64,000 nt of DNA from Pseudonocardia broussonetiae (GTDB lineage Bacteria > Actinomycetota > Actinomycetes > Mycobacteriales > Pseudonocardiaceae), in assembly GCF_013155125.1 (NCBI RefSeq), contig NZ_CP053564.1:6331501-6395500 (forward strand), given 5' to 3'. Positions 1 through 64,000 of the stretch are shown here, in pieces (position 1 is the first letter of the stretch; the number at the start of each line of letters is the position of its first letter). The translations under genes were made by a program, and so were the position numbers. The notes under the pieces were generated by a model. It saw only the letters and a program-made list of their open reading frames with translations, searched no databases and was not told the DNA's origin.

Positions 1-11
1 TCCTGGACGAC

Positions 12-743
12 ATGGCCGGTGGGAAGCCCGACAAGGCAGCGAAGAAGGCAGCTCGGCTGGAGAAGCGGGCCGCCTCGAAGGCGCGTCGCCAGCAGATCTG
101 GCAGGCGTTCCAGATGCAGCGCAAGGAGGACAAGGCGCTCATCCCGTGGATGCTCGGCGCCTTCCTGCTCGCCGTCGCGCTGGCCGTCGGCATCGGCGCG
201 ATCTTCGGCATCTGGCTGATCCTGCTGCCCATCGGCATCGCGCTCGGCCTGCTCGCGGCCGTCAGCATCTTCGGGCGCCGCGTGCAGCGCAACGTCTACA
301 CCAAGGCCGACGGGCAGCCGGGCGCCGCGGGCTGGGCGCTCGACAACCTGCGCGGCCAGTGGCGCGTCACCCAGGGCGTCGCCGGCACCACCCACCTCGA
401 CGCCGTGCACCGCGTCATCGGCCGCCCGGGCGTCATCCTCGTCGCCGAGGGCGCCCCGCACCGCGTCAAGGGCCTGCTGGCCCAGGAGAAGAAGCGCATC
501 GCGCGCGTCGCGGGCCAGACCCCGATCTACGACGTCGTCGTCGGCAACGAGGACGGGCAGGTCCCGCTCAAGGGCCTGCAGCGCCACCTTATGAAGCTGC
601 CGCGCAACATCACCGTCAAGGAGATGGAGACGATCGAGGCCCGCCTCGCCGCGCTCGGCTCCCGCGCCGCCGCGCTGCCCAAGGGCCCGATGCCCGCCGG
701 CGCGAAGATGCGCAGCGTGCAGCGCACCGTTAAGCGCCGCTGA
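12..743 (+). CDS. DUF4191 domain-containing membrane protein
   Basis: The protein has 243 residues. It opens with a very basic Lys/Arg/Ala-rich tail (about 1-40), followed by two adjacent hydrophobic segments (about 44-65 and 66-87) and a soluble C-terminal domain of about 150 residues ending in another basic tail. This matches actinobacterial DUF4191 proteins, usually found beside lipoate genes and glnA; the gene order seen here toward RDD and glnA agrees. The function is unknown. The ATG at 12 is the first possible start in the window. Its stop codon falls in the first unit of the 20-bp repeat that follows. Confidence 0.85.
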   Translation: MAGGKPDKAAKKAARLEKRAASKARRQQIWQAFQMQRKEDKALIPWMLGAFLLAVALAVGIGAIFGIWLILLPIGIALGLLAAVSIFGRRVQRNVYTKADGQPGAAGWALDNLRGQWRVTQGVAGTTHLDAVHRVIGRPGVILVAEGAPHRVKGLLAQEKKRIARVAGQTPIYDVVVGNEDGQVPLKGLQRHLMKLPRNITVKEMETIEARLAALGSRAAALPKGPMPAGAKMRSVQRTVKRR

Positions 744-820
744 TCACTCCCGCAGGGCCCTGATCACTCCCGCAGGGCCCTGATCACTCCCGCAGGGCCC
801 TGATCACTCCCGCAGGGCCA
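741..820. repeat. Four tandem copies of a 20-bp unit between convergent genes
   Basis: The unit TGATCACTCCCGCAGGGCCC occurs four times head to tail; the fourth copy differs only in its last base. The first copy contains the stop of the DUF4191 gene and the last contains the stop of the convergent MerR gene. Each junction makes the 10-bp palindrome CAGGGCCCTG, and neighbouring units can fold GGGCCCTG with CAGGGCCC around a 10-nt loop. It probably arose by slippage at the end of the MerR gene and may act as a bidirectional terminator. Confidence 0.9.
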
Positions 821-1556
821 CCGCGATCCGCGTGACGAGCTCGTCGGGAGCGGCCGTCGACGGGTCGGTCAGGTACGTCTCGCTCACCGGCCCGACGGCC
901 TCGTGCCCCCGCTCGCGCACGTGCTCGAGCAGCGCGGAGTAGGCCAGCGGCAGCTCCGGGTACGGCCCGACGTGCAGCGTCGTGGCCCACGGCCCGCCGG
1001 GCAGCACCACGTCGGGCGCCTCCGACGGGAGACCGGCGGTCACCGGGAACTCGTCGACGAGGTCGAGCGGGAACACGGCGACGAGCGGCCCCCGCGCGGT
1101 CGTCGCCGCGAGCGCGCGGCGGCACAGCGCGCCGGTGTCCTCGTCCAGCGCCGCCGCCCGCACCGGCCCGGTGACGCCGGCGAGCCCCTGCGGCGCCCGG
1201 TCGGCGACGGCGACGGCGTAGCGCACGCGCTCGGGGCGCCGCAGCAGCCCGTCGAGGCTGCGCAGCACCTCCTCGCGGCGGGCGAGCTCGTGGCGCAGCC
1301 GGGCGCGCTCGCGCGACAGGACGGTCGTCACCGCGTCGCCGTCGGGGGCGTCGAGCACCTCCCGGACGACGGCCAGCGGCACGTCCAGACCGCGCAGCAG
1401 CGCGATCGTCGTGGCCGTGCGCACCTGGTCGGCGCGGTAGTAGCGGTAGCCCGACCGCGCGTCGACGTGCGCGGGCACGAGCAGCCCCTCGGCGTCGTAG
1501 TGGCGCACGGCCTTGACCGTCAGGCGGGCGAGGCGCGCGAACGCGCCGATCGGCAT
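804..1556 (-). CDS. MerR family regulator with GyrI-like effector domain
   Basis: The 250-residue protein has an N-terminal MerR winged helix (about 1-70, with the HYDAEGLL and GYRYY signatures) and a C-terminal GyrI/SOUL-like ligand-binding domain (about 100-250). It resembles BmrR/TipA-type one-component drug or stress sensors. I chose the ATG at 1556 because it overlaps the upstream gene's stop by one base (TGATG), implying translational coupling; an ATG four codons earlier is also possible. The C-terminal pattern ETYLTDP is repeated in the upstream gene, so the two are related partners. Confidence 0.85.
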   Translation of the reverse strand: MPIGAFARLARLTVKAVRHYDAEGLLVPAHVDARSGYRYYRADQVRTATTIALLRGLDVPLAVVREVLDAPDGDAVTTVLSRERARLRHELARREEVLRSLDGLLRRPERVRYAVAVADRAPQGLAGVTGPVRAAALDEDTGALCRRALAATTARGPLVAVFPLDLVDEFPVTAGLPSEAPDVVLPGGPWATTLHVGPYPELPLAYSALLEHVRERGHEAVGPVSETYLTDPSTAAPDELVTRIAVALRE

Positions 1557-2095
1557 CAGCCCGTCCACACCGGCACCCGCAGGACCGTGCGCAGCTCGCC
1601 GGGCGCCGTCGTGCCCGGGTCGGTCAGGTAGACCTCGGTGTGCGGGCCGGCCGGCCGCAGGCCCTGCTCCGCGACGAACGCGTAGAGCGCGTCGAGCGAG
1701 GGCTGCTCGTCGTCGTAGGGGCCGCGGTGCACGAGCCGCGCCACCGGTTGCTCCGGGTGCGCGCGCAGCACGACGGGGGCCCCGAACCGGGCGGCCGCGG
1801 TGGTCACGGCGTCGGCGGTGCGGTCGTCCGGGGCGGGCACGGCGAGGGTCCAGTGCCAGCCGTGCGGGGCGCCGAGGTCGAACCGCAGGGGGTCGCCGTC
1901 CTGCGCGTACGTGCCCTCCAGCGGTACGTCGTCGCGGGCGCCGAGGGCGGCGCGGACGGCGAACAGGGCGCGGACCGCCTTCGTGAACGGTGCGTCCTCC
2001 GGCGCCCCCCTCCCGTCGACGGCGAGCAGGGCGCGGGCGGGGACCGTGGACAGGGCGGGGGCGAGGGTCGTGTGCGTCATGGGAGCCACGGTCAT
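1556..2095 (-). CDS. GyrI-like small-molecule-binding domain protein
   Basis: About 179 residues form a stand-alone GyrI-like domain. The end (EVYLTDPGTTAPGELRT) mirrors the effector domain of the MerR protein encoded directly downstream. The start at 2095 has AGGAG just upstream, although very close; an ATG at 2080 is an alternative. It has no DNA-binding domain. It may bind the same ligand as the MerR protein or titrate it, but that is inference from fold and operon position. Confidence 0.75.
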   Translation of the reverse strand: MTVAPMTHTTLAPALSTVPARALLAVDGRGAPEDAPFTKAVRALFAVRAALGARDDVPLEGTYAQDGDPLRFDLGAPHGWHWTLAVPAPDDRTADAVTTAAARFGAPVVLRAHPEQPVARLVHRGPYDDEQPSLDALYAFVAEQGLRPAGPHTEVYLTDPGTTAPGELRTVLRVPVWTG

Positions 2096-2191
2096 GGCTC
2101 CTGCACGGGGAGGGTCAAGCCCGCTCCTCGCCGGCGCTCGTCGCGAACTCGACCCAGGGTGCTGCGCCTGATGTCGACCTCGCAAGCTCGG

Positions 2192-2668
2192 TCAAGCGCG
2201 CGTACGGACCACGACCGTGCGCGCCGCGCGGTCGTGCCAGCCCCGGCCGTCGGCGTCGCGCACCAGCGGGGGCACGAGCAGGGCGATCAGCGCGGTCCGC
2301 AGCAGCGCCCGCGGCACCCCGATGACGGGCTCGGCCCCGACCGACGCGACCCGGATCCCGAGCGCCGTCATCCCGGCGCTGGAGCCGAACACCGCGACCG
2401 GCACGGCCGTCAGCAGGAACCACACCCCGAGCACCGCGAACGGCGACGTGCCCACGTCGGCGCCGAGGAACAGCGCCGCGATGCCGTAGCCGATGAGCCA
2501 GTCGACGGTGAGCGCGGCGAGCCGACGACCGAAGCCGGCGACCGCGCTGACCCCCTGCGCCGGCAGCCCGAGCCGCTCGCCCGGGTAGGCGCCGCCGGGG
2601 GCCTCGGGGCCGGAGCCGGGCATCCACGTGTCGATCCATCGGGGCATGTCACCAGGGTAGGGGGTCAT
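2192..2668 (-). CDS. RDD family membrane protein
   Basis: The 158-residue protein has three hydrophobic segments (about 50-70, 76-95 and 120-136). The RDD-family Arg and Asp are seen as R48-R49 and D56 in the first segment, and the C-terminal WHDRAAR motif is typical. RDD proteins are small integral membrane proteins of uncertain, possibly transport, function. The gene is divergent from glnA, a common actinobacterial arrangement. An internal ATG at 2647 would also make a plausible start. Confidence 0.85.
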   Translation of the reverse strand: MTPYPGDMPRWIDTWMPGSGPEAPGGAYPGERLGLPAQGVSAVAGFGRRLAALTVDWLIGYGIAALFLGADVGTSPFAVLGVWFLLTAVPVAVFGSSAGMTALGIRVASVGAEPVIGVPRALLRTALIALLVPPLVRDADGRGWHDRAARTVVVRTRA

Positions 2669-2696
2669 GGTGTGACCCCGCCGACGGTCGATCCCG

Positions 2697-2734
2697 TTAA
2701 CCTCTGTGAAACCGGCGAGTGACCGCCGGGCAAC
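2697..2734 (+). promoter_or_regulatory. GlnR operator upstream of glnA
   Basis: Four pentamers lie at exact 11-bp intervals: TTAAC, GAAAC, GTGAC and GCAAC, each separated by six bases. This matches the a/b-site pattern (GTnAC-n6-GAAAC, repeated) described for actinobacterial GlnR on glnA promoters. It ends 48 bp before the glnA ATG. Activation under nitrogen limitation is inferred from the known family. Confidence 0.7.
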
Positions 2735-2782
2735 ACCGTCGCCCTAGCGTCGCCGCAACCCGAGAACCGTTCGAAGGAGTCA

Positions 2783-4213
2783 ATGAGGGTGTTCAGCAAC
2801 TCCGAAGAGGTCCTGAAGTTCATCAGTGACGAGAAGGTCGAGTACGTCGACATCCGCTTCTGCGACCTTCCCGGCGTGATGCAGCACCTCACTGTGCCCG
2901 CGACCGCCTTCGACCAGGACTTCATCGACGGCGGCATCGCCTTCGACGGATCGTCCGTCCGTGGCTTCCAGGCCATCAACGAGTCCGACATGGCACTGTT
3001 CCCGGACCCGGCGACGGCGCGCCTCGACCCGTTCCGCAAGCACAAGACGCTCAACATGAACTTCTTCGTGCACGACCCGATCACGGGCGAGCCCTACAGC
3101 CGCGACCCGCGGAACGTGGCGCGCAAGGCCGAGGAGTACCTGGCCGCGTCGGGCGTCGCCGACACCTGCTTCTTCGGCGCCGAGGCGGAGTTCTACATCT
3201 TCGACTCCGTCAAGTTCGGGTCCGACCCGCACCAGCAGTACCACCACATCGACTCGGTCGAGGGCTGGTGGAACACCGGCCGCGACGAGGTCGGCGGCAA
3301 CCTCGGCTACAAGGTCCCCTTCAAGGGCGGCTACTTCCCCGTCCCGCCGGTCGACCACTACGCCGACCTGCGCGACGACATGGCCACCAACCTGATCAAC
3401 GCCGGCTTCGTGCTCGAGCGCGGTCACCACGAGGTGGGCACCGCGGGCCAGGCGGAGATCAACTACAAGTTCAACACGCTGCTGCACTCGGCCGACGACG
3501 TGATGCTGTTCAAGTACATCATCAAGAACACGGCCTGGCACGCGGGCAAGACCGTCACCTTCATGCCGAAGCCGATCTTCGGTGACAACGGCTCGGGGAT
3601 GCACGCCCACCAGTCGCTGTGGAAGGACGGCCAGCCGCTGTTCCACGACGAGTCCGGCTACGGCGGCCTGTCCGACATGGCCCGCTACTACATCGGCGGC
3701 CTGCTGCACCACGCGCCGAGCCTGCTGGCCTTCACCAACCCGACGGTGAACTCGTTCCACCGCCTGGTGCCCGGCTTCGAGGCCCCGGTCAACCTCGTCT
3801 ACTCGGCGCGCAACCGCTCCGCCTGCATCCGCATCCCACTGACGGGCAACAACCCCAAGGCCAAGCGCCTGGAGTTCCGCTGCCCCGACTCGTCGGGCAA
3901 CCCGTACCTGGCGTTCTCGGCGATGATGATGGCCGGCATGGACGGCATCAAGAACAAGATCGAGCCGGCCGCGCCCGTCGACAAGGACCTCTACGAGCTC
4001 CCGCCCGAGGAGGCCAAGGACATCGCCCAGGTGCCCACGAGCCTCGACGCGGTGCTCGACCGGCTGGAGGTCGACCACGACTACCTGCTCGAGGGTGGCG
4101 TCTTCACCCCCGACCTGATCGAGACGTGGATCAGCTACAAGCGGGACACCGAGATCACCCCGCTGCGCCTGCGCCCGCACCCGTACGAGTTCGCGCTGTA
4201 CTACGACGTCTGA
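2783..4213 (+). CDS. glnA: Type I glutamine synthetase
   Basis: This 476-residue enzyme makes glutamine from glutamate, ammonia and ATP, and is the main ammonium-assimilating enzyme in the cytosol. The beta-grasp N-terminus is followed by conserved blocks such as [32 protein letters not shown] and NRSACIRIP. Tyr404 in DLYELPPEE is the expected adenylylation site, making it a GlnA1-type (I-beta) enzyme. The ATG follows AAGGAG at good spacing. Its 3' end and terminator are duplicated in decayed form near 24162-24312, and the element downstream seems to have inserted at this point. Confidence 0.97.
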
Positions 4214-4226
4214 TTCAGGCGTTTTT

Positions 4227-4307
4227 CTGACCTCGCGGTCAGGCTCGAAACGGCGGTTGACCAGGCACAACGTCTCTCGACGCTTGCCAGTGTCAACCGC
4301 CGTTTTT
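4227..4307 (+). terminator. glnA terminator, double hairpin
   Basis: A small perfect hairpin (CTGACC/GGTCAG, 4227-4242) is followed by a long one. Its 14-bp stem pairs 4248-4261 with 4292-4305, has an inner CGTC/GACG pair in the loop, and ends in a run of five T. A diverged copy of the whole structure lies at 24200-24280. Confidence 0.85.
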
Positions 4308-4309
4308 CG

Positions 4310-4337
4310 TGCTCGTGCGCCCCAAATGCGCCCCAAA
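4310..4337. repeat. Left end of island, putative attL (28-bp direct repeat)
   Basis: The 28 bases here are identical to 24100-24127. The repeat starts TGCTCGTGCGCCCC and ends GCGCCCCAAA, directly after the glnA terminator and 340 bp before the excisionase/integrase pair. Identical short direct repeats bounding an integrase-bearing segment are the usual mark of site-specific integration. Confidence 0.75.
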
Positions 4338-4678
4338 CGAAGATCATCTCTCGACCTCTTGCAGCGCTGTGACCTGCATGCTCAGGGCAATGAACCGGAC
4401 GGGTCAACCGGCCCTGATCATCCCCGTGCGCCCCAAACAGCTCGATGATCTTCAAAATGTCCGGTTTGACGAACGAATCGTCAGATCGGGGTCTCGAACG
4501 GCCATCTGGGGCGTGCACGACCGGTTTGTCGATCCCCCACAACCGGTACGGCCCGACCACGAGCTGACCACGTCCCCGCCACACCTCGGACCACACCGAG
4601 CTACGACGCAGCCACGCCTCGACCGATCGCCCGCCGCAGCGTTGACAGGCATCGCGATCCCTCGATCGGAGGCCTGCC
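4338..4678. other. Non-coding att-proximal region with candidate integrase arm sites
   Basis: There is no credible gene in these 341 bases. They contain GAAGATCATC at 4339-4348 and its exact reverse complement GATGATCTTC at 4444-4453; TGATCTTC recurs beside the right repeat at 24136-24143. The partial att motif GTGCGCCCCAAA recurs at 4426-4437. These could be arm-type binding sites for the integrase, by analogy with other tyrosine-recombinase systems. Confidence 0.4.
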
Positions 4679-4870
4679 GTGGACGACCAGCCCGAACCGC
4701 TCTGGGGCACCCCCGAGGTGGCGCGCTACCTCCAGATCCCCGTCGCCACGCTCTACCAGTGGCGCCACCACCGCTACGGCCCGCCCGGGCGCCGGGTAGG
4801 GCGCTACGTCCGCTACGACCCCGACGAGGTCCGGCGCTGGTTCACCGAGCAGTCCGACGGCGCCGCCTGA
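4679..4870 (+). CDS. Excisionase-like helix-turn-helix protein
   Basis: The 63-residue protein is a single MerR-like/AlpA-type winged helix (TPEVARYLQIPVATLYQWRH, then GRYVRYDPDEVRRWF). Such proteins act as recombination directionality factors or excisionases in integrative elements. The GTG start has GGAG about nine bases upstream. It ends two bases before the integrase start, so the two are surely cotranscribed, and it lies 341 bp from the putative attL. Confidence 0.8.
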   Translation: MDDQPEPLWGTPEVARYLQIPVATLYQWRHHRYGPPGRRVGRYVRYDPDEVRRWFTEQSDGAA

Positions 4871-4872
4871 CC

Positions 4873-6156
4873 GTGGCCCACGTCAACGACGCCTGGTACG
4901 TCGAACGACGCCAGCCCGACGGCACCACCCGCCGGCAGAAGACGCCCCGGCACGGGCTGGGCAAGCGGTGGATCGTGCGCTGGCGCGACCACGCCGGCGA
5001 GGACCGCAAGCAGTTCTTCGACAAGAAGACCGACGCCGAGCAGGCCGCCGCCCGCCTCGACACCGAGCTCGCCCGCCGCACCTACATCGACCCCCGCGCC
5101 GGGGAGATCGCGTTCCGCGACTACGCCGAGCAGTGGCGCCTGGGCCAGTTCGCCGACCCCAACACCGCCTACCAGGTCCGCGCCCGGCTGCGGCTGCACG
5201 TCTACCCCAAACTCGGGAACCTCGCGATGCAGGTCATCACGCCCTCCCACATCCGCAGCTGGCTGCGCGGCCTCACCGTCTCCCTCAGCTACCAGCGCAC
5301 CCTGTTCGCGAACGTCTCCCAGGTCTTCACCGCCGCGATCGCCGACGACATCCTCACCAAGAACCCCTGCGTCAACCGCACGGTGCGCAAGCCCGTCGCC
5401 GACCCCCAGCAGATCGTGCCGTGGACCGCCCGGCAGGTCACCGACGTCCACCGCGCCCTGCCCGACCGCTACGCCATCCTCGCGCTCCTCGCCGCCGGCA
5501 CCGGCCTGCGCCAGGGCGAGATCCTCGCCCTCTCCGCCTCTGACGTCGACCTCGAACGGCGCAGCATCCAGGTCCAGCGCCAGATCAAGCTCACCCCCGG
5601 CAACCAGCCCTACTTCGCCCTGCCCAAGGGCCGCAAGGTCCGCACCGTCCCCCTGCCCGACTCCGTCCGCGACGCACTCACCGAACACCTCGCCCGGTTC
5701 CCCGCCCGCGCGGTCACCCTCGGCTGGGACAGGACCGACGGCAAGCCCACCACCGCCGACCTGATCCTCACCACCCGCGAGCGCAAGCCGGTCAACCGGC
5801 ACTACTTCAACGCCAAGATCTGGAAGCCCGCCCTCACCGCCGCCGACATCCCACCCACCCGCGAGAACGGCTGCCACGCCCTGCGCCACTACTACGCCAG
5901 CGTCCTGCTCGACGGCGGCGAATCGATCAGGACCGTCAGCGAGCGCCTCGGCCACGCCGACCCCGGGTTCACCCTGCGCACCTACACCCACCTGCTCCCC
6001 CAGAGCGAGACGCGCACCCGCGACATCATCGACACCGCCCTCCGCGCCCTCCCCCCGCGCACCACCCCGACACCCGGCACCAGCGCCGCCCCGCGGCACC
6101 TGTCCGGGCCGACGAGAGCGCGCCGCTCCCCCGGTCAGTTCGGGCCGCAGCGCTGA
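4873..6156 (+). CDS. int: Tyrosine-type site-specific recombinase (integrase)
   Basis: The 427-residue integrase has an N-terminal arm/SAM-like core-binding region (about 60-170) and a C-terminal catalytic domain with the family residues R213 (GTGLRQGE), H335 and R338 (HALRH), H361 (LGHADP) and the nucleophile Y371 (TYTHL). All are present, so it should be active. The GTG start lies immediately after the excisionase-like gene. Upstream in-frame codons (from 4309) run through non-coding att DNA and were not used. It presumably catalyses integration at the glnA 3' flank. Confidence 0.92.
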   Translation: MAHVNDAWYVERRQPDGTTRRQKTPRHGLGKRWIVRWRDHAGEDRKQFFDKKTDAEQAAARLDTELARRTYIDPRAGEIAFRDYAEQWRLGQFADPNTAYQVRARLRLHVYPKLGNLAMQVITPSHIRSWLRGLTVSLSYQRTLFANVSQVFTAAIADDILTKNPCVNRTVRKPVADPQQIVPWTARQVTDVHRALPDRYAILALLAAGTGLRQGEILALSASDVDLERRSIQVQRQIKLTPGNQPYFALPKGRKVRTVPLPDSVRDALTEHLARFPARAVTLGWDRTDGKPTTADLILTTRERKPVNRHYFNAKIWKPALTAADIPPTRENGCHALRHYYASVLLDGGESIRTVSERLGHADPGFTLRTYTHLLPQSETRTRDIIDTALRALPPRTTPTPGTSAAPRHLSGPTRARRSPGQFGPQR

Positions 6157-6308
6157 CCCTCACCCCTGCTCGGGCAGAGGAATCGATGCGGGAACCACGC
6201 ACCGACCACGTGCCCGATGCGGACGTGATGGGTGAAACACCGCGATCGAGGAGCGCGATGGCAGGGGGACGGACGACCACGATCCGTCGCACGAGGGGGA
6301 CGGACAGC

Positions 6309-7596
6309 ATGGCGATCTTCGGTGGACGACGACGGGCCGCAGACCTGGAGGTGGAGCTCGCCCGGGCCCACACCATGCTGGCCGAGCTCGGGGCGCTCGA
6401 CCACGTCGAGTGGGCCGCCCGCCGCCAGGCCGCCGAGCAGCAGCTCGCGCAGGTCCTCGCCGAGGAGCACGCCGCCCGCCGTCGTATCGCCGGCGCCGAG
6501 CTGGAGCTGGGGCAGCTCCGCTCGCTGCTGCTCGAGACCCGCGACCAGGAACTGCTGCAGTCCGCCGGGGTCTACGAGTTCACCCACCCGCTGGAGAACT
6601 CCGTCGCCTACAAGGACCGGCTGCAGAGCCTGCGCGCCGACATCAAGGCCGAGGTCACCGCCCGGCGCGCGGTCAGCGGCAGCGTCGACTGGCAGGTCAA
6701 CGGGTCCCGCCAGCAGGGCGCGAAGATGGTCAAGGACTTCTCCACGCTCATGCTGCGCGCCTACAACGCCGAGGCCGACAACTGCGTGCGCACCGTCCGC
6801 CCGCACACCCTGGCCAGCGTCTGCCAGCGCCTGGACAAGACCCAGCGCACCATCGCCAAGCTCGGCGCCACCATGTCCATCGCCGTCAGCAGGCGCTACC
6901 ACGCGCTGCGGACGATGGAGATCGAGCTGACCGCCGACCACCTCGCCATGGTCGAGGCCGAACGCGAGCGCATCCGCGCCGAGAAGGAAGCCGCCCGCGA
7001 GGAGGAACGCGCCCGCCGCGAGTTCGAGCGGCAGCGCGAGAAGCTGCTCAAGGAGCAGGCCCACTACCGCACCGCCTACGACCGCCTGCTCGCCCTGCCC
7101 TCGGCCGACCCCGCCGCCGTCACCGAGCTGCGGGCCCAGCTCGAACGGCTCGGCACCGACATCGCCGCCGTCGAGGCCCGCGCGGCGAACACCCGGGCCG
7201 GCTACGTCTACGTCATCAGCAACATCGGCTCGTTCGGCGACCACGTGGTCAAGATCGGCATGACCCGCCGTCTGGACCCCATGGACCGCGTCCGCGAGCT
7301 CGGCGACGCCTCCGTCCCGTTCCGCTTCGACGTCCACGCCCTCGTCTTCAGCGACGACGCCGTCGGCCTCGAAGGACGCCTGCACGCCGACCTCGCCGAG
7401 CGCCGCCTGAACAAGGTCAACCAGCACCGCGAGTTCTTCCGCACCACCCCCGCCGAGGTCCGTGACCTCCTCACCCGCGCCGCCGGCAGCCACCTGCTCG
7501 AGTACACGGAAACCGTCGACGCCCTGGAGTGGCGCGCAAGCGGCGCGACCTCGACCGCCGCACCCGCCCCGCCGACGCCCACCCCACCGCCCCCCG
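6309..7596 (+). CDS. DUF4041 and GIY-YIG (T5orf172) protein, first part of a frameshifted fusion
   Basis: About 429 residues are in frame here. Order: an N-terminal coiled coil (about 10-75), a DUF4041-type region (about 90-220), a long charged coiled coil (about 205-260, rich in Glu/Arg), and a T5orf172/MUG113-type GIY-YIG domain (about 298-395; YVYVISN and VKIGMT are the characteristic strands). A Pro-rich linker follows. The frame then runs on as meaningless sequence; the sense continues in the +1 frame as a TerD domain after a run of six C at 7590-7595. The ATG at 6309 was chosen because earlier ones precede no domain. GIY-YIG proteins of this type are nuclease-like and frequent in phages and islands; the role is unknown. 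Confidence 0.75.
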
Positions 7597-8148
7597 GCCA
7601 CCGCGCCCGAGCCCCCGGCAGCACCCGCGCCCGCTGCGGACCACGACGGCCCGGCCCTGCGCCCCGACGAGCGGGTCGCGCTGACCGCGACGCACCTGCG
7701 GCTCGTGCTGCGCACCGACGACGACACCGAGGCCGACCCGATCGCGTTCCTGCTCACCCATGCCGGCGAGGTCCGCACCGATGCCGACATGGTGTTCTAC
7801 GGCCAGCCCGACCACGGCAGCGGCGCGGTCACCCTCGCCGCCGACGAGACCGGCGCCGCGACCACGCTGCATCTGACCCCGCGCAAGATCCCCGCCGACG
7901 TCACCGAGGTCCTCGTCGTCGCTCAGCTCCCCGCCGACCACAGCGATCCCGGATCGGCGCACGTGATCGACCTCGACACCGGTCAACCCCTCGGCCACCT
8001 CGCCCTGCCTGCCACCGGCCCCACCGGCCTGCTCCAGCTCGCCGCCCTGCAGCGCAGCGACGGCCAGTGGCACCTCCAGATGGCAGCGGCCGTCGTCGAT
8101 CACGACCTCGCGGCCCTCGCCGCCGCAGCCGGGGTCTCGGTCGACTGA
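7594..8148 (+). CDS. TerD-like domain, second part of the frameshifted fusion
   Basis: This frame encodes a Pro/Ala linker, then a TerD/tellurium-resistance-type beta-sandwich of about 165 residues (RPDERVALT, DADMVFYGQ, IPADVTEVLVV, DLDTGQPLGH). TerD proteins bind calcium and are linked to stress and phage resistance. No start codon with a ribosome site exists at its head; a GTG at 7462 would first read about 130 bases out of frame inside the GIY-YIG region. The best reading is that it was the C-terminus of the preceding gene, separated by one extra C. Sequencing error, true mutation or programmed slippage cannot be distinguished. Confidence 0.65.
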   Translation, partial: PATAPEPPAAPAPAADHDGPALRPDERVALTATHLRLVLRTDDDTEADPIAFLLTHAGEVRTDADMVFYGQPDHGSGAVTLAADETGAATTLHLTPRKIPADVTEVLVVAQLPADHSDPGSAHVIDLDTGQPLGHLALPATGPTGLLQLAALQRSDGQWHLQMAAAVVDHDLAALAAAAGVSVD

Positions 8149-8191
8149 GCTACGGAACGCCCCCGTTCCGCACCGACCACGGCCGGACCAC

Positions 8192-8212
8192 GTCAGAAGG
8201 GTCCCTTCTGAC
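8192..8212. terminator. Hairpin between TerD-like gene and kinase
   Basis: A perfect 9-bp stem (GTCAGAAGG/CCTTCTGAC) with a 3-nt loop lies 44 bp after the TerD-like stop. No strong T-run follows, so it may be a terminator or a protein-binding palindrome upstream of the kinase gene. Confidence 0.45.
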
Positions 8213-8313
8213 ATATCTCGCTCTGCCCTTGATGCTGCCTCCGCCGCTAACGGCTGCGGCGTTCCGAACGACACTCAGGCAACCGCGCACGCCCGTCGTC
8301 CCCGGAGTGTCCT

Positions 8314-9870
8314 GTGACCGAGATGTTCGGGCGGTACCGGTTGGAGTCGCTGCTCGGGCGAGGCGGGATGGGCGAGGTCCATCGGGCGTTCGACACCGAG
8401 GCCGAGCGGATGGTCGCGCTCAAGCGGCTTCCTGCACGCTTGGCGGCCGACGAGGAGTTCGTGGCCCGCTTCCGGTCGGAGTGCGCGTTGGCCTCGAGCC
8501 TGACTCATCCGCACGTGGTTCCCGTGCACCGCTACGGGGAGATCGAGGGCCGTCTGTACCTGGACATGATGCTGATCGACGGGCAGGACCTGGCAGCCGT
8601 CCTCGCCGAGCACGGTCCCCTGCAACCGGCGCGCGCCGTTGCAGTCGTCGAACAGGTTGCCGCCGCGCTCGACGCCGCCCACCGACTCGGACTCGTGCAC
8701 CGCGACGTCAAGCCGAGCAACGTGCTCGTCGCACGGTCCGACGGCGCAGCCTTCGTGGCCGATTTCGGCATCGCCCGCGCGGTGAGCGGCGGTTCGACGT
8801 CCCAGACATCGACCGGCGCCGTGGTCGGGTCATTGGCCTACATGGCTCCAGAGCGGTTCACCAGCGGCCACGGCGACCACCGCGTCGACGTGTACTCCGC
8901 GGGCTGTCTGCTCTACGAGATGCTGACCGGGCGAGCCCCTTTCGCCGGCGAGGGGTTGCCGGCGATGATCCACGCCCACCTCAACTCCCCACCGCCGCGC
9001 CCGTCCGACGTGGTCGGCGTTCCCGTCGCGCTCGACCACGTGGTCGCTCGAGCCCTGGCCAAGGATCCCGACCAGCGGTACACCTCCGCCGGCGGCCTCG
9101 CCGTCGACGCCCGGGCCGCGCTCCGCGGCGATCTGCCGGGGCCCGCGGCGCCGCACCCCAACCCGACCGCCGCCGCCCCGCGACGGCGGGTGCGCCCCTC
9201 GGTGGCCGTACCTCTCGCAGTGGCAGCCGTCCTCGCTGTCCTCGGCCTCGCCACGACCGCCATCCGCACCGGTCCGGCCACCGATGCCTCAGCCGCTCCG
9301 CCGCGATCGGCACCGACGGACTCTGGGGCGACGACGAGTCCTCCCGGCGCAGGCCCCGCCACCCGCCAGGTGGATGCCCCGACCGGTGGTCAGGGCGACG
9401 GCGGCGCGGCAACAGCACCCGGCACCGCGAGCACACGGCCACCCGTCGGGCCGCCACCGCCCGACGCCGGGGTGGTCGTTCCGACGACGATCGTTGCGAC
9501 GGCCTCCAGGTCCGAGGACCGCCCGCCACCCCCACCACCACCGCCTCCGCCTCCGCCACCACAGCCGCCCCGGATCCTGGGGCAGTCGACGGAGGTCCAG
9601 GGCGATCTCGTCTACCTCTCCGTTTCCTACAGCGACGACGACGGTGATGCCGTGGGCTTCGGATTCCGCGGAGTCAACGGGTCAGGCTGGGGACAGGAGA
9701 CCCATTCGTTCGACGCCCCCTCCTACGGGCGCGCCTCCCCGGGGCAGATCTCCTACCCGTTCAACCACGCCTGCACCCAGGCCCCGTCGCGCGAGTCCGA
9801 CATCGAGTTCTGGATCGTCGACAGCGGAGACCGGCGCGACTCCGTCACCGTCCACCTGACCTGCTCCTGA
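8314..9870 (+). CDS. Transmembrane Ser/Thr protein kinase with extracellular domain
   Basis: The 518-residue protein is a PknB-family Hanks kinase. Residues about 7-265 carry LGRGGMGEV (Gly loop), ALKRL (Lys), HRDVKPSN (catalytic loop at 129) and DFGIA (150). A basic Pro-rich stretch leads to one transmembrane helix (about 295-315), a long Thr/Pro/Ala spacer, thirteen consecutive prolines near 405-417, and a C-terminal domain of about 95 residues with four Cys-poor strands and a terminal Cys. That outer domain is not PASTA and I do not recognise it. It lies eight bases upstream of a zinc-ribbon membrane protein. Location on the island suggests a stress or defence sensor. Confidence 0.88.
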   Translation: MTEMFGRYRLESLLGRGGMGEVHRAFDTEAERMVALKRLPARLAADEEFVARFRSECALASSLTHPHVVPVHRYGEIEGRLYLDMMLIDGQDLAAVLAEHGPLQPARAVAVVEQVAAALDAAHRLGLVHRDVKPSNVLVARSDGAAFVADFGIARAVSGGSTSQTSTGAVVGSLAYMAPERFTSGHGDHRVDVYSAGCLLYEMLTGRAPFAGEGLPAMIHAHLNSPPPRPSDVVGVPVALDHVVARALAKDPDQRYTSAGGLAVDARAALRGDLPGPAAPHPNPTAAAPRRRVRPSVAVPLAVAAVLAVLGLATTAIRTGPATDASAAPPRSAPTDSGATTSPPGAGPATRQVDAPTGGQGDGGAATAPGTASTRPPVGPPPPDAGVVVPTTIVATASRSEDRPPPPPPPPPPPPPQPPRILGQSTEVQGDLVYLSVSYSDDDGDAVGFGFRGVNGSGWGQETHSFDAPSYGRASPGQISYPFNHACTQAPSRESDIEFWIVDSGDRRDSVTVHLTCS

Positions 9871-9878
9871 GGATCCCC

Positions 9879-10352
9879 ATGACAGACACCGTCTCGCCCA
9901 CCCGGACCGTCTACGTCCGCGACTGCCGCCACTGCAGGACCGAGATGGAACACGGCTACACCAGCACCTGCCCGGACTGCGGTTGGCGCATGGGACTCAA
10001 GCCCGTGGCCGAGAGCCACAACGACGACGGGAACCTGGCCACCCTGTTCGTCGCCGAGCAGCCCGGCCGGTACAGCCGGATCTCGCTGATCACGGCCACC
10101 CTCGCCGCCGTCATCCTCCTGGCGGTCGGAGCACAGGCGAGTGTCGGCCTGACACTCCTGGGAGTCGCCGCGCTCGTCGTCCTCGCGGTCGTCTGGCGCG
10201 AGACGCGGTTCGGACGGGTGATCTACGGTCTGACTCCGGGGATGCGCGCTCTCACGAGGGTCGTCCTCGCCGTCGGCACCGTCCTGGTGTTCTGCACCGT
10301 GATCGGCATCGTCATCGGCTGGAAGGGCGGCGACCGTCTGATGGGCCGCTGA
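9879..10352 (+). CDS. Zinc-ribbon membrane protein of unknown function
   Basis: The 157-residue protein has a Cys4 zinc ribbon (C16, C19, C31, C34) followed by a Gly/Arg linker and three hydrophobic helices (about 68-86, 88-106 and 124-146). It follows the kinase gene by eight bases, so it is probably cotranscribed and may be its membrane partner or substrate. I cannot name a family. Confidence 0.7.
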   Translation: MTDTVSPTRTVYVRDCRHCRTEMEHGYTSTCPDCGWRMGLKPVAESHNDDGNLATLFVAEQPGRYSRISLITATLAAVILLAVGAQASVGLTLLGVAALVVLAVVWRETRFGRVIYGLTPGMRALTRVVLAVGTVLVFCTVIGIVIGWKGGDRLMGR

Positions 10353-10456
10353 GCAGGGCCGACCGCCCGACTTCGCCACAGCGGTGCCGACCACGGAACG
10401 GCCACGAATTGACCACGCTCGCCGATCGATCGACCGGGCGCTCCTGAGCCTGACGA

Positions 10457-10690
10457 TCAGCGCCCGAGAACGCTCGACAGCGTGGCTTGCAGGTTCGCGA
10501 CGTCGGCTCCGGTCGTCACCCGCCAGGCGATGTGGTTGTCCGCCCGCACGAGCAGGGCCCCGTCCTCGGCGAAATCACTGAGCTGCGCCCGGGCGGCCGA
10601 GGGGTCGGAGTACTCGGCGTCGGCACCGATGCGCACGACCGTCACCGAACACCGGCCGAACGAGGCGATGTCACTGCATCGTGTCGACGG
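10457..10690 (-). pseudogene. C-terminal fragment of a PheA/TfdB-type FAD monooxygenase
   Basis: About 70 codons match the thioredoxin-like tail of aromatic FAD hydroxylases (VVRIGADAEY, then GALLVRADNHIAWR, ending in a helix). The rest of the enzyme is absent upstream, where the frame runs into the promoter region of the PHA depolymerase gene. It is a remnant, perhaps from a relative of the intact monooxygenase at 13929-15569, whose tail has the similar LLLRPDLHVAWR. Confidence 0.6.
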
Positions 10691-10751
10691 CGCCGAGGTC
10701 GATTACCGTTTGAATGTGACGCACGCCGCGAACTGATCGGAGCTCGAGCCC

Positions 10752-11986
10752 ATGCTCTACCCCGCCTACGAACTGCATCGGCGACTCACCGAGCCGGCCC
10801 GGATCTCGTCCGCGCTGCTCCACCGCACCCTGTCCGGCCTGCCCGCGCCGCTCGCGGAGCTCCGCGGGACCCGCCGGCTCAAGGCCCTCAGTGAGATACT
10901 CGTGCAGTCGCGGCCCACCCACGTCCGTCCGGACTGGGGGATCGACTCGGTCTCGATCGCGGGCGACGAGGTCGAGGTCTCCGTCCGACCGGTGCTGCGG
11001 ACGCCGTTCGCCACCCTGCTGAACTTCACCACACCGGGGATCAGCGGGCGGACGCCGATGCTGCTCGTGGGCCCGATCTCGGGGCACTTCGCCACGCTGC
11101 TGCGCCCCACGGTCCGCACCCTGCTGGCCGACCACGACGTCTACGTCCTGGACTGGCACAACGCCCGGGACATCCCGGCGGACGAGGGCCGGTTCGGGCT
11201 CGACGAGTACATCGACCACGTGCTGGCCGCCATGCGCCACCTCGGTCCGGACCACCACGCCCTCGCGGTCTGCCAGCCGGCGCCGCTGGTCCTCGCCGCT
11301 GTGGCCGTACTGGCGTCCGCGGACGACCCCGCCCAGCCACGCAGCGTGACGCTGATGGCGGGACCGATCGACACCCGGGTCAACCCGAACAAGATCAATG
11401 AGCTCGCGGACCGCCGTCCCCTGTCCTTCTACGAGCGGTTCCTGGTCTCGCGGGTCCCCCGCCAGTACCCGGGGGCCGGGAGGCGCGTCTACCCGGGACT
11501 GGCCCAGTTGACCGCGTTCATGTCGATGAACATCCGGCGGCACCTGGGCTCGCACGTGGAGCTCTACCGAGCGCTGGTCGCGGGCGACGGGGCGACCGCC
11601 GCGCGGATCCGCGACTTCTACGACGAGTACGGGGCGGTCATGGACGTCCCGGCCGAGTTCTACCTGGAGACGCTGCAGCGCGTCTTCATGGAGCACGACC
11701 TACCGCGCGGCGCGTTCACCTGGCGCGGACAACCGGTCGACCTCTCCGTCATCAGCAGAACCGCGCTGCTCACCGTCGAGGGGGCCGAGGACGACATGTG
11801 CTCGCCCGGGCAGACCGCAGCAGCCCACGACCTGTGCACCGGGATCCCCGCCGGGGACCACCGTCAGCACTTGCAGCCGGGCGTCGGGCACTACGGGTGT
11901 TCGCGGGCTCACGCTGGGAGTCCGAGATCTACCCGGTCATCCGCGACTTCGTCGCGGCCCGGTCTGCCACCCGCACAGCGTCCTAG
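10752..11986 (+). CDS. phaZ: Polyhydroxyalkanoate depolymerase, intracellular type (frameshifted)
   Basis: An alpha/beta-hydrolase-fold protein of the PHB depolymerase family (about 411 residues if repaired) that mobilises stored polyester. Its family blocks include a nucleophile-elbow region (LAVCQPAPL), the MAGPIDTRVNP motif and the C-terminal GHYG. After GHYG the frame shifts by one base: a G appears to be missing from the G-run at 11895-11897, since the next frame reads VFAGSRWESEIYPVIRDF, the expected end, and stops at 11986. As written, the frame instead runs on in phase into the PHA synthase gene. The ATG follows GGAG at about nine bases. Confidence 0.75.
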
Positions 11987-12017
11987 TCGATCGTCCACGC
12001 ATGAGGATGGGAGCCGC

Positions 12018-13766
12018 ATGAGCACAGAGGTCTTCGGCCGCAGCGGCGAGGAGCGGACCACCCCAGCACCGCGGTCGTCGGTGGAGCCCGTTCCGGACGA
12101 CGAAGCCGATGCCCTCGATGTGGTCGAGGGTGGAGAGGCGGTCGGCATCCCGTCGGTCGCCGGGGTCCTGAAAGGGGTCGCCTCGGCGTTCGCGCAGCCC
12201 GGACCCGTCACCCGAGGCGCCGCCCGGCTCGCGCGGGACCTCGTCTCGATCGGGCGCGGCACCGACGACCACACACCCCACCCGAAGGACAAGCGATTCG
12301 CCGACCCGGCCTGGTCGACGAACCCGATCTTCCGTCGGCTCGCCCAGAGCTACCTCGCTCTGGGCGCAGAACTGAACCGTCTGGTCGACGAGTACGAGAA
12401 CGGCTCGGCGGACTGGCACGACGTCGAGCGGGCACGGTTCGCGGTGTCCGCGCTGACCAGCGCGTTGTCGCCGACGAACCAGCTGCCGACGAATCCCGCA
12501 GCGTTGAAGCGGGCCTTCGACACCGCGGGGGCGAGTGTCCTGCGAGGGGCCCGCCAGTTCGCCCACGACGTCCGGCACAACGGCGGACTCCCCACACAGA
12601 CCGACCGCACCGCCTTCACCGTGGGCGAGGATCTGGGTGTCACCCCAGGTGACGTCATCCACCGCGACGAGGTGGCCGAGCTGATCGAGTACCGGCCGAG
12701 CACCGCGACCGTCCACGAGCGGCCCCTGCTGATCATCCCGCCGCCGATCGGCCGCTTCTACTTCCTGGACCTGCGGCCCGGACGCAGCTTCGTGGAGTAC
12801 GCGGTGAGCCGCGGGCTGCGCGTGTTCATGCTCAGCTGGCGCAACCCCACCGCAGAGCAGGCGGACTGGGACATCGACACCTACGCCCGCCGGATCCTGA
12901 GCGCCGTCGACATCGTCAAGGACGTGGCGGGCGTCGAGGACGTCAACAGCCTCGGGTTCTGCGCCGGGGGCATTCTGCAGACCGCCGTCCTGGGCCACCT
13001 CGCCGCGAAGGGCGAGCACGGCATCCACGCCGCGTCCTACGGCGTCACCCTGCTGGACTTCGGCGTACGCGCCCCGATCGGGGCCTTCTCCGCCCCGCAG
13101 GCGCTGGAGATGGCCCGCGCGGACTCGCGGCGCAAGGGGGTCATCACGGCGCAGTCGCTGGCCACCGTGTTCAGCTGGATGCGGCCCGACGACCTTATTT
13201 TCAACTACGTCGTCAACAACTGGCTGATGGGCGAGCGTCCCCCGGTCTTCGACATCCTGGCCTGGAACGCGGACGGGACGAACCTGCCCGCGGCGCTGCA
13301 CTCCCAGTTCCTCGACATCTTCCGATCCAACACCCTCGCGGAGGACCGGCTCGAGGTACTGGGCACGCCGATCGAGCTCGGCGAGATCACGGCCCCGGTG
13401 TTCGTCACGGGCGCGCTGAACGACCACCTCACTCCCTGGACCGGCTGCTACCGGACCACCGAGCTGGTGGGCGGACCGAGCACGTTCGTCCTGAGCAACG
13501 CCGGCCACATCGCCAGCCTGGTCAACCCACCTGGGAACCCGAAGGCGAGCTACTTCATCGGAGGAGACTCTTCTGACGGTCCCGAGCAGTGGCGTGCCAC
13601 CGCGGAGAAGCGCCAGGGCACGTGGTGGGAGGCGTGGGCCGACTGGGTCGTGGGAAGGTCAGGCGACGAACGACCGGCACCCACCTCGGGAGGCGACGCC
13701 CATCATCCGCCGCTGGAGCCGGCGCCGGGCTCCTACGTCGTGGACCGCATCCCCTCCTCGAGGTGA
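12018..13766 (+). CDS. phaC: Class I poly(R)-hydroxyalkanoate synthase
   Basis: The 582-residue protein polymerises (R)-3-hydroxyacyl-CoA into storage polyester granules. The lipase-like box is GFCAGG with the catalytic Cys at 315, the usual place for a class I PhaC of about 590 residues. The N-terminal domain and the C-terminal GHIAS segment with the catalytic His are present, as is the WWEAWADW motif near the end. The ATG has GGGAG five bases upstream. It pairs with the depolymerase upstream as a synthesis/mobilisation couple. Confidence 0.9.
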   Translation: MSTEVFGRSGEERTTPAPRSSVEPVPDDEADALDVVEGGEAVGIPSVAGVLKGVASAFAQPGPVTRGAARLARDLVSIGRGTDDHTPHPKDKRFADPAWSTNPIFRRLAQSYLALGAELNRLVDEYENGSADWHDVERARFAVSALTSALSPTNQLPTNPAALKRAFDTAGASVLRGARQFAHDVRHNGGLPTQTDRTAFTVGEDLGVTPGDVIHRDEVAELIEYRPSTATVHERPLLIIPPPIGRFYFLDLRPGRSFVEYAVSRGLRVFMLSWRNPTAEQADWDIDTYARRILSAVDIVKDVAGVEDVNSLGFCAGGILQTAVLGHLAAKGEHGIHAASYGVTLLDFGVRAPIGAFSAPQALEMARADSRRKGVITAQSLATVFSWMRPDDLIFNYVVNNWLMGERPPVFDILAWNADGTNLPAALHSQFLDIFRSNTLAEDRLEVLGTPIELGEITAPVFVTGALNDHLTPWTGCYRTTELVGGPSTFVLSNAGHIASLVNPPGNPKASYFIGGDSSDGPEQWRATAEKRQGTWWEAWADWVVGRSGDERPAPTSGGDAHHPPLEPAPGSYVVDRIPSSR

Positions 13767-13767
13767 C

Positions 13768-13850
13768 GCCGCTCGACGCCTGGTCGCCGGCGACCACGGC
13801 GTCCAGTACACCTCGATCGACTTCGGCCGCACCCTGCGCACCAGCAGATC
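13768..13850 (+). mobile_element. Remnant of an IS3-type transposase core
   Basis: A short stretch encodes GDHGVQYTSIDFGRTLR, the hallmark DHGxQYTS block of the rve integrase core of IS3/IS481-like transposases, which usually reads SDHGVQYTS. Flanking sequence in all frames is decayed, and no ends or start codon are visible. It records an old insertion between the convergent PHA and catabolic operons. Confidence 0.55.
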
Positions 13851-13918
13851 ACGTCACAGACCGAGGTATCCGGCTGACGGGGGTCGATCACTTCGCGTCA
13901 GTAGGCGAGGTCGGACTG

Positions 13919-13944
13919 CACCGGCCGGTTACGACCGGCCGGTG
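13919..13944 (-). terminator. Terminator hairpin of the meta-cleavage operon
   Basis: A perfect 11-bp stem (CACCGGCCGGT/ACCGGCCGGTG) with loop TACG overlaps the stop codon of the FAD monooxygenase gene. It could also stop transcripts from the convergent side. Confidence 0.6.
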
Positions 13945-15569
13945 ACGAGCGCCGCCAGCTCGGCCGGGTCGGCGGGCGGGGTGTCGCTGCGCCAGGCGAC
14001 GTGCAGGTCCGGGCGGAGCAGCAGCAGGTCGGCGCCGTAGGCCTCGCGCAGGTGCGGCTCGGGCAGGTCGAGGACGTCCAACCGCGCTCCGGTCCCCCGG
14101 ATCCCGGCCTCCAGCTTCTCCGTGTCGGCCGTCGTCCCGGCCAGCCGGAGCAGGGAGTAGCCGTCGCCCAGGAGGTCGTGGACCGAGCGGCCGTCGGCGC
14201 AACACAGGTGCGGCAGCCGGAACCCGGGTTCGCTGCGGGGACGGTAGGTGTAGGCGAAGCCGTCGTCGGACGGGTCGGTGGGCCGGTAGCTGATCACCGG
14301 GGACCCGAGGTAGCGGTAGCCCAGCTCGATGCCGGTCATCTCGTGGCCCTTGCGCTGGTGCACGTCCGCCAGCTCGCGGACCTGCGCCCGGACCCGGGCG
14401 CCCTCCGGCGTGTCCTGCGCGACTTGGTCTGTGGAGGCCGCCCGCCACTGCGCGGTGCCGGTGGCCGCGTACTCCGACGCCTGCACGTTGCGCAGCGCGA
14501 CCTGGCGGCGGTCGTTCTCGTAGGAGTCGAGCAGCCCCGGCCCGCCCCAGCCCTGCAGGGTACCGGCGAGCTTCCACGCGAGGTCGGTCGCGTCGCCGAT
14601 GCCGGTGTTCATGCCGAGCCCGCCCTGCGGGATCACCAGGTGCGCGGAGTCGCCGGCGAGCAGGACCCGGCCGTCGCGGTAGCGGTCGGCGACGAGCAGG
14701 TGCAGCGTCCAGGAGGTGACGGCCAGGACCTCGACCTCCACGGGGGCGCCGATCTTCTCCCGGATCACGGGCACGAAGTCGGTGTCCTCCGGCAGGCCGG
14801 TGTGGAAGGTGAAGTGCCGCTGGTCGCCCTGCACCACCATCGCGGTGCCGATCATCCTGGCGTCGCCGTCGGCGAAGTAGAAGTGCCGGGCCCGCCCCGC
14901 GACCGGGACCCGCTCGATGAGGTCGGGCGAGCGGAAGAACACCTGCCGCAGCGTCGCCAGGCCGCCCTTGCCAGAGAGAGCGATGCCGAGGGCCTTGCGG
15001 ACGGTGCTGGCGCCGCCGTCGCAGCCGACCAGGTACTCCGCCCGCAGCTCCTCCGTGCCGCCGTCGGCGCGGGTCAGCCGGGCGGTCACGCCGTCGGCGT
15101 CCTGCGCGAAGGACGCGACGTCGCAGCCGTAGCGCAGGTCGACCGTCGGCTGCTCCTGCGCGACGTCGCGCAGCAGCGGCTCCAGCGCGTACTGCGAGAC
15201 GAGCTGCTGAGACTCGAGCGGCAGGCTCCCGTCGTGCGTGGCGCGGGCCAGCTCGGCCGCCTCCGCGGGCGACGGGTAGGCCAGGTGCAGGATCGGCTCG
15301 TCGACGACGCGGGTGGTGACGTAGACGTCCATCGGCACGTCGGCGGGCAACCCGACCGCGCGGACCCGGTCGGCGATGCCGAGGCGCCGGAACAGCTCCA
15401 TCGTGCGGGCGTTGCTGCGCTCCATCTTCGGCAGGTCCGCGGGCGCCGCCTTGCGCTCGACGACGGTCACGGGGATGCCGCGGCGGCCGAGGTCGATCGC
15501 CAGGGTCAGCCCGACCGGGCCGGCGCCGACGACGATCACGCGGGGCTGGTGGTGGCCTCGCACGCTCAC
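13929..15569 (-). CDS. FAD-dependent aromatic monooxygenase (PheA/TfdB/MhpA family)
   Basis: The 546-residue single-component flavoprotein hydroxylase has an N-terminal dinucleotide fold (VVGAGPVGL, about 14-22), the DG motif near YLVGCDGG, the GD motif LLAGDSAHLVIPQGGLGMN and a degenerate thioredoxin-like tail (LLLRPDLHVAWR). Members use NADPH and O2 to hydroxylate phenolic rings. The GTG start overlaps the upstream hydrolase stop by four bases (GTGA). As last gene of a three-gene operon with a ring-cleavage dioxygenase and a C-C hydrolase it probably makes or processes a catechol, but the substrate is unknown. Confidence 0.88.
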   Translation of the reverse strand: MSVRGHHQPRVIVVGAGPVGLTLAIDLGRRGIPVTVVERKAAPADLPKMERSNARTMELFRRLGIADRVRAVGLPADVPMDVYVTTRVVDEPILHLAYPSPAEAAELARATHDGSLPLESQQLVSQYALEPLLRDVAQEQPTVDLRYGCDVASFAQDADGVTARLTRADGGTEELRAEYLVGCDGGASTVRKALGIALSGKGGLATLRQVFFRSPDLIERVPVAGRARHFYFADGDARMIGTAMVVQGDQRHFTFHTGLPEDTDFVPVIREKIGAPVEVEVLAVTSWTLHLLVADRYRDGRVLLAGDSAHLVIPQGGLGMNTGIGDATDLAWKLAGTLQGWGGPGLLDSYENDRRQVALRNVQASEYAATGTAQWRAASTDQVAQDTPEGARVRAQVRELADVHQRKGHEMTGIELGYRYLGSPVISYRPTDPSDDGFAYTYRPRSEPGFRLPHLCCADGRSVHDLLGDGYSLLRLAGTTADTEKLEAGIRGTGARLDVLDLPEPHLREAYGADLLLLRPDLHVAWRSDTPPADPAELAALVTGRS

Positions 15570-16387
15570 CGCCGGAGGAACGCGGCGACGAGGTCGGTGA
15601 ACTCCGCGGCCCGCTCGATCTGGGTCCAGTGCCCGCAGCGGGCGAACACGTGGAGGTCGGCGTCGCGCAGGAGGTTGACCATCGTCCAGGACACCTCCGG
15701 CGGCACGACCTTGTCCTCGCGCCCGTGCACCAGCAGCGTCGGGGTGGCGATGGCGCGCACCTGCTCCTCGGTGATGCCGAGGTCGTTGCCGGCGTGGCGG
15801 GGGTCGAAGAACATCGAGCGGTAGGCGTCGAAGGTCTCGACGCTGGCCTCGTACCGGATCCGGACGAGCTCATCGGTGATGATCGACTTGTCGACCGCGA
15901 AGTAGTCGAGCAGCAGCGCCCGCATGTTCTCCGGCGACGGCTCGTACGCCCGCAGCGCCTTGAGGCCGTCGGTGAGCGTCATGCCGACGCCGGGCGAACC
16001 CATGAGGACCATCCGCGCCACGCGGTCGGGGTGCCGCTCGGCCAGCGCGAGGGAGATCCGGCCGCCCAGGGAGTTGCCGACGAGCGAGACGCGCTCGAGC
16101 CCGAGGGCGTCCATGAACCCCACGACGTGGTCGGTCCAGGTGTCGAGCGAGTAGCGCACGTCATCGGGCCGCGCGGTCGCGCCGTAGCCGACGACGTCGG
16201 GGGCGAGTACGCGGTACTCGCGCGACAGGCCCGGGATCGTGTGCTGCCAGTTGGCCCAGGCCGAGACGCCGGGCCCGGAGCCGTGCAGCAGCAGCACGGG
16301 ATCGCCCGCACCGGCCTCGAGGTAGAAGGTGTCGATCCCGGCGACGTCGACGCGGTGGCCCGCGGACAGGTCGGCGAGGGTGGTCAC
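15566..16387 (-). CDS. Alpha/beta hydrolase, meta-cleavage product C-C hydrolase type
   Basis: The 273-residue protein carries the HGSGPGVSAWANW oxyanion-loop signature of MhpC/BphD/HsaD hydrolases that split vinylogous 1,5-diketones formed by extradiol ring cleavage. The triad is Ser106 (GNSLGG), Asp225 and His253. The GTG start overlaps the dioxygenase stop (GTGA). Function and neighbours agree well: the preceding gene encodes the ring-cleavage enzyme that should supply its substrate. Confidence 0.9.
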   Translation of the reverse strand: MTTLADLSAGHRVDVAGIDTFYLEAGAGDPVLLLHGSGPGVSAWANWQHTIPGLSREYRVLAPDVVGYGATARPDDVRYSLDTWTDHVVGFMDALGLERVSLVGNSLGGRISLALAERHPDRVARMVLMGSPGVGMTLTDGLKALRAYEPSPENMRALLLDYFAVDKSIITDELVRIRYEASVETFDAYRSMFFDPRHAGNDLGITEEQVRAIATPTLLVHGREDKVVPPEVSWTMVNLLRDADLHVFARCGHWTQIERAAEFTDLVAAFLRR

Positions 16388-17457
16388 GGGGTCTCCTGGT
16401 GGTAGACGGCGAAGCACTTGTTGGAGTTGAAGACGTCGGTCTCGACCAGCATCGACCAGTCCAGCGCCATGCCCAGCTCGCTCATCGCCCCCATCAGGCA
16501 GAACCAGTTGAGCATCTCGTGCTGGCCGGAATCGACGATCTCGGCGCCGGTGACCGCGCGCCAGGTCTCGGTGTCGCCCGCGACGAAGGCGTCGTAGAGG
16601 CGGCGGTCGGCGGCGGTGTCGGGCCGCAGGTGCCAGTCCTTGTCGACGAGGAACGCGTGCGACCAGCTCGACGACGCCACGAACGCGACGCGGTCGCCGC
16701 TGCCCGCCACCGCACGCGCGACGGCGGCGCCCAGATCGAAGCAGCGGCGCGGACTGGGACCGACGGGGTCGAGCTGCTCGTCGCGGATGTCGGCGAAGCG
16801 GGCGAGACCGCCGCGGCGGGCGATCGCGTGCTGGCCGTAGCAGTTCACCGTGATCGGCACGAGCGGGTAGGGGAACTGCGCGCCGGCGTGGTCGTAGTCG
16901 AGGAACAGCTGGGTGTTGAGGATGGCGTGCGGGAAGTGCGCGCCGGCCCGCTTGCGGTAGGAGTAGGCCATGTCGAAGCCGTCGTTGATCAGCTTATTGG
17001 CCAGCGTCCGCGACCGTCCGGCGTCGCCGTGCAGCGTGATCGAGAAGTCCTCGGGCAGGCCCCACGCGTTGGGGCTGCCGCGCTCGTTCATCACCTCGAA
17101 CGCGGGCACCTCGAGGTCGTCGTAGGCCAGCACGCAGAACGGCGGCACGACCTCCTCGCGGAAGTTCTCGTACTGGTCGTCGCCCCAGACCACGACGTAG
17201 TCGGGGCGGAACTCGTCGAGCTCCTTGCGGCAGCGCGCGAGGTGGTCGACGAGCTCGGCGCGGTGCCGGGTCGCGGCGGAGCGCCCGCCGTCATCACCCC
17301 ACTCCTGCCGCATCCGGTCGGGCCACGTGGCCGGGTCCTTCAGCTCGTCGGGGATGTCGGGGTCGGTGAGCGTCCAGCGCAGCAGGCCCGCCATGTGCTC
17401 GTCGGTGCCCGCCAGCAGCGGGTAGTGGGTCAGCCCGAGCCCGAGGAACTCCGCCAT
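16384..17457 (-). CDS. Class III (LigB-type) extradiol ring-cleavage dioxygenase
   Basis: The 357-residue protein begins with GLGLTHYP, where His11 fits the first iron ligand of LigB/MhpB-type Fe(II) dioxygenases. It also has VVVWGDDQYENF, SITLHGDAG, PHAILNTQLFLDYD and SSSWSHAFL blocks, typical of an actinobacterial branch of this family that lacks a separate alpha subunit. The ATG at 17457 was chosen for AGGA at good spacing; the longer frame upstream would overlap the promoter. It is the first gene of the operon under the operator at 17502-17531. The substrate is unknown, probably a carboxylated catechol. Confidence 0.85.
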   Translation of the reverse strand: MAEFLGLGLTHYPLLAGTDEHMAGLLRWTLTDPDIPDELKDPATWPDRMRQEWGDDGGRSAATRHRAELVDHLARCRKELDEFRPDYVVVWGDDQYENFREEVVPPFCVLAYDDLEVPAFEVMNERGSPNAWGLPEDFSITLHGDAGRSRTLANKLINDGFDMAYSYRKRAGAHFPHAILNTQLFLDYDHAGAQFPYPLVPITVNCYGQHAIARRGGLARFADIRDEQLDPVGPSPRRCFDLGAAVARAVAGSGDRVAFVASSSWSHAFLVDKDWHLRPDTAADRRLYDAFVAGDTETWRAVTGAEIVDSGQHEMLNWFCLMGAMSELGMALDWSMLVETDVFNSNKCFAVYHQETP

Positions 17458-17501
17458 GACCGTCCTCTCCTCCTCCGGCGGCAGCGCCGGGATCGGACTC
17501 C

Positions 17502-17531
17502 ACCGTACGCAAACCTGCACACAGGATTCAA
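17502..17531 (-). promoter_or_regulatory. Promoter and GntR operator, site 1 (meta-cleavage operon)
   Basis: On the minus strand TTGAAT (-35) and TACGGT (-10) are 18 bp apart and enclose the palindrome CCTG-TGTG-CAGG (17514-17525). The site overlaps the last codon and stop of the GntR gene and reads toward the extradiol dioxygenase. The same layout occurs at 18313 and 22098. Confidence 0.75.
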
Positions 17532-18256
17532 GGTTTCTGGTCGTGTCCCGTCGGCGAGCGGGAGGGATCCACGGCCCGGACCAGGTCGTGGCGGTGCAGC
17601 GACATCAGCTTGTCCAGCGCCTCGCGGTCGTGGTCGCGGATGGCCGCGGCGATGCCTGCGTGGACCTCGATGTTGTGGGCGTACATCTCCTCGTGGCCGG
17701 GCAGCAGCTCCGCGCGCTTGAGGTTGCCGGTGACGATCGCGGCGATCGCCTCGTACATACCGGCCAGCACCGGGATCCGCGCCGCGCGCGCGATCGCCTG
17801 GTGGAAGCGCAGGTTGGCCTCCAGGAAGCTGCGCGGTTCGGCGGCGCCGCGCATCTCCTCCACCGCCCACTCCAGGGCGCGGACGTCGGCGGGCCCGGCC
17901 CGGTCGACCGCCACCGAGGTCAGCACGTCCTCCAGGTGGGTGCGGGCCTCGAACAGGTCCAGCGGGTCCGGCCCGGACTCGGAGAACCACAGGTCCAGGG
18001 CGCCGAGGCGGACCTGCGGGGGCTGGCTGGCCACGAACACCCCGCCGCCGGGACCCGGGCGCACGACGACCAGGCCGCGGTCGCGCAGGATCCGCAGGAC
18101 CTCGTTCATGATCATGGGGCTGACCTGGTGGTGCTCCATCAGGTCGGTGCGCCTGCCCAGGGACGTGCCCACCGGCGTGCGGTTCGCGAGCAGCTCGTTC
18201 TCGATGGCCGCGGCCACCTGCTGGGCGCGTGACGGGGTGGTGCCCTCGCGCGGCAT
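17528..18256 (-). CDS. GntR family regulator, FCD (FadR-like) type
   Basis: The 242-residue protein has an N-terminal winged helix (about 10-78; VVVRPGPGGGVFVA closes the wing) and an all-helical FCD ligand domain (about 95-225) with FHQAIARAA and EVHAGIAAAI His-bearing helices. Such regulators usually repress catabolic operons until a substrate-derived carboxylate binds. It sits between two divergent catabolic operons, and three matching palindromic operators are found in front of those operons and the transporter, so it is almost certainly the local repressor. Confidence 0.9.
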   Translation of the reverse strand: MPREGTTPSRAQQVAAAIENELLANRTPVGTSLGRRTDLMEHHQVSPMIMNEVLRILRDRGLVVVRPGPGGGVFVASQPPQVRLGALDLWFSESGPDPLDLFEARTHLEDVLTSVAVDRAGPADVRALEWAVEEMRGAAEPRSFLEANLRFHQAIARAARIPVLAGMYEAIAAIVTGNLKRAELLPGHEEMYAHNIEVHAGIAAAIRDHDREALDKLMSLHRHDLVRAVDPSRSPTGHDQKP

Positions 18257-18312
18257 GGGTCCTCCGAGGTCGGAACGGCGAAGATCGTGGAGCCAGGATA
18301 GTGCATCATTCC

Positions 18313-18341
18313 TTGAAACGTGTGTGCACGATCGCTACCGT
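18313..18341 (+). promoter_or_regulatory. Promoter and GntR operator, site 2 (Rieske operon)
   Basis: TTGAAA (18313-18318) and TACCGT (18336-18341) with 17-bp spacing enclose the palindrome CGTG-TGTG-CACG (18319-18330). It lies 87 bp before the Rieske alpha start, in the gap divergent from the GntR gene, so it may control both. Confidence 0.78.
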
Positions 18342-18427
18342 GGCCGCATCAGCCCCGGACAACGGTGTCGAGCGGTGGTTTCGCCGCGGACGCTCCGACC
18401 GGTGCCCACCACTCCGCTGGAGCCCTC

Positions 18428-19705
18428 ATGACCGCGACGTTCGATCCCACCCGACAGCTCGCCCCGTCCGGGCCGCTCGTCGACGAGGACCGCGAGCACC
18501 ACCGCTTCCGGGTCCACCGCTCGACGATGACCTCGCCCGAGATCCACGCCCTCGAGATGGAGCGGGTGTTCGCCCGCAGCTGGCTCTACGTGGGCCACGA
18601 GTCCGAGATCCGCGACCCCGGCGACTACGTCCGCCGTCCGGTTGGCGGCAAGCAGATCTTCATGGTGCGCAACAAGCGCGGCGAGGTGCGCGTCTTCCAC
18701 AACACCTGCACCCACCGCGGCGCGATGGTGTGCCGCAAGGACCAGGGCAACGCCAAGGTCTTCCAGTGCTTCTACCACGCGTGGTCGTTCGACACGGACG
18801 GCCGGCTGGTGGGCGTGCCCGACCGCGACGCCTACGGCGACGGGCTCGACTTCGGCGCGCTCGGGCTGCGCCCGGTGGCCCGCACCGAGTCCTACCGCGG
18901 GTTCGTCTTCCTCAGCTACGACCCCGGCATCGTCGACCTCGTCGAGTACCTGGCCGGGGCCACGGAGTACCTCGACCTCGTCGTCGACGCCACCGGCGAC
19001 GCCGAGATCATCCGCGGCACCAACGAGTACGCGATCGAGGCGAACTGGAAGCTGCTCGCCGAGAACAGCATCGACGGCTACCACGCCGTGCCGACCCACG
19101 ACACCTACTTCAAGTACCTCGTGGCGCTGGGCACCGACCTGTCCGGCGGGGTCGCGGGCACGGCGAAGAGCCTGGGCAACGGCCACGCGGTCCTGGAGTA
19201 CTCCGCGCCGTGGGGCCGGCCGGTCGCGAAGTGGGAGCCGCTGTTCGGCGAGGACTCCCGCGACGAGATCGGGCGGCTGCGCGCCGACCTCGTCGCCAAG
19301 CACGGGGAGGAGCGGGCCCGGCGCATGTGCGACACCAACCGCAACATGCTGATCTACCCCAACCTCGTGATCAACGACATCATGGCGATCACCGTGCGCA
19401 CCTTCATGCCGACCTCCGCCGACCGCATGGAGGTCACCGCCTGGGAGATGGCGCCCCGCGACGAGCTGCCGCAGCTGCGCCAGCGCCGCCTAGACAGCTT
19501 CCTCACCTTCCTCGGCCCCGGCGGCTTCGCCACCCCCGACGACATCGAGGCGCTCGAGTCCTGCCAGCAGGGCTTCCACAGCGGCGGCCTGGAGTGGAAC
19601 GACATCTCCCGCGGCATGGCTCGCGAACCCCTGGCCAACGACGAGGAGCAGATGCGCACGTTCTGGCGGCAGTGGAACGAGCAGATCACCGGGGGTGCGC
19701 GATGA
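18428..19705 (+). CDS. Aromatic-ring-hydroxylating dioxygenase, Rieske alpha subunit
   Basis: The 425-residue catalytic subunit has a Rieske centre (C94, H96, C114, H117) and the mononuclear iron site in NWKLLAENSIDGYHAVPTH (bridging D216, ligands H219 and H224). It dihydroxylates an aromatic acid or similar ring using O2. It overlaps the beta subunit by four bases. No ferredoxin or reductase gene is in this operon, so electrons must come from elsewhere. The ATG at 18428 begins at the natural N-terminus; longer upstream reading frames cross the promoter. Confidence 0.93.
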   Translation: MTATFDPTRQLAPSGPLVDEDREHHRFRVHRSTMTSPEIHALEMERVFARSWLYVGHESEIRDPGDYVRRPVGGKQIFMVRNKRGEVRVFHNTCTHRGAMVCRKDQGNAKVFQCFYHAWSFDTDGRLVGVPDRDAYGDGLDFGALGLRPVARTESYRGFVFLSYDPGIVDLVEYLAGATEYLDLVVDATGDAEIIRGTNEYAIEANWKLLAENSIDGYHAVPTHDTYFKYLVALGTDLSGGVAGTAKSLGNGHAVLEYSAPWGRPVAKWEPLFGEDSRDEIGRLRADLVAKHGEERARRMCDTNRNMLIYPNLVINDIMAITVRTFMPTSADRMEVTAWEMAPRDELPQLRQRRLDSFLTFLGPGGFATPDDIEALESCQQGFHSGGLEWNDISRGMAREPLANDEEQMRTFWRQWNEQITGGAR

Positions 19706-20250
19706 CCGTCACCGACGAGCCCGCCGCCGTCGTCGTCGGCCCCGCGGTCGGCGATCCGGCCGCGGTCACCCGCGCCCAGGTCGAGGACTTCCTCTACGCC
19801 GAGGCCGAGCTGCTCGACGCCTGGGACCTCGACACCTGGATCACGCTCTACACCGACGACTGCCACTACGTCGTGCCCTGCAACGACACGCCCGACGGCG
19901 ACCCCTCCCGCGACCTCGTCCTCATCGACGACAACGCGCTGCGGCTGCGCTCGCGCATCGAGCGGCTCGGCAGCCGCAAGGCCCACCGCGAGTACCCGCA
20001 CTCCACCACCAGCCACCAGGTCACCAACGTGCGGCTGCGCCCGGTGGAGGGCTCCGGTCCCGGCGCGGAGCTGCCGGTCGTCGCCGAGTTCACGGTGTGG
20101 CGCTTCCGCGGCGAGCGCTCCACCACCTACGTGGGCCGGTACCAGTACCGCCTGCGGGTGGTCGACGGGCGGCTGCGGATCGCCTCGAAGCGGGCGACGC
20201 TGGCGATGGGCAGCCTGCGGCAGGTCCACGACGTCGCGATCATCCTGTGA
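19702..20250 (+). CDS. Aromatic-ring-hydroxylating dioxygenase, beta subunit
   Basis: The 182-residue NTF2-fold small subunit (EDFLYAEAELLDAWDLDTWITLYTDD start, RKAHREYPHSTTSHQVTNVR core) is structural in benzoate/anthranilate/cumate-type dioxygenases and forms alpha3beta3 hexamers. ATGA overlap with alpha and GTGA overlap with the SDR indicate tight coupling. Confidence 0.92.
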   Translation: MTVTDEPAAVVVGPAVGDPAAVTRAQVEDFLYAEAELLDAWDLDTWITLYTDDCHYVVPCNDTPDGDPSRDLVLIDDNALRLRSRIERLGSRKAHREYPHSTTSHQVTNVRLRPVEGSGPGAELPVVAEFTVWRFRGERSTTYVGRYQYRLRVVDGRLRIASKRATLAMGSLRQVHDVAIIL

Positions 20251-21023
20251 GCGCCCCGCTCGCGGGCCGGCGCGCGATCGTCACCGGCGGGGCCACCGGG
20301 ATCGGTCTGGCGATCTCCCGGCGGCTGCTGGCCGACGGCGCGCAGGTCGTGGTGGCCGCGGTCCGCGAGGAGGAGCTGAAGACGGGTCTGGACGCGCTGC
20401 GCGTCGACGGGGCGGAGCCGCACGGGTACGTCGGCGACCTCGCGCAGCCCGGCGTCGCCGACGCCCTGCTCGCGGCGGCGGTCGAGGCGCTCGGCGACGT
20501 CGACGTGCTGGTCAACAACGCCGGCGGCGGTATCATCCGGCCGACGCTCGACCACACCGAGGAGACGCTGCGGGCGACGATCGACAACAACCTGTGGACG
20601 ACGCTGCGCTCGACGCTGGCGGTGCTGCCGCACCTGGTGGCGCGCGGCGGGGGCCGGATCGTCAACATCGGGGCGGAGTCGGTCCGCAACGGCCTCACCT
20701 CCCACGCGGTCTACAACGCTGCGAAGGGCGGGGTGCACGCGCTGGCCGTCGGGCTCGCCCGCGAGTTCGCCGGCGCCGGGATCTCGGTCAACACCGTGGC
20801 CCCGTCCTACACGCTCACCCCCGAGCTCGCCGCCGCCATCGAGGCGGGCGCGGTGCCCGAGCACCTGCAGCCCGTGCTCGACGACGCCGTCGCGCTCATC
20901 CCCCAGGGACGTCCCGCCACCCCCGAGGAGGTCGCGGGCGCGGTCGCCTACCTGCTGCGCCCGGAGGCCGGGTTCGTCACCGGGCAGGTCCTGAGCGTCA
21001 ACGGCGGGAGCAGCATGGGATGA
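20247..21023 (+). CDS. Short-chain dehydrogenase, probable cis-dihydrodiol dehydrogenase
   Basis: The 258-residue SDR has TGGATGIG (cofactor loop), NNAGG, the catalytic Ser of the SVRNG segment and YNAAK (Tyr/Lys). Following directly on a Rieske dioxygenase, it most simply oxidises the cis-dihydrodiol back to a catechol with NAD+. The GTG start overlaps the beta-subunit stop, and its own stop overlaps the next ATG. Confidence 0.85.
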   Translation: MSAPLAGRRAIVTGGATGIGLAISRRLLADGAQVVVAAVREEELKTGLDALRVDGAEPHGYVGDLAQPGVADALLAAAVEALGDVDVLVNNAGGGIIRPTLDHTEETLRATIDNNLWTTLRSTLAVLPHLVARGGGRIVNIGAESVRNGLTSHAVYNAAKGGVHALAVGLAREFAGAGISVNTVAPSYTLTPELAAAIEAGAVPEHLQPVLDDAVALIPQGRPATPEEVAGAVAYLLRPEAGFVTGQVLSVNGGSSMG

Positions 21024-22006
21024 CCGTCGACGTCCACGCCCACTTCCTCGGTCCCGACCTCCCGCCGCCCCGGGACCCGGACGCGCCGCGCCTCCTCGTC
21101 GACGACGCCGACGGCGGCCGCATCCTGCGCGGCGACGCCCTGTTCCGGCGGGTCACGTCGTCGCTGTGGGACGTCCCGACCCGGGTCGCCGAGATGGACC
21201 GCGCCGGGGTCACCCGGCAGGTGGTCTCGCCGGTGCCGGTCACGATGGAGCACGCCGTCGGCGACGCGCCCTACGCCCGGGCGCAGAACGACGCGATCGC
21301 GGCGGCCTGCGCGGCGTCGAGCGGACGACTGCTCGGCCTCGGGTGCCTGCCCCTGCACGACGCCCGCGCCGCCGTCGCCGAGCTCGACCGCATCCGGGGC
21401 GCCGGGCTGCTCGGCGTCGAGATCGGCACCCGCGTGGGCGACCTCGACCTCGACGACCCCGCCCTCGTCCCGATCTGGGACGCCTGCGCCGCCACCGGGT
21501 CCGCCGTGCTCGTGCACCCCGTCGACGAGGGCCGCGGTGTCGTCCGCCGCGCCGGGCCGCCCTACGACCTGGGCCTCGGGATGCTCGCTGACACCGCCCT
21601 CGCCGCCTCGGCCCTGGTCTTCGGCGGCGTCCTCGAACGCCTCCCCGGCCTGCGCATCGCGCTCGCCCACGGCTGCGGCGCCTTCCCCTGGGCCTACCCG
21701 CGCCTGCGCGTCGCCGCCGAGCGGAGCGGGACGCCGGGCGACCCCAGGCGCTGGGACGCCCTGACCCGCCTGCTGTACGCCGACACCCTCGTCTTCGACG
21801 ACGAGCACCTGCGCCTGCTCGTGCACCGCTTCGGAGCCGGGCGCCTGCTGCTGGGCAGCGACGCCCCCTTCTTCCCCGACCAGATGGCGCGCACCATCGC
21901 CTCCGTCGAGGAGGCCGGCCGCACCGGCGCCCTGCCGCCCGGCGTCGGGCCGGAGCAGCTCGGCCGCAATGCCGCGGAGTTCCTGGGCCTCGACGACCGA
22001 CCCTGA
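21020..22006 (+). CDS. Amidohydrolase family protein, ACMSD-like decarboxylase candidate
   Basis: The 328-residue TIM-barrel metal enzyme starts with VDVHAHF (H6, H8), has LVHP and ALAHGCGAFPW (third His) and ends with LLLGSDAPFFPDQ (metal Asp). These are features of the ACMSD/gamma-resorcylate decarboxylase branch of amidohydrolases, which remove carboxyl groups from aromatic acids or ring-cleavage products. In this operon it may decarboxylate the carboxylated meta-cleavage product, filling the role CmtD has in p-cumate breakdown. Assignment to a reaction is inference. Confidence 0.82.
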   Translation: MTVDVHAHFLGPDLPPPRDPDAPRLLVDDADGGRILRGDALFRRVTSSLWDVPTRVAEMDRAGVTRQVVSPVPVTMEHAVGDAPYARAQNDAIAAACAASSGRLLGLGCLPLHDARAAVAELDRIRGAGLLGVEIGTRVGDLDLDDPALVPIWDACAATGSAVLVHPVDEGRGVVRRAGPPYDLGLGMLADTALAASALVFGGVLERLPGLRIALAHGCGAFPWAYPRLRVAAERSGTPGDPRRWDALTRLLYADTLVFDDEHLRLLVHRFGAGRLLLGSDAPFFPDQMARTIASVEEAGRTGALPPGVGPEQLGRNAAEFLGLDDRP

Positions 22007-22097
22007 TCGTCGCACAACCTGCTAGCACGATTCCGGCTTCAGACTGCCCGGTTTCGGCGCGTACCGCCGCTGTCACAGCAAATGCGCCGATCGGCCC

Positions 22098-22127
22098 TTG
22101 AATCATGTGTGCATGATTGGGTACCTT
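22098..22127 (+). promoter_or_regulatory. Promoter and GntR operator, site 3 (MHS transporter)
   Basis: TTGAAT (22098-22103) and TACCTT (22122-22127) are 18 bp apart and enclose ATCATG-TGTG-CATGAT (22102-22117), the most symmetrical of the three sites. It lies about 40 bp before the transporter start. Confidence 0.78.
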
Positions 22128-22165
22128 CCTTGCGACAGTGACGTCCTTCACACCGAGGAGCAACC

Positions 22166-23515
22166 GTGTCCGATCTCCAGCCGGAGCGGCCGGCCCCCAC
22201 CCCGCGCGAGCTGCGCAAGGTGGCCGGCGCGAGCCTCGTCGGCACCGCCGTCGAGTTCTACGACTTCTTCATCTACGGCACGGCGGCGGCCCTCGTGTTC
22301 GGGAAGATCTTCTTCCCCGCACTGGGCACCGCGGCGGGGACGATCGCGGCGTTCGCCACGTTCAGCGTCGCTTTCGTGGCCCGGCCGCTCGGCTCGATCC
22401 TGTTCGGACACCTCGGCGACCGCATCGGGCGCAAGAAGTCGCTCACCTACACCCTGCTCATCATGGGTCTGGCGACGTTCGCGATCGGCCTGCTCCCCGA
22501 CGCCGCGACCATCGGCATCGCCGCACCGATCCTGCTGGTGCTGCTGCGCATCCTGCAGGGCCTCGCCGTCGGCGGGGAGTTCGCCGCCGCCGCCCTGCTG
22601 GTCGCCGAGTACGCCCCGGCGCGCAAGCGCGGGCTGTACGGGTCCGCACCGCAGATCGGCTCCGGCATCGGCTCGACGATGGCCGTCGCCACGTTCCTGG
22701 TCGCCGGTCTCGTGATGAGCCCCGAGGCCTTCGAGTCCTGGGGCTGGCGCCTGCCGTTCCTGTTCAGCATCGTGCTGGTCGGCATCGGCCTCTACGTCCG
22801 GATGCGCATCGACGAGACGCCGATCTTCGCCGAGGTCCTCGCCCGCCAGGAGCGGGTCAAGGTGCCGCTCGTCGAGGTCTTCCGCTGCCAGCCGCGCCAG
22901 GTCCTGCTCGCCGCAGGCGCGATGCTCATGTGGTCGTCGTTCTACTACATCGGCGCGGTGTTCTTCACTAGCTACGGCACCACCACCCTGGGCCTGCCGC
23001 GTCCCACGATGCTGCTGATCAACCTCGTGGCCTCGCTGGTCTTCACCCTCGCCGTCATCGTCCCGGCCATGCTCTCCGACCGGGTCGGGCGCCGGCGCAT
23101 GATCGCGATCGGCAACATCGTGGCGATCTCGTGGGCGCTGGTCCTCATGCCGATCATCGACATCGGCACGCCCCTCGCCGTCGGCACCGCGGTCGTCGTG
23201 ACCATGCTGATCGTCGCGATCGCCAACGGCCCCGCCGCGTCCTTCCTGCCCGAGATCTTCGCCGCGCGCTACCGCACCACCGGCGTGGGCGTCGCCTACA
23301 ACCTCGGGTCGGTGCTCGCCGGCGCCATCCCGCCGCTGCTCGCCGCCAGCCTGCTGGCCGCCTACGGCAGCTACGCGATCAGCGTGATGCTCGCGGTCTA
23401 CGCCGTGGTGGCGACCGTCGCGGTGCTGATGCTCTCCGAGACCCGGGGCACGTCGCTGCGGACCGGCGCAGGAGAAGCGCAGGACTCCCCCGCCGACGTC
23501 CGCGTCACCACCTGA
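22166..23515 (+). CDS. MFS transporter, metabolite:H+ symporter (MHS) family
   Basis: The 449-residue protein has 12 predicted membrane helices and MHS signatures: VEFYDFFIYGTAAAL in helix 1, GHLGDRIGRKK in the first cytoplasmic loop, and RILQGLAVGGEF. Relatives import aromatic acids, shikimate or dicarboxylates. The GTG start has GAGGAG five bases upstream. Its own operator makes it the likely uptake system for the catabolic substrate. A paralogue is at 28984-30342. Confidence 0.9.
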   Translation: MSDLQPERPAPTPRELRKVAGASLVGTAVEFYDFFIYGTAAALVFGKIFFPALGTAAGTIAAFATFSVAFVARPLGSILFGHLGDRIGRKKSLTYTLLIMGLATFAIGLLPDAATIGIAAPILLVLLRILQGLAVGGEFAAAALLVAEYAPARKRGLYGSAPQIGSGIGSTMAVATFLVAGLVMSPEAFESWGWRLPFLFSIVLVGIGLYVRMRIDETPIFAEVLARQERVKVPLVEVFRCQPRQVLLAAGAMLMWSSFYYIGAVFFTSYGTTTLGLPRPTMLLINLVASLVFTLAVIVPAMLSDRVGRRRMIAIGNIVAISWALVLMPIIDIGTPLAVGTAVVVTMLIVAIANGPAASFLPEIFAARYRTTGVGVAYNLGSVLAGAIPPLLAASLLAAYGSYAISVMLAVYAVVATVAVLMLSETRGTSLRTGAGEAQDSPADVRVTT

Positions 23516-23551
23516 CGGAGGTCGGCCACCGTCCCGGGACCGTGTGAGTCA

Positions 23552-23580
23552 CCGGTGGCCGTCCGACCGACGGCCACCGG
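23552..23580. terminator. Strong hairpin after the MHS transporter
   Basis: A perfect 12-bp stem (CCGGTGGCCGTC/GACGGCCACCGG) with a 5-nt loop lies 37 bp after the transporter stop. It marks the end of the functional catabolic cluster. Confidence 0.75.
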
Positions 23581-23591
23581 CGCGCACTCCC

Positions 23592-24000
23592 TCAGATCAG
23601 GACGGTGATCTGGTCGGGCCGCCCGAGCAGCTCCCGGCCGTAGATCTCCGAGCAGATCGACGGGTTGACGATCGCGTGGCGGCTCCCGGTCGCCTGGTCG
23701 CGCCAGATGCGCTGCAGCGGGTTGTCCTCGCCGGAACTGCCCGCTCCCCGATGCTCACCAGCAGGTCGATCGCCTCACGGCAGCGGCACGCGATGTACCA
23801 GGCGGTTCGTATGCTCCGGGGACCGGGCTCACCTGTCGACGTCGCCCGCGGCGGGCACGGCGTGCAGGTGCGCGGTGCCGATGTGGCCTGGGCCAGGTCC
23901 AGCTGCCTCGCCGGCGCTTCGGCCGCGTCCTCGTAGGACGTGTACGGGATCGGCCGGTGCTTCGCCTGGTACGTGGTCGACGCGTGGTCAGTACGTAGAC
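23592..24000 (-). pseudogene. Remnant of an HsaA/acyl-CoA-dehydrogenase-type monooxygenase
   Basis: The minus strand encodes the C-terminal part of a flavin-dependent monooxygenase or type-2 acyl-CoA dehydrogenase domain (EDNPLQRIWRDQATGSRHA at the end; EAIDLLVSIGERA before it). The pieces are in different frames: one base is lost near 23742 and at least one further shift lies near 23850. No N-terminal half is found. It is dead and lies just inside the right end of the island. Confidence 0.65.
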
Positions 24001-24099
24001 GTTGCGGTTCGGGAACGTGGTCTGCCACCGCGCTTCCGGCGGGCGCTCCGAGGTTCAGAGTCGCCCTGGCAGCCGTAGATCCAGCACTCTCTCTCCCGA

Positions 24100-24127
24100 T
24101 GCTCGTGCGCCCCAAATGCGCCCCAAA
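24100..24127. repeat. Right end of island, putative attR (28-bp direct repeat)
   Basis: All 28 bases equal those at 4310-4337, 19.8 kb away. TGATCTTC, shared with the left end, follows at 24136-24143. The interval between the copies contains the integrase, the catabolic genes and several gene remnants. Confidence 0.75.
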
Positions 24128-24161
24128 TGGCCATTTGATCTTCATCTGCGCAGGTCAGAGG

Positions 24162-24312
24162 CCTACGACCTGCTCCACTACGACGTCTGATCCGGACGTC
24201 CTCCTGACCTCCGCGTCAGGCCGGAACGGCGGTCGACCTGGCAACGTCCGATGACGGTTGCCGGCGTCGACCGCCGTTCTTCGTGCTCGTGTGTCGCGGA
24301 TGCGCCACGGGA
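24162..24312 (+). pseudogene. Displaced, diverged copy of the glnA 3' end, terminator and att region
   Basis: The codons AYDLLHYDV and stop (24161-24190) parallel the end of glnA ([10 protein letters not shown]), sharing CTACGACGTCTGA exactly. The same downstream layout follows: a small CTGAC hairpin, a long stem (24225-24237 with 24266-24278) and TTCGTGCTCGTG, then an att-like stretch aligning to 4318-4340. Similarity is clear but imperfect throughout, so this is an older or foreign copy. Gene-end-targeting elements often leave such displaced ends. Confidence 0.7.
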
Positions 24313-24344
24313 CGAAGCGCTACCAGGACCTTCCTCTCAGCGGT

Positions 24345-25310
<966 letters not shown>

Positions 25311-25778
25311 CGAAGGCTCCAGATCGGAAGGGCGGGCACTGGCCCCCAGTCTCCCCGACCGACCTCGCGGTCCTTCGGGCCGGGCCCACAGGCCTGGTGG
25401 TCGATCCGGTGCCGACCACCCCGCCTGCGCGCCGGCGGAGGTCCGCGCAACGGGGGGGCGATCAGGATCGCGTCAGGGGTCCCGTGGACGAGGGTCGCCG
25501 TGTTCGTCACCACCGGAGGTCGGTCGGACCGTGCGGAGGCCCGCACGCGACCGGACCGCGACGACGTAGGCAAAAGCATATGAGCTATGTTGCCTAGACG
25601 CAGCTCAATGAGTTACGGTCGCGTCACCTCCTCCAGGAACGGCTTCCGACACGGGTCGTGCGGACGTACTGGACGGAGCACGGGTGCCTGGTCGGCGTCC
25701 CCATCGAACTCAGGGCCTGAGCAGGCCCTGATCATCCCCGTCGGCGGCACTCGCCGGGACGGCCAGCAGGAGGTCACC
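25311..25778. other. Non-coding interval with an AT-rich promoter-like patch
   Basis: No supportable gene is seen. A conspicuously AT-rich patch (about 25568-25615) carries GGCAA/TTGCC (25569-25573 and 25590-25594) and TGAGCT/AGCTCA (25581-25586 and 25602-25607) inverted repeats. It may be the control region of the divergent cold-shock and dehydrogenase genes. Confidence 0.35.
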
Positions 25779-26759
25779 GTGAAGGCGTTGCAGCTGAAGG
25801 AGTTCGGGAAGCCCACCGTGGCCACGGAGCTGATCGAGTCGCCGGCTCCCGAGCCCGGACCCGGACAGCTGCTCGTGGCGATGGAGGCCTCGCCCATCAA
25901 CCCGTCGGACCTGCTCCTCATCCGGGGCCGCTACGGTCATCGCCCGGCCCTGCCAGCCGTTCCCGGCACCGAGGGCGTCGGTCGCGTCGTCGCCGCGGGT
26001 CACGGTGTCGACCCCGGACGCGTCGGCGAGCGGGTGATCGTTCCCACCGTGGCCCACGGCACCTGGCAGGACCAGCTCGTGATCGACGACGGCGGCGCCA
26101 TCGCTGTCGATCCGGCGGCCGACGTCCTCCAGTCGGCGATGCTGGGCATCAACCCGATCACCGCCGACCTCCTGCTCCGGAGCTTCGTCGACCTCTCCCC
26201 GGGCGCCTGGGTCGCACAGACCGGCGGGAACTCCGCCGTGGGCCGCTACGTCATCGCCCTGGCGAAGCAGGCCGGTCACCGCACCCTCAGCGTGGTGCGC
26301 AGGCCCGAGGTCGCGGCGGAGCTGCTCGAGTCGGGCGCCGACGCCGTCGTCGTCAGCGGGCCGGACCTGCGTACCCAGCTGAAGCAGGTGCTCGGCGACG
26401 AGCGGATCTCGCTGCTGCTCGATCCGATCGCCGGGGAGGTGGTCACCGAACTCGCCTCCTGGCTCGCCCACGGGGGCACCCTGGTCAGCTACGGCGGGAT
26501 GAGCGGTACCCCGGTCACCGTCTCCCCCAACGACCTCATCTTCCGCGATCTCACCGTCCGGGGCTTCTGGCTGAAGCACTGGCTGGACACGACTCCCCAC
26601 GACGCCATCGTCTCCGCGTACGCCCGGCTGGCCCCGTTGGTCGCCGACGGCTCACTGCGGGCGCCCGTCGCGGCCACCTATCCGCTGGAGGAGTTCCAGG
26701 ACGCCCTGCTCCACGCCTCTCAACCGGGCGGCGCCGGGAAGGTGCTCTTCACCTGGTGA
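25779..26759 (+). CDS. Medium-chain dehydrogenase/reductase, quinone or enoyl reductase type
   Basis: The 326-residue protein has a GroES-like N-terminal half (INPSDLLLIRGRYG, then PGTEGVGRV) and a Rossmann half with GGNSAVGRYVIALAKQAG. The catalytic-zinc Cys/His set of alcohol dehydrogenases is missing, which points to the zinc-free trans-2-enoyl-CoA reductase (MECR)/quinone oxidoreductase branch using NADPH. The GTG start at 25779 is preceded by AGGAGG at six bases, so the longer upstream frame was rejected. Confidence 0.85.
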   Translation: MKALQLKEFGKPTVATELIESPAPEPGPGQLLVAMEASPINPSDLLLIRGRYGHRPALPAVPGTEGVGRVVAAGHGVDPGRVGERVIVPTVAHGTWQDQLVIDDGGAIAVDPAADVLQSAMLGINPITADLLLRSFVDLSPGAWVAQTGGNSAVGRYVIALAKQAGHRTLSVVRRPEVAAELLESGADAVVVSGPDLRTQLKQVLGDERISLLLDPIAGEVVTELASWLAHGGTLVSYGGMSGTPVTVSPNDLIFRDLTVRGFWLKHWLDTTPHDAIVSAYARLAPLVADGSLRAPVAATYPLEEFQDALLHASQPGGAGKVLFTW

Positions 26760-26985
26760 CCGGGACGGACCGGTCGCGGTGCGGCACCGCCGATCCGGCG
26801 GGTGCTCCCGGGCCCCGCAGTCGCCCCGACGGCCGCGGATCCGGCCCGAAGATCGAGATCGCGGATGCGATCCCGAGCACGGCGACCGACGAGGTCGACG
26901 TGCCGCTGCTGGAGGTGCAGTACCGCTGAGGCTCCCCCGTCAGCCGGACGTGCTCCGGGCCGCCCGTGGTGCTTGACTCGGCCCC

Positions 26986-27897
26986 ATGCGGATCTTCTTC
27001 ACCGGCGGCAGCGGCAAGGCCGGGCACCACGTCGCGCCCTACCTCGCCTCCCGCGGCCACCAGGTCACCAACGCCGACCTCACCCCGCTCGGCCACCGCG
27101 ACGTCACCGACCTGCGGGTGGACCTCACCGACGCCGGCGACGTCTACTCGGCGCTGGCCGGCGTGCCGACCCAGGACGCCTTCGACGACCCCCGCCCCGA
27201 GCCGTACGGCGGGTCGGCCTACGACGCGGTCGTGCACTTCGCCGCGGTCCCGCGCCCGCTGCTCACCTCCGACCGGGCCACCTACGCGGCCAACGTCCTC
27301 GCGCACTACAACGTCCTGGAGGCCGCCACCGCCCTCGGCATCCGCAAGATCGTGTTCGCCTCCTCGGAGACGACCTACGGCGTCTGCTTCGGGCGCGGCG
27401 AGCGCAAGCCCCTCTACGTCCCGGTCGACGAGGAGCACCCGGTGGTCCCCGAGGACTCCTACGCCATGTCGAAGGTCGCGGGCGAGGTGACCGCGCGGTC
27501 CTTCCACGCCCGCACCGGCGCCGACGTCTACGGCCTGCGCATCAACAACGTCATCGAACCCCACGAGTACGCCGAGCTCTTCCCGGCCTTCCTCGAGGAC
27601 GCAGGCCTGCGCAGGCGCAACCTCTTCGCCTACATCGACACCCGCGACCTGGGGCAGCTGACGCTGCGCTGCCTGGAGACCGACGGGCTCGGCTACGAGG
27701 TGTTCAACGTCGCGAACGCCGACATGTCGGTCGCCGCCACCACGAGCGAGATCATCGACCGGTTCTACGACGGGGTGGAGGTGCGCCGTCCGATGGGCCG
27801 CGACGAGACGTTCTACTGCATCGACAAGGCCCGCCGGCTGCTCGGCTACGAGCCGCAGCACTCCTGGCGCGACGTGCTGCCCGACCCGGGAGCCTGA
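26986..27897 (+). CDS. NAD-dependent epimerase/dehydratase
   Basis: The 303-residue extended SDR has TGGSGKAG near the N-terminus, the Ser of SSETTYG and the catalytic pair YAMSK. It resembles UDP-sugar 4-epimerases and uronate dehydrogenases. It stands alone between an MDR gene and a methyltransferase remnant, so no substrate can be proposed. Confidence 0.85.
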   Translation: MRIFFTGGSGKAGHHVAPYLASRGHQVTNADLTPLGHRDVTDLRVDLTDAGDVYSALAGVPTQDAFDDPRPEPYGGSAYDAVVHFAAVPRPLLTSDRATYAANVLAHYNVLEAATALGIRKIVFASSETTYGVCFGRGERKPLYVPVDEEHPVVPEDSYAMSKVAGEVTARSFHARTGADVYGLRINNVIEPHEYAELFPAFLEDAGLRRRNLFAYIDTRDLGQLTLRCLETDGLGYEVFNVANADMSVAATTSEIIDRFYDGVEVRRPMGRDETFYCIDKARRLLGYEPQHSWRDVLPDPGA

Positions 27898-27924
27898 CGG
27901 GCGCCACACCTGTACCGCTGCCGG

Positions 27925-28140
27925 TCAGGGAGCTCCCGCCGGTCGGGCCGTCGGTTCGGCGACCCCGACGAGCAAGTTGTCGACCACGATCCGGATCTGC
28001 GCCGACCAGCCCAGCTGCGTCGTCGACGAACACCACACGGCCACCGGGTTCGAGCACGGCGGCGACGCCGTCCCAGAACTCACGCACCGGCCCGGGGCCG
28101 TACAGGATGCCGGAGGAACTCGAGCAGGTGCCGCGCCAGC
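27925..28140 (-). pseudogene. Remnant of a class I SAM-dependent methyltransferase
   Basis: The minus strand encodes REFWDGVAAVLEPGGRVVFV and then DDA, the post-motif strand typical of class I methyltransferases (usually FWxxVxxxLxPGGRVFFVDD). The sense then shifts frame by one base to reach a stop at 27925. The N-terminal SAM-binding half is absent, and the fragment overlaps the 3' end of the hydrolase gene in another frame. Confidence 0.45.
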
Positions 28141-28946
28141 ACCTCGGGCTGCTCTTCCGGCACCCAGTGGCCCGCCTCCTCGACGAGCACCCCCTGGACC
28201 GACTCCGCGACGAGGCGCAGGGAGTCGGCCACCTCCTCGCCCCTCCCCCGGCCCGAGGCACCGCCGACGGCGAGCACCGGCATCCGCAGCGGCCCGCGGG
28301 CGATCACCGCGGTGTTGTCGGCGACGTCCTGCGGCGTCGCCCGGTAGAGGCCGAAGCCCGCGCGCAGGTTGTCGGGGCGGGTGTAGGTGCGCAGGTACTC
28401 CCGGACGTCCTCCTCGGGCAGCGGCCGGTGCCCGAAGGTGCGGTAGAACCAGCCGAGGTAGACCTCCTCGCGCCCGGTGACGAGCTCCTCGGGCAGGTCC
28501 GGGGTCCGGTGCAGGCCGTGGTGCCAGCGTGCGCCGCCCTGGGCGATGTCGGTGCCTCCCGCGCCGGGCACGGTGACGTCGACGACGGTCAGGGTGGCGA
28601 GGGCGTCGGGGTGGTGCGCGGCGAGCGAGAACGCGGTGACCCCGCCCCAGTCGTGGCCCACGAGGTGGAACCGGTCGATCCCGAGCTCCTCGCGCACCAG
28701 CCGCAGCACGTCCCCGGCCAGGGTGCGCTTGTCGTACCGGGCGGGCCCGGTCGACTCGCCCAGGCCCCGCAGGTCGGGGGCGATGACCCGGTGGTGGGGC
28801 GCGAGCAGCGGGATCAGGTGGCGCCAGCAGTACCAGGTCTGGGGCCAGCCGTGCAGGAGCACGACCGGGTCGCCCTCGCCCGCGGTGACGTAGTGCAGGT
28901 CGACATCACCGAGGGCGGCGCGGTGGTGGCGGAGCGGGGCGGCCAT
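28080..28946 (-). CDS. Alpha/beta hydrolase, epoxide hydrolase/dehalogenase-like
   Basis: The 288-residue protein has HGWPQTWYCWR (oxyanion loop HGWP) and the nucleophile elbow GHDWGG with Asp99, so it belongs to the Asp-nucleophile class that opens epoxides or removes halides, not to Ser esterases. The His is in EEAGHWVPEEQP. Its C-terminal codons run over a methyltransferase remnant, so the tail may not be native. GGGAG lies eight bases before the ATG. Confidence 0.88.
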   Translation of the reverse strand: MAAPLRHHRAALGDVDLHYVTAGEGDPVVLLHGWPQTWYCWRHLIPLLAPHHRVIAPDLRGLGESTGPARYDKRTLAGDVLRLVREELGIDRFHLVGHDWGGVTAFSLAAHHPDALATLTVVDVTVPGAGGTDIAQGGARWHHGLHRTPDLPEELVTGREEVYLGWFYRTFGHRPLPEEDVREYLRTYTRPDNLRAGFGLYRATPQDVADNTAVIARGPLRMPVLAVGGASGRGRGEEVADSLRLVAESVQGVLVEEAGHWVPEEQPEVLARHLLEFLRHPVRPRAGA

Positions 28947-28983
28947 GAGCGGATCTCCCTGGTGGCGCGTCGGGCGGGGTCGG

Positions 28984-30342
28984 TCAGGCGGAGGAGATCC
29001 CGTCGGCCGGCTGGCGCGGGGCGTCCTCGGTCTCGGCGTCGACGACCCGCCGGCTGGTCTCGCCGAGCGCGAGGACGCAGACCAGGCTGAGCAGCCCGAA
29101 CCCGGCGAGCATCAGGCCGACGGCGTAGCTGCCGTAGGTACCGGACAGCTGGGCGGCGAGCAGCGGCGACACCGCACCGCCGAGGACACCGCCGAGGTTG
29201 TAGCCCATGCCGGCGCCGGTGTAGCGGTAGCGCGTCGCGAACATCTCCGGCATGTAGGCGCCGACCGGGCCGTAGGCGATGCCGAAGATCGCCAGGGTCC
29301 CGATGAGGCCGATCGCGAACCCGGTGCCCGAGCCGGTTCCCATGATCGGGAACAGGACGAGCGCCCACGGGATCGACAGGGCGCAGCAGGCGAGGATGAC
29401 GTTGCGGCGGCCGAACCGGTCGGAGACGATCCCGGACACCGCGGTGACGGCGCCGAAGACCACGGCGGCGACGATGTTGAGGATCAGCACGGTGCGCCGG
29501 TCCAGCCCGGCGCCGGTGGCGCTGGTGCCGTAGCTCGTGAGGAACGCGGTGCCCATGTAGAACAGCGCGAACACGATGGTGAGCACGCCGCCGGAGAGCA
29601 GGATCTCGCGGGGCTGGACGCGGAAGACCTCGAGGATCGGCGGGGACGTCCGCGCGGTGGTGAGGGTTCCGGCGGCCTGCGCCCTGCGGAAGGCCGGGGT
29701 CTCGTCGATGGTCAGCCGGACCCAGAGGCCGACGCCGACCAGCACGATCGACAGCAGGAACGGGATGCGCCAGCCCCACTCGAGGAAGGCGGGGTTGGTG
29801 TCGCCCATGGCGACGTTCACGGCGAGGAACGTGGCGCTGGACAGGGCGAAGGCCAGGGCCGGACCCATCTGCGGGAAGATCGCGTAGAGCCCCCGCCTGC
29901 CCGGCGGGGCGTACTCGGCCGCGAGCAGCGTGGCGCCCGCCCACTCACCGCCGACGGCCAGGCCCTGCAGGAACCGCAGGACCACCAGGATGATCGGGGC
30001 GGCGACGCCGATGGTGGCCGCTCCGGGCAGCAGCCCGATGACCACGGTGGAGACACCCATCAGCACCAGCGTGGCGATCAGGGTGTTCTTGCGTCCCAGC
30101 CGGTCGCCGTAGTGGCCGAACAGGATCGCGCCGACCGGCCGGGCCACGAACGCGACGGCGAAGGTCGCGAACGAGGCGACCGTCGCCGCCGCGCTGCCGA
30201 GCGCGGGGAAGAACACCGTCGGGAACACCAGCGCGGCGGCGGTGCCGTAGATGAAGAAGTCGTAGAACTCGATCGTGGTGCCGGCGCAGCTGGCGATGGC
30301 CACGCGCCGCATCGGTGTGGCGCGGGTGGTCCCGTGCTCCAT
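28984..30342 (-). CDS. MFS transporter, MHS family (second copy)
   Basis: The 452-residue protein has 12 membrane helices and IEFYDFFIYGTAAALVF, GHYGDRLGRKN and RFLQGLAVGGEW signatures. It is an evident paralogue of the island transporter (22166-23515). It is preceded by GGAG and followed by the hydrolase gene, and lies between degradative genes, so uptake of a carboxylic-acid substrate is likely. Confidence 0.9.
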   Translation of the reverse strand: MEHGTTRATPMRRVAIASCAGTTIEFYDFFIYGTAAALVFPTVFFPALGSAAATVASFATFAVAFVARPVGAILFGHYGDRLGRKNTLIATLVLMGVSTVVIGLLPGAATIGVAAPIILVVLRFLQGLAVGGEWAGATLLAAEYAPPGRRGLYAIFPQMGPALAFALSSATFLAVNVAMGDTNPAFLEWGWRIPFLLSIVLVGVGLWVRLTIDETPAFRRAQAAGTLTTARTSPPILEVFRVQPREILLSGGVLTIVFALFYMGTAFLTSYGTSATGAGLDRRTVLILNIVAAVVFGAVTAVSGIVSDRFGRRNVILACCALSIPWALVLFPIMGTGSGTGFAIGLIGTLAIFGIAYGPVGAYMPEMFATRYRYTGAGMGYNLGGVLGGAVSPLLAAQLSGTYGSYAVGLMLAGFGLLSLVCVLALGETSRRVVDAETEDAPRQPADGISSA

Positions 30343-30385
30343 CTGGTTCTCCGTCGGTTCAGCAGGGTCGTGGGGGTGGGGCTGG

Positions 30386-32116
30386 TCAGCGGTCGATGAC
30401 CGGGAGCACGAGGCGGCTGGGCCGGGCGGCGCCGTGGTGGACCGTGGTGTCGGCGACGACCATGTCCTCCAGGGCTTCGGAGGAGATGACGCCGCCGGTG
30501 TTGGAGTTGCGGTCGTAGTGCGGGAAGTTGCTGCCGGAGACGTCGAGGCGGATGCGGTGCCCGGGCAGGAACACGTTCGAGGTGACCGACATCGGCACGG
30601 TGACCTCGTAGACCTCGCCCGGGGTCATCAGCTCGGGCTCGGACAGGCTGTTGCGGTAGCGCAGCCGCAGGATGCCGTCGCACAGGTTGATCGCCCGGCC
30701 GTCGGGGAAGACGTCGACGAGCTTGGCGGTGATGTCGGTGTCCACCGTGGACGCCGAGACGAACACCTTCAGCTCGACGAACCCGGTGACCTCGACGGGC
30801 TCGGTGAGGACCGGGCCGGTGTAGCAGAGGACGTCGGCGCGGCCGTCGACCACGCGCTGGTCGACCGGGCCGATGAGCCCGGGCACCGACGGCAGCAGGG
30901 CACCGCCCGCGGTGGGCAGCGGGTCGCGCGGGTCGTAGCGGAACCCGTCGCTGCCGTCGCCGGTCGGGGCGTCGAGGGTGAGGGCGCCGTCGCCGTCACG
31001 GGTGTTCGCCGATCCCCCGCTGGTCAGGTGGTAGTCGGTGTAGCGGGTGTCGGGCAGCGGCCAGTCGGCCTCGTCGCGCCACTGGTCGATGCCCATCACG
31101 AAGATCCGCACCCGCGGGGCGGGGGTCTCGGGCGCCGTGCCCCGCAGGTGCTGGTCGAAGAAGGTGAGGTGGTGCTCGCTGAGGTCGACCGGCGCGAGCA
31201 TCCCGTAGTACCGGTCGGGGTACTGCCCGGAGAGGTTGATGTGGTCCCACGGCCCGATGACCAGCCGGGACTGCTCCCGGGCCGCCTCGGAACCCGCGTG
31301 GTTCCGGATGCGGACGAAGTCGGCGACCTGCTCGTGGACCTTCAGGTCGTACCAGCCGCCGATCTCCAGCACCGGCACCGTGACCTCGCCGATCCGCGCC
31401 GACCAGTCCTGCGCCTTCCAGTACTCGTCGAAGTCGGGGTGCGCGAGCCAGTCGTCCAGCCAGCGCCCGGTGCCCAGCACCGGACGCGAGGCGACAGGAG
31501 TGGCGTCGTTGAGGGGCAGCGGGTCGAGCAGTGCTCCGCCGAGCCGCATCAGTGCCGACGGGTCGGTGGTGTCGCCGCGCTGCAGCGACCGCTGCTCGGC
31601 GGCGGCGAACATCATGGCGTTCCACCACGTGACCAGGCTGAGGGACAGAGCGCCGCCCTGGGAGTACCAGAGCCCGGAGTACCAGTTCGCCGAGGTCTGC
31701 GTGGGGGCGATGGCCTTCAGGCCCGGACCGCCACCCAGGGCCAGGGCGAACTGGGTCATGCCCAGGTAGGAGGCGCCGTACGCGCCGACGGTGCCGTCGT
31801 ACCAGTCCTGCTCGGTCAGCCACGCCAGCACGTCCTGGCCGTCCGCGATCTCGTTGACCTTCGGGGTGAAGTCGCCGTCGGACTCGAACGCCCCGCGCGC
31901 GTCCTGCACGACCACGGCGTAGCCGGCGTGGACGAACGACAGCAGCGGCGGGATCGAGCTGGCCGGCCCGCCGGCGAGGCCCGCCGCCTCCTTGTCGTAG
32001 GGGTGGCGGACGACCAGGGTGGGCGCGGTCCCTTCCAGGGGCCGCCACACGTTGGCGCGCAGGGTCACCCCGTCCCGGGTCTTCATGGGGACGTCGCGCT
32101 CGTAGATGAAGGTCAT
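30386..32116 (-). CDS. CocE/NonD family hydrolase (X-Pro dipeptidyl-peptidase S15 type)
   Basis: The 576-residue Ser hydrolase has the nucleophile elbow GAYGASYLG (Ser116), a helical cap region and a C-terminal jelly-roll domain (PDGRAINLCDGILRLRYRNS, PGHRIRLDVSGSNFPHYDRN). Relatives hydrolyse esters, amides or acyl groups (cocaine esterase, glutaryl-7-ACA acylase). The ATG at 32116 has GAGGAG seven bases upstream; the frame begins 24 bases earlier but without such a site. Confidence 0.9.
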   Translation of the reverse strand: MTFIYERDVPMKTRDGVTLRANVWRPLEGTAPTLVVRHPYDKEAAGLAGGPASSIPPLLSFVHAGYAVVVQDARGAFESDGDFTPKVNEIADGQDVLAWLTEQDWYDGTVGAYGASYLGMTQFALALGGGPGLKAIAPTQTSANWYSGLWYSQGGALSLSLVTWWNAMMFAAAEQRSLQRGDTTDPSALMRLGGALLDPLPLNDATPVASRPVLGTGRWLDDWLAHPDFDEYWKAQDWSARIGEVTVPVLEIGGWYDLKVHEQVADFVRIRNHAGSEAAREQSRLVIGPWDHINLSGQYPDRYYGMLAPVDLSEHHLTFFDQHLRGTAPETPAPRVRIFVMGIDQWRDEADWPLPDTRYTDYHLTSGGSANTRDGDGALTLDAPTGDGSDGFRYDPRDPLPTAGGALLPSVPGLIGPVDQRVVDGRADVLCYTGPVLTEPVEVTGFVELKVFVSASTVDTDITAKLVDVFPDGRAINLCDGILRLRYRNSLSEPELMTPGEVYEVTVPMSVTSNVFLPGHRIRLDVSGSNFPHYDRNSNTGGVISSEALEDMVVADTTVHHGAARPSRLVLPVIDR

Positions 32117-32207
32117 CGGGCATCTCCTCGTCGAGATCACCGGCGGTCGGCGGGGCGCGGACCGTCGTCGTGCGGAGGGCAGCAGTGCGGGGTGGAGCGG
32201 TGCCGGG

Positions 32208-32966
32208 TCAGCGGATGGAGGACCCGATGCCGAGGCCGCCGTCGACGTCGAGGACGACGCCCGTGACGTAGCCGGCGGCGGGCGAGCAGAGGTAGGCGGC
32301 GGCCTCGGCGATGTCGGTGGGGTCGCCGGTGTGGCGCAGGGGCACCTTGGACACGAGCTTCTCCCGGGCCGGGCCGTTCATCGAGGCGAGCATCGGGGTC
32401 TCGATCAGCCCGGGCGCGATGGCGTTGGCGGTGATCGCGTGACGCGCCCCCTCCAGCGCGATGGTCCGGGTGAGCCCGACGATCCCGGCCTTGGCGGCCA
32501 CGTAGTTGGCCTGCCCGTAGTTGCCGCGCCAGCTCATCGAGGAGAAGGACAGGATCCGGCCGTAGCGCCGCTGCTGCATGACCGGCAGCACCGCGCGGAT
32601 GCAGAAGAACGTGGCCGAGAGGCTGGTGTCGAGGACGGCGTGCCAGTCGTCGTCGTCGATGTCGGTGGCGCGGTTGTCGCGGATGATCCCCGCGTTGTTG
32701 ACCAGCACGTCGATCCGGCCGTGGTCGGTGTGCACCTGGCGGACCCAGTCGTCGACGTCGGCGGAGCGCGTGACGTCGAGCGGGCGGGCCTCGGCGACGA
32801 CCCCGTGCTTGTCGGCGAGCTCGGTCGCGAGCTCGGCGCCGGCGGCCTCGTTGATCTCGCCGATCATCACCGCGGCGCCCTCGGAGGCGAAGCGGTGGGC
32901 CATCGCGCGGCCCAGGCCCTGCCCGGCCCCGGTGATCAGGACGGTCTGTCCGGTGTAGCGGTCCAT
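32208..32966 (-). CDS. Short-chain dehydrogenase/3-oxoacyl reductase
   Basis: The 252-residue SDR has ITGAGQGLG, NNAG, and the YVAAK catalytic pair; FabG-like. AGGAGG precedes the ATG. It follows enoyl-CoA hydratase and acyl-CoA synthetase genes on the same strand, fitting a beta-oxidation-type set in which it would oxidise the 3-hydroxyacyl-CoA. Confidence 0.88.
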   Translation of the reverse strand: MDRYTGQTVLITGAGQGLGRAMAHRFASEGAAVMIGEINEAAGAELATELADKHGVVAEARPLDVTRSADVDDWVRQVHTDHGRIDVLVNNAGIIRDNRATDIDDDDWHAVLDTSLSATFFCIRAVLPVMQQRRYGRILSFSSMSWRGNYGQANYVAAKAGIVGLTRTIALEGARHAITANAIAPGLIETPMLASMNGPAREKLVSKVPLRHTGDPTDIAEAAAYLCSPAAGYVTGVVLDVDGGLGIGSSIR

Positions 32967-32988
32967 GTCTGCCTCCTGCTGGTACCGG

Positions 32989-33789
32989 TCAGCCCGCGGC
33001 GCGGCGGGTGAGGAAGCGGCGGAGCTCCGCGGGGACGTCGTGGGTGGCCCAGTGCCGCGCGAACTCCTCGAGCTCGACCCGCAGGCCCGCCTCGACCGAC
33101 GGCTCGTCGTCGAGCTCGGCGAGCACCGCCTTGAACGCGGCCTGCGCAGGGCCGGCCGCGGCCGCGAGGGCCTCGGCCACGCGCAGCCCCTCCTCGGCGC
33201 CGCGCCCGGTGTCGACGACGGCGTGCAGCCACCCGGTCGGCAGGAACCGCTCGGCGGGCAGCAGCTCGCCGGACAGTCCGAGCCAGCGCCCGAGGGAGTC
33301 GCCGAGCTTGCGGCGCATCCGGACCGCGGAGCCGGCGCCGGGCACGAGGTGGTTGCGGATGTGGCCGTCCCCGATCAGCGTGCCGGTCTCGGCGACGACG
33401 GCGTCGCAGGCCAGCGCGATCTCCAGGCCCCCGGCGACGGCGTGCCCGTGCAGCGCCGCGACGACGGGCAGCGGGCTGCGCTCGATGCGGCGGGTGAGGT
33501 CGGAGACGGTGCGCAGGAAGGGCACGGGCGACGCGCCCGCGTCGGCCAGGGCGAGCAGGTGCTGCAGGTCCGCGCCCGCGCAGAAGCTCGGCCCGGCCCC
33601 GGTGACCAGCACGGCGCGGGTGGCCGGGTCGTGCTCGGCGTCGGTGAGCGCGGCGGTGAGCGCGTCGACCAGCGGTGCGTCGAGGGCGTTGCGCCGCGCG
33701 GGGCGCTGCAGCACCAGCGTGCGGACCGGCCCGCGGCGCTGGATGCGCAGCACGGTGGGGGCGTGCCCGGTGGGGGCGAGTTCGGTCAC
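32989..33789 (-). CDS. Enoyl-CoA hydratase/isomerase family protein
   Basis: The 266-residue crotonase-fold protein has the CoA-loop RRNALDAPLV and the oxyanion-hole segments GPSFCAGADL and ALHGHAVAGGLEIALACD. The usual catalytic Glu positions are not certain. The GTG start overlaps the synthetase stop by four bases (GTGA). It hydrates or isomerises an acyl-CoA made by the upstream synthetase. Confidence 0.88.
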   Translation of the reverse strand: MTELAPTGHAPTVLRIQRRGPVRTLVLQRPARRNALDAPLVDALTAALTDAEHDPATRAVLVTGAGPSFCAGADLQHLLALADAGASPVPFLRTVSDLTRRIERSPLPVVAALHGHAVAGGLEIALACDAVVAETGTLIGDGHIRNHLVPGAGSAVRMRRKLGDSLGRWLGLSGELLPAERFLPTGWLHAVVDTGRGAEEGLRVAEALAAAAGPAQAAFKAVLAELDDEPSVEAGLRVELEEFARHWATHDVPAELRRFLTRRAAG

Positions 33790-35387
33790 GTCGTCACCGC
33801 GGCGGCCTCGCGCAGCTGCCGGCGCAGCTGCGCGCGCTGGATCTTGCCGCTGGCGGTCTTGGGCAGGGCCGCCACGACGTGGATCCGGCGCGGGTAGGCG
33901 TGCGCGGCGTAGCGCGTGCGCACGTGGGTCTGCAGCTCGGTGACCAGCCCGTCGGAGGGGACGGCGTCGCCGCGGAGCACGACGAAGGCCTCGATCACCT
34001 CGCCGCGGACCGGGTCGGGCGCGGCGACCACCGCGCACTCGGCGACGGCCGGGTGCTGGGCGAGGACGGACTCGACGTCGAACGGGCCGATCCGGTAGCC
34101 GGCCATGATGATCACGTCGTCGTCGCGGGAGGAGAACCGCAGGGTGCCGTCGGCGTTGCGGGTGGCCAGGTCGCCGGAGAGGTAGAAGCGCCCGTCGGCG
34201 GTGAAGCGGTCGGTGGCCGCGCCCGCGTAGCCGGTGAAGCTCATGAACGGGCTGGCGGCCACCTCCACGGCGAGCAGCCCGGGCTCCCCGGTGCCGGCGG
34301 GGCTGCTCGTGGCCTCCTCCAGCACCGTGACCGACCAGCCCGGCAGCGCCACGCCCATCGTCTGCGGGACGACCGGGACCGCCAGGTCGGGGTGGTGCGG
34401 GAACCCGACGGTCATCCCGACCTCGGTCTGGCCGTAGTGGTCGTGGACCTGCAGCCCGAGCGCGGCCTGCGCCCACTCGTTGACCTCGGCGGTCAGCGGC
34501 TCCCCCGCGCTCGACAGTCGCTGCAGGCGCAGACCCGCGGGCACCGGGGCGTCGGCGGTGCGCAGCGACCGGAACACCGTCGGGGCGGCGGCGTAGTCGG
34601 TGACCCCGAGATCGACCAGGGCGCGCCAGGTCGCGGCGGCGTCGAACCCGCCCCTCTGCAGGACGCTGCGCAGCCCCAGGACCATCGGCGCGACGACCGC
34701 GGAGTACAGCCCGTAGGCCCAGCCGGGGTCGGCGCCGCACCAGTAGACCGAGTCGTCGCGCACGCCGAGGGCGAACTCCAGGTAGGACTGCCAGCCCGCG
34801 ACGTAGCGCAGCGGGTGCACCACCCCCTTCGGCGCGCCGGTCGTGCCGGAGGTGAACATGTGCACGAACGCACCGTCGCCACCGATGGCGGTGCTCCCGG
34901 TGAACGGCACGGCGGCGGCGAGGCGATCGGTGAGGTCGGACCCCGCGACCAGCAGCGTCCACGGGCCGTCCGGGACCTTCGCGGCCTGGTCGGCGTCCGC
35001 GACCACGACCGCCGCCTGCGCCCCCGCGAGCCGGGAGGCCACGGCGTCGCCGGCGAACGCGGTGAACAGCGGGACGTACACCGCGCCGACGCGCCAGGTG
35101 CCCAGCAGCACCGCCACCAGGTCCGCGCTCTTGCCCATCAGGGTCGCCACGCGGTCGCCCCGGCCGACACCGAGCCCACCGAGGAGCCCGGCGACGCGCT
35201 CCGAGCGGTCGCGCAGCGCGGCGAAGGTCAGGTCGACGGCCGACCCGTCCGGCTCGACGACGGTGAACGCGACCGCGTCGCCCGGGTGCCGGTCGCACAG
35301 CAACCACGCCGGGTCGGCGTCGGGCGCCGAGAACACCTCGACGATCGCGTCGATCCGCTCGTGGACCGTGCTCTGCTCCGGAGCCAT
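33786..35387 (-). CDS. Acyl-CoA synthetase, AMP-forming
   Basis: The 533-residue ANL-superfamily ligase has the P-loop HMFTSGTTGAPKGV, HYGQTE (A5 motif), YLSGDLATRNADG and the C-terminal KTASGKIQR with the catalytic Lys. It activates a carboxylic acid to its CoA thioester with ATP, the entry step of the small operon. The ATG at 35387 follows GGAGGG; the upstream frame would run through the operator. It is divergent from a TetR gene. Confidence 0.92.
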   Translation of the reverse strand: MAPEQSTVHERIDAIVEVFSAPDADPAWLLCDRHPGDAVAFTVVEPDGSAVDLTFAALRDRSERVAGLLGGLGVGRGDRVATLMGKSADLVAVLLGTWRVGAVYVPLFTAFAGDAVASRLAGAQAAVVVADADQAAKVPDGPWTLLVAGSDLTDRLAAAVPFTGSTAIGGDGAFVHMFTSGTTGAPKGVVHPLRYVAGWQSYLEFALGVRDDSVYWCGADPGWAYGLYSAVVAPMVLGLRSVLQRGGFDAAATWRALVDLGVTDYAAAPTVFRSLRTADAPVPAGLRLQRLSSAGEPLTAEVNEWAQAALGLQVHDHYGQTEVGMTVGFPHHPDLAVPVVPQTMGVALPGWSVTVLEEATSSPAGTGEPGLLAVEVAASPFMSFTGYAGAATDRFTADGRFYLSGDLATRNADGTLRFSSRDDDVIIMAGYRIGPFDVESVLAQHPAVAECAVVAAPDPVRGEVIEAFVVLRGDAVPSDGLVTELQTHVRTRYAAHAYPRRIHVVAALPKTASGKIQRAQLRRQLREAAAVTT

Positions 35388-35413
35388 GGACGCCCTCCGT
35401 TGGGAACTCATGT

Positions 35414-35441
35414 GGGTACTTTTGCCGATCTGAAAGTACCC
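35414..35441. promoter_or_regulatory. Operator between acyl-CoA synthetase and TetR genes
   Basis: A perfect inverted repeat, GGGTACTTT (35414-35422) and AAAGTACCC (35433-35441), with a 10-bp spacer. It lies 27 bp before the synthetase start and about 50 bp before the TetR start, the classic place for a TetR operator acting on both. Confidence 0.75.
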
Positions 35442-35492
35442 AACTCCGTTCCGCTGCACAAGGGGCCGGACGCCCGTGCGAGACTCGGGCCC

Positions 35493-36125
35493 ATGACGGC
35501 GATCTCCGGCGCCCTCGGGGGGACGCCCCGGCGGAGCCCCCGACGACGCACCGTCGACACCGCACGCATCGCCCAGCTCCTCGCCCAGGCCGGCGACATC
35601 GTGCTGGCCGAGGGCTTCACCACGATCACGATGGACCAGCTCGCGCAGCGGCTGGGCTGCTCGAAGGCGACCCTCTACAGCGCGGCGGGCACCAAGGAGC
35701 AACTGGTGCAGACCATCACCCGCCGGTTTTTCCAGACCGCGACCGAGCAGATCGAGCGCGCCGTCGCCGAGGAGCCCGACCCCCGCCGGCGCATCCGCAC
35801 CTACCTCACCGGCGTCGGCACCGCGATGCGCGTGCAGTCCCCCGCCTTCTACGACGACATGGTCAACTACGAACCCACCGCCCGGATCTACCGCAAGAAC
35901 TCCGACGCCGCCGCCCGCCGCGTCCGGGAGATGATCGACGACGGCGTCCGCGCCGGCGCCCTGCGCGACGTCAACGGCACCTTCGCCGGACAGGTCGTCG
36001 CCCTCGCCATCGACGCGGTCCAGTCCGGCGCCCTCCTGCGCAGCACCGGCCTCACCGCGGGCGACGCCTTCTCCGAGCTCGGCGACCTCGTCCTCGACGG
36101 GCTCAACCGGCCCGCCGGCCCGTAG
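35493..36125 (+). CDS. TetR/AcrR family transcriptional regulator
   Basis: The 210-residue protein has a typical TetR N-terminal helix-turn-helix (about 25-70; GFTTITMDQLAQRLGCSKATLYSAAGTKEQL) and a helical ligand domain. It is divergent from the acyl-CoA synthetase operon with a 28-bp palindromic operator between, so it most likely represses that operon and itself, relieved by an acyl-CoA or free acid. Confidence 0.9.
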   Translation: MTAISGALGGTPRRSPRRRTVDTARIAQLLAQAGDIVLAEGFTTITMDQLAQRLGCSKATLYSAAGTKEQLVQTITRRFFQTATEQIERAVAEEPDPRRRIRTYLTGVGTAMRVQSPAFYDDMVNYEPTARIYRKNSDAAARRVREMIDDGVRAGALRDVNGTFAGQVVALAIDAVQSGALLRSTGLTAGDAFSELGDLVLDGLNRPAGP

Positions 36126-36132
36126 TCCCGCT

Positions 36133-37881
36133 TTACAGCACCGCCTCGCGCCACCCGCGCAGCGAGCTGACCAGCGCCAGGCCCTCGGCGCGCAGCAGGT
36201 CCTCCGGCACCACCGTCCGCTCGGCGAGGCGCCCGGACTCCACCAGCACCGCCCGACCGACGCCGGGCAGGCAGCCGCTGCCCAGCGGCGGGGTCCACCA
36301 GCGGCCGTCCAGGCACACCGCCAGGTTCGCGATGCACGACTCGGTGACCTCGCCCCGCTCGTTGACCAGCAGCACGTCGTCGGCGTCGTGCCGGGCGCGA
36401 CGCACCTCGTAGACGTGGCGGCGGCTGGTCTTGTGGTGCGGCCAGCACTCCCCCGAGTCCACCGGCTCCCGGTCCAGCGCCAGACGCACCGGCCCCGGCG
36501 CCGTCGGCGGGACCGCGCCGATCTCGACGCCGACCTCCCCGTCGCGGTGGGCGGTGAGCCGGATCCGGGCGTCCCCGCCCGACGGCGGGCGGCGGCGCAG
36601 CGCCTCCTCCAGCGCCGCGCGCACGGCGTCGAGACGGAAGCGGAACCCGAAGTAGGACGCCGAAGCGGCCATCCGAGCCAGGTGCCGGTCCAGGTGCACC
36701 GGCCCGCGCACCGCGTCGAACCGCAGCGTCTCCACCAGGTGGAACTCCTCGGGCCGCGAGTGCAGGACCGCGGTCTTGGTGACGGACTCGGCGTGCTCGG
36801 CCGCCGGGTCCGAGCCCCACGTCACCCCGCCGCCGGTGCCGTAGGTCGCCACCCCGCGGGCTCGGTCGACGACGACGGTGCGGATCGCGACCGAGAACCG
36901 GGCCCGCACCGGCGCCGTCGACGGCCCGACGACGCCGACCGCGCCGCAGTACACCCCCCGCGGCTCGTCCTCCAGACCCGCGACCACGTCCATCGCGCTG
37001 ATCTTGGGCGCCCCGGTCACCGACCCACTGGGGAACAGCGCCCGGAACACCTCGACCAGACCCTGACCCGGCCGCAGCCGCGCCTGCACGTCCGAGGTCA
37101 GCTGGTGCACCGTCCCGAACCGCTCCGCCCGGCACAGCGCGGTCACCGCGACACTGCCGGTGACCGCGACGCGTGCCAGGTCGTTGCGGACCAGGTCGAC
37201 GATCATCACGTTCTCCGCCCGCTCCTTGCTGCTCGCCCGCAGCGCCGCCACCGCCACCGCGTCCTCGGCCACCGTCCGGCCCCGCGGCGCGGTCCCCTTC
37301 ATCGGGCGCATCAGGATCCGGTCGCCGCGCAGCTCGAAGAACAGCTCCGGGCTCGCGCTGGCGACCACCGTGCCGCCGAGGTCGAGCAGGGCGTGGTGCG
37401 CCCCGCGCTGGGCGTGGGCGAGGCGCGCGTACAGCTCCTGCGGCTCCTCGACGACCGGCGCGGTGACCCGCGCGGTGAGGTTGCACTGGTACACCTCACC
37501 CGCGGCGATCCGCTCCCGCACGGCGTCCACGGCCGCCTCGTACCGCGCGGCGTCCCAGCGCGGCTCCCAGCCCCATCGGGCCTGCCCGGTCGGCAGACCG
37601 ACCGCCGGGGCGGTCACCGGCTCGTCGGCGATCCCGAACCACACCAGCGGCAGGCCCGGCGCGGGCGGACGCGTCCGCAGCGCCGGGTCCAGCCCCGAGG
37701 CGGCCTCGTAGGCCACGAACCCGAACGCCCACGCCCCCGCCGCCGTCCGCCGCTCGACCTCGGCCAGCACCCCGACGACCTCGTCGGGCTCGTGCGCGAC
37801 CAGGCACTCACGGACGGCGCCGAACACCTGCGCGGTCCCGGTGGTCATGTCGTCGAAGCGGGCCCACGCACCGCCGCTCAC
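36133..37881 (-). CDS. pabB: Fused aminodeoxychorismate synthase I and 4-amino-4-deoxychorismate lyase
   Basis: The 582-residue protein joins a chorismate-binding domain (about 60-370; PMKGTAPRG, DLVRNDLARV, PSGSVTGAPK) to an aminotransferase class IV domain (about 380-582; catalytic Lys in HHKTSRRHVYE, ESCIANLAV). This gives p-aminobenzoate for folate from chorismate with an external glutaminase. The GTG start keeps the WARFDD block typical of the N-terminus. It is housekeeping and unrelated to the catabolic genes on both sides; it ends seven bases from the convergent TetR gene. Confidence 0.9.
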   Translation of the reverse strand: MSGGAWARFDDMTTGTAQVFGAVRECLVAHEPDEVVGVLAEVERRTAAGAWAFGFVAYEAASGLDPALRTRPPAPGLPLVWFGIADEPVTAPAVGLPTGQARWGWEPRWDAARYEAAVDAVRERIAAGEVYQCNLTARVTAPVVEEPQELYARLAHAQRGAHHALLDLGGTVVASASPELFFELRGDRILMRPMKGTAPRGRTVAEDAVAVAALRASSKERAENVMIVDLVRNDLARVAVTGSVAVTALCRAERFGTVHQLTSDVQARLRPGQGLVEVFRALFPSGSVTGAPKISAMDVVAGLEDEPRGVYCGAVGVVGPSTAPVRARFSVAIRTVVVDRARGVATYGTGGGVTWGSDPAAEHAESVTKTAVLHSRPEEFHLVETLRFDAVRGPVHLDRHLARMAASASYFGFRFRLDAVRAALEEALRRRPPSGGDARIRLTAHRDGEVGVEIGAVPPTAPGPVRLALDREPVDSGECWPHHKTSRRHVYEVRRARHDADDVLLVNERGEVTESCIANLAVCLDGRWWTPPLGSGCLPGVGRAVLVESGRLAERTVVPEDLLRAEGLALVSSLRGWREAVL

Positions 37882-37996
37882 ACCCGCACTCCGGGGACCG
37901 ACACCACGATGATCACCGGCGCAGTCTCACCGACTCCCCGACCCCGGGTGCGCACCGGGCCGGGCCAGGGTCGTCGGGCGGTACCGCGGGTCGGCG

Positions 37997-39457
37997 TCAG
38001 GGGCTCCCGAGCGCGGTCGCCGCCGCGATCCGTCCGAAGCAGAACGCCTCCGACAGGTTGGCGCCGTCGGCCGGGTAGAGCATGCCGATCGGCTGGCCCA
38101 GCTCGCCCGCCGCGAACAGGCCCGGGACCGGCTCCCCGTAGGGGTCCAGGACGCGCGCGGCGGCGTCGCGGCGCGGACCACCGGACGTGTTCGACCCCCC
38201 GGGGTAGAGCGGGACGCAGTAGTACGGCGGCGTGAGCGGCACGAGCGTCTCCGGGCCGCGACCGAGCGGGTCGGTGCCCGCGGCGCACGCCGTGTTGTAG
38301 TCGGCGACCGCGCGGTCCAGGGACGCCGGGTCCGGCATGCCGACCGCGGCACCCGCCTCGCCCGGGGTGGCGCCGGTGCCGATCCAGCCGCGCTCGATCT
38401 CGGCCGCGTTGTCGGGGCTCCAGTCGTAGAGCCCGACCCGGCACGCCCCGATGTGGGTCAGGGTCAGCGGGCCCGTCGCCCGGCGCCGCTCGTCGAAGAC
38501 CCAGTAGCTGGGGATGCGGGGGTAGCTGCCGCTCTCGTAGTCGTAGTGCAGCATCTCGTAGTAGTAGCCGTGGAGCAGCTTCGCCTGCATCGTCTCGTCG
38601 GCGTAGCGCCGGCCCTGCCGGTCGGTGATCAGGTAGCCGGGCGGGTCGATGTCGATGATGACGTTGAGCCAGCCGTCGTCGAGCGGGAAGTGCCCGATCG
38701 CGCGGCCCACCATCTGGTTCATGTGCCAGAGGTCGGCGCCCACGGCCTGGGCCATCCGCAGCCCGTCGCCGGTGTTGCCCGGGTTGCCGTAGAAGTGCAC
38801 CGGGTAGGCGCGCAGGTGGTCCTGCTTGGCCCGCTCGTCGAACTCGTAGCCCCCCGAGCACAGGACGACGCCGTGCCGCCCGGTGACGTCGCCCGCCGCG
38901 GTGCGCACCCCGCGCACCCGGCCGTCCTCCACCAGGAGCCGGGTGGCCGGGGACGACCAGCGGATCTCCACCCCGCGGCGGTGCACGGCCGCGAGGAGCG
39001 CGGCGAACAGCGTGTCGCCGCTGCCCGCCCCGGGGTCGAGGCGGCGCACCGCCGCTCCCGGCTGCCCCACCGAGATCGTCGACGCGCCCGGCAGCCCGGG
39101 GTGCTCGGCCGTGCCGATGGGCGAGAGCGTGACGCCCGCGGTGTCGGCCAGCCACGCGGCCAGGTCGACGGCGCGCTCGGACCACGCGGCGTTGACCGAC
39201 GGCGGGATCATGCCCCCGGAGCACGCGTCGAGGTAGCGCGCAGCCGCGGGCCCGTCGTCGGCCAGCATGACCAGGCCGCCCGACATGCGGGTGCTCGGCG
39301 TGTGGGCGTGCTCCGGCTGCTTCTCCAGGACCACGACCCGCGCCCCGGCGTCGTGCGCCGCGATCGCGGTCGCCGCGCCGGCCCCACCGAGCCCGACGAC
39401 CACGAGGTCGTACCCGTCCGACACCGTCACTCCCCCCGCAGCAGTGGGCGTGGACAT
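37997..39457 (-). CDS. FAD-binding dehydrogenase, fumarate reductase/3-ketosteroid dehydrogenase-like
   Basis: The 486-residue flavoprotein has an N-terminal FAD fold (DLVVVGLGGAGAATAI, about 17-32, with EK at the strand end), VVLCSGGYEFD and a C-terminal GLFAAGELGQPIGMLY and LSEAFCFGRIAA, as in flavocytochrome c and KstD-type dehydrogenases. It probably desaturates or reduces a ring or enoyl substrate. It is divergent from the SnoaL/LLM operon, sharing a 58-bp control region. Confidence 0.88.
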   Translation of the reverse strand: MSTPTAAGGVTVSDGYDLVVVGLGGAGAATAIAAHDAGARVVVLEKQPEHAHTPSTRMSGGLVMLADDGPAAARYLDACSGGMIPPSVNAAWSERAVDLAAWLADTAGVTLSPIGTAEHPGLPGASTISVGQPGAAVRRLDPGAGSGDTLFAALLAAVHRRGVEIRWSSPATRLLVEDGRVRGVRTAAGDVTGRHGVVLCSGGYEFDERAKQDHLRAYPVHFYGNPGNTGDGLRMAQAVGADLWHMNQMVGRAIGHFPLDDGWLNVIIDIDPPGYLITDRQGRRYADETMQAKLLHGYYYEMLHYDYESGSYPRIPSYWVFDERRRATGPLTLTHIGACRVGLYDWSPDNAAEIERGWIGTGATPGEAGAAVGMPDPASLDRAVADYNTACAAGTDPLGRGPETLVPLTPPYYCVPLYPGGSNTSGGPRRDAAARVLDPYGEPVPGLFAAGELGQPIGMLYPADGANLSEAFCFGRIAAATALGSP

Positions 39458-39466
39458 TAGTCGTTA

Positions 39467-39479
39467 GACGTATAACGTC
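39467..39479. promoter_or_regulatory. Palindromic operator between FAD dehydrogenase and NTF2/LLM operon
   Basis: GACGT-ATA-ACGTC is a perfect 13-bp palindrome, nested with CGTTA/TAACG (39462-39466 and 39473-39477). The surrounding 25 bp are AT-rich in a GC-rich setting. It lies only 9-35 bp from both start codons, so a bound regulator would control both directions. No regulator gene is adjacent. Confidence 0.55.
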
Positions 39480-39514
39480 ACAAGGGAACGCAGCACCCAG
39501 GGACGGGAGCCGAG

Positions 39515-39916
39515 ATGCCCGACGGACCCACCGCACCCGCCGAGCGGGCGGTCGAGCGCTTCCTGGCCGCCGTGCACGACCGCGACGCCGACGCCGCCGG
39601 GGCGTGCTTCGCCCCCGGCGCCCGGTACCGCAACGTGCCGCACGAGCCGGTGGTCGGACCGGAGGGCGTCGCCGCCCTGCTGCGCCCGGTCCTGGCGCGG
39701 TCCGAGGCCGTGCACTGGGAGGTCGTCACCGCCGCCTACGCCCCGGGACGGGCCTGGCTCGAGCGCGTCGACCGGTTCCGCGTCGACGGCGTCGAGCACG
39801 CCGTCGCCTGCAACGCGGTCGTCGAGATCGACCCGGGCACCGGGCTGATCACCGAGTTCCGCGACTACCTCGACCTCGGCGAGTGGCGCACCCGGACCGC
39901 GGGGGTGTTCGCGTGA
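39515..39916 (+). CDS. SnoaL-like NTF2-fold protein
   Basis: A 133-residue cone-shaped NTF2/SnoaL domain (ERFLAAVHDRDADAAGACFAP start; ITEFRDYLDLGEW end). Members act as small isomerases, hydrolases or dehydratases, but sequence does not say which. Its stop overlaps the LLM gene's GTG start (GTGA), tying the two together. Confidence 0.8.
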   Translation: MPDGPTAPAERAVERFLAAVHDRDADAAGACFAPGARYRNVPHEPVVGPEGVAALLRPVLARSEAVHWEVVTAAYAPGRAWLERVDRFRVDGVEHAVACNAVVEIDPGTGLITEFRDYLDLGEWRTRTAGVFA

Positions 39917-41007
39917 CCGCCCCGGCGAACCTGACCACCCTGCGCGTCCGCCGCTTCGGCGTCGGGCTCTACACCGGTCAGAAGGACGGCGGCGCCGACT
40001 ACGCCGACGCCGCCCCGCTCGCCGTCGCCGCCGAGGAGGCCGGGTTCGACTCCTTCTGGGTCACCGAGCACCACGGCCTGCCCGACGGCTACCTCCCCTC
40101 CCCGCTCGTCCTGGCCGCCGCCCTGTCCTCGGTCACCTCCCGGATCGCGCTCGGCACCGGGGTGCTGCTCGCCCCCCTGCACCACCCCGTGCGCCTCGCC
40201 GAGGACGCCGCCGTCGTCGACCGCCTCAGCTCCGGACGGCTGCTGCTCGGCCTGGGCATCGGCTACGCCGAGCACGAGTACCGCAACTTCGGCGTCGACC
40301 CCGCCACCCGCGGCGCCCGCCTCGACGCGCTCGTCACGGCCCTGCGCGACGCCTGGACCGGCGAGCCGTTCGACTCCCCCGCCCTCGGCCTCTCCGGCGT
40401 CCGGGTCACCCCCACCCCCACCGGGCACCTCCCCGTCTGGATCGGCGGCTACGCCCCGAACGCGGTCCGCCGCGCCGGCCTGCTCGCCGACGGCCACCTC
40501 GTCGGCAAGGGCGAACGCCACATCGTCACCGCCGCCTCCGAGCAGCTCGCGCAGGTGCGCGACCCGGCCGACCCCGGCTTCACCCGCGCCGTCAACGTCG
40601 CCTGCGTCCTCGACACCGGCGACGGCGCCGGGGACGCCGCGCGCCGGGCGTTCGCCCGGCAGCAGCGCGTCTACGAGCGCATGCAGGCCGGGCGCGAGGT
40701 CTACGCCGGGCTCGTCCCCGACCCCGCCGGCACCGACCCCGCCGGCACCGATCCCGCGGGCACGGGGGACGGCCTGGCCGCCGGCGGCATCGACCGCTAC
40801 ATCCAGGCCTCGGGCGACCCCGACCAGGTCACCGCCACGCTGCTCGGGCTGCTCGACGACCTCGCCGGCTGGGCGAACGTCCACCTCGTCCTGCGGTTCC
40901 TGTTCCCCGACCCCGACCTCGACGCCCAGCTGCGGCGCGTGCGGACGTTCGGCGAGCAGGTCCTGCCGGCGCTGCGCGCGCACGACACCCGGGAGGCCCT
41001 CGCATGA
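39913..41007 (+). CDS. LLM class flavin-dependent oxidoreductase
   Basis: The 364-residue TIM-barrel flavoprotein of the bacterial luciferase-like family has FDSFWVTEHHGLPDGY, LGTGVLLAPLHHPVRLAEDAAVVDRLSSGR and LPVWIGGYAPNAVRRAG. Members use reduced FMN or F420, for example in Baeyer-Villiger or ring monooxygenation. An odd insertion of five-residue repeats (DPAGT three times, 15-bp units near 40724-40765) sits before the C-terminal helices. It overlaps both neighbours by four bases. Confidence 0.88.
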   Translation: MTAPANLTTLRVRRFGVGLYTGQKDGGADYADAAPLAVAAEEAGFDSFWVTEHHGLPDGYLPSPLVLAAALSSVTSRIALGTGVLLAPLHHPVRLAEDAAVVDRLSSGRLLLGLGIGYAEHEYRNFGVDPATRGARLDALVTALRDAWTGEPFDSPALGLSGVRVTPTPTGHLPVWIGGYAPNAVRRAGLLADGHLVGKGERHIVTAASEQLAQVRDPADPGFTRAVNVACVLDTGDGAGDAARRAFARQQRVYERMQAGREVYAGLVPDPAGTDPAGTDPAGTGDGLAAGGIDRYIQASGDPDQVTATLLGLLDDLAGWANVHLVLRFLFPDPDLDAQLRRVRTFGEQVLPALRAHDTREALA

Positions 41008-41468
41008 CCCACCCGCTCCCCGTCGAGGACCGGCTCGCGACCGCCGACCTGATGTCGGACTACTGCGAGCTCGTCGACGCCTACGACATCGACGCCGTCG
41101 CGCTGCTGTTCACCCCGGACTGCGTCACCGACTACGGCCCGGGCCGGGGCGGGCGCGTGACCGGCCGCAACGCCGTGCGCGACCGCATCGCCGCCGGCCA
41201 GGCGCAGTTCCGCCGCACCCACCACCAGCTCGGGCAGAGCCGGCTGCGCCCGCACGCCGGCGACCCCGACCGCATCGACGCCGTCACCTACGTCACCGCC
41301 ACGCACGAGGAGTGGGACGGGCGGCAGTGGCGGGCGCACCTGCGCTACGTCGACGTCGTGGTCCGCACCGCCGACGGGTGGCTGCTCGCCGAGCGCCGGG
41401 TGCACGCCGCCGTGATCGAGGGACGGCCCGAGATCGAGTGGGTGTGGGTGGAGCGCCGCACCCCCTGA
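41004..41468 (+). CDS. SnoaL-like NTF2-fold protein, second copy
   Basis: The 154-residue protein (MSDYCELVDAYDIDAVALLF, then ATHEEWDGRQWRAHLRYVDV) belongs to the SnoaL_4/dioxygenase-beta-like NTF2 group. It starts in an ATGA overlap with the LLM gene, so the three genes form one translational unit. It may be a dehydratase or partner protein; no catalytic residues are certain. Confidence 0.8.
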   Translation: MTHPLPVEDRLATADLMSDYCELVDAYDIDAVALLFTPDCVTDYGPGRGGRVTGRNAVRDRIAAGQAQFRRTHHQLGQSRLRPHAGDPDRIDAVTYVTATHEEWDGRQWRAHLRYVDVVVRTADGWLLAERRVHAAVIEGRPEIEWVWVERRTP

Positions 41469-41491
41469 CCGCGCCGAGCCGACCCGGCGGG

Positions 41492-42274
41492 TCAGGTGAT
41501 GCCCAGCAGGCGGGCGAGGTTGCCGCCGAGGACGGCGTCGGTGTCGTCGTCGGACAGGCCCAGCGCCCGGATCGCCTCGATCTCGGCGGCGGGGTCGGCC
41601 ATCGGCCAGTCGGAGGCGAACACGATCCGCTCCGGCCCGTGCTTCTCCACCGCGGCCCGGACCCGCCCCGGGGCGAGCGTGGCCAGCGAGGGCGGCCACG
41701 ACGTGTCGAGGTGCACCGGCAGCCCGACGACGGTCTCGACCGCCTCCTCGAAGCGCTTGTAGCCGCCGAAGTGGCACGCGACGACGTCGAGCCGCGGGAA
41801 CTGCCGCACGATGTCGGCCAGCATCGCGGGGCTGCACCGCTCGCCGGGGTCCGTGCCCGCCGCGCCGACGTGGATGATCACCGCGAACTCCCCGGACATC
41901 GCGTCGAGGGTGGCGAGCAGCCGCGGGTCGTCTAGGCGCAGGTCCTGGAACATCGGGTGCACCTTGGCGCCCTTGAGCCCGTGGGCGCGCAGGCTCGCCA
42001 CGTTCTCCTCCGGCGACAGTCCCGGGTGCACCGACCCGAAGCCCACGAACCGCGACGGGTCCAGGGAGCCGGCGAACCGGTTGGCGTTGTCGACGCGGTC
42101 CGGGGTGTTCGCCACGCCCAGGCAGACCGAGCGGTCCACCCCGGACGCGGCCATCACCTCGGTGAGGCTGCCGACCGTGCCGTCGCCGAACCTCTTCAGG
42201 TCGGCGGGCGACCCCGCGATGGCCTTGCGCGCGACCCGGTCCGGGTAGACGTGCGTGTGCCCGTCGATGATCAC
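41492..42274 (-). CDS. Amidohydrolase family (TIM-barrel) hydrolase
   Basis: The 260-residue metal-dependent hydrolase begins IIDGHTHVYPDR (H6, H8), has AVIIHVGA, VACHFGG and ends IVFASDWPMADP with the metal Asp. It is a short amidohydrolase_2 protein, possibly a lactonase or decarboxylase. The GTG start overlaps the SDR stop (GTGA). It is the last gene of the minus-strand operon. Confidence 0.85.
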   Translation of the reverse strand: MIIDGHTHVYPDRVARKAIAGSPADLKRFGDGTVGSLTEVMAASGVDRSVCLGVANTPDRVDNANRFAGSLDPSRFVGFGSVHPGLSPEENVASLRAHGLKGAKVHPMFQDLRLDDPRLLATLDAMSGEFAVIIHVGAAGTDPGERCSPAMLADIVRQFPRLDVVACHFGGYKRFEEAVETVVGLPVHLDTSWPPSLATLAPGRVRAAVEKHGPERIVFASDWPMADPAAEIEAIRALGLSDDDTDAVLGGNLARLLGIT

Positions 42275-43020
42275 AGCTTGTTCACCTCTCCGCCGTCGAA
42301 GACGACCACCGAGCCGGTCATGAAGTCCGACAGCGGGCTCGCCAGGTAGCAGACCAGCGGCCCGAACTCCTCGGTCCGGCCCATCCGGCCCGCCGGGATC
42401 TTCCGCAGCCGCCGCGTCAGCGTCTCGGGGTCGTCGAGGACCGCGGACTGGGCGTCGGTCTCGAAGGCGCCCGGCGCGATCGCGGTGACCTGGACCCCGA
42501 ACCGCCCCCACTCCGCCGCGAGCGCCTTCGTGAACTGCAGGACCGCGCCCTTGGACGCGGAGTAGGACACCAGCACCGGTTTGCCGTTGATCCCCGACGT
42601 GCTCGCGATGTTGATGATCTTGCCGGAGCGCTGGGCGAGGAAGTGCCTGCCCGCGGCCCGGGAGAGCACCGCGGGCGCGCGGACGTTGACGTCGAACACC
42701 TCGTCCCACTGCTCCTGCGGCTGGTCGACGAACCGTCCCGCCGGGGCGATGCCCGCGTTGTTGACCACGACGTCGAGCCGGCCGAACCGCTCCACGGCGA
42801 GGTCGGCCAGCGCGGCCACCTCCTCGGCGGAGCGCATGTCGACGGTCGCGATCGCGATCCGGTCCGGGTCGGTCGCCCGCAGCTCCTCCAGGTCGCTCGT
42901 GGAGCGGGCCACGGCGAGCACCCGGACGCCCTCGGCGGCCAGCGCCGCGGCGGCGGCGCGCCCCAGGCCCCGGCTCGCGCCGGTCACGATGGCCGTCCGG
43001 CCCTCCAGACCGAGGTCCAT
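42271..43020 (-). CDS. Short-chain dehydrogenase/reductase
   Basis: The 249-residue classical SDR has VTGASRGLGR, NNAGIAP, the Ser of IASTSG and YSASK. Its ATG overlaps the upstream ligase stop by one base (TGATG). It could oxidise a hydroxyacyl-CoA or hydroxy-ring intermediate between the ligase and the downstream hydrolase. Confidence 0.88.
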   Translation of the reverse strand: MDLGLEGRTAIVTGASRGLGRAAAAALAAEGVRVLAVARSTSDLEELRATDPDRIAIATVDMRSAEEVAALADLAVERFGRLDVVVNNAGIAPAGRFVDQPQEQWDEVFDVNVRAPAVLSRAAGRHFLAQRSGKIINIASTSGINGKPVLVSYSASKGAVLQFTKALAAEWGRFGVQVTAIAPGAFETDAQSAVLDDPETLTRRLRKIPAGRMGRTEEFGPLVCYLASPLSDFMTGSVVVFDGGEVNKL

Positions 43021-44561
43021 CACCGCTCCCCCGACGTGGTGGCGATCTCGACGACGGCCCGCTTGGCGATCTTGCCGACCGCGTTCTTGGGCAGCGAGTC
43101 GAGCGTGATCACCCGCTCCGGGACCTTGATCGTCGGCAGCCCGGCCGCCCGGCAGTGCTCCTGCAGCGCGGCCTCGTCGACCGACGCCCCGCCCCGCAGG
43201 GCGACGGCGGCCAGCACCGACTCGCCCCACTCCCGGTCGGGCAGGCCGACGACCGCGGCCTCCAGCACCGCGGGGTGGGAGTAGAGCACGTTCTCGATCT
43301 CCGACGGCGTGATGTTGTAGCCGCCCCGGATGATGAGGTCCTTCTTGCGGTCGACGATGTAGAGGTAGCCCTGGTCGTCGAACTGCCCGATGTCGCCCGA
43401 GTGCACCCACCCGTCGACCAGCGTCTCGGCCGTCTTCTCCGGGTTCCGGTGGTAGCCCAGCATCGTGTACGGCGTGTGGAACAGGACCTCGCCCCGCTCG
43501 CCGGTGGCGCAGTCGCGACCCTCGTCGTCGACCACCCGGACGTCGGTGAGGAACGAGGGCCGCCCGGCCGACGCGGTCAGCCCGGTGCGCCCGGCCGCGA
43601 TCAGCCGGTGGTCGTCCTGGCGCAGCATGGTCGCGATCGAGGCGACCTCGGCCATCCCGTAGAGCTGGCTGAACACCGGCCCGTAGCGCTGCACCAGCTC
43701 CGTGACGCGGTCGGGCGCGATCGGCGCCGCGCCGTAGCCGATCGAGGTGAGCGTGGCCAGCTCGGACGGGGCGGTCCCGGCCTCCAGCAGGCGGTACAGC
43801 ATCGTCGGCACGAGGTAGCTGTGCGTCGCCCCGCGCTTGGTCGCCTCGGCGGCGAACTCTCCGGGATCGAACCCGCGGGCGTCGAGGAACCCCACCGCGC
43901 CCCCCAGGAAGAAGGTCGGCGCGAGGGTGATCTGCACGCTCGAGTTGTGCGGGATCGCGGTGAGCCAGCGCGAGGAGGCCGACATCCCGTACTCGAGCCC
44001 CGCGACCATCGCGTGCGTCGCGACGGCCCGGGCGTCGAAGAGGATGCCCTTGGGGGCCCCGGTCGTGCCGCTGGTGTAGACGATGCAGAACTCGTCGCCC
44101 GGGCGGCGGGCGTGCACCGTGGGCGGCGGCGCGGACGAGGCGGCGAGCAGCGACCCGTAGCCGGCGTCGGACGGGTCGTCGACGTCGAGGACGGCGAGGT
44201 CGAACTCGGCGGCCAGCTCGGCGGCCAGCTCGCGGAAGGGCGCCTCGGTGACCAGCACGCGGGCGCCGGCGTTGCCGAAGATCGACCGGTACTCCTCGTG
44301 GCTCATCCGGAAGTTGAGGCCGCAGTAGACGGCCCCCGCCTTCGCGCAGCCGGCGATCGCCTCGGCGACCTCGAGCCGGTTGCGCAGCAGGACCGCGACC
44401 CGGTTCCCCGGGCGCACCCCGAACCGGCCCTGCAGCGTGTGGGCGAGCCGGTTGGTGCGCTCGTCGAGCTCGGCGTAGGTCAGCGACCGGTCGCCGTCGA
44501 ACGCCGCGACCGCGCGCGGCGTGCTCCGGGCGTGCGCCAGTACCGCGACACCGATGTCCAT
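43020..44561 (-). CDS. AMP-dependent acid-CoA ligase
   Basis: The 513-residue ANL ligase has IVYTSGTTGAPKGI, YGMAE, VHSGDIGQFDDQGYLYIVDRKKD and the terminal PKNAVGKIAKR. It activates a carboxylic acid as a CoA ester. AGAGGA precedes the ATG. With the Rieske ferredoxin and amidohydrolase upstream and the SDR downstream it forms one long same-strand cluster. Confidence 0.9.
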   Translation of the reverse strand: MDIGVAVLAHARSTPRAVAAFDGDRSLTYAELDERTNRLAHTLQGRFGVRPGNRVAVLLRNRLEVAEAIAGCAKAGAVYCGLNFRMSHEEYRSIFGNAGARVLVTEAPFRELAAELAAEFDLAVLDVDDPSDAGYGSLLAASSAPPPTVHARRPGDEFCIVYTSGTTGAPKGILFDARAVATHAMVAGLEYGMSASSRWLTAIPHNSSVQITLAPTFFLGGAVGFLDARGFDPGEFAAEATKRGATHSYLVPTMLYRLLEAGTAPSELATLTSIGYGAAPIAPDRVTELVQRYGPVFSQLYGMAEVASIATMLRQDDHRLIAAGRTGLTASAGRPSFLTDVRVVDDEGRDCATGERGEVLFHTPYTMLGYHRNPEKTAETLVDGWVHSGDIGQFDDQGYLYIVDRKKDLIIRGGYNITPSEIENVLYSHPAVLEAAVVGLPDREWGESVLAAVALRGGASVDEAALQEHCRAAGLPTIKVPERVITLDSLPKNAVGKIAKRAVVEIATTSGER

Positions 44562-44588
44562 GTCGTCCTCTCAGGGGGGCCGGGCGGG

Positions 44589-44987
44589 TCAGACGTAGAG
44601 GACGACGTCGTCGCCCTCGGCGCGGACCTCGTAGACGCGGACCCGCAGCCGGCCCATGTCGACCAGCGGGCGTCCGGTGTCGAGCCGGAACTCGTAGCCG
44701 TGCCACGGGCACACCACGAACTCGTTGTGCCGGCCGTAGGAGTACTCGTGCGGCGCGCTGTCCTGCATCGTCCCCTTGACCACGCCCTCGCAGAGCGGCG
44801 CGCCGTGGTGCGGGCAGCGGTTCATCAGCGCGTGCAGGCGGCCGTCGACGTTGAGCACGCCGATCGACCGGCCGTCGATCTCGACGATCCGGCGGCTGCC
44901 CGGGGGCAGCTCGGCGAGGGTGGCGACGACGTGCCGGGTGCCCTCGGGCGCGGCGGTGGTGGCGGTGCCGGTGGTCGCGTCAGTCAA
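44589..44987 (-). CDS. Rieske [2Fe-2S] protein
   Basis: The 132-residue protein has one Rieske centre: C58 and H60 (NRCPHHG), C93 and H96 (VVCPWHGYEF). It is a small soluble ferredoxin-type carrier, or a stand-alone Rieske domain for an oxygenase. The start is a TTG at 44987, supported by GGAG six bases upstream and overlapping the amidohydrolase stop by eight bases. It might serve the orphan island dioxygenase, which lacks a ferredoxin, but that is speculation. Confidence 0.85.
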   Translation of the reverse strand: MTDATTGTATTAAPEGTRHVVATLAELPPGSRRIVEIDGRSIGVLNVDGRLHALMNRCPHHGAPLCEGVVKGTMQDSAPHEYSYGRHNEFVVCPWHGYEFRLDTGRPLVDMGRLRVRVYEVRAEGDDVVLYV

Positions 44988-46155
44988 GGCGGTCTCCGTA
45001 GACGGCGCGCGGTGTGTCGACCTGGATGGCGCGGCGCAGCTCCGGCGAGAGGCCCTGCAGCGCGCGGTCCGGGTTGTCGAAGTCCCAGTGGGGGTAGTCG
45101 GAGCTGTACATCAGCACGCGGTCGGCGTGCAGCATCTCCATCAGCGGCGCCAGGTGGCGCGGGTCGTGCGGCTCGATGAAGGGCTGCGTCGTGAAGCGGA
45201 CGTTGCCCAGCAGGTACTCCGACGGCGGCTTCGTCAGCCACGGCACCTCGTTGCGCAGGCCCTTCCAGTCGCGGTCGAGCTTCCACATCACCTCCAGGGC
45301 CCACAGGAAGCCGCCCTCGGCGATCACGTGGGTGAGGTTCGGGAACTTCTCGAACACCCCGTGGCAGATCATGCTCAGCGTGTTGGACTGGTGGATCTGC
45401 CCGAGCGCGGTGTGCCACTCCAGGTAGAACGTCGGCGTGCCGGCCATCTGCGGCGCCTTCGCGAACACGTTCTCCGTACCCGAGGGGTGGGTGACGATCG
45501 GCAGCTCGTGCCGCGCGCAGGCCTCGTAGATCGGCCAGTAGTGCTTCTCCCCCATGAGGATCTGGCCCAGCGGAAACACCGCGACGACCCCGTCCCGATC
45601 CGCCATCCGGTCGATCTCGGCGACCGCGGCCTCCGGGTCCTGCGGGGCGACGACGATCGCGCCGCGGAAGCGCTCGTCGACCTGCAGCCAGCGCTCGCAC
45701 ATCCACTCGTTGTAGGCCGAGGCGATCGTGGCCGCGACCATGCCGTCGGGCATCGCCCCGATCCCCAGGCACTGCCCCGACAGCAGCACGGAGCGGTAGA
45801 TCCGGTGCGGGTCCAGCAGCTGCTTCGCGACGAACTCCGGGTCGGTGGCCGGCGGCATCCCGGGCCGGGCGGCGTCCTCGCGGTAGGCACCGGCCGGGTT
45901 GATGTAGAGGTAGTCCAGCGGCAGCGTGAACTGCGCCGCGGCCATCCCCTTCGCCCAGTCGGCCCCGCTGATCCCCAGCCGGGTCCGCCAGGTCTCGGTC
46001 ATGTACGGCATCAGGTCCCGGATGCCGTTGACGAAGTTGGGGTGCACGTCGGAGTCGATCACTCCGTTGCGCTTCAGGTCGGACCGGTCGGAGGCCCCGC
46101 GGGGCGCCCCGGACGTGGTCGTCGGGTCGGTGGTCGTCGTGTCGATCGTCGTCAC
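44980..46155 (-). CDS. Amidohydrolase family protein (long type)
   Basis: The 391-residue TIM-barrel enzyme starts after a Thr-rich tail with VIDSDVHPN (D36, H38), and has LPIVTHPSG, HVIAEGGFLWALEVMWKLD and VLMYSSDYPHWDFDNP. These are typical of large actinobacterial amidohydrolase_2 proteins found in steroid and aromatic degradation clusters. The GTG start has GGAGGA upstream. The precise reaction (hydrolysis or decarboxylation) is unknown. Confidence 0.86.
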   Translation of the reverse strand: MTTIDTTTTDPTTTSGAPRGASDRSDLKRNGVIDSDVHPNFVNGIRDLMPYMTETWRTRLGISGADWAKGMAAAQFTLPLDYLYINPAGAYREDAARPGMPPATDPEFVAKQLLDPHRIYRSVLLSGQCLGIGAMPDGMVAATIASAYNEWMCERWLQVDERFRGAIVVAPQDPEAAVAEIDRMADRDGVVAVFPLGQILMGEKHYWPIYEACARHELPIVTHPSGTENVFAKAPQMAGTPTFYLEWHTALGQIHQSNTLSMICHGVFEKFPNLTHVIAEGGFLWALEVMWKLDRDWKGLRNEVPWLTKPPSEYLLGNVRFTTQPFIEPHDPRHLAPLMEMLHADRVLMYSSDYPHWDFDNPDRALQGLSPELRRAIQVDTPRAVYGDRLD

Positions 46156-46186
46156 TGCCGATCTCCTCCGGTGGTGGTGGCGCTGG

Positions 46187-47344
46187 TCAGCGGGCGCGTC
46201 CGAGCAGCGCCGCGTTGTAGTACTGGGCCCCCGAGCCGGCTCCGGCGGCGAGGGCGACCTCGGCCCCGGCGACCTGCCGGGCGCCGGCCGTGCCGCGCAG
46301 CTGGCGGACGGCCTCGACGATCTTCAGCGTGGGGGCGCCCCAGCCGATGTGGCTGAAGCTCAGCAGCCCGCCGTCGGTGCAGGTGGGCAGCTTCCCGTCC
46401 GGGCCGATCCCCGTGGCGATCGCGAAGTCGGTGCCCTCGCCGGTGGCGCAGAAGCCGAGCGCCTCGAACTGGCGGGCGACCTCGAGGGAGTTGACGTCGT
46501 AGAGCTGGGCGACGTCGACGTCCGACGGGCCGAGCCCGGCCAGGGCGAACGCCTTGCGCCCGGCGTCGGCGCCCAGCGACCAGACCTCGTCGTAGCGGGC
46601 CGGGTCGACGTACTGCTGCCGTGCCCACTCCATGCCCGCGCCCAGGAGCACGACCGGCGGGTGCGGCAGGTCGCGCGCCCGCTCCAGGGTGGTGACGACG
46701 ATCGCGGCGCCGCCCTCCGAGGCCAGGCACAGGTCCAGCAGCGTGAACGGGTCGACCACCGGGGGCGCGGCGAGGACGTCGTCGGCGGTGTAGGGGCCGC
46801 GGCCGTGCATCACGGCGTCCGGGTTGGCCGAGCCGGTGGTGCGGATCGTCGCCGCGATCTCGGCCGCCCCCCGGCGCGCGTGCGGGAAGCGGGCCAGGTG
46901 CCGCTGCGCGACGAGCGCGAAGTGCGTGGCCGTGAACGCGCCGAACGGCTCCACGAACTCGTTGCCCGGCCGCGTGTAGGAGGCGACGCGGCCGCCGCCG
47001 AGCACCCCGGCCTGCCCGCCGGTGATCAGGACCGTGGTGGCCTGCCCGGTGAGGATCGCCCCCGCGGCGTCGACGAGTGCGGGGACGCCCTGCGGGTAGG
47101 AGTCGCCGATCCACCCGATCGGCACGCCGAGCAGGGTGGACCAGTCGGCGGAGCCGGGGGCCAGCTCGGTGCCGCCGGGGCCGGGCCAGCGGGCGGCGAT
47201 GCCGTCGACGTCGGTGTGCCGCAGGCCGGCGTCGGCCAGCGCGAGCTTCGCCGCGTCCAGGGCCACCTGCAGCGAGTTCCGTTCGGAGCGCTTCACCTGC
47301 GGCGTCAGCCCGACGCCGACGACGGCCACGTCGGAGAGCCTCAC
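46187..47344 (-). CDS. Thiolase-fold lipid-transfer protein lacking the usual nucleophile
   Basis: The 385-residue protein is of the SCP2/lipid-transfer thiolase group (VGVGLTPQVKRS start, YDVNSLEVARQFEALGFCATGEG, GWGAPTLKIVEAVRQLRG). Where degradative thiolases have the nucleophilic Cys (around residues 82-88) it reads GDSYPQG. Such Cys-less proteins with a DUF35 partner, as in Ltp2 of steroid degradation, are retro-aldol lyases. The next gene upstream encodes exactly such a partner and overlaps it by GTGA. An aldolytic side-chain cleavage is therefore likely. Confidence 0.82.
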   Translation of the reverse strand: MRLSDVAVVGVGLTPQVKRSERNSLQVALDAAKLALADAGLRHTDVDGIAARWPGPGGTELAPGSADWSTLLGVPIGWIGDSYPQGVPALVDAAGAILTGQATTVLITGGQAGVLGGGRVASYTRPGNEFVEPFGAFTATHFALVAQRHLARFPHARRGAAEIAATIRTTGSANPDAVMHGRGPYTADDVLAAPPVVDPFTLLDLCLASEGGAAIVVTTLERARDLPHPPVVLLGAGMEWARQQYVDPARYDEVWSLGADAGRKAFALAGLGPSDVDVAQLYDVNSLEVARQFEALGFCATGEGTDFAIATGIGPDGKLPTCTDGGLLSFSHIGWGAPTLKIVEAVRQLRGTAGARQVAGAEVALAAGAGSGAQYYNAALLGRAR

Positions 47345-47733
47345 GACCGGACCTCCCGGAACGCGGGGAGCGTGCGGCCGCCGCGCTCCTCCCAGGTGAT
47401 CTCCACGGCCGCGCCGATCCCGGGCAGCGGCTCGCCCACCAGCGTCGCGAGCATGCTCCAGCCCTCGTCGAGGTCGACGATGCCGAGCCCGAAGGGCACC
47501 GCGAAGCCGGGGCCGGGGGCCTTGTGCACGACGGTGGCGCTGTAGACGCGGCCGCGGCCCGTGCTCGGCTCGTACGCCCAGTCCTCCGACAGGCACGCCG
47601 GGCAGGCGATCTGCGGAGTGAAGAAGTTGCGCCCGCACTCGCGGCAGACGGGACGGACCAGCTCGTGCCGGGCCGCCGCGGCCCAGAACGGCGCGGTCAG
47701 GGCGGGCGCGCCCGGTCCGTCGACGACGGTCAT
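47341..47733 (-). CDS. Zn-ribbon/OB-fold DUF35 protein, thiolase partner
   Basis: The 130-residue protein has a Cys4 zinc ribbon (C30, C33, C44, C47) followed by an OB fold, the DUF35 layout. DUF35 proteins complex with lipid-transfer thiolases and bring or bind acyl-CoA. It overlaps the thiolase gene (GTGA) and the upstream repeat protein gene (ATGA). Confidence 0.9.
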   Translation of the reverse strand: MTVVDGPGAPALTAPFWAAAARHELVRPVCRECGRNFFTPQIACPACLSEDWAYEPSTGRGRVYSATVVHKAPGPGFAVPFGLGIVDLDEGWSMLATLVGEPLPGIGAAVEITWEERGGRTLPAFREVRS

Positions 47734-48596
47734 CCGCCACCCACCAGGAGCAGGTGCGCGGCCTCCTTGACGGTCATCCCCACCGCGACGCCGCGCCGTG
47801 CCGCGGCCTCGTTGTGCGCGCTGATCAGGCCCATCTCGTAGCCGAGGAAGGCGTCGCCGATCGGCGCGGTGGTGCCGTCGATGCAGGCGCCCGCGAGCCC
47901 GGCCTCGTCGGCGGTGACCAGCCCGGCGATGCCGGACCGGTTCTTGCTCATCCCGCCGTCGTGGCAGATGAAGCCCCACGGCCGCGCCTCGAGCAGGAAC
48001 TTCGCGCCGCTGCGGCCGGTGTGCCCGGCGGTGACGAGGACCGAGGTGTCCTCGTCCTCGGGGTAGGCCCAGACGATCGAGTCGGTGACGACCACGCGCC
48101 GCCCGCTCTCGTGGGTCTCCACGACCTCGCGGCGCACCTTGTTGCCGACCTCGGTGTCGGTGGGGTCGTTGTCCAGCAGCACGTCCGCCGCTTCGGCGAC
48201 GGTCATGCCGGCCTTCACCCCGCAGGTTTCGGCCACGTAGTTGACGTGCGTCACCACGCCGGAGCGGTAGAGGTCCTCGCCGTTGCCCATGTCGGCGGTC
48301 ATGCCGTCCGCGGTCGCGGCGGGGATGCCGAGCGCCTCCAGGTACCACAGGCCCGCGATGCCGGCGCCGTCCTTGCCGACGCAGGCGTCGTGCCCGATGA
48401 CGCCGCGCGGGCGGTGGACCGCCACCATCCGCGCGGGCAGCACCCCGATGTAGGACGCGGGCACGACGACGTCGCGGCCGGTGTTGCGGGCGTCGACGTA
48501 GCGCGCGGAGTCCATGGTGACGACCCGCCGGCCGCCGCGCTCCACCACGATCTCCTGCGGGTGGTCCTGCTCCCGCTCCAGCAGCGTCTTGCTCAT
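47730..48596 (-). CDS. Unrecognised protein made of two tandem 143-residue repeats
   Basis: The 288-residue protein has no family I can name. The halves align with a constant offset of 143 and no gaps over the core: GRRVV-x-x-DS (22-30 and 165-173), HD (69-70 and 212-213), GIAGL (79-83 and 222-226), DG-x-T (97-100 and 240-243) and GMTV-x-EAA (130-137 and 273-280). No signal peptide or membrane helix is seen. The ATG at 48596 follows AGGAC. It heads the operon with DUF35 and the Cys-less thiolase, so a catabolic role near the CoA stage is likely. Confidence 0.75.
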   Translation of the reverse strand: MSKTLLEREQDHPQEIVVERGGRRVVTMDSARYVDARNTGRDVVVPASYIGVLPARMVAVHRPRGVIGHDACVGKDGAGIAGLWYLEALGIPAATADGMTADMGNGEDLYRSGVVTHVNYVAETCGVKAGMTVAEAADVLLDNDPTDTEVGNKVRREVVETHESGRRVVVTDSIVWAYPEDEDTSVLVTAGHTGRSGAKFLLEARPWGFICHDGGMSKNRSGIAGLVTADEAGLAGACIDGTTAPIGDAFLGYEMGLISAHNEAAARRGVAVGMTVKEAAHLLLVGGG

Positions 48597-48732
48597 CGGA
48601 TGGTCCTGACGTCGTCGGCACCGGTTCGCCCGCACGTCGCGGCGACCAAATCTAGGGATACTATTAACAGCTGATCCGATCCTAGACGGAACTGGCCGTG
48701 ATCACCAGACACGGCGGCCCGAAAACGCGGGA

Positions 48733-48760
48733 AGGCCGCCCCCGGCACCGGGGACGGCCT
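48733..48760 (-). terminator. Terminator of the FadR-type gene
   Basis: AGGCCG, one mismatch, CCCCGG, loop CA, CCGGGG, mismatch, CGGCCT form a 12-bp interrupted stem. On the minus strand a run of four T follows a short way downstream. It separates the regulator gene from the next operon on the same strand. Upstream of that operon, TCTAGG/CCTAGA (48651-48656 and 48681-48686) flank an AT-rich promoter-like patch. Confidence 0.6.
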
Positions 48761-48784
48761 CCGCACCTCAGACGTCGTTCGGGC

Positions 48785-49558
48785 TCAGGTCGCGTACATC
48801 TCCCAGCTCAGGACCTCGTCCATCTGCCGCTGGTAGTGCCGTTCGAAGTAGGCGAGCGTGTCGTCCATGTGCTTGCGCATGGCCGCCTCGGCGCGGGCGC
48901 CCTCGCCGGACTCGATGCCCGTGCAGACCTCGTCGTGCGCCTGCCACACCAGCTTGCGGAACCGGCGCGGGTAGTCGACGCCGAGGACCGTGCCGTCGGT
49001 GATCCAGTGCAGCGAGTTGATGCAGTAGCCGAACAGGGCGTTGTCCGAGCCCCAGGCGACGAGGTCGTGGAACCGCCGGTTCTCGTCGAGGAACGCCTCG
49101 CGGTCGTCGAGCCTCGCCCCCATCGCGTCGACCGAGCCGCGCAGGTCGGCCAGCAGGCCCGCGTCCCCCCGCTCCGCGCAGAGCCGCGCGGTGATCGGCT
49201 CCAGCAGCTGCCGGGTCTCGATCACGGCCCGGAACGGGGTGTCGGCGAACTGCATCAGCAGCGCCAGCGTGCTGGCCAGGTGCCGGGAGTCCGGCGAGGT
49301 CACGACCGGCCCGCCGCCCGGCCCGGGCCGGATCGTCAGCACGCCCTGCAGCTCGAGCACGCGCAGCGCCTCACGCAGGGTGTTGCGCCCGACGTTGTAG
49401 GTCTCGAGCATGTCCCGCTCGGGCGGCAGGTGCGCGCCCGCCTGCAGGTTGCGGTCCTTGATCTCCTTGACGATGCGCTGCGCGATCACCGTCGCCCGCT
49501 TGGGAGGCATCCCCGACGGCACGGATCGTGGCGCGACGTCCCTGCGTGCGGCGGTCAT
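48785..49558 (-). CDS. GntR family regulator, FadR/FCD type
   Basis: The 257-residue protein has a winged helix (about 15-85; RNTLREALRVLELQGVLTIRPGPGGGPVV) and a helical FCD domain. The ATG at 49558 was chosen for GGGGAG at ideal distance; the frame extends 57 bases further upstream. It is divergent from the acyl-CoA dehydrogenase gene and just upstream of the thiolase/DUF35 operon, so it probably controls one or both. Confidence 0.88.
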   Translation of the reverse strand: MTAARRDVAPRSVPSGMPPKRATVIAQRIVKEIKDRNLQAGAHLPPERDMLETYNVGRNTLREALRVLELQGVLTIRPGPGGGPVVTSPDSRHLASTLALLMQFADTPFRAVIETRQLLEPITARLCAERGDAGLLADLRGSVDAMGARLDDREAFLDENRRFHDLVAWGSDNALFGYCINSLHWITDGTVLGVDYPRRFRKLVWQAHDEVCTGIESGEGARAEAAMRKHMDDTLAYFERHYQRQMDEVLSWEMYAT

Positions 49559-49588
49559 GCGAACTCCCCTGGCGGTGCCGATATCGTC

Positions 49589-49683
49589 ATCATCGTACTC
49601 AGGGATGCAGGCCATCCCGGCGGCCCCGCCACGGGCGCCCCGCGGTCTCGACTCGCCTGGCGCAATTCAGTATCATAGTACTC
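49589..49683 (+). promoter_or_regulatory. Control region of the FadR-type and acyl-CoA dehydrogenase genes
   Basis: ATCATCGTACTC (49589-49600) and ATCATAGTACTC (49672-49683) are near-identical direct repeats; the second abuts the start codon and contains AGTA-n6-TACT. TATCAT (49671-49676) with TCGACT 17 bp upstream is a plausible promoter whose transcript would begin at or next to the ATG, with no ribosome site visible: a leaderless start. Confidence 0.45.
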
Positions 49684-50856
49684 ATGGACTTCACAGAGAA
49701 GTGGTTCGGCCTGGGCGCCGCCGAGCGCGCGCTCCAGGAGGAGGCCGCCGCTCTCACCGCCTCCGTCGCGGACATCGCGGCCGAGGCCGACGCGATGAGC
49801 GAGATCCACCCGGGGATGCGGGAGGCCCTGCGCGCCAGCGGCCTGGCCGCCCTGATGGTGCCCGCCGAGTTCGGCGGCCGCGGCGCGCAGGTCGACCCCC
49901 TGGCCGTCTGCCTGGTCCGCGAGGTCCTCATGAAGGGCTCCTCGCACCTCGACTCGATGTTCGCCCTGCAGGGCATCGGCAGCTACGCGATCACCGTCGG
50001 CGGCACCGACGAGCAGCGCCGCCACTGGCTGCCGCGGGTCGCGTCGATGGAGACCCTGGCCGGGCTGGCCCTCACCGAGGACAACGCCGGCTCCGACCTC
50101 AAGAACGTGTCGACGACGGTCACGGAGAAGGACGGCGAGCTGGTCGTCCACGGGGAGAAGTCGTTCATCTCCAACGCCGGGGCGGCCGACTTCCTCGTCA
50201 CGCTCGTCAAGGAGGAGCTCGACGGCGGCCCCGCGCTCTCGCTGGTGCTCGTCCCCTCCGACGCACCCGGCGTCAGCACCCGGCCCAGCCCGGAGCTGAT
50301 CGCGCCGCACGTGCTCGGCGACGTGAGCTTCGACGGCGTCGTGCTCCCGCCGCAGGCGCGCCTGGGCGTGCCCGGCAAGGCGATGTCGCTCGTGCTGAGC
50401 ACCCTCGCGGTGTTCCGCGTGTCCGTCGCCGGCGCCGCGGTCGGGCTGGCCACCGGCGCCCTCGAGGAGGCCGCCCGGCACGCCCGGACCCGCGAGCAGT
50501 TCGGCCGGCCGCTGCTCAAGCACGGCCCCGTCGCCCAGCTGCTCGCCGACTCCTGGAACGACGTCGAGATGGCCCGGCTGCTCACCTACCAGGCCGCGTC
50601 CGCCGCCCGCGAGGACGCGCGCGGAGCGCTGAACCGCTCCTCGATGGCGAAGGTCGCGGCGACCGAGGCCGCCAGCCGGGTCGTGGACCGCTGCGTGCAG
50701 GTCATGGGCCGCTGGGGCCTGGTCGCGAACAGCCCGATCGAGCGCTACTACCGCCAGGCCCGGCCGATGCGCCTCTACGAGGGCGCGTCCGAGGTCCTCA
50801 AGCTCGGCATCGCCACGACCCTGTGCGCCGAGGTCGGCCCCGGCGCGGCCCGGTGA
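49684..50856 (+). CDS. Acyl-CoA dehydrogenase
   Basis: The 390-residue flavoenzyme has the three ACAD domains: GLAALMVPAEFGG (N-terminal helix bundle), LALTEDNAGSDLKNVSTT (FAD/substrate strands) and the C-terminal RLYEGASEVLKLGI, in which the Glu is the usual catalytic base. It desaturates an acyl-CoA and passes electrons to ETF. The ATG at 49684 was chosen because the upstream extension reads through the divergent promoter. The next gene overlaps by GTGA. Confidence 0.92.
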   Translation: MDFTEKWFGLGAAERALQEEAAALTASVADIAAEADAMSEIHPGMREALRASGLAALMVPAEFGGRGAQVDPLAVCLVREVLMKGSSHLDSMFALQGIGSYAITVGGTDEQRRHWLPRVASMETLAGLALTEDNAGSDLKNVSTTVTEKDGELVVHGEKSFISNAGAADFLVTLVKEELDGGPALSLVLVPSDAPGVSTRPSPELIAPHVLGDVSFDGVVLPPQARLGVPGKAMSLVLSTLAVFRVSVAGAAVGLATGALEEAARHARTREQFGRPLLKHGPVAQLLADSWNDVEMARLLTYQAASAAREDARGALNRSSMAKVAATEAASRVVDRCVQVMGRWGLVANSPIERYYRQARPMRLYEGASEVLKLGIATTLCAEVGPGAAR

Positions 50857-51539
50857 CCCGCACCGTCCTCGTCACCGGGGGCGCGTCGGGGATCGGGGCC
50901 GCGTGCGCGGCCCTGCTCGCCGAGCAGGGCTGGGCCGTCGAGGTCGCGGACCTGCGGCCCGGCCCCGGCCACCACGAGCTCGACGTCGCCGACCCCGCGG
51001 CGTGGGCGGCGGTGCTCGACGCCGTCGGCCCCGTCAACGCCCTGGTCAACTGCGGCGGCCACCGCAGCCGGGGCGCGCTGGTCGACCTCGACGTCGCCGA
51101 GTTCGAGCGGATGCTGCGCGTGCACGTCGTCGGCACGTTCCTCGGCGTCCAGGCGTGCGCGCGGCGCTGGATCGCCGACGGCACCCCGGGGTCGGTCGTG
51201 ACGATGAGCTCGGTGACCAACACCCAGGCCGTCGCCGGGCAGCCGCACTACGTCGCGGCGAAGGCCGGGGTCGCCGGACTGGTGCGGGCGGCCGCGGTCG
51301 AGCTGGCCCCCCACGGGATCCGGGTGAACGCGATCGCCCCGGGCGTCATCCGCACGCCCATGACCGCCGACCGGCTCGGCGACCCCGAGCAGACCGCGTG
51401 GCTGATGAACCGGGTGCCGGCCCGCCGGCCCGGCGAGCCCGTGGAGATCGCCGCGGCGGTCGGCTTCCTCGTCTCCGACGCCGCGTCCTACGTCACGGGG
51501 ACGGTCCTGCCCGTCGACGGGGCGTGGACGGCGTCGTAG
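50853..51539 (+). CDS. Short-chain dehydrogenase/reductase
   Basis: The 228-residue SDR has VTGGASGIGA, NCGG in place of the usual NNAG, the Ser of MSSVTN and YVAAK. It is coupled to the acyl-CoA dehydrogenase gene (GTGA overlap). The NCGG substitution is uncommon but tolerated in the family. It probably oxidises a hydroxy intermediate of the same pathway. Confidence 0.87.
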   Translation: MTRTVLVTGGASGIGAACAALLAEQGWAVEVADLRPGPGHHELDVADPAAWAAVLDAVGPVNALVNCGGHRSRGALVDLDVAEFERMLRVHVVGTFLGVQACARRWIADGTPGSVVTMSSVTNTQAVAGQPHYVAAKAGVAGLVRAAAVELAPHGIRVNAIAPGVIRTPMTADRLGDPEQTAWLMNRVPARRPGEPVEIAAAVGFLVSDAASYVTGTVLPVDGAWTAS

Positions 51540-51555
51540 CCGGACCACGACCCCC

Positions 51556-52785
51556 GTGAGCACTCCAACCGGCCCCTCCCGGGGCCCCCGCCCCGCCACC
51601 GTCGTCGGCGTCAGCGCCCTCGCGGTCGGGTTCGGCGCCTCCCCCGGGTTCGTTCTCGGCTTCCTCGCCGTGCCGCTGCAGGCCGACCTCGACCTGGAGC
51701 GGTGGCAGGTCGGGCTGCTCGTCGGCGCGTTCTTCGGCGCGACCGGCCTGGGCTCGATCGTCGGGGGCCGGATCGCCGAGCGCGTCGGCCCGCGGCGCGC
51801 CGTCGTCGCCGACCAGCTCGTCGTCGCGCTGGCCCTGGCCACCGCGGCGCTCCTGCCGCACTACGCCGTGCTGCTCGGCGCCGCGGTCGTCGCGGGCGCG
51901 GGCTACGCCCTCACCAACGCCGGCACGAGCATCGCGATCGCCGCGGCGCTGCCGCCGCACCGGCACGGCGTCGCGCTCGCCGTCCGCACGGCGGGGGTGC
52001 CGCTGCTCGTCGCGATCTCCGCGGTGGTCGCGGCCGGGACCGCGGAGCTCGTCGGCTGGCGCGCGGTGCTCGGCGGGTACGCGCCGCTGCTGCTGCTCGT
52101 CGCCGCGCTCGCCCTCGCCGTGCTGCCCGGCCTCGCACCCGCGACGGCCGGCCGGACCGGCCCGGCCCCGCTCCCCCGCCGGTTCGGGTGGTTCCCGCTC
52201 GCGGCGTTCGCGCTGATCGCGGGCTCGCAGGCGCTGTTCTCGTGGATGGTGCCCTTCCTGCACGAGGTCGGCGGGGTGTCGCTCGCGGCGGCCGGCGCGC
52301 TCACCTCGACGGGGTCCCTCGCCGCGATCGTCGGGATGGTGGTGCTCGCCCGCCGCTCGGACCGGGCGGCGGCCGGCGGCAGGCTGCCCGCGATCGTCGT
52401 GCTGTGCCTGCTCGTCGCGGTCGGCCAGCTGCTGCTCGTCGCCGGGATACCGACCGGGCCGCCGCTCATGGTCGCCGGTCTGCTCGTCGCCACCGTCGCC
52501 CAGCTGGCGGCCATCAGCCTCATGCACGCGGCCGTGATCGCCGCGGCCCCCGGCGCGGTCGGCCGCGCGGCCGGCGTGACGATGGCCGGCTACTACCTCG
52601 GCGCCCTGGCCGGCCCGCCGCTGTTCGGGCTCCTCGTCGACCGCACGGGCGGCTACGGCCCGGCCTGGCTGGCCTGCGCCGCGCTGGTCGTGGCGGGCGC
52701 CGCGGGGTTCTGGCGGTGCCGGCGGATCACGTCGCCAGCGCCCGCGCGAGCCGCTCCCGGTAGCGCGCCACCGACTCCAGCTTGA
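51556..52785 (+). CDS. MFS transporter
   Basis: The 409-residue protein has about 12 membrane helices and the family loop GGRIAERVGPRRA between helices 2 and 3. The Ala/Val/Leu-rich composition and lack of MHS signatures point to a CynX/NimT- or drug-efflux-like branch. The GTG start is 17 bases after the SDR stop. Its last 59 bases overlap the convergent oxidoreductase gene, so the Pro/Ala-rich tail may be shorter in reality. Confidence 0.8.
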   Translation: MSTPTGPSRGPRPATVVGVSALAVGFGASPGFVLGFLAVPLQADLDLERWQVGLLVGAFFGATGLGSIVGGRIAERVGPRRAVVADQLVVALALATAALLPHYAVLLGAAVVAGAGYALTNAGTSIAIAAALPPHRHGVALAVRTAGVPLLVAISAVVAAGTAELVGWRAVLGGYAPLLLLVAALALAVLPGLAPATAGRTGPAPLPRRFGWFPLAAFALIAGSQALFSWMVPFLHEVGGVSLAAAGALTSTGSLAAIVGMVVLARRSDRAAAGGRLPAIVVLCLLVAVGQLLLVAGIPTGPPLMVAGLLVATVAQLAAISLMHAAVIAAAPGAVGRAAGVTMAGYYLGALAGPPLFGLLVDRTGGYGPAWLACAALVVAGAAGFWRCRRITSPAPARAAPGSAPPTPA

Positions 52786-55700
52786 CCTGCTCGTAGCCGC
52801 GGACGAGGTCCGGCAGCCCCGCGACCTCGACGGCGTGCGCGTGCGTCGCCGGCGTGAGGGCGTCGAGCAGGCCGTCGAGCACGGCCCGGTACTCGACGAC
52901 GAGGTCGCGCTCGACCCGGCGCACGTGCGCGAGCCCGAAGGGGTCGAACGGAGTGCCGCGCAGCCGGCGCATCGCCCGCAGCACCCGGAACACCGGCGTC
53001 TCCGCCGGGCCGAGCCCGATCTTGCGCCGCAGGCCGATCGCGCGGAGCGCGGGCGGGTGGAGCCGGCGGGTGGCCCGGGCGCCGACGCCGAAGCGGGCCT
53101 CGACCTCGGCGGCCAGCGCGGGGCCCAGCGACAGCCGCGCCACCTCGTACTCGTCCTTGTAGGCCATGAGCGCGTGCAGGTTCCGGGCCACGGCCTCGGC
53201 CAGCGCCGTCGACCCGGGCACGGCGGCGGCCTCCGCCGCCCGGACCCGCTCGACGTCGTCGGCGTAGCGCGCGGCGTACCGGGCGTCCTGGTAGGCGACG
53301 AGCTCGGGGACGCGGACGCCGACCAGGCGGGCCAGCTCCGACCCCGGCTCGGCGCGCACCCGCACGGCCGGCCCGGGCGCGGCCGGTGCCGCGGGGGCGG
53401 GCGGGGCCGGCGGCGGGGCCAGCGCGGCGGCGAGCGCGTCCGGGTCGGCGACGGCCTGGCGCCCCCGGCGGAAGGCCTGCACGTTGGCCTCGACGGCGAC
53501 CCCGTTGAGCGCGATCGCCCGCTCCACCGCGTCTGCCGGCAGCGGCAGCGCCCCGGCCTGGAACGCGGCGCCGACGAGCAGCAGGTTCGCGTACTGGTCG
53601 CCGCCGAACAGCCGCTCGGCCAGGTCCCGGGCGTCGAGCAGCACACTGCTGCGGGCGGCGGCGGTGATGCGGCCGGTCACCTCGTCGACGTCGGGGAAGG
53701 TGGTGTCCGGGTCGACGACCATGGCCCCGGTCGGCACGCGGCCGGTGGAGACGACCGCGAGCGTGCGGGCGGGGTCGGCCACCGCGAGGTTCCCGGCGTC
53801 GGCCCCGGCGAGCAGGTCGGCGCACAGGTAGAGGTCGGCCTCGCGGGCGGCGAGCCGCCCGGCTGCCTCGCGCGGCCCGGCCGTGATCTTCAGGTCGGAG
53901 ACGACGGCGCCGCCCTTCTGCGCCAGGCCCGTCTGGTCGAGCCCGCGCACCCGGCGGCCCGCGAGCAGCGCCGCGGTGGCCAGCACCTGCGCCACCGTGA
54001 CGACGCCGGTGCCGCCGACGCCGACCATCCGCAGCGCGAACTCCGCGGCACCGGACCCCGGCGGGGGCGGCGGCAGGAGGGCGTCGTCCAGCGCGGGGAC
54101 GGCGACGCGCGCCGGCGCCGCGCCCGGCACGACGGTGAGGAAGGACGGGCAGTCACCGGCCAGGCAGGAGAAGTCGAGGTTGCAGGACGACTGGTGGATC
54201 TGCGTCTTCCGCCCGAACTCGGTCTCCACCGGCTGCACCGACAGGCAGTTCGACGCGCGGCCGCAGTCGCCGCAGCCCTCGCACACCCGCTCGTCGATCA
54301 TGACCCGCTGGGCCGGCGTCGGCAGCGTGCCGCGCTTGCGCTTGCGCCGCTTCTCCGCGGCGCACTCCTGGTCGTGGATCAGCACGGTCACGCCGGGCAC
54401 GGCCGCGAGCACGCTCTGGGCCTCGGCGAGCCGCTCGCGCGGCCACACCTCGACGCCCGGGGCGAGCGCCGCCCCGCGGTGGCGGCCCGGGTCCTCGGCG
54501 GTGACGATCGTGCGGGCCACGCCCTCGGCCGCGAGCAGGCGGGTCAGCGCGGGCACGGTCAGCGCGCCGACGGCGTCCTGCCCGCCGGTCATGGCGACGG
54601 TCGCGTTGTGCAGCAGCTTGAACGTGATGTCGACGCCCGCCGCCACCGCGGCGCGCACGGCGAGCGAGCCCGAGTGGTGGAACGTGCCGTCGCCGATGTT
54701 CTGCACGAAGTGCCGGGCCTCGACGAACGGCGCCATCCCGATCCACTGCGTCCCCTCGCCGCCCATCTGCGTCAGGCCGGTGACGTCGCCGACCTGCCGC
54801 GGGTCCATCAGCAGCACCATCGCGTGGCAGCCGATGCCCGCACCGACGAGGGAGGCGTCCCCGGGCTTGGTCGAGGTGTTGTGCGGGCAGCCCGAGCAGA
54901 AGTACGGGGTGCGCCCGAGCAGCGGCAGGTCGATCCGGCTCCGCCGCGCCCGACCGCGCGCCGGGCGGCGGCGCTCGCGCCACGCGGCGACGCTCGGCAG
55001 GTCGGCCAGCAGCCCGGCCAGCCCGGTGGCGACGAGATCGGGATCGAGCTCGCCGTGCGGGGGGAACAGCGGCGCGCCGCCGCGGCCGGCCTTGCCGAGC
55101 ACCGCGGGGGCCCCGGGACGCCCGTAGAGCAGGTCCTTGACCGCGGCCTCGACGAACGACCGCTTCTCCTCCACCACGACGACCTCGCGCAGGCCCGCGG
55201 CGAACTCCCGGACGATCCCGGGCTCGACGGGGTGCACCATCCCCAGCTTGAGCAGGCGCACCCCGCGGCGGCGCAGCTCGTCGTCGTCGAGGCCGAGGGC
55301 GTCGAGCGCCTGGCGCAGGTCGAGGTAGGTCTTGCCCGCCGCGACCAGGCCGATCCGGTCGTCGCCGGTGCGGACGGTGATCCGGTCGAGCCCGTTGGCC
55401 GCGGCGTAGCGGCGGGCCAGCTCCAGGCGGGCCCGGTGCAGGTCGCGCTCCAGGGGGCCGAGCGCCGGCTGGAGCAGGTGCCCGGTGACGGTGTGCCGGT
55501 AGGGCCGCCCGTCGGCCTCCAGCTCGGGGAGCACCGGGTCGAAGCCGTCGAGCCCCGCGCGGACGGTCGCCGACCCGTCGGCGACGGCCGTGACGACCTT
55601 CAGCCCGGCCCACAGGCCGCTGGCCCGGGACAGCGCGATCCCGTGCAGCCCGAGGCGGACCACGTCCTGCGGGTCGGCCGGGTACAGCACCGGCACCGCC

Positions 55701-56239
55701 AGGTCGGCGAGGGCGAACTCCGAGGCGCACGGCACGCTCGACGACTTCGCGCCCGGGTCGTCGCCGACCAGCGCGAGCACGCCGCCGGTGCGGTGGGTGC
55801 CCATGAGGTTGGCGTGCCGGATCGCGTCCGACGCCCGGTCCAGGCCGGGCGCCTTGCCGTACCAGACGCCGACCACGCCGTCGTGGCGCATCCCGCCCGT
55901 CACGGCGGCCAGCTGGGTGCCCTGCACGGCCGTCGCCGCGGCCTCCTCGTTGAGGCCCGGGGTGAACACGACGCCGTGCTCGTCGAGCAGGCGGCGGTGC
56001 CGGCCCAGCTCGAGGTCGAGCCCGGCCAGCGGCGACCCCTCGTAGCCGGAGACGAAGGTGCGGGTGTCGAGCCCGCGGGCCCGGTCGTGCCGGTGCTGGT
56101 CGAGCAGCACCCGCACGAGCGCCTGCAGCCCGGTGAGGTGCACCAGCCCGAAGTCCGCGGTGTAGCGGTCGGTGAGGGCGTAGGACCGGAGGGGGCGGAC
56201 GTCGGTGAGCAAGGGGTACCTCCGAGCACCGTTGGCCAT
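52727..56239 (-). CDS. Indolepyruvate:ferredoxin oxidoreductase family protein (fused)
   Basis: The 1170-residue fused 2-oxoacid:ferredoxin oxidoreductase has an N-terminal thiamine-diphosphate pyrimidine domain (about 30-430), a TPP domain with YFCSGCPHNTSTKPG near 445 and NIGDGTFHHSGSLAV, a CxxCxxC iron-sulfur segment (CEGCGDCGRASNC, about 650), a gamma domain with VGVGGTGVV near 738, and a C-terminal DUF6537-like region. It oxidatively decarboxylates aryl- or branched 2-oxoacids to acyl-CoA, as in Trp, Phe or branched amino-acid breakdown. It is divergent from an Lrp/AsnC gene. Confidence 0.93.
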   Translation of the reverse strand: MANGARRYPLLTDVRPLRSYALTDRYTADFGLVHLTGLQALVRVLLDQHRHDRARGLDTRTFVSGYEGSPLAGLDLELGRHRRLLDEHGVVFTPGLNEEAAATAVQGTQLAAVTGGMRHDGVVGVWYGKAPGLDRASDAIRHANLMGTHRTGGVLALVGDDPGAKSSSVPCASEFALADLAVPVLYPADPQDVVRLGLHGIALSRASGLWAGLKVVTAVADGSATVRAGLDGFDPVLPELEADGRPYRHTVTGHLLQPALGPLERDLHRARLELARRYAAANGLDRITVRTGDDRIGLVAAGKTYLDLRQALDALGLDDDELRRRGVRLLKLGMVHPVEPGIVREFAAGLREVVVVEEKRSFVEAAVKDLLYGRPGAPAVLGKAGRGGAPLFPPHGELDPDLVATGLAGLLADLPSVAAWRERRRPARGRARRSRIDLPLLGRTPYFCSGCPHNTSTKPGDASLVGAGIGCHAMVLLMDPRQVGDVTGLTQMGGEGTQWIGMAPFVEARHFVQNIGDGTFHHSGSLAVRAAVAAGVDITFKLLHNATVAMTGGQDAVGALTVPALTRLLAAEGVARTIVTAEDPGRHRGAALAPGVEVWPRERLAEAQSVLAAVPGVTVLIHDQECAAEKRRKRKRGTLPTPAQRVMIDERVCEGCGDCGRASNCLSVQPVETEFGRKTQIHQSSCNLDFSCLAGDCPSFLTVVPGAAPARVAVPALDDALLPPPPPGSGAAEFALRMVGVGGTGVVTVAQVLATAALLAGRRVRGLDQTGLAQKGGAVVSDLKITAGPREAAGRLAAREADLYLCADLLAGADAGNLAVADPARTLAVVSTGRVPTGAMVVDPDTTFPDVDEVTGRITAAARSSVLLDARDLAERLFGGDQYANLLLVGAAFQAGALPLPADAVERAIALNGVAVEANVQAFRRGRQAVADPDALAAALAPPPAPPAPAAPAAPGPAVRVRAEPGSELARLVGVRVPELVAYQDARYAARYADDVERVRAAEAAAVPGSTALAEAVARNLHALMAYKDEYEVARLSLGPALAAEVEARFGVGARATRRLHPPALRAIGLRRKIGLGPAETPVFRVLRAMRRLRGTPFDPFGLAHVRRVERDLVVEYRAVLDGLLDALTPATHAHAVEVAGLPDLVRGYEQVKLESVARYRERLARALAT

Positions 56240-56248
56240 GGGATGACG

Positions 56249-56277
56249 ACGCTAGGAACGGGCCGGGCCACCGTCCA
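56249..56277 (-). promoter_or_regulatory. Candidate promoter of the indolepyruvate oxidoreductase gene
   Basis: On the minus strand TGGACG (-35) and TAGCGT (-10) are 17 bp apart. The predicted start of transcription would be within a few bases of the ATG at 56239, which lacks a clear ribosome site, so the mRNA may be nearly leaderless. Confidence 0.4.
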
Positions 56278-56352
56278 GGCCCTGTGCAGCGGACATGGGC
56301 CAGTGGCATAGTCGTCACCACCACAACGACGCTTGGAGGAGGCATCCGGACC

Positions 56353-56829
56353 ATGATCCTCGACGAGCTCGACCGGGCACTGCTGGTGCTCCTGCTGGAG
56401 CGGCCGCGGGCCGGGCTGCGCGAGTACGCCCGCAACCTCGGGATCGCGCGCGGCACGGTTGCGAGCCGGTTCCTGCGGCTGCAGGAGTCCGGCGCGATCG
56501 CGAGCCTCGCCCCGCAGGTCGCGCCGCGCGCGTTCGGCTACGCCATCCACGCCTTCGTGCACCTGGACCTGGCCCAGGGCCGGCTCGACTCGGTCGTCGC
56601 GCGGCTGGCCGAGGTGCCCGAGGTCGTGGAGGCGCACACGGTCACCGGGGACGGCGACCTGCTCTGCCAGCTGGTCGCGCGCGACACCGCCGAGCTGGAG
56701 AGCCTGGTCCAGACGCTCATCGCGGTGGACGGGGTCGTGCGGACGCGCTCGCAGATCGCGCTCACCCAGCGCATCCCGCGCCGCACGCTGCCGCTCGTGC
56801 GCGCCGCGCGCTGGCGCGCCCGGCGGTGA
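56353..56829 (+). CDS. Lrp/AsnC family transcriptional regulator
   Basis: The 158-residue protein has an AsnC-type helix-turn-helix (LDELDRALLVLLLERPRAGL, then LGIARGTVASRFLRL) and a RAM ligand domain (VVEAHTVTGDGDLLCQLVARD). Such regulators sense amino acids. It is divergent from the 2-oxoacid oxidoreductase, so local control of amino-acid-derived oxoacid oxidation is likely. GGAGG precedes the ATG at ten bases. Confidence 0.9.
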   Translation: MILDELDRALLVLLLERPRAGLREYARNLGIARGTVASRFLRLQESGAIASLAPQVAPRAFGYAIHAFVHLDLAQGRLDSVVARLAEVPEVVEAHTVTGDGDLLCQLVARDTAELESLVQTLIAVDGVVRTRSQIALTQRIPRRTLPLVRAARWRARR

Positions 56830-56830
56830 G

Positions 56831-57373
56831 CTACCCGCGCACCCGCCACACGCAGGGCTCGACGGTGTCGGCGGGCGGGGACACCGTCCAGGCGCCGCCG
56901 CCGTGCGCCGCGATGGCCCGGACGCACCGGGCGCAGTAGCGCGGGCGGCCGCCGGGCACGCCCGGCACCTCCCCCTCGGCGACCGTGGCCGCGTCGGGCA
57001 CGTCGCGCCAGTAGCGCTGGCCGGTGCCGCAGGCGTGGCGGAACTCGACGTCGCCGGTGGCGGCGTCGGTGGTCGCCGTGCCGACCGAGCCGTGGGCGCG
57101 CAGCAGCGCGGCCACCTCCCCCGCGTCGACGCCGGCCCCGACGAGCCGGTCGAGCGGCACGGCCGCCGAGCCGATCAGGTCGTCGATGACGTCGGCGACG
57201 GGGCGGTCGCGGCAGGCGAGGTCGAGCAGCGCCGCGATGAGCCCGATCAGGCGGTCGTGCAGCTCCCGCCAGGTGCCGTGCTCCGCGGTCACGAGCGCCA
57301 GCACGTCCTCGGACGCGCCGAGGCGGCGCAGCTGCTCGGGCAGCGGCACCAGGTGCGGCTCGTCCCCGCTCAC
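56831..57373 (-). CDS. Hypothetical protein
   Basis: The 180-residue protein is not recognised. It has a helical N-terminal half rich in Leu/Ala/Asp and a C-terminal half with a possible metal site (HACGTGQRYWRD, then YCARCVRAIAAHGG). The GTG start lies seven bases after the LivF-type stop, so it is the last gene of the transporter operon. It ends one base from the convergent AsnC gene. Confidence 0.6.
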   Translation of the reverse strand: MSGDEPHLVPLPEQLRRLGASEDVLALVTAEHGTWRELHDRLIGLIAALLDLACRDRPVADVIDDLIGSAAVPLDRLVGAGVDAGEVAALLRAHGSVGTATTDAATGDVEFRHACGTGQRYWRDVPDAATVAEGEVPGVPGGRPRYCARCVRAIAAHGGGAWTVSPPADTVEPCVWRVRG

Positions 57374-57380
57374 GACGGGC

Positions 57381-58085
57381 TCACCGGAGGTAGGACGCGA
57401 CGAGCTCGTCGGAGTCGAGCAGCTCGGCGGACGGGCGGTCGAGCTCGTTGCGGCCGTTGCGCAGGATGTAGGTGCGGTCCGACACCCGCAGCGCCGACGC
57501 CTGCTGCTCCACGATGAGGAAGGTGACCCCGTCCTCGCGCAGGTCGCGCACCACCGTGAACAGGTCGCCGACGATCCGCGGGGCGAGGCCGAACGAGAGC
57601 TCGTCGATCAGCAGCAGCCGGGGGCGCCCCATCAGCGCGCGGGCCAGGGCCAGCATCTGCTGCTGCCCGCCCGACAGCGACGACGCCGACGCGGCCAGCC
57701 GCCCGGCCAGCTCCGGGAAGACGCCGAGGACGCGGTCGCGGTCGGCCCGCAGCTCCGCCCCGGACCGCCTGCTGCTCACCGCGCCGAGGTCGAGGTTCTC
57801 CCCGACGGTCAGGGTCTGGAAGATGCCCCGGCCCTCCGGGAGCTGGCACAGCCCCAGCGCCGCGCGCTTCTCCGGCGTCGTCCGGCCGAGGTCGGTGCCG
57901 TCGAAGGACACCTGCCCCGCCCACACCGGCAGCACGCCCGAGAGCAGCCGCATCAGCGTCGTCTTCCCGGTGCCGTTGGGGCCGAGCACCGTCACGATCT
58001 CGCCCTGCTCCACGTGCAGGCTGATGTCGTGGAGGACCTCCAGCCGCCCGTAGCCGGTGCGCACCCGCTCAACGTCCAGCAGCAA
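57381..58085 (-). CDS. livF: Branched-chain amino acid-type ABC transporter, ATPase (LivF)
   Basis: The 234-residue nucleotide-binding subunit has Walker A GPNGTGKTT, signature LSGGQQQ, Walker B LLLIDE and the H-loop-position Gln of IVEQQ. The start is TTG with GGGAG at seven bases; it overlaps LivG by 17 bases. It powers the importer with LivG. Confidence 0.9.
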   Translation of the reverse strand: MLLDVERVRTGYGRLEVLHDISLHVEQGEIVTVLGPNGTGKTTLMRLLSGVLPVWAGQVSFDGTDLGRTTPEKRAALGLCQLPEGRGIFQTLTVGENLDLGAVSSRRSGAELRADRDRVLGVFPELAGRLAASASSLSGGQQQMLALARALMGRPRLLLIDELSFGLAPRIVGDLFTVVRDLREDGVTFLIVEQQASALRVSDRTYILRNGRNELDRPSAELLDSDELVASYLR

Positions 58086-58854
58086 AGCCAGCTCCCAGGT
58101 ACGCCTCGACGACGACCGGGTCCCGCAGGACCTCCTCCGGTGCGCCGAACTGGATGATCCGTCCGAAGTGCAGCACGGCCGCGACGGGGCACAGCCGGCT
58201 GATGAGCTCGAGGTCGTGCTCGATGATGACGATCGCCGTGCCCGCCTCGCCCGTCCAGGCGCGCAGTCCCTCGACCAGCCGGTCGACGTCCTCGGCGCCC
58301 AGCCCGGCCGCGGGCTCGTCGAGCAGCAGCACCGTCGGCTCGTTGAGCAGCGCCCGGACCACCTCGATGATCTTCTGGGTGCCGATCGGGAACCGGCCCG
58401 CCTGCCGGCCGCCGACGTCGGCGAGACCGAACGCGTCGAGCAGGGCCGCGGCCCGCTCGCGCACGCGCGCCTCGTCCTCGCGGGCGGTGCGCAGGCCGAG
58501 CAGCTCGGCGACGTGGCCCGCCCGGTGGTGCCGGGTGCCGCCGACGAGCACGTTGTCGACCACGGAGAGGTCGGGGATGAGCCGCGGCGTCTGGAACGTG
58601 CGCGACACCCCCATCCGCGCGACGGCGTGCGGGGCGAGCCCCACGACCTCCTGGTCGCCGATGCGGACCGTGCCCGCGTCGGGCTGCAGGTAGCCGGAGA
58701 TGACGTTGAGGCAGGTGGTCTTGCCGGCGCCGTTGGGGCCGATCAGCCCGGTGAAGCCCGGGCGGGCGGCGAAGCTGACGCCGTCCAGGACCAGGTTGCC
58801 GCCGAACGCCTTGCGGACGTCGGTCAGCTCGATGAGCGCGCGGTCAGCCGGCAC
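58069..58854 (-). CDS. livG: Branched-chain amino acid-type ABC transporter, ATPase (LivG)
   Basis: The 261-residue ATPase has Walker A GPNGAGKTT, Walker B LLLDEPAAGL and the His loop IIEHDLELI. The signature LSGGQ position reads FPIGTQK, a degenerate form that LivG proteins often have. The GTG start overlaps the LivM gene by 11 bases. Confidence 0.9.
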   Translation of the reverse strand: MPADRALIELTDVRKAFGGNLVLDGVSFAARPGFTGLIGPNGAGKTTCLNVISGYLQPDAGTVRIGDQEVVGLAPHAVARMGVSRTFQTPRLIPDLSVVDNVLVGGTRHHRAGHVAELLGLRTAREDEARVRERAAALLDAFGLADVGGRQAGRFPIGTQKIIEVVRALLNEPTVLLLDEPAAGLGAEDVDRLVEGLRAWTGEAGTAIVIIEHDLELISRLCPVAAVLHFGRIIQFGAPEEVLRDPVVVEAYLGAGFAAGR

Positions 58855-59926
58855 GGCCGGTCCCCTCCCCCGTCGCCGCCCGGCCCCGCGAGGTCAGGCG
58901 CCCGACCCACCGGGACTCCCGGGCGGTCCGGCCCAGCGACACCAGCCCGCCGGGCAGCACCGCGATCGCGAGCATGAGCACGATCCCGTACGCGATGGCC
59001 TGCAGGTCGCCGAGGTCCTGGAAGAACTCGATGAGCACGACGGCGAACGCCGCGCCCACCACCGGCCCCCACAGCGACCCGGCCCCGCCGACGAACACCA
59101 TCACCAGCATCGGCACCAGCAGGTTCATCCCGAACATGGCCGGGAAGATGAACGTCTGCAGCTGCGCGTAGAGCGCACCGGCGATCGCGGCGAGGAAGCC
59201 CGAGAGGGCGAACGCGGTGAGCCGGTACCGCAGCACCGACACGCCCAGCGAGCCCGAGAGCGTGCCGAGGTGGCGCACCGTCTGCAGCGTGCGCCCGAAG
59301 CGCCCGACCAGCGCCCGGCGCACCAGGACGTAGGCGACCACCGCCACGACCAGCGTGACGAAGTAGGTGGACGCGCTCCCGGTGATGCCCGGGATCTTCC
59401 ACACCGCCACGTCCATCCCGCCGCCGCCGCCGGTGATCGGGGCGGCCACGGTGAGCACCTCGATGATCGCCATGCCCAGCGCGAGCGTGGCGATGGCCAG
59501 GAAGAAGCCCGTGAGGCGGATCGCGGGGAAGCCGATGACCACGGCGAGCGTGGCGGCGGCCAGCGCGACCAGCGGGATCGTCAGGAGGAAGGGCACGCCC
59601 CCGTCGACGGCGATGGCGCTGCCGTAGGCGCCGATCGCGAACAGCGCGGCGTGGGCCAGGCCGATCTGCCCGGACCAGCCGACGAGCAGGTTGAACCCGA
59701 GCGTGCTGATGACGTAGACGAGCGTCAGGTTCAGCACGAACAGCATGTAGGTGTTCACCCCGAACGGGGCGGCGAACAGGACGGCGACGGCGACGACGGC
59801 CGCCACCGCCTTCAGGGCGCCGCGACCCCGGGCCGGGGCCGCCGTGCCGCGCGTGCGCGGCACCGGTGCGCCCGCCGGCGCGGGTTCGCCGACCGTGGTC
59901 ACCACTGCTCCTCCGGACTCAGACAT
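58844..59926 (-). CDS. livM: Branched-chain amino acid-type ABC transporter, permease (LivM)
   Basis: The 360-residue permease has a disordered N-terminal tail, about ten hydrophobic helices and the LivM blocks YVISTLGFNLLVGWSGQIGL and GGAGSLWGPVVGA. It forms the channel with LivH. It overlaps LivH by eight bases. Confidence 0.9.
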   Translation of the reverse strand: MSESGGAVVTTVGEPAPAGAPVPRTRGTAAPARGRGALKAVAAVVAVAVLFAAPFGVNTYMLFVLNLTLVYVISTLGFNLLVGWSGQIGLAHAALFAIGAYGSAIAVDGGVPFLLTIPLVALAAATLAVVIGFPAIRLTGFFLAIATLALGMAIIEVLTVAAPITGGGGGMDVAVWKIPGITGSASTYFVTLVVAVVAYVLVRRALVGRFGRTLQTVRHLGTLSGSLGVSVLRYRLTAFALSGFLAAIAGALYAQLQTFIFPAMFGMNLLVPMLVMVFVGGAGSLWGPVVGAAFAVVLIEFFQDLGDLQAIAYGIVLMLAIAVLPGGLVSLGRTARESRWVGRLTSRGRAATGEGTGRAG

Positions 59927-60779
59927 CGCGCAGCCTCACGCCCTTCGTGAACCCGTCCGGCCGGACGAGCAGCACGATCACCACGGCCAGCAGGGCCACC
60001 GCGAACTGCGCCGTGCCGGACACGTAGGCCCCCACGGTCTGCTGGATGACCCCGAGCGCCAGGCCGCCCGCGAACGTGCCGATGAGCGAGACGAAGCCGC
60101 CCATCGTCGCGGCGACGAACCCGTAGATGATCAGTGACGCCGCGGAGTGCGTGGACACCAGCGTCGACTGAGCCTGCAGCATCACCGCCATCGCCGCGAT
60201 CAGCCCGCCCACGCCCCAGGCGATCGCCGACAGCCGCCCGGCGTTGACCCCGACCAGGCGGGCCGTGGCGCGGTTCTCGGCCACCGCGCGCATCTGCGCC
60301 CCGGTGGACGTGCGGAAGAACCAGGTGATCGCGATGGCACCGGCGGCGCCCACCGCGATCGTGACGACCTGGGCCCAGCTGATCTCGAAGCCCGCGACCG
60401 TGAAGTAGCTGCCCGACCACGGCGCGGTGAAGCTGCGGGGGTCGTGGCCCCAGATCAGGCCGATCAGCGCGTTGAGCGCCAGGGAGAGCCCGATCGTCAT
60501 GAGCAGGAGCGGGAAGTGGCCGTGCTTCGCGAGCCTGCGCATGAGCAGCAGGTCGATCGCCACGGCCAGCACCGCCCCGCCGAGCAGGGTCACGACCACC
60601 GCCACCCAGAAGTTCGCGGCGCCGGCGTTCACCACCGTGCCGACGTAGGTGGCCACCAGCCCGATCTCGGCCATCGCGAAGTTCGGTACGTCGGCCGCCT
60701 TCATCACGACGACGATGGCCAGCCCGAGGAGGGCGAACCAGCTGCCCGCCTCCAGGCCGCTCAGCGCTGTCTGCACCAT
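59919..60779 (-). CDS. livH: Branched-chain amino acid-type ABC transporter, permease (LivH)
   Basis: The 286-residue permease has about eight hydrophobic helices and the LivH features LEAGSWFALLGLAIVVVMKA and MRAVAENRATARLVGVN. GGAGAG precedes the ATG. It is the second gene of the operon, after the binding protein. Confidence 0.9.
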   Translation of the reverse strand: MVQTALSGLEAGSWFALLGLAIVVVMKAADVPNFAMAEIGLVATYVGTVVNAGAANFWVAVVVTLLGGAVLAVAIDLLLMRRLAKHGHFPLLLMTIGLSLALNALIGLIWGHDPRSFTAPWSGSYFTVAGFEISWAQVVTIAVGAAGAIAITWFFRTSTGAQMRAVAENRATARLVGVNAGRLSAIAWGVGGLIAAMAVMLQAQSTLVSTHSAASLIIYGFVAATMGGFVSLIGTFAGGLALGVIQQTVGAYVSGTAQFAVALLAVVIVLLVRPDGFTKGVRLRDV

Positions 60780-60828
60780 CGGGCTCTCCGCTCCGGTCCG
60801 TTCACGGTCGTCGTGGGTGGCACCCCGG

Positions 60829-62040
60829 CTAGCTGGGCGCCTGGAACTCCTGCAGGATCTGCCACTGGCCGCCGCGCACGATCGCGAGGCCGGCCTGGTT
60901 CACGCAGGTGTGGCCGCCCGGGAGCGGCCCGCACTCGATGTCAGGGATCGCGCCGAGGGAGATGGGGTCCTCGCGCAGGCCCTCGGCGACGGCCTGGAAG
61001 TTGGCGTAGCCCATGTCGTCGCCCATGCGCTGCACGAGCTCAGCGAACGCGCGCAGCGAGCTGTAGGTCTGCAGCGAGAAGCCGCTCGTGCCCTGCTCGC
61101 CCGAGTACTGCTGGGCCAGCCCGCGCCAGTGCTCCACGTCGGGGTTGTCCGTCGACACCGTGTCGACCTGCATGCCGCCGATCAGGCCCTCGGCCGCCGC
61201 GCCGGCCGGCCCGATCGCGCTGGGCCCGCCCGTGCCCGCCCCGCCCTGGTCGGCGAACACCGGCACCGTGACGCCGCGGTTGCGCAGGCCCTGCAGGATG
61301 AGCCCGACCTGGGTGTTGTCCGTGGCCAGCAGGACGGCCTGCGGGTTCGCGGCGATGATGTTGTTCACCGCGGAGCTGACGTCGGTCGACCCGGTCTGCG
61401 TCTCCTGCTCGGCGACGATCCGCATCTCCGGGTGCTTGGGCAGCTGGTCGGTCAGCGCGGCGGTCATCGACACGCCGAGGTCGTTGTTCTGGCGGATCAC
61501 GCCGATCTCGGTGAGGCCCTGCGCCGCGTAGTAGTCGATCGCGACCTGGATCTGGCTCTTGCGCGTGGCGCTGAGCAGGTAGACCTCGTCGAGGTCGGGG
61601 TCGCCGGGCGACACCGGGCCCCACACCGGCGTGCCGTTCTCGGCGATGAACGACCACGTGCCGGGCAGCCCCTGCGAACCGGCCGGCGCGACCAGGGCGT
61701 AGACGCCCTCCTGCGACACCAGGCGCCGGACGTTGGTGACCACGCGGTCGGGGGCGAACGCGTCGTCGAGGAGCACCAGTTCGACCTGGCGACCGTTGAT
61801 CCCGCCCGCCGCGTTGATCTCGTCGGCGGCGATCCGCAGGCCCGCCTCGAGCCCCTGCCCCGCGACGGCGGCCGTGCCGGTGAGCGGCAGCGTCGCGCCG
61901 ATCGTGATGGCCGTGTCGGTCACCCCGGGCGGTGCCTCGCCCGCGGCGGCGCCGCCCCCGTCGTCGGCGATGCTGCCGCACCCGGAGACGAGCAGTGCCG
62001 TGGAGAGCGCGGTGGCGAGGAGCAGGCGCCTGGTCGTCAT
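60829..62040 (-). CDS. livK: ABC transporter substrate-binding lipoprotein (LivK-like)
   Basis: The 403-residue protein has a lipoprotein signal peptide with lipobox LVSG-C21, then a type I periplasmic-binding fold (ITIGATLPLTGTAAVAGQGLEAG, AADEINAAGGINGRQVEL). It is anchored outside the membrane and gives the importer its specificity, which may be amino acids, amides or aromatic acids. The ATG at 62040 has GGAGGA; the frame upstream of it is not coding. It is first of the operon under the promoter at 62159-62187. Confidence 0.9.
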   Translation of the reverse strand: MTTRRLLLATALSTALLVSGCGSIADDGGGAAAGEAPPGVTDTAITIGATLPLTGTAAVAGQGLEAGLRIAADEINAAGGINGRQVELVLLDDAFAPDRVVTNVRRLVSQEGVYALVAPAGSQGLPGTWSFIAENGTPVWGPVSPGDPDLDEVYLLSATRKSQIQVAIDYYAAQGLTEIGVIRQNNDLGVSMTAALTDQLPKHPEMRIVAEQETQTGSTDVSSAVNNIIAANPQAVLLATDNTQVGLILQGLRNRGVTVPVFADQGGAGTGGPSAIGPAGAAAEGLIGGMQVDTVSTDNPDVEHWRGLAQQYSGEQGTSGFSLQTYSSLRAFAELVQRMGDDMGYANFQAVAEGLREDPISLGAIPDIECGPLPGGHTCVNQAGLAIVRGGQWQILQEFQAPS

Positions 62041-62158
62041 GCGGTTCCTCCGTTGGACCCGGACTGTGTTCGATCGACCGATCTGGGACGTGCACGGGGG
62101 CGGACCCCCACCGGCGACCCGCAGGATCGCGGGGTGTGACGCAGGCGACCCGGCGCCG

Positions 62159-62187
62159 AATCTAGAGGCCGCCGAGTGCGTCGTCAA
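62159..62187 (-). promoter_or_regulatory. Promoter of the Liv operon
   Basis: On the minus strand TTGACG (62187-62182) and TAGATT (62164-62159) are separated by exactly 17 bp, close to the sigma-70-type consensus. It lies about 120 bp before the LivK start and directly after the stop of the alpha-hydroxy-acid oxidase gene, so the Liv genes have their own promoter. Confidence 0.7.
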
Positions 62188-62191
62188 TGCT

Positions 62192-63415
<1,224 letters not shown>

Positions 63416-63422
63416 CGGCGCG

Positions 63423-64000
63423 TCAGCCCGCGCGCAGGACGGCGAACAGGTCCGGGTCGCTGCGCAGGAGCCGGCGGTAGTTCGCCGCCCACATCTGCTC
63501 GCGGAACCCGTACTTCAGGTAGGCCGTCCGGTAGCTCTCCGCGCGGGTGCGGTCCAGGGGCTTGCCGCCCACCGCCATCGCCGCGAGCTGGTAGCCCGCG
63601 CACAGCTCCATGATCAGCGCCTCCATCGTGACGTGCTCGAGGGAGTCGCCGACGTGCAGCGAGCCGTGGTGGCCCATGAGCAGCGCCTTGCGGTCGCCGA
63701 GCACCTCGACCATCAGCTCGCCCTCCTCCGAGGGCACGAGCTGCGGGTCGTCGACCCACGGCACGACCTCGTCGAGCAGCAGCGCGGCGTAGTCGTAGTA
63801 GACGTCGAACGGGACGTCGGTCGTGCTGAGCACCGACATGTTGCGGGCGTGGGTGTGGATGACGCACTGCACGTCGGGGCGGGCCCGGTAGATCGAGGCG
63901 TGGAAGGTGATCCCGACGGACGCGGGCAGCGTGCCCTGCTCGAGGACGTCCATGTCGAACCCGACCTTGCTGACGTGCTGGGGCAGGGTCTCGTCGAAGT
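63423..64000 (-). CDS. Class II aldolase/adducin family protein (5' end outside window)
   Basis: The gene continues past the window edge; 192 codons are visible. The Zn-binding HTHARN motif, GHHGSLHVGDS and the C-terminal helices match class II aldolase/adducin proteins such as fuculose-phosphate aldolase and CmtD-type decarboxylases. It is cotranscribed with the FMN oxidase. The in-frame ATG at 63953 is internal: the upstream codons FDETLPQHVSKVGFD are also coding in style. Confidence 0.85.
   Translation of the reverse strand, partial: FDETLPQHVSKVGFDMDVLEQGTLPASVGITFHASIYRARPDVQCVIHTHARNMSVLSTTDVPFDVYYDYAALLLDEVVPWVDDPQLVPSEEGELMVEVLGDRKALLMGHHGSLHVGDSLEHVTMEALIMELCAGYQLAAMAVGGKPLDRTRAESYRTAYLKYGFREQMWAANYRRLLRSDPDLFAVLRAG

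What the first reader, a model, noticed from the sequence alone, without database searches (positions are those of the whole stretch)
4310..24127. A 19.8-kb integrative island carrying an aromatic catabolic cluster, inserted at the glnA 3' flank
The sequence shows an exact 28-bp direct repeat at both ends, an intact tyrosine recombinase (R, H, R, H, Y all present) and an excisionase-like gene just inside the left copy. The cargo includes dioxygenases, a dedicated regulator and a transporter, plus several gene remnants and an IS3 fragment. Integrases usually target tRNA genes; a target directly behind the glnA terminator would be unusual.
Basis: partly seen in the sequence, partly recalled or inferred. 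Interest (0 to 1): 0.85.

Follow-up and report, generated by a model that had tools for sequence, protein, structure and literature searches.

The report
Integrative island seated at glnA stop codon
A 20-kb mobile island in a soil actinobacterium appears to insert at the very end of the gene for glutamine synthetase and to supply that gene with a new transcription terminator, at a spot that related islands have entered repeatedly.

Summary
The island is real, but its attachment core is probably not the 28-bp repeat. That repeat is exact (4310-4337, 24100-24127) and unique to these two places in the genome. A second duplication frames the island: 15 bp at the glnA stop codon (4200-4214; 24177-24191), each followed by a terminator-like hairpin and an intact or decayed tandem 11-bp repeat. 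Across Pseudonocardia the tandem starts 101-104 bp after the glnA stop in 13 of 60 flanks, and exactly 85 bp before the end of the displaced stop in 9 of 9 right ends measured. Repeat letters agree at both ends of one element but differ between elements, and similar tandems follow related integrases beside tRNA-Arg and nucS. So the 28-bp repeats most likely are integrase arm sites and the crossover lies at the glnA stop codon: the element brings a terminator and displaces the old one. G009 and G070 carry stacked elements; the window holds an older scar. Cargo is an ordinary aromatic catabolic cluster plus a SNIPE-like gene. The IS3 fragment was not confirmed. Excision was not testable. My paper searches surfaced no glnA-targeted element.

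The parts
2783..4213 (+). glnA (glutamine synthetase); its last codons and stop form the left core
   Evidence: GlnA 99% identical in G009, 97.7% in G005
4200..4214 (+). attL core ACTACGACGTCTGAT (last codons and stop of glnA), inferred crossover region
   Evidence: identical to 24177-24191; core followed by displaced terminators in relatives
4247..4306 (+). terminator-like hairpin between core and arm, inferred to be element-supplied
   Evidence: stem of about 15 pairs conserved in 21 copies with changes on both sides (structure predicted on the same copies); not reported by the simple terminator scan, which allows loops of 3-8 only
4310..4337 (+). left copy of the 28-bp repeat; 4316-4337 is the tandem 11-bp arm-type pair (P')
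   Evidence: tandem at offset 101-104 in 13 of 60 flanks
4427..4437 (+). third, single arm-like unit TGCGCCCCAAA
   Evidence: read by eye; a similar unit in G009 and G070
4679..4870 (+). xis-like HTH_17 gene
   Evidence: PF12728 E=1e-10; 94-95% identical beside the sister integrases
4873..6156 (+). int, tyrosine recombinase (start codon chosen by eye; 4882-6153 was scanned)
   Evidence: PF00589; 90-91% identical to integrases of the stacked elements in G009 and G070
6309..7640 (+). DUF4041/GIY-YIG (T5orf172) nuclease, SNIPE/PD-Lambda-1-like; 3' end uncertain
   Evidence: PADLOC PD-Lambda-1 E=5e-107; Pfam
8314..9870 (+). Ser/Thr protein kinase
   Evidence: PF00069 E=1.5e-46
10460..10702 (-). 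remnant of a ring-hydroxylase C-terminus
   Evidence: PF21274 E=7e-8
10752..13766 (+). one open frame: phaZ-like depolymerase (3' end seemingly out of frame) followed by phaC-like PHA synthase
   Evidence: TIGR01849 E=6e-140, TIGR01839 E=4e-170, the latter below its cut-off
13929..15569 (-). FAD-dependent aromatic ring hydroxylase
   Evidence: PF01494, NF004780
15566..16417 (-). alpha/beta hydrolase, meta-cleavage-product type
   Evidence: best model HsaD, below its cut-off
16384..17520 (-). LigB-type extradiol dioxygenase
   Evidence: PF02900 E=2e-11
17528..18256 (-). GntR/FCD regulator
18320..19705 (+). Rieske dioxygenase alpha subunit
   Evidence: PF00355, PF00848; best model BenA, below its cut-off
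19702..20229 (+). Rieske dioxygenase beta subunit
   Evidence: PF00866
20241..21023 (+). SDR, probable diol dehydrogenase
   Evidence: PF13561
21020..22006 (+). amidohydrolase_2 family protein
   Evidence: PF04909
22166..23515 (+). MFS metabolite/H+ symporter type
   Evidence: TIGR00883 E=1e-124, below its cut-off
23595..23774 (-). remnant of an acyl-CoA-dehydrogenase-like C-terminus
   Evidence: PF08028 E=2e-5
24100..24127 (+). right copy of the 28-bp repeat; 24106-24127 is the tandem arm-type pair (P)
   Evidence: 85 bp from tandem start to the end of the displaced stop, as in 8 other right ends
24177..24191 (+). attR core: displaced copy of the glnA stop region
   Evidence: identical to 4200-4214
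24224..24279 (+). displaced older hairpin
   Evidence: inverted repeat; pairs in the alignment; partial terminator-like hit at 24262-24276
24290..24311 (+). decayed tandem arm pair: probable scar of an older element's left end
   Evidence: read by eye; offset 99 from the displaced stop, against 101-104 beside glnA
24345..25310 (-). cold-shock-domain protein gene, right flank
   Evidence: four CSD stretches, PF00313; beside glnA in G002 and G027

Best explanation
This is an integrative element of 19,977 bp (core to core). Its tyrosine integrase probably recombines at a short core covering the last codons and stop of glnA (ACTACGACGTCTGAT). The element's own attachment site would read: tandem arm pair - 49 bp - core - terminator-like hairpin - tandem arm pair. 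After insertion glnA keeps its protein sequence (the core letters are identical), receives the element's hairpin and is followed by the left arm pair; the older hairpin is left beyond the right core. The 28-bp repeats would contain the integrase's arm-type binding sites and would not be the target duplication. Because the left end recreates the core, later elements can land at the same spot and stack. Shown: sequences, positions, spacings, recurrence in the genus, tandem stacks. Inferred: crossover position, arm-site role, terminator role, present mobility. Cargo: an aromatic-ring catabolic cluster, a DUF4041 nuclease of the SNIPE type beside int, and PHA genes. No FtsK-type transfer gene was found in it, so transfer would need help from elsewhere.
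For: (1) Fixed geometry: tandem repeat at offset 101-104 after the glnA stop in 13 of 60 flanks, the window's own included, against 1 of 923 control windows; exactly 85 bp before the end of the displaced stop in 9 of 9 right ends measured, although the DNA between differs (these 9 were chosen because an arm was visible). (2) Repeat letters are element-specific: in the 6 elements with both ends on one contig (window, two in G009, two in G070, G016) the 8-bp unit agrees at both ends, with three unit types among them (one unit of a G070 right end has one mismatch). (3) Displaced terminators: in G011, right of the core lies DNA 95% identical to that next to glnA in G004, leading to the epimerase gene found downstream also in the window, G009 and G067 (G011's two ends are on different contigs). 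(4) Flanks without repeats: glnA, another terminator, cold-shock gene in G002 and G027. (5) Among related integrases away from the glnA pairs, a similar tandem follows int in 5 of 16 rows: two near-identical Saccharomonospora beside tRNA-Arg, Lentzea beside nucS, one MAG and G011 contig 1 without assigned target. (6) The six complete integrases at glnA form one clade (100/99) of two subclades, with int at opposite ends of the element.
Against: No excised circle or reads were available. The flanks of G002 and G027 carry unrelated terminators, so they are not near-identical empty sites. A hairpin of the same kind stands behind glnA without an intact tandem in 12 further genomes (picked by arm position and sequence from 19; G083 has a 7-of-8 tandem), so it could be old host DNA in part of the genus. 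11 of 16 related integrase rows show no such tandem, those beside rnpB and tRNA-Ala among them. G016's displaced terminator is at best 78% identical to any glnA-adjacent flank. G004 runs the other way: another terminator and an integrase fragment beside glnA, the hairpin copy displaced, no arm seen, and its integrase falls outside the glnA clade. In G015 the second copy follows another gene. G067 has a left end but no second core in about 19 kb downstream.
Confidence: 0.85

Rival explanations
1. One reading: the 28-bp repeat is the crossover core and the element inserted behind the glnA terminator; the glnA 3' copy on the right is an unrelated older duplication.
For: The 28-bp repeat is the longest exact repeat seen at the ends and is unique in the genome.
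Against: It needs a duplicated glnA end in each host beforehand; an exact second core close behind glnA is in 0 of 60 flanks of 419-1500 bp (decayed cores would be missed). Repeat letters differ between elements at one site but agree within an element, and similar tandems accompany 5 of 16 related integrase rows at other places.
Confidence: 0.07
2. The hairpin is an old host terminator of one Pseudonocardia lineage and is itself the target; elements insert into or beside the hairpin and not at the stop codon.
For: The hairpin stands behind glnA without an intact tandem in 12 further genomes; the run after it (TTCGTGCTCGTG) is shared by both copies in the window.
Against: In G011 and G016 the displaced DNA runs from the core directly into a terminator of another kind, which places the exchange upstream of the hairpin.
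Confidence: 0.06
3. The island has this architecture but is a relic that no longer excises or moves.
For: Gene remnants inside, phaZ seemingly out of frame at its end, no FtsK-type gene in the island; G067 keeps only a left end.
Against: int and xis frames are open, and both arm pairs and both cores are exact copies; sister integrases (90-91%) sit in stacked elements at the same site in G009 and G070.
Confidence: 0.3

Closest known systems
Actinomycete integrative and conjugative elements (AICEs, pSAM2 type)
   Same: Tyrosine integrase with a small HTH excisionase-like gene before it; a related integrase (44%) lies on an 18-kb Streptomyces plasmid beside an HTH gene, with genes annotated FtsK and primase/polymerase
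   Different: Target is glnA, where the vast majority of AICEs with tyrosine integrases use tRNA 3' ends (PMC3218068, passages read); no FtsK-type gene in this island
Genomic islands that carry a replacement 3' end for a protein-coding target (for example SGI1 at trmE)
   Same: Element restores the target's 3' end and leaves a displaced fragment at its far end (principle in PMC10111431, passage read; trmE from the abstract start of PMC8409611 in a search listing)
   Different: Target is the glnA stop codon; what is replaced is mainly the terminator, since the core letters are the same before and after
SNIPE / PD-Lambda-1 anti-phage nuclease (PMC13190303, passages read)
   Same: DUF4041 plus T5orf172/GIY-YIG domains; PADLOC PD-Lambda-1 E=5e-107
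   Different: A cargo gene here; membrane anchor not tested, activity unknown

Membership tests
Site-specific integrative element with tyrosine integrase | Open integrase gene with catalytic residues | tested here: met
   (catalytic roles recalled)
Site-specific integrative element with tyrosine integrase | Identical core at both ends, one of them in the target gene | tested here: met
   15 identical bp at the glnA stop and at the right end; that this is the exchange site is inferred
Site-specific integrative element with tyrosine integrase | Relatives without the element at the same place | tested here: met
   G002 and G027 join glnA directly to the cold-shock gene; no intact tandem behind glnA in 47 of 60 flanks, though some of these may hold other elements
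Site-specific integrative element with tyrosine integrase | Excision as a circle | not testable with these tools
   no reads or cells
AICE (pSAM2 type) | FtsK/TraSA-type transfer protein | tested here: not met
   none of the genome's 16 PF01580 matches lies in the island
AICE (pSAM2 type) | Replication initiator (RepSA or prim-pol type) | tested here: inconclusive
   none among the ORFs scanned; no dedicated search made
AICE (pSAM2 type) | tRNA 3' end as target (usual, not universal) | tested here: not met
   no tRNA gene in the window
SNIPE / PD-Lambda-1 | DUF4041 and GIY-YIG (T5orf172) domains in one protein | tested here: met
SNIPE / PD-Lambda-1 | N-terminal membrane anchor | not tested
   no topology prediction run

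The most novel reading that the evidence does not exclude
A dedicated clade of integrases has made the stop codon of glnA its home and swaps the terminator of a central nitrogen-assimilation gene at each arrival, so that the glnA 3' end in Pseudonocardia is a layered record of past invasions, and its terminator, possibly its expression, is set by the latest element.
Probability: 0.3. Interest if true: 0.7.

Novelty: new variant of a known kind. Interest (0 to 1): 0.5.

Why it matters
glnA is highly conserved, so its last codons would be a dependable landing site; an integrase that uses them without changing the protein could become an integration tool for Pseudonocardia, where genetic tools are few (abstract start of PMC8928166, search listing). 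The case also shows how a mobile element may spare its host gene by bringing a replacement terminator, and why the longest exact repeat at an island's ends need not be its attachment core: borders called by that repeat would be off by about 110 bp on the left and 64 bp on the right here. The stacked copies in G009 and G070 are a natural series for studying accretion.

Tried and rejected
Rejected: the 28-bp repeat as crossover core (see rivals). Rejected: the glnA copy on the right as pristine host DNA; it carries a decayed arm pair near the usual spacing, so it looks like an older element's left end. IS3 in the window: no rve match (PF00665). Led nowhere: phage records hold only relatives under 60% identity (1087 records; 26.8-28.1% in the 8 rows listed); the Streptomyces plasmid showed no tandem repeat near its integrase; the left-end pattern in 397 genomes sampled from the order gave the window's two places, one in G068 and one in G353 (3 of 397 genomes; the reversed control pattern gave 1 place, G163). 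G353's place is a glnA end without a tandem repeat (read); G068's is on another contig than its glnA and was not followed. That sample held only 3 genomes of the genus, the window's own included, so it says little about Pseudonocardia.

Paper searches on a glnA target: no listed title or abstract start names one; two of them listed no papers. The main texts of PMC12884075, PMC3218068 and PMC10111431 hold no mention of glnA. Four papers listed mention glnA in their text and were not opened. The paper likely to list protein-gene targets (PMC7192596) is not held.

Dropped before counts: of 62 genomes in the genus, G019 and G029 gave no usable glnA flank, and one G082 contig ended before the stop codon; G082 is counted through its other contig, so 60 flanks are 60 genomes, the window's own included. 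The 85-bp count was run on 9 right ends in which an arm had been seen; the displaced copies in G004 and G015, read by eye, show no such arm. G011 contig 22 gave no core, and G024 contig 404 is a second glnA end; both were left out. In one search matches shorter than 150 residues were dropped, which removed L136 and L137; L150 and L151 gave no row, and L139-L141 were not entered.

Full report
Observation. The window lies in a 7,287,435-base genome at C1:6331501-6395500. The 28-bp repeat at 4310-4337 and 24100-24127 is exact and found nowhere else at up to 3 mismatches. A small HTH gene and int lie just inside the left copy. There is no tRNA gene in the window. It holds the last codons and stop of glnA, a hairpin and an intact or decayed arm pair, and its first 15 bp are identical in both places.

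Genus. The set held has 62 genomes, the window's own included.

Two kinds of glnA flank. Of 60 usable flanks, 13 have a tandem 11-bp repeat starting 101-104 bp after the stop (G000, G005, G006, G009, G011, G015, G016, G018, G062, G067, G070, G076, G082); control windows elsewhere in the 64 kb gave 1 of 923. All 13 show an inverted repeat between stop and tandem, 12 of them with at least 12 of 13 pairs and G018 with 11. In that search 31 of 60 flanks reached 12 of 13 pairs; of the 19 without an intact tandem, 12 have this hairpin by arm position and sequence and 7 have other stems. In an alignment of 21 copies the stem keeps pairing through changes on both sides, for example C-G to T-A (the structure was predicted on the same copies).

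Right ends. Displaced copies of the core with an arm pair were found for the window, G009 (two), G070 (two), G011, G016, G018 and G075; in all 9 the tandem starts exactly 85 bp before the end of the displaced stop. Displaced copies in G004 and G015 show no such arm. In G009 the order is glnA, a 177-kb stretch with an integrase 65% identical to the window's at its right end, core and hairpin, a 24-kb stretch with an integrase 90-91% identical at its left end, core and hairpin, epimerase gene. G070 has the same two integrases in tandem, and after the second element's core a further hairpin and arm pair. In G011 the DNA behind the displaced core is 95% identical to that beside glnA in G004 and leads to the epimerase gene; G011's left end is on another contig. 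In G016 it is another GC-rich hairpin, at best 78% identical to a glnA-adjacent flank (G033). These displaced terminators place the exchange at or before the stop codon.

Why the 28-bp repeat is probably not the core. First, its letters are specific to each element: TGCGCCCC (window and the distal elements of G009 and G070), TGTGCCAC (proximal elements of G009 and G070), TGCGCCAC (G016); the unit agrees at both ends in these 6 of 6 elements with both ends on one contig, one unit of G070's right end having one mismatch. Second, a similar tandem follows related integrases elsewhere in 5 of 16 rows: two near-identical Saccharomonospora beside tRNA-Arg, Lentzea beside the nucS end, and one MAG and G011 contig 1 without an assigned target. 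The other 11 rows, including those beside rnpB and tRNA-Ala, show none. Third, the arrangement that the other model needs was seen in 0 of 60 flanks (exact pattern, 419-1500 bp).

Integrase tree. The six complete integrases at glnA form one group (100/99) with two subgroups, with int at opposite ends of the element. The partial integrase beside glnA in G004 falls elsewhere, so glnA may have been adopted more than once.

Cargo. Rieske alpha and beta, SDR, GntR, LigB and hydrolase genes occur together at loci away from glnA in G031, G085, G026 and G070, and LigB relatives at E<=1e-40 in 24 of 62 genomes, the window's own included. The cluster is thus a cassette of the genus that this island holds. 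No Rieske reductase or ferredoxin gene was named among the ORFs scanned. The substrate is unknown; an aromatic acid is my guess. Beside int, and shared with the distal elements of G009 and G070 (94% and 89%), lies a DUF4041/GIY-YIG gene of the PD-Lambda-1 type, a family reported to cut phage DNA during injection (PMC13190303, passages read).

Mobility. No FtsK-type gene lies in the island, nor within the G009 and G070 stacks. Excision was not testable.

Literature. Ten paper searches were made; 27, 29, 30, 38, 43 and 82 bear on a glnA target, and no listed title or abstract start names one. Most subscription papers are outside that library and supplementary tables were not open to me, so an entry in an island database cannot be excluded.

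Limits. Crossover point, arm role and terminator function are inferred. No near-identical empty site was found; the flanks without repeats that share the right neighbour are from diverged species. G004, G015 and G067 do not fit the simple scheme in full.

Noticed in passing
window 6309-7640: SNIPE/PD-Lambda-1-like nuclease gene directly behind int, also in the sister elements of G009 and G070: a possible defence gene linked to the integration module.
   Followed up: partly
window 24290-24311: Decayed tandem arm pair behind the displaced hairpin: probable scar of an older element at the same site.
   Followed up: partly
L048 (G004) 7950-10760: Reverse arrangement: another terminator and an integrase fragment facing glnA beside it, hairpin copy displaced; perhaps an independent glnA-targeting element.
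   Followed up: partly
L042 (G015) around 3800: Stop-hairpin-arm block follows the end of what looks like an alpha/beta-hydrolase frame and not glnA; possible secondary site or rearrangement.
   Followed up: no
L130 11194-11927 (Lentzea nigeriaca): Integrase relative (47%) ends 67 bp from the 3' end of a nucS gene, with a tandem repeat between; possibly another protein-gene target.
   Followed up: partly
L138, L145, L146: Integrase relatives lie beside the RNase P RNA gene in Nonomuraea and two Pseudonocardia genomes; rnpB may be a target.
   Followed up: partly
L036 and L128, 3' end of the 65% integrase: In the other element type the right arm pair overlaps the last codons of int.
   Followed up: no
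window 10752-13766: phaZ-like frame loses its usual C-terminus and runs into phaC without a stop; apparent frameshift.
   Followed up: no
L038 (G016) 14015-14971: The cold-shock gene lies between glnA and the right core, in the opposite orientation relative to glnA than in the window; capture or inversion.
   Followed up: no
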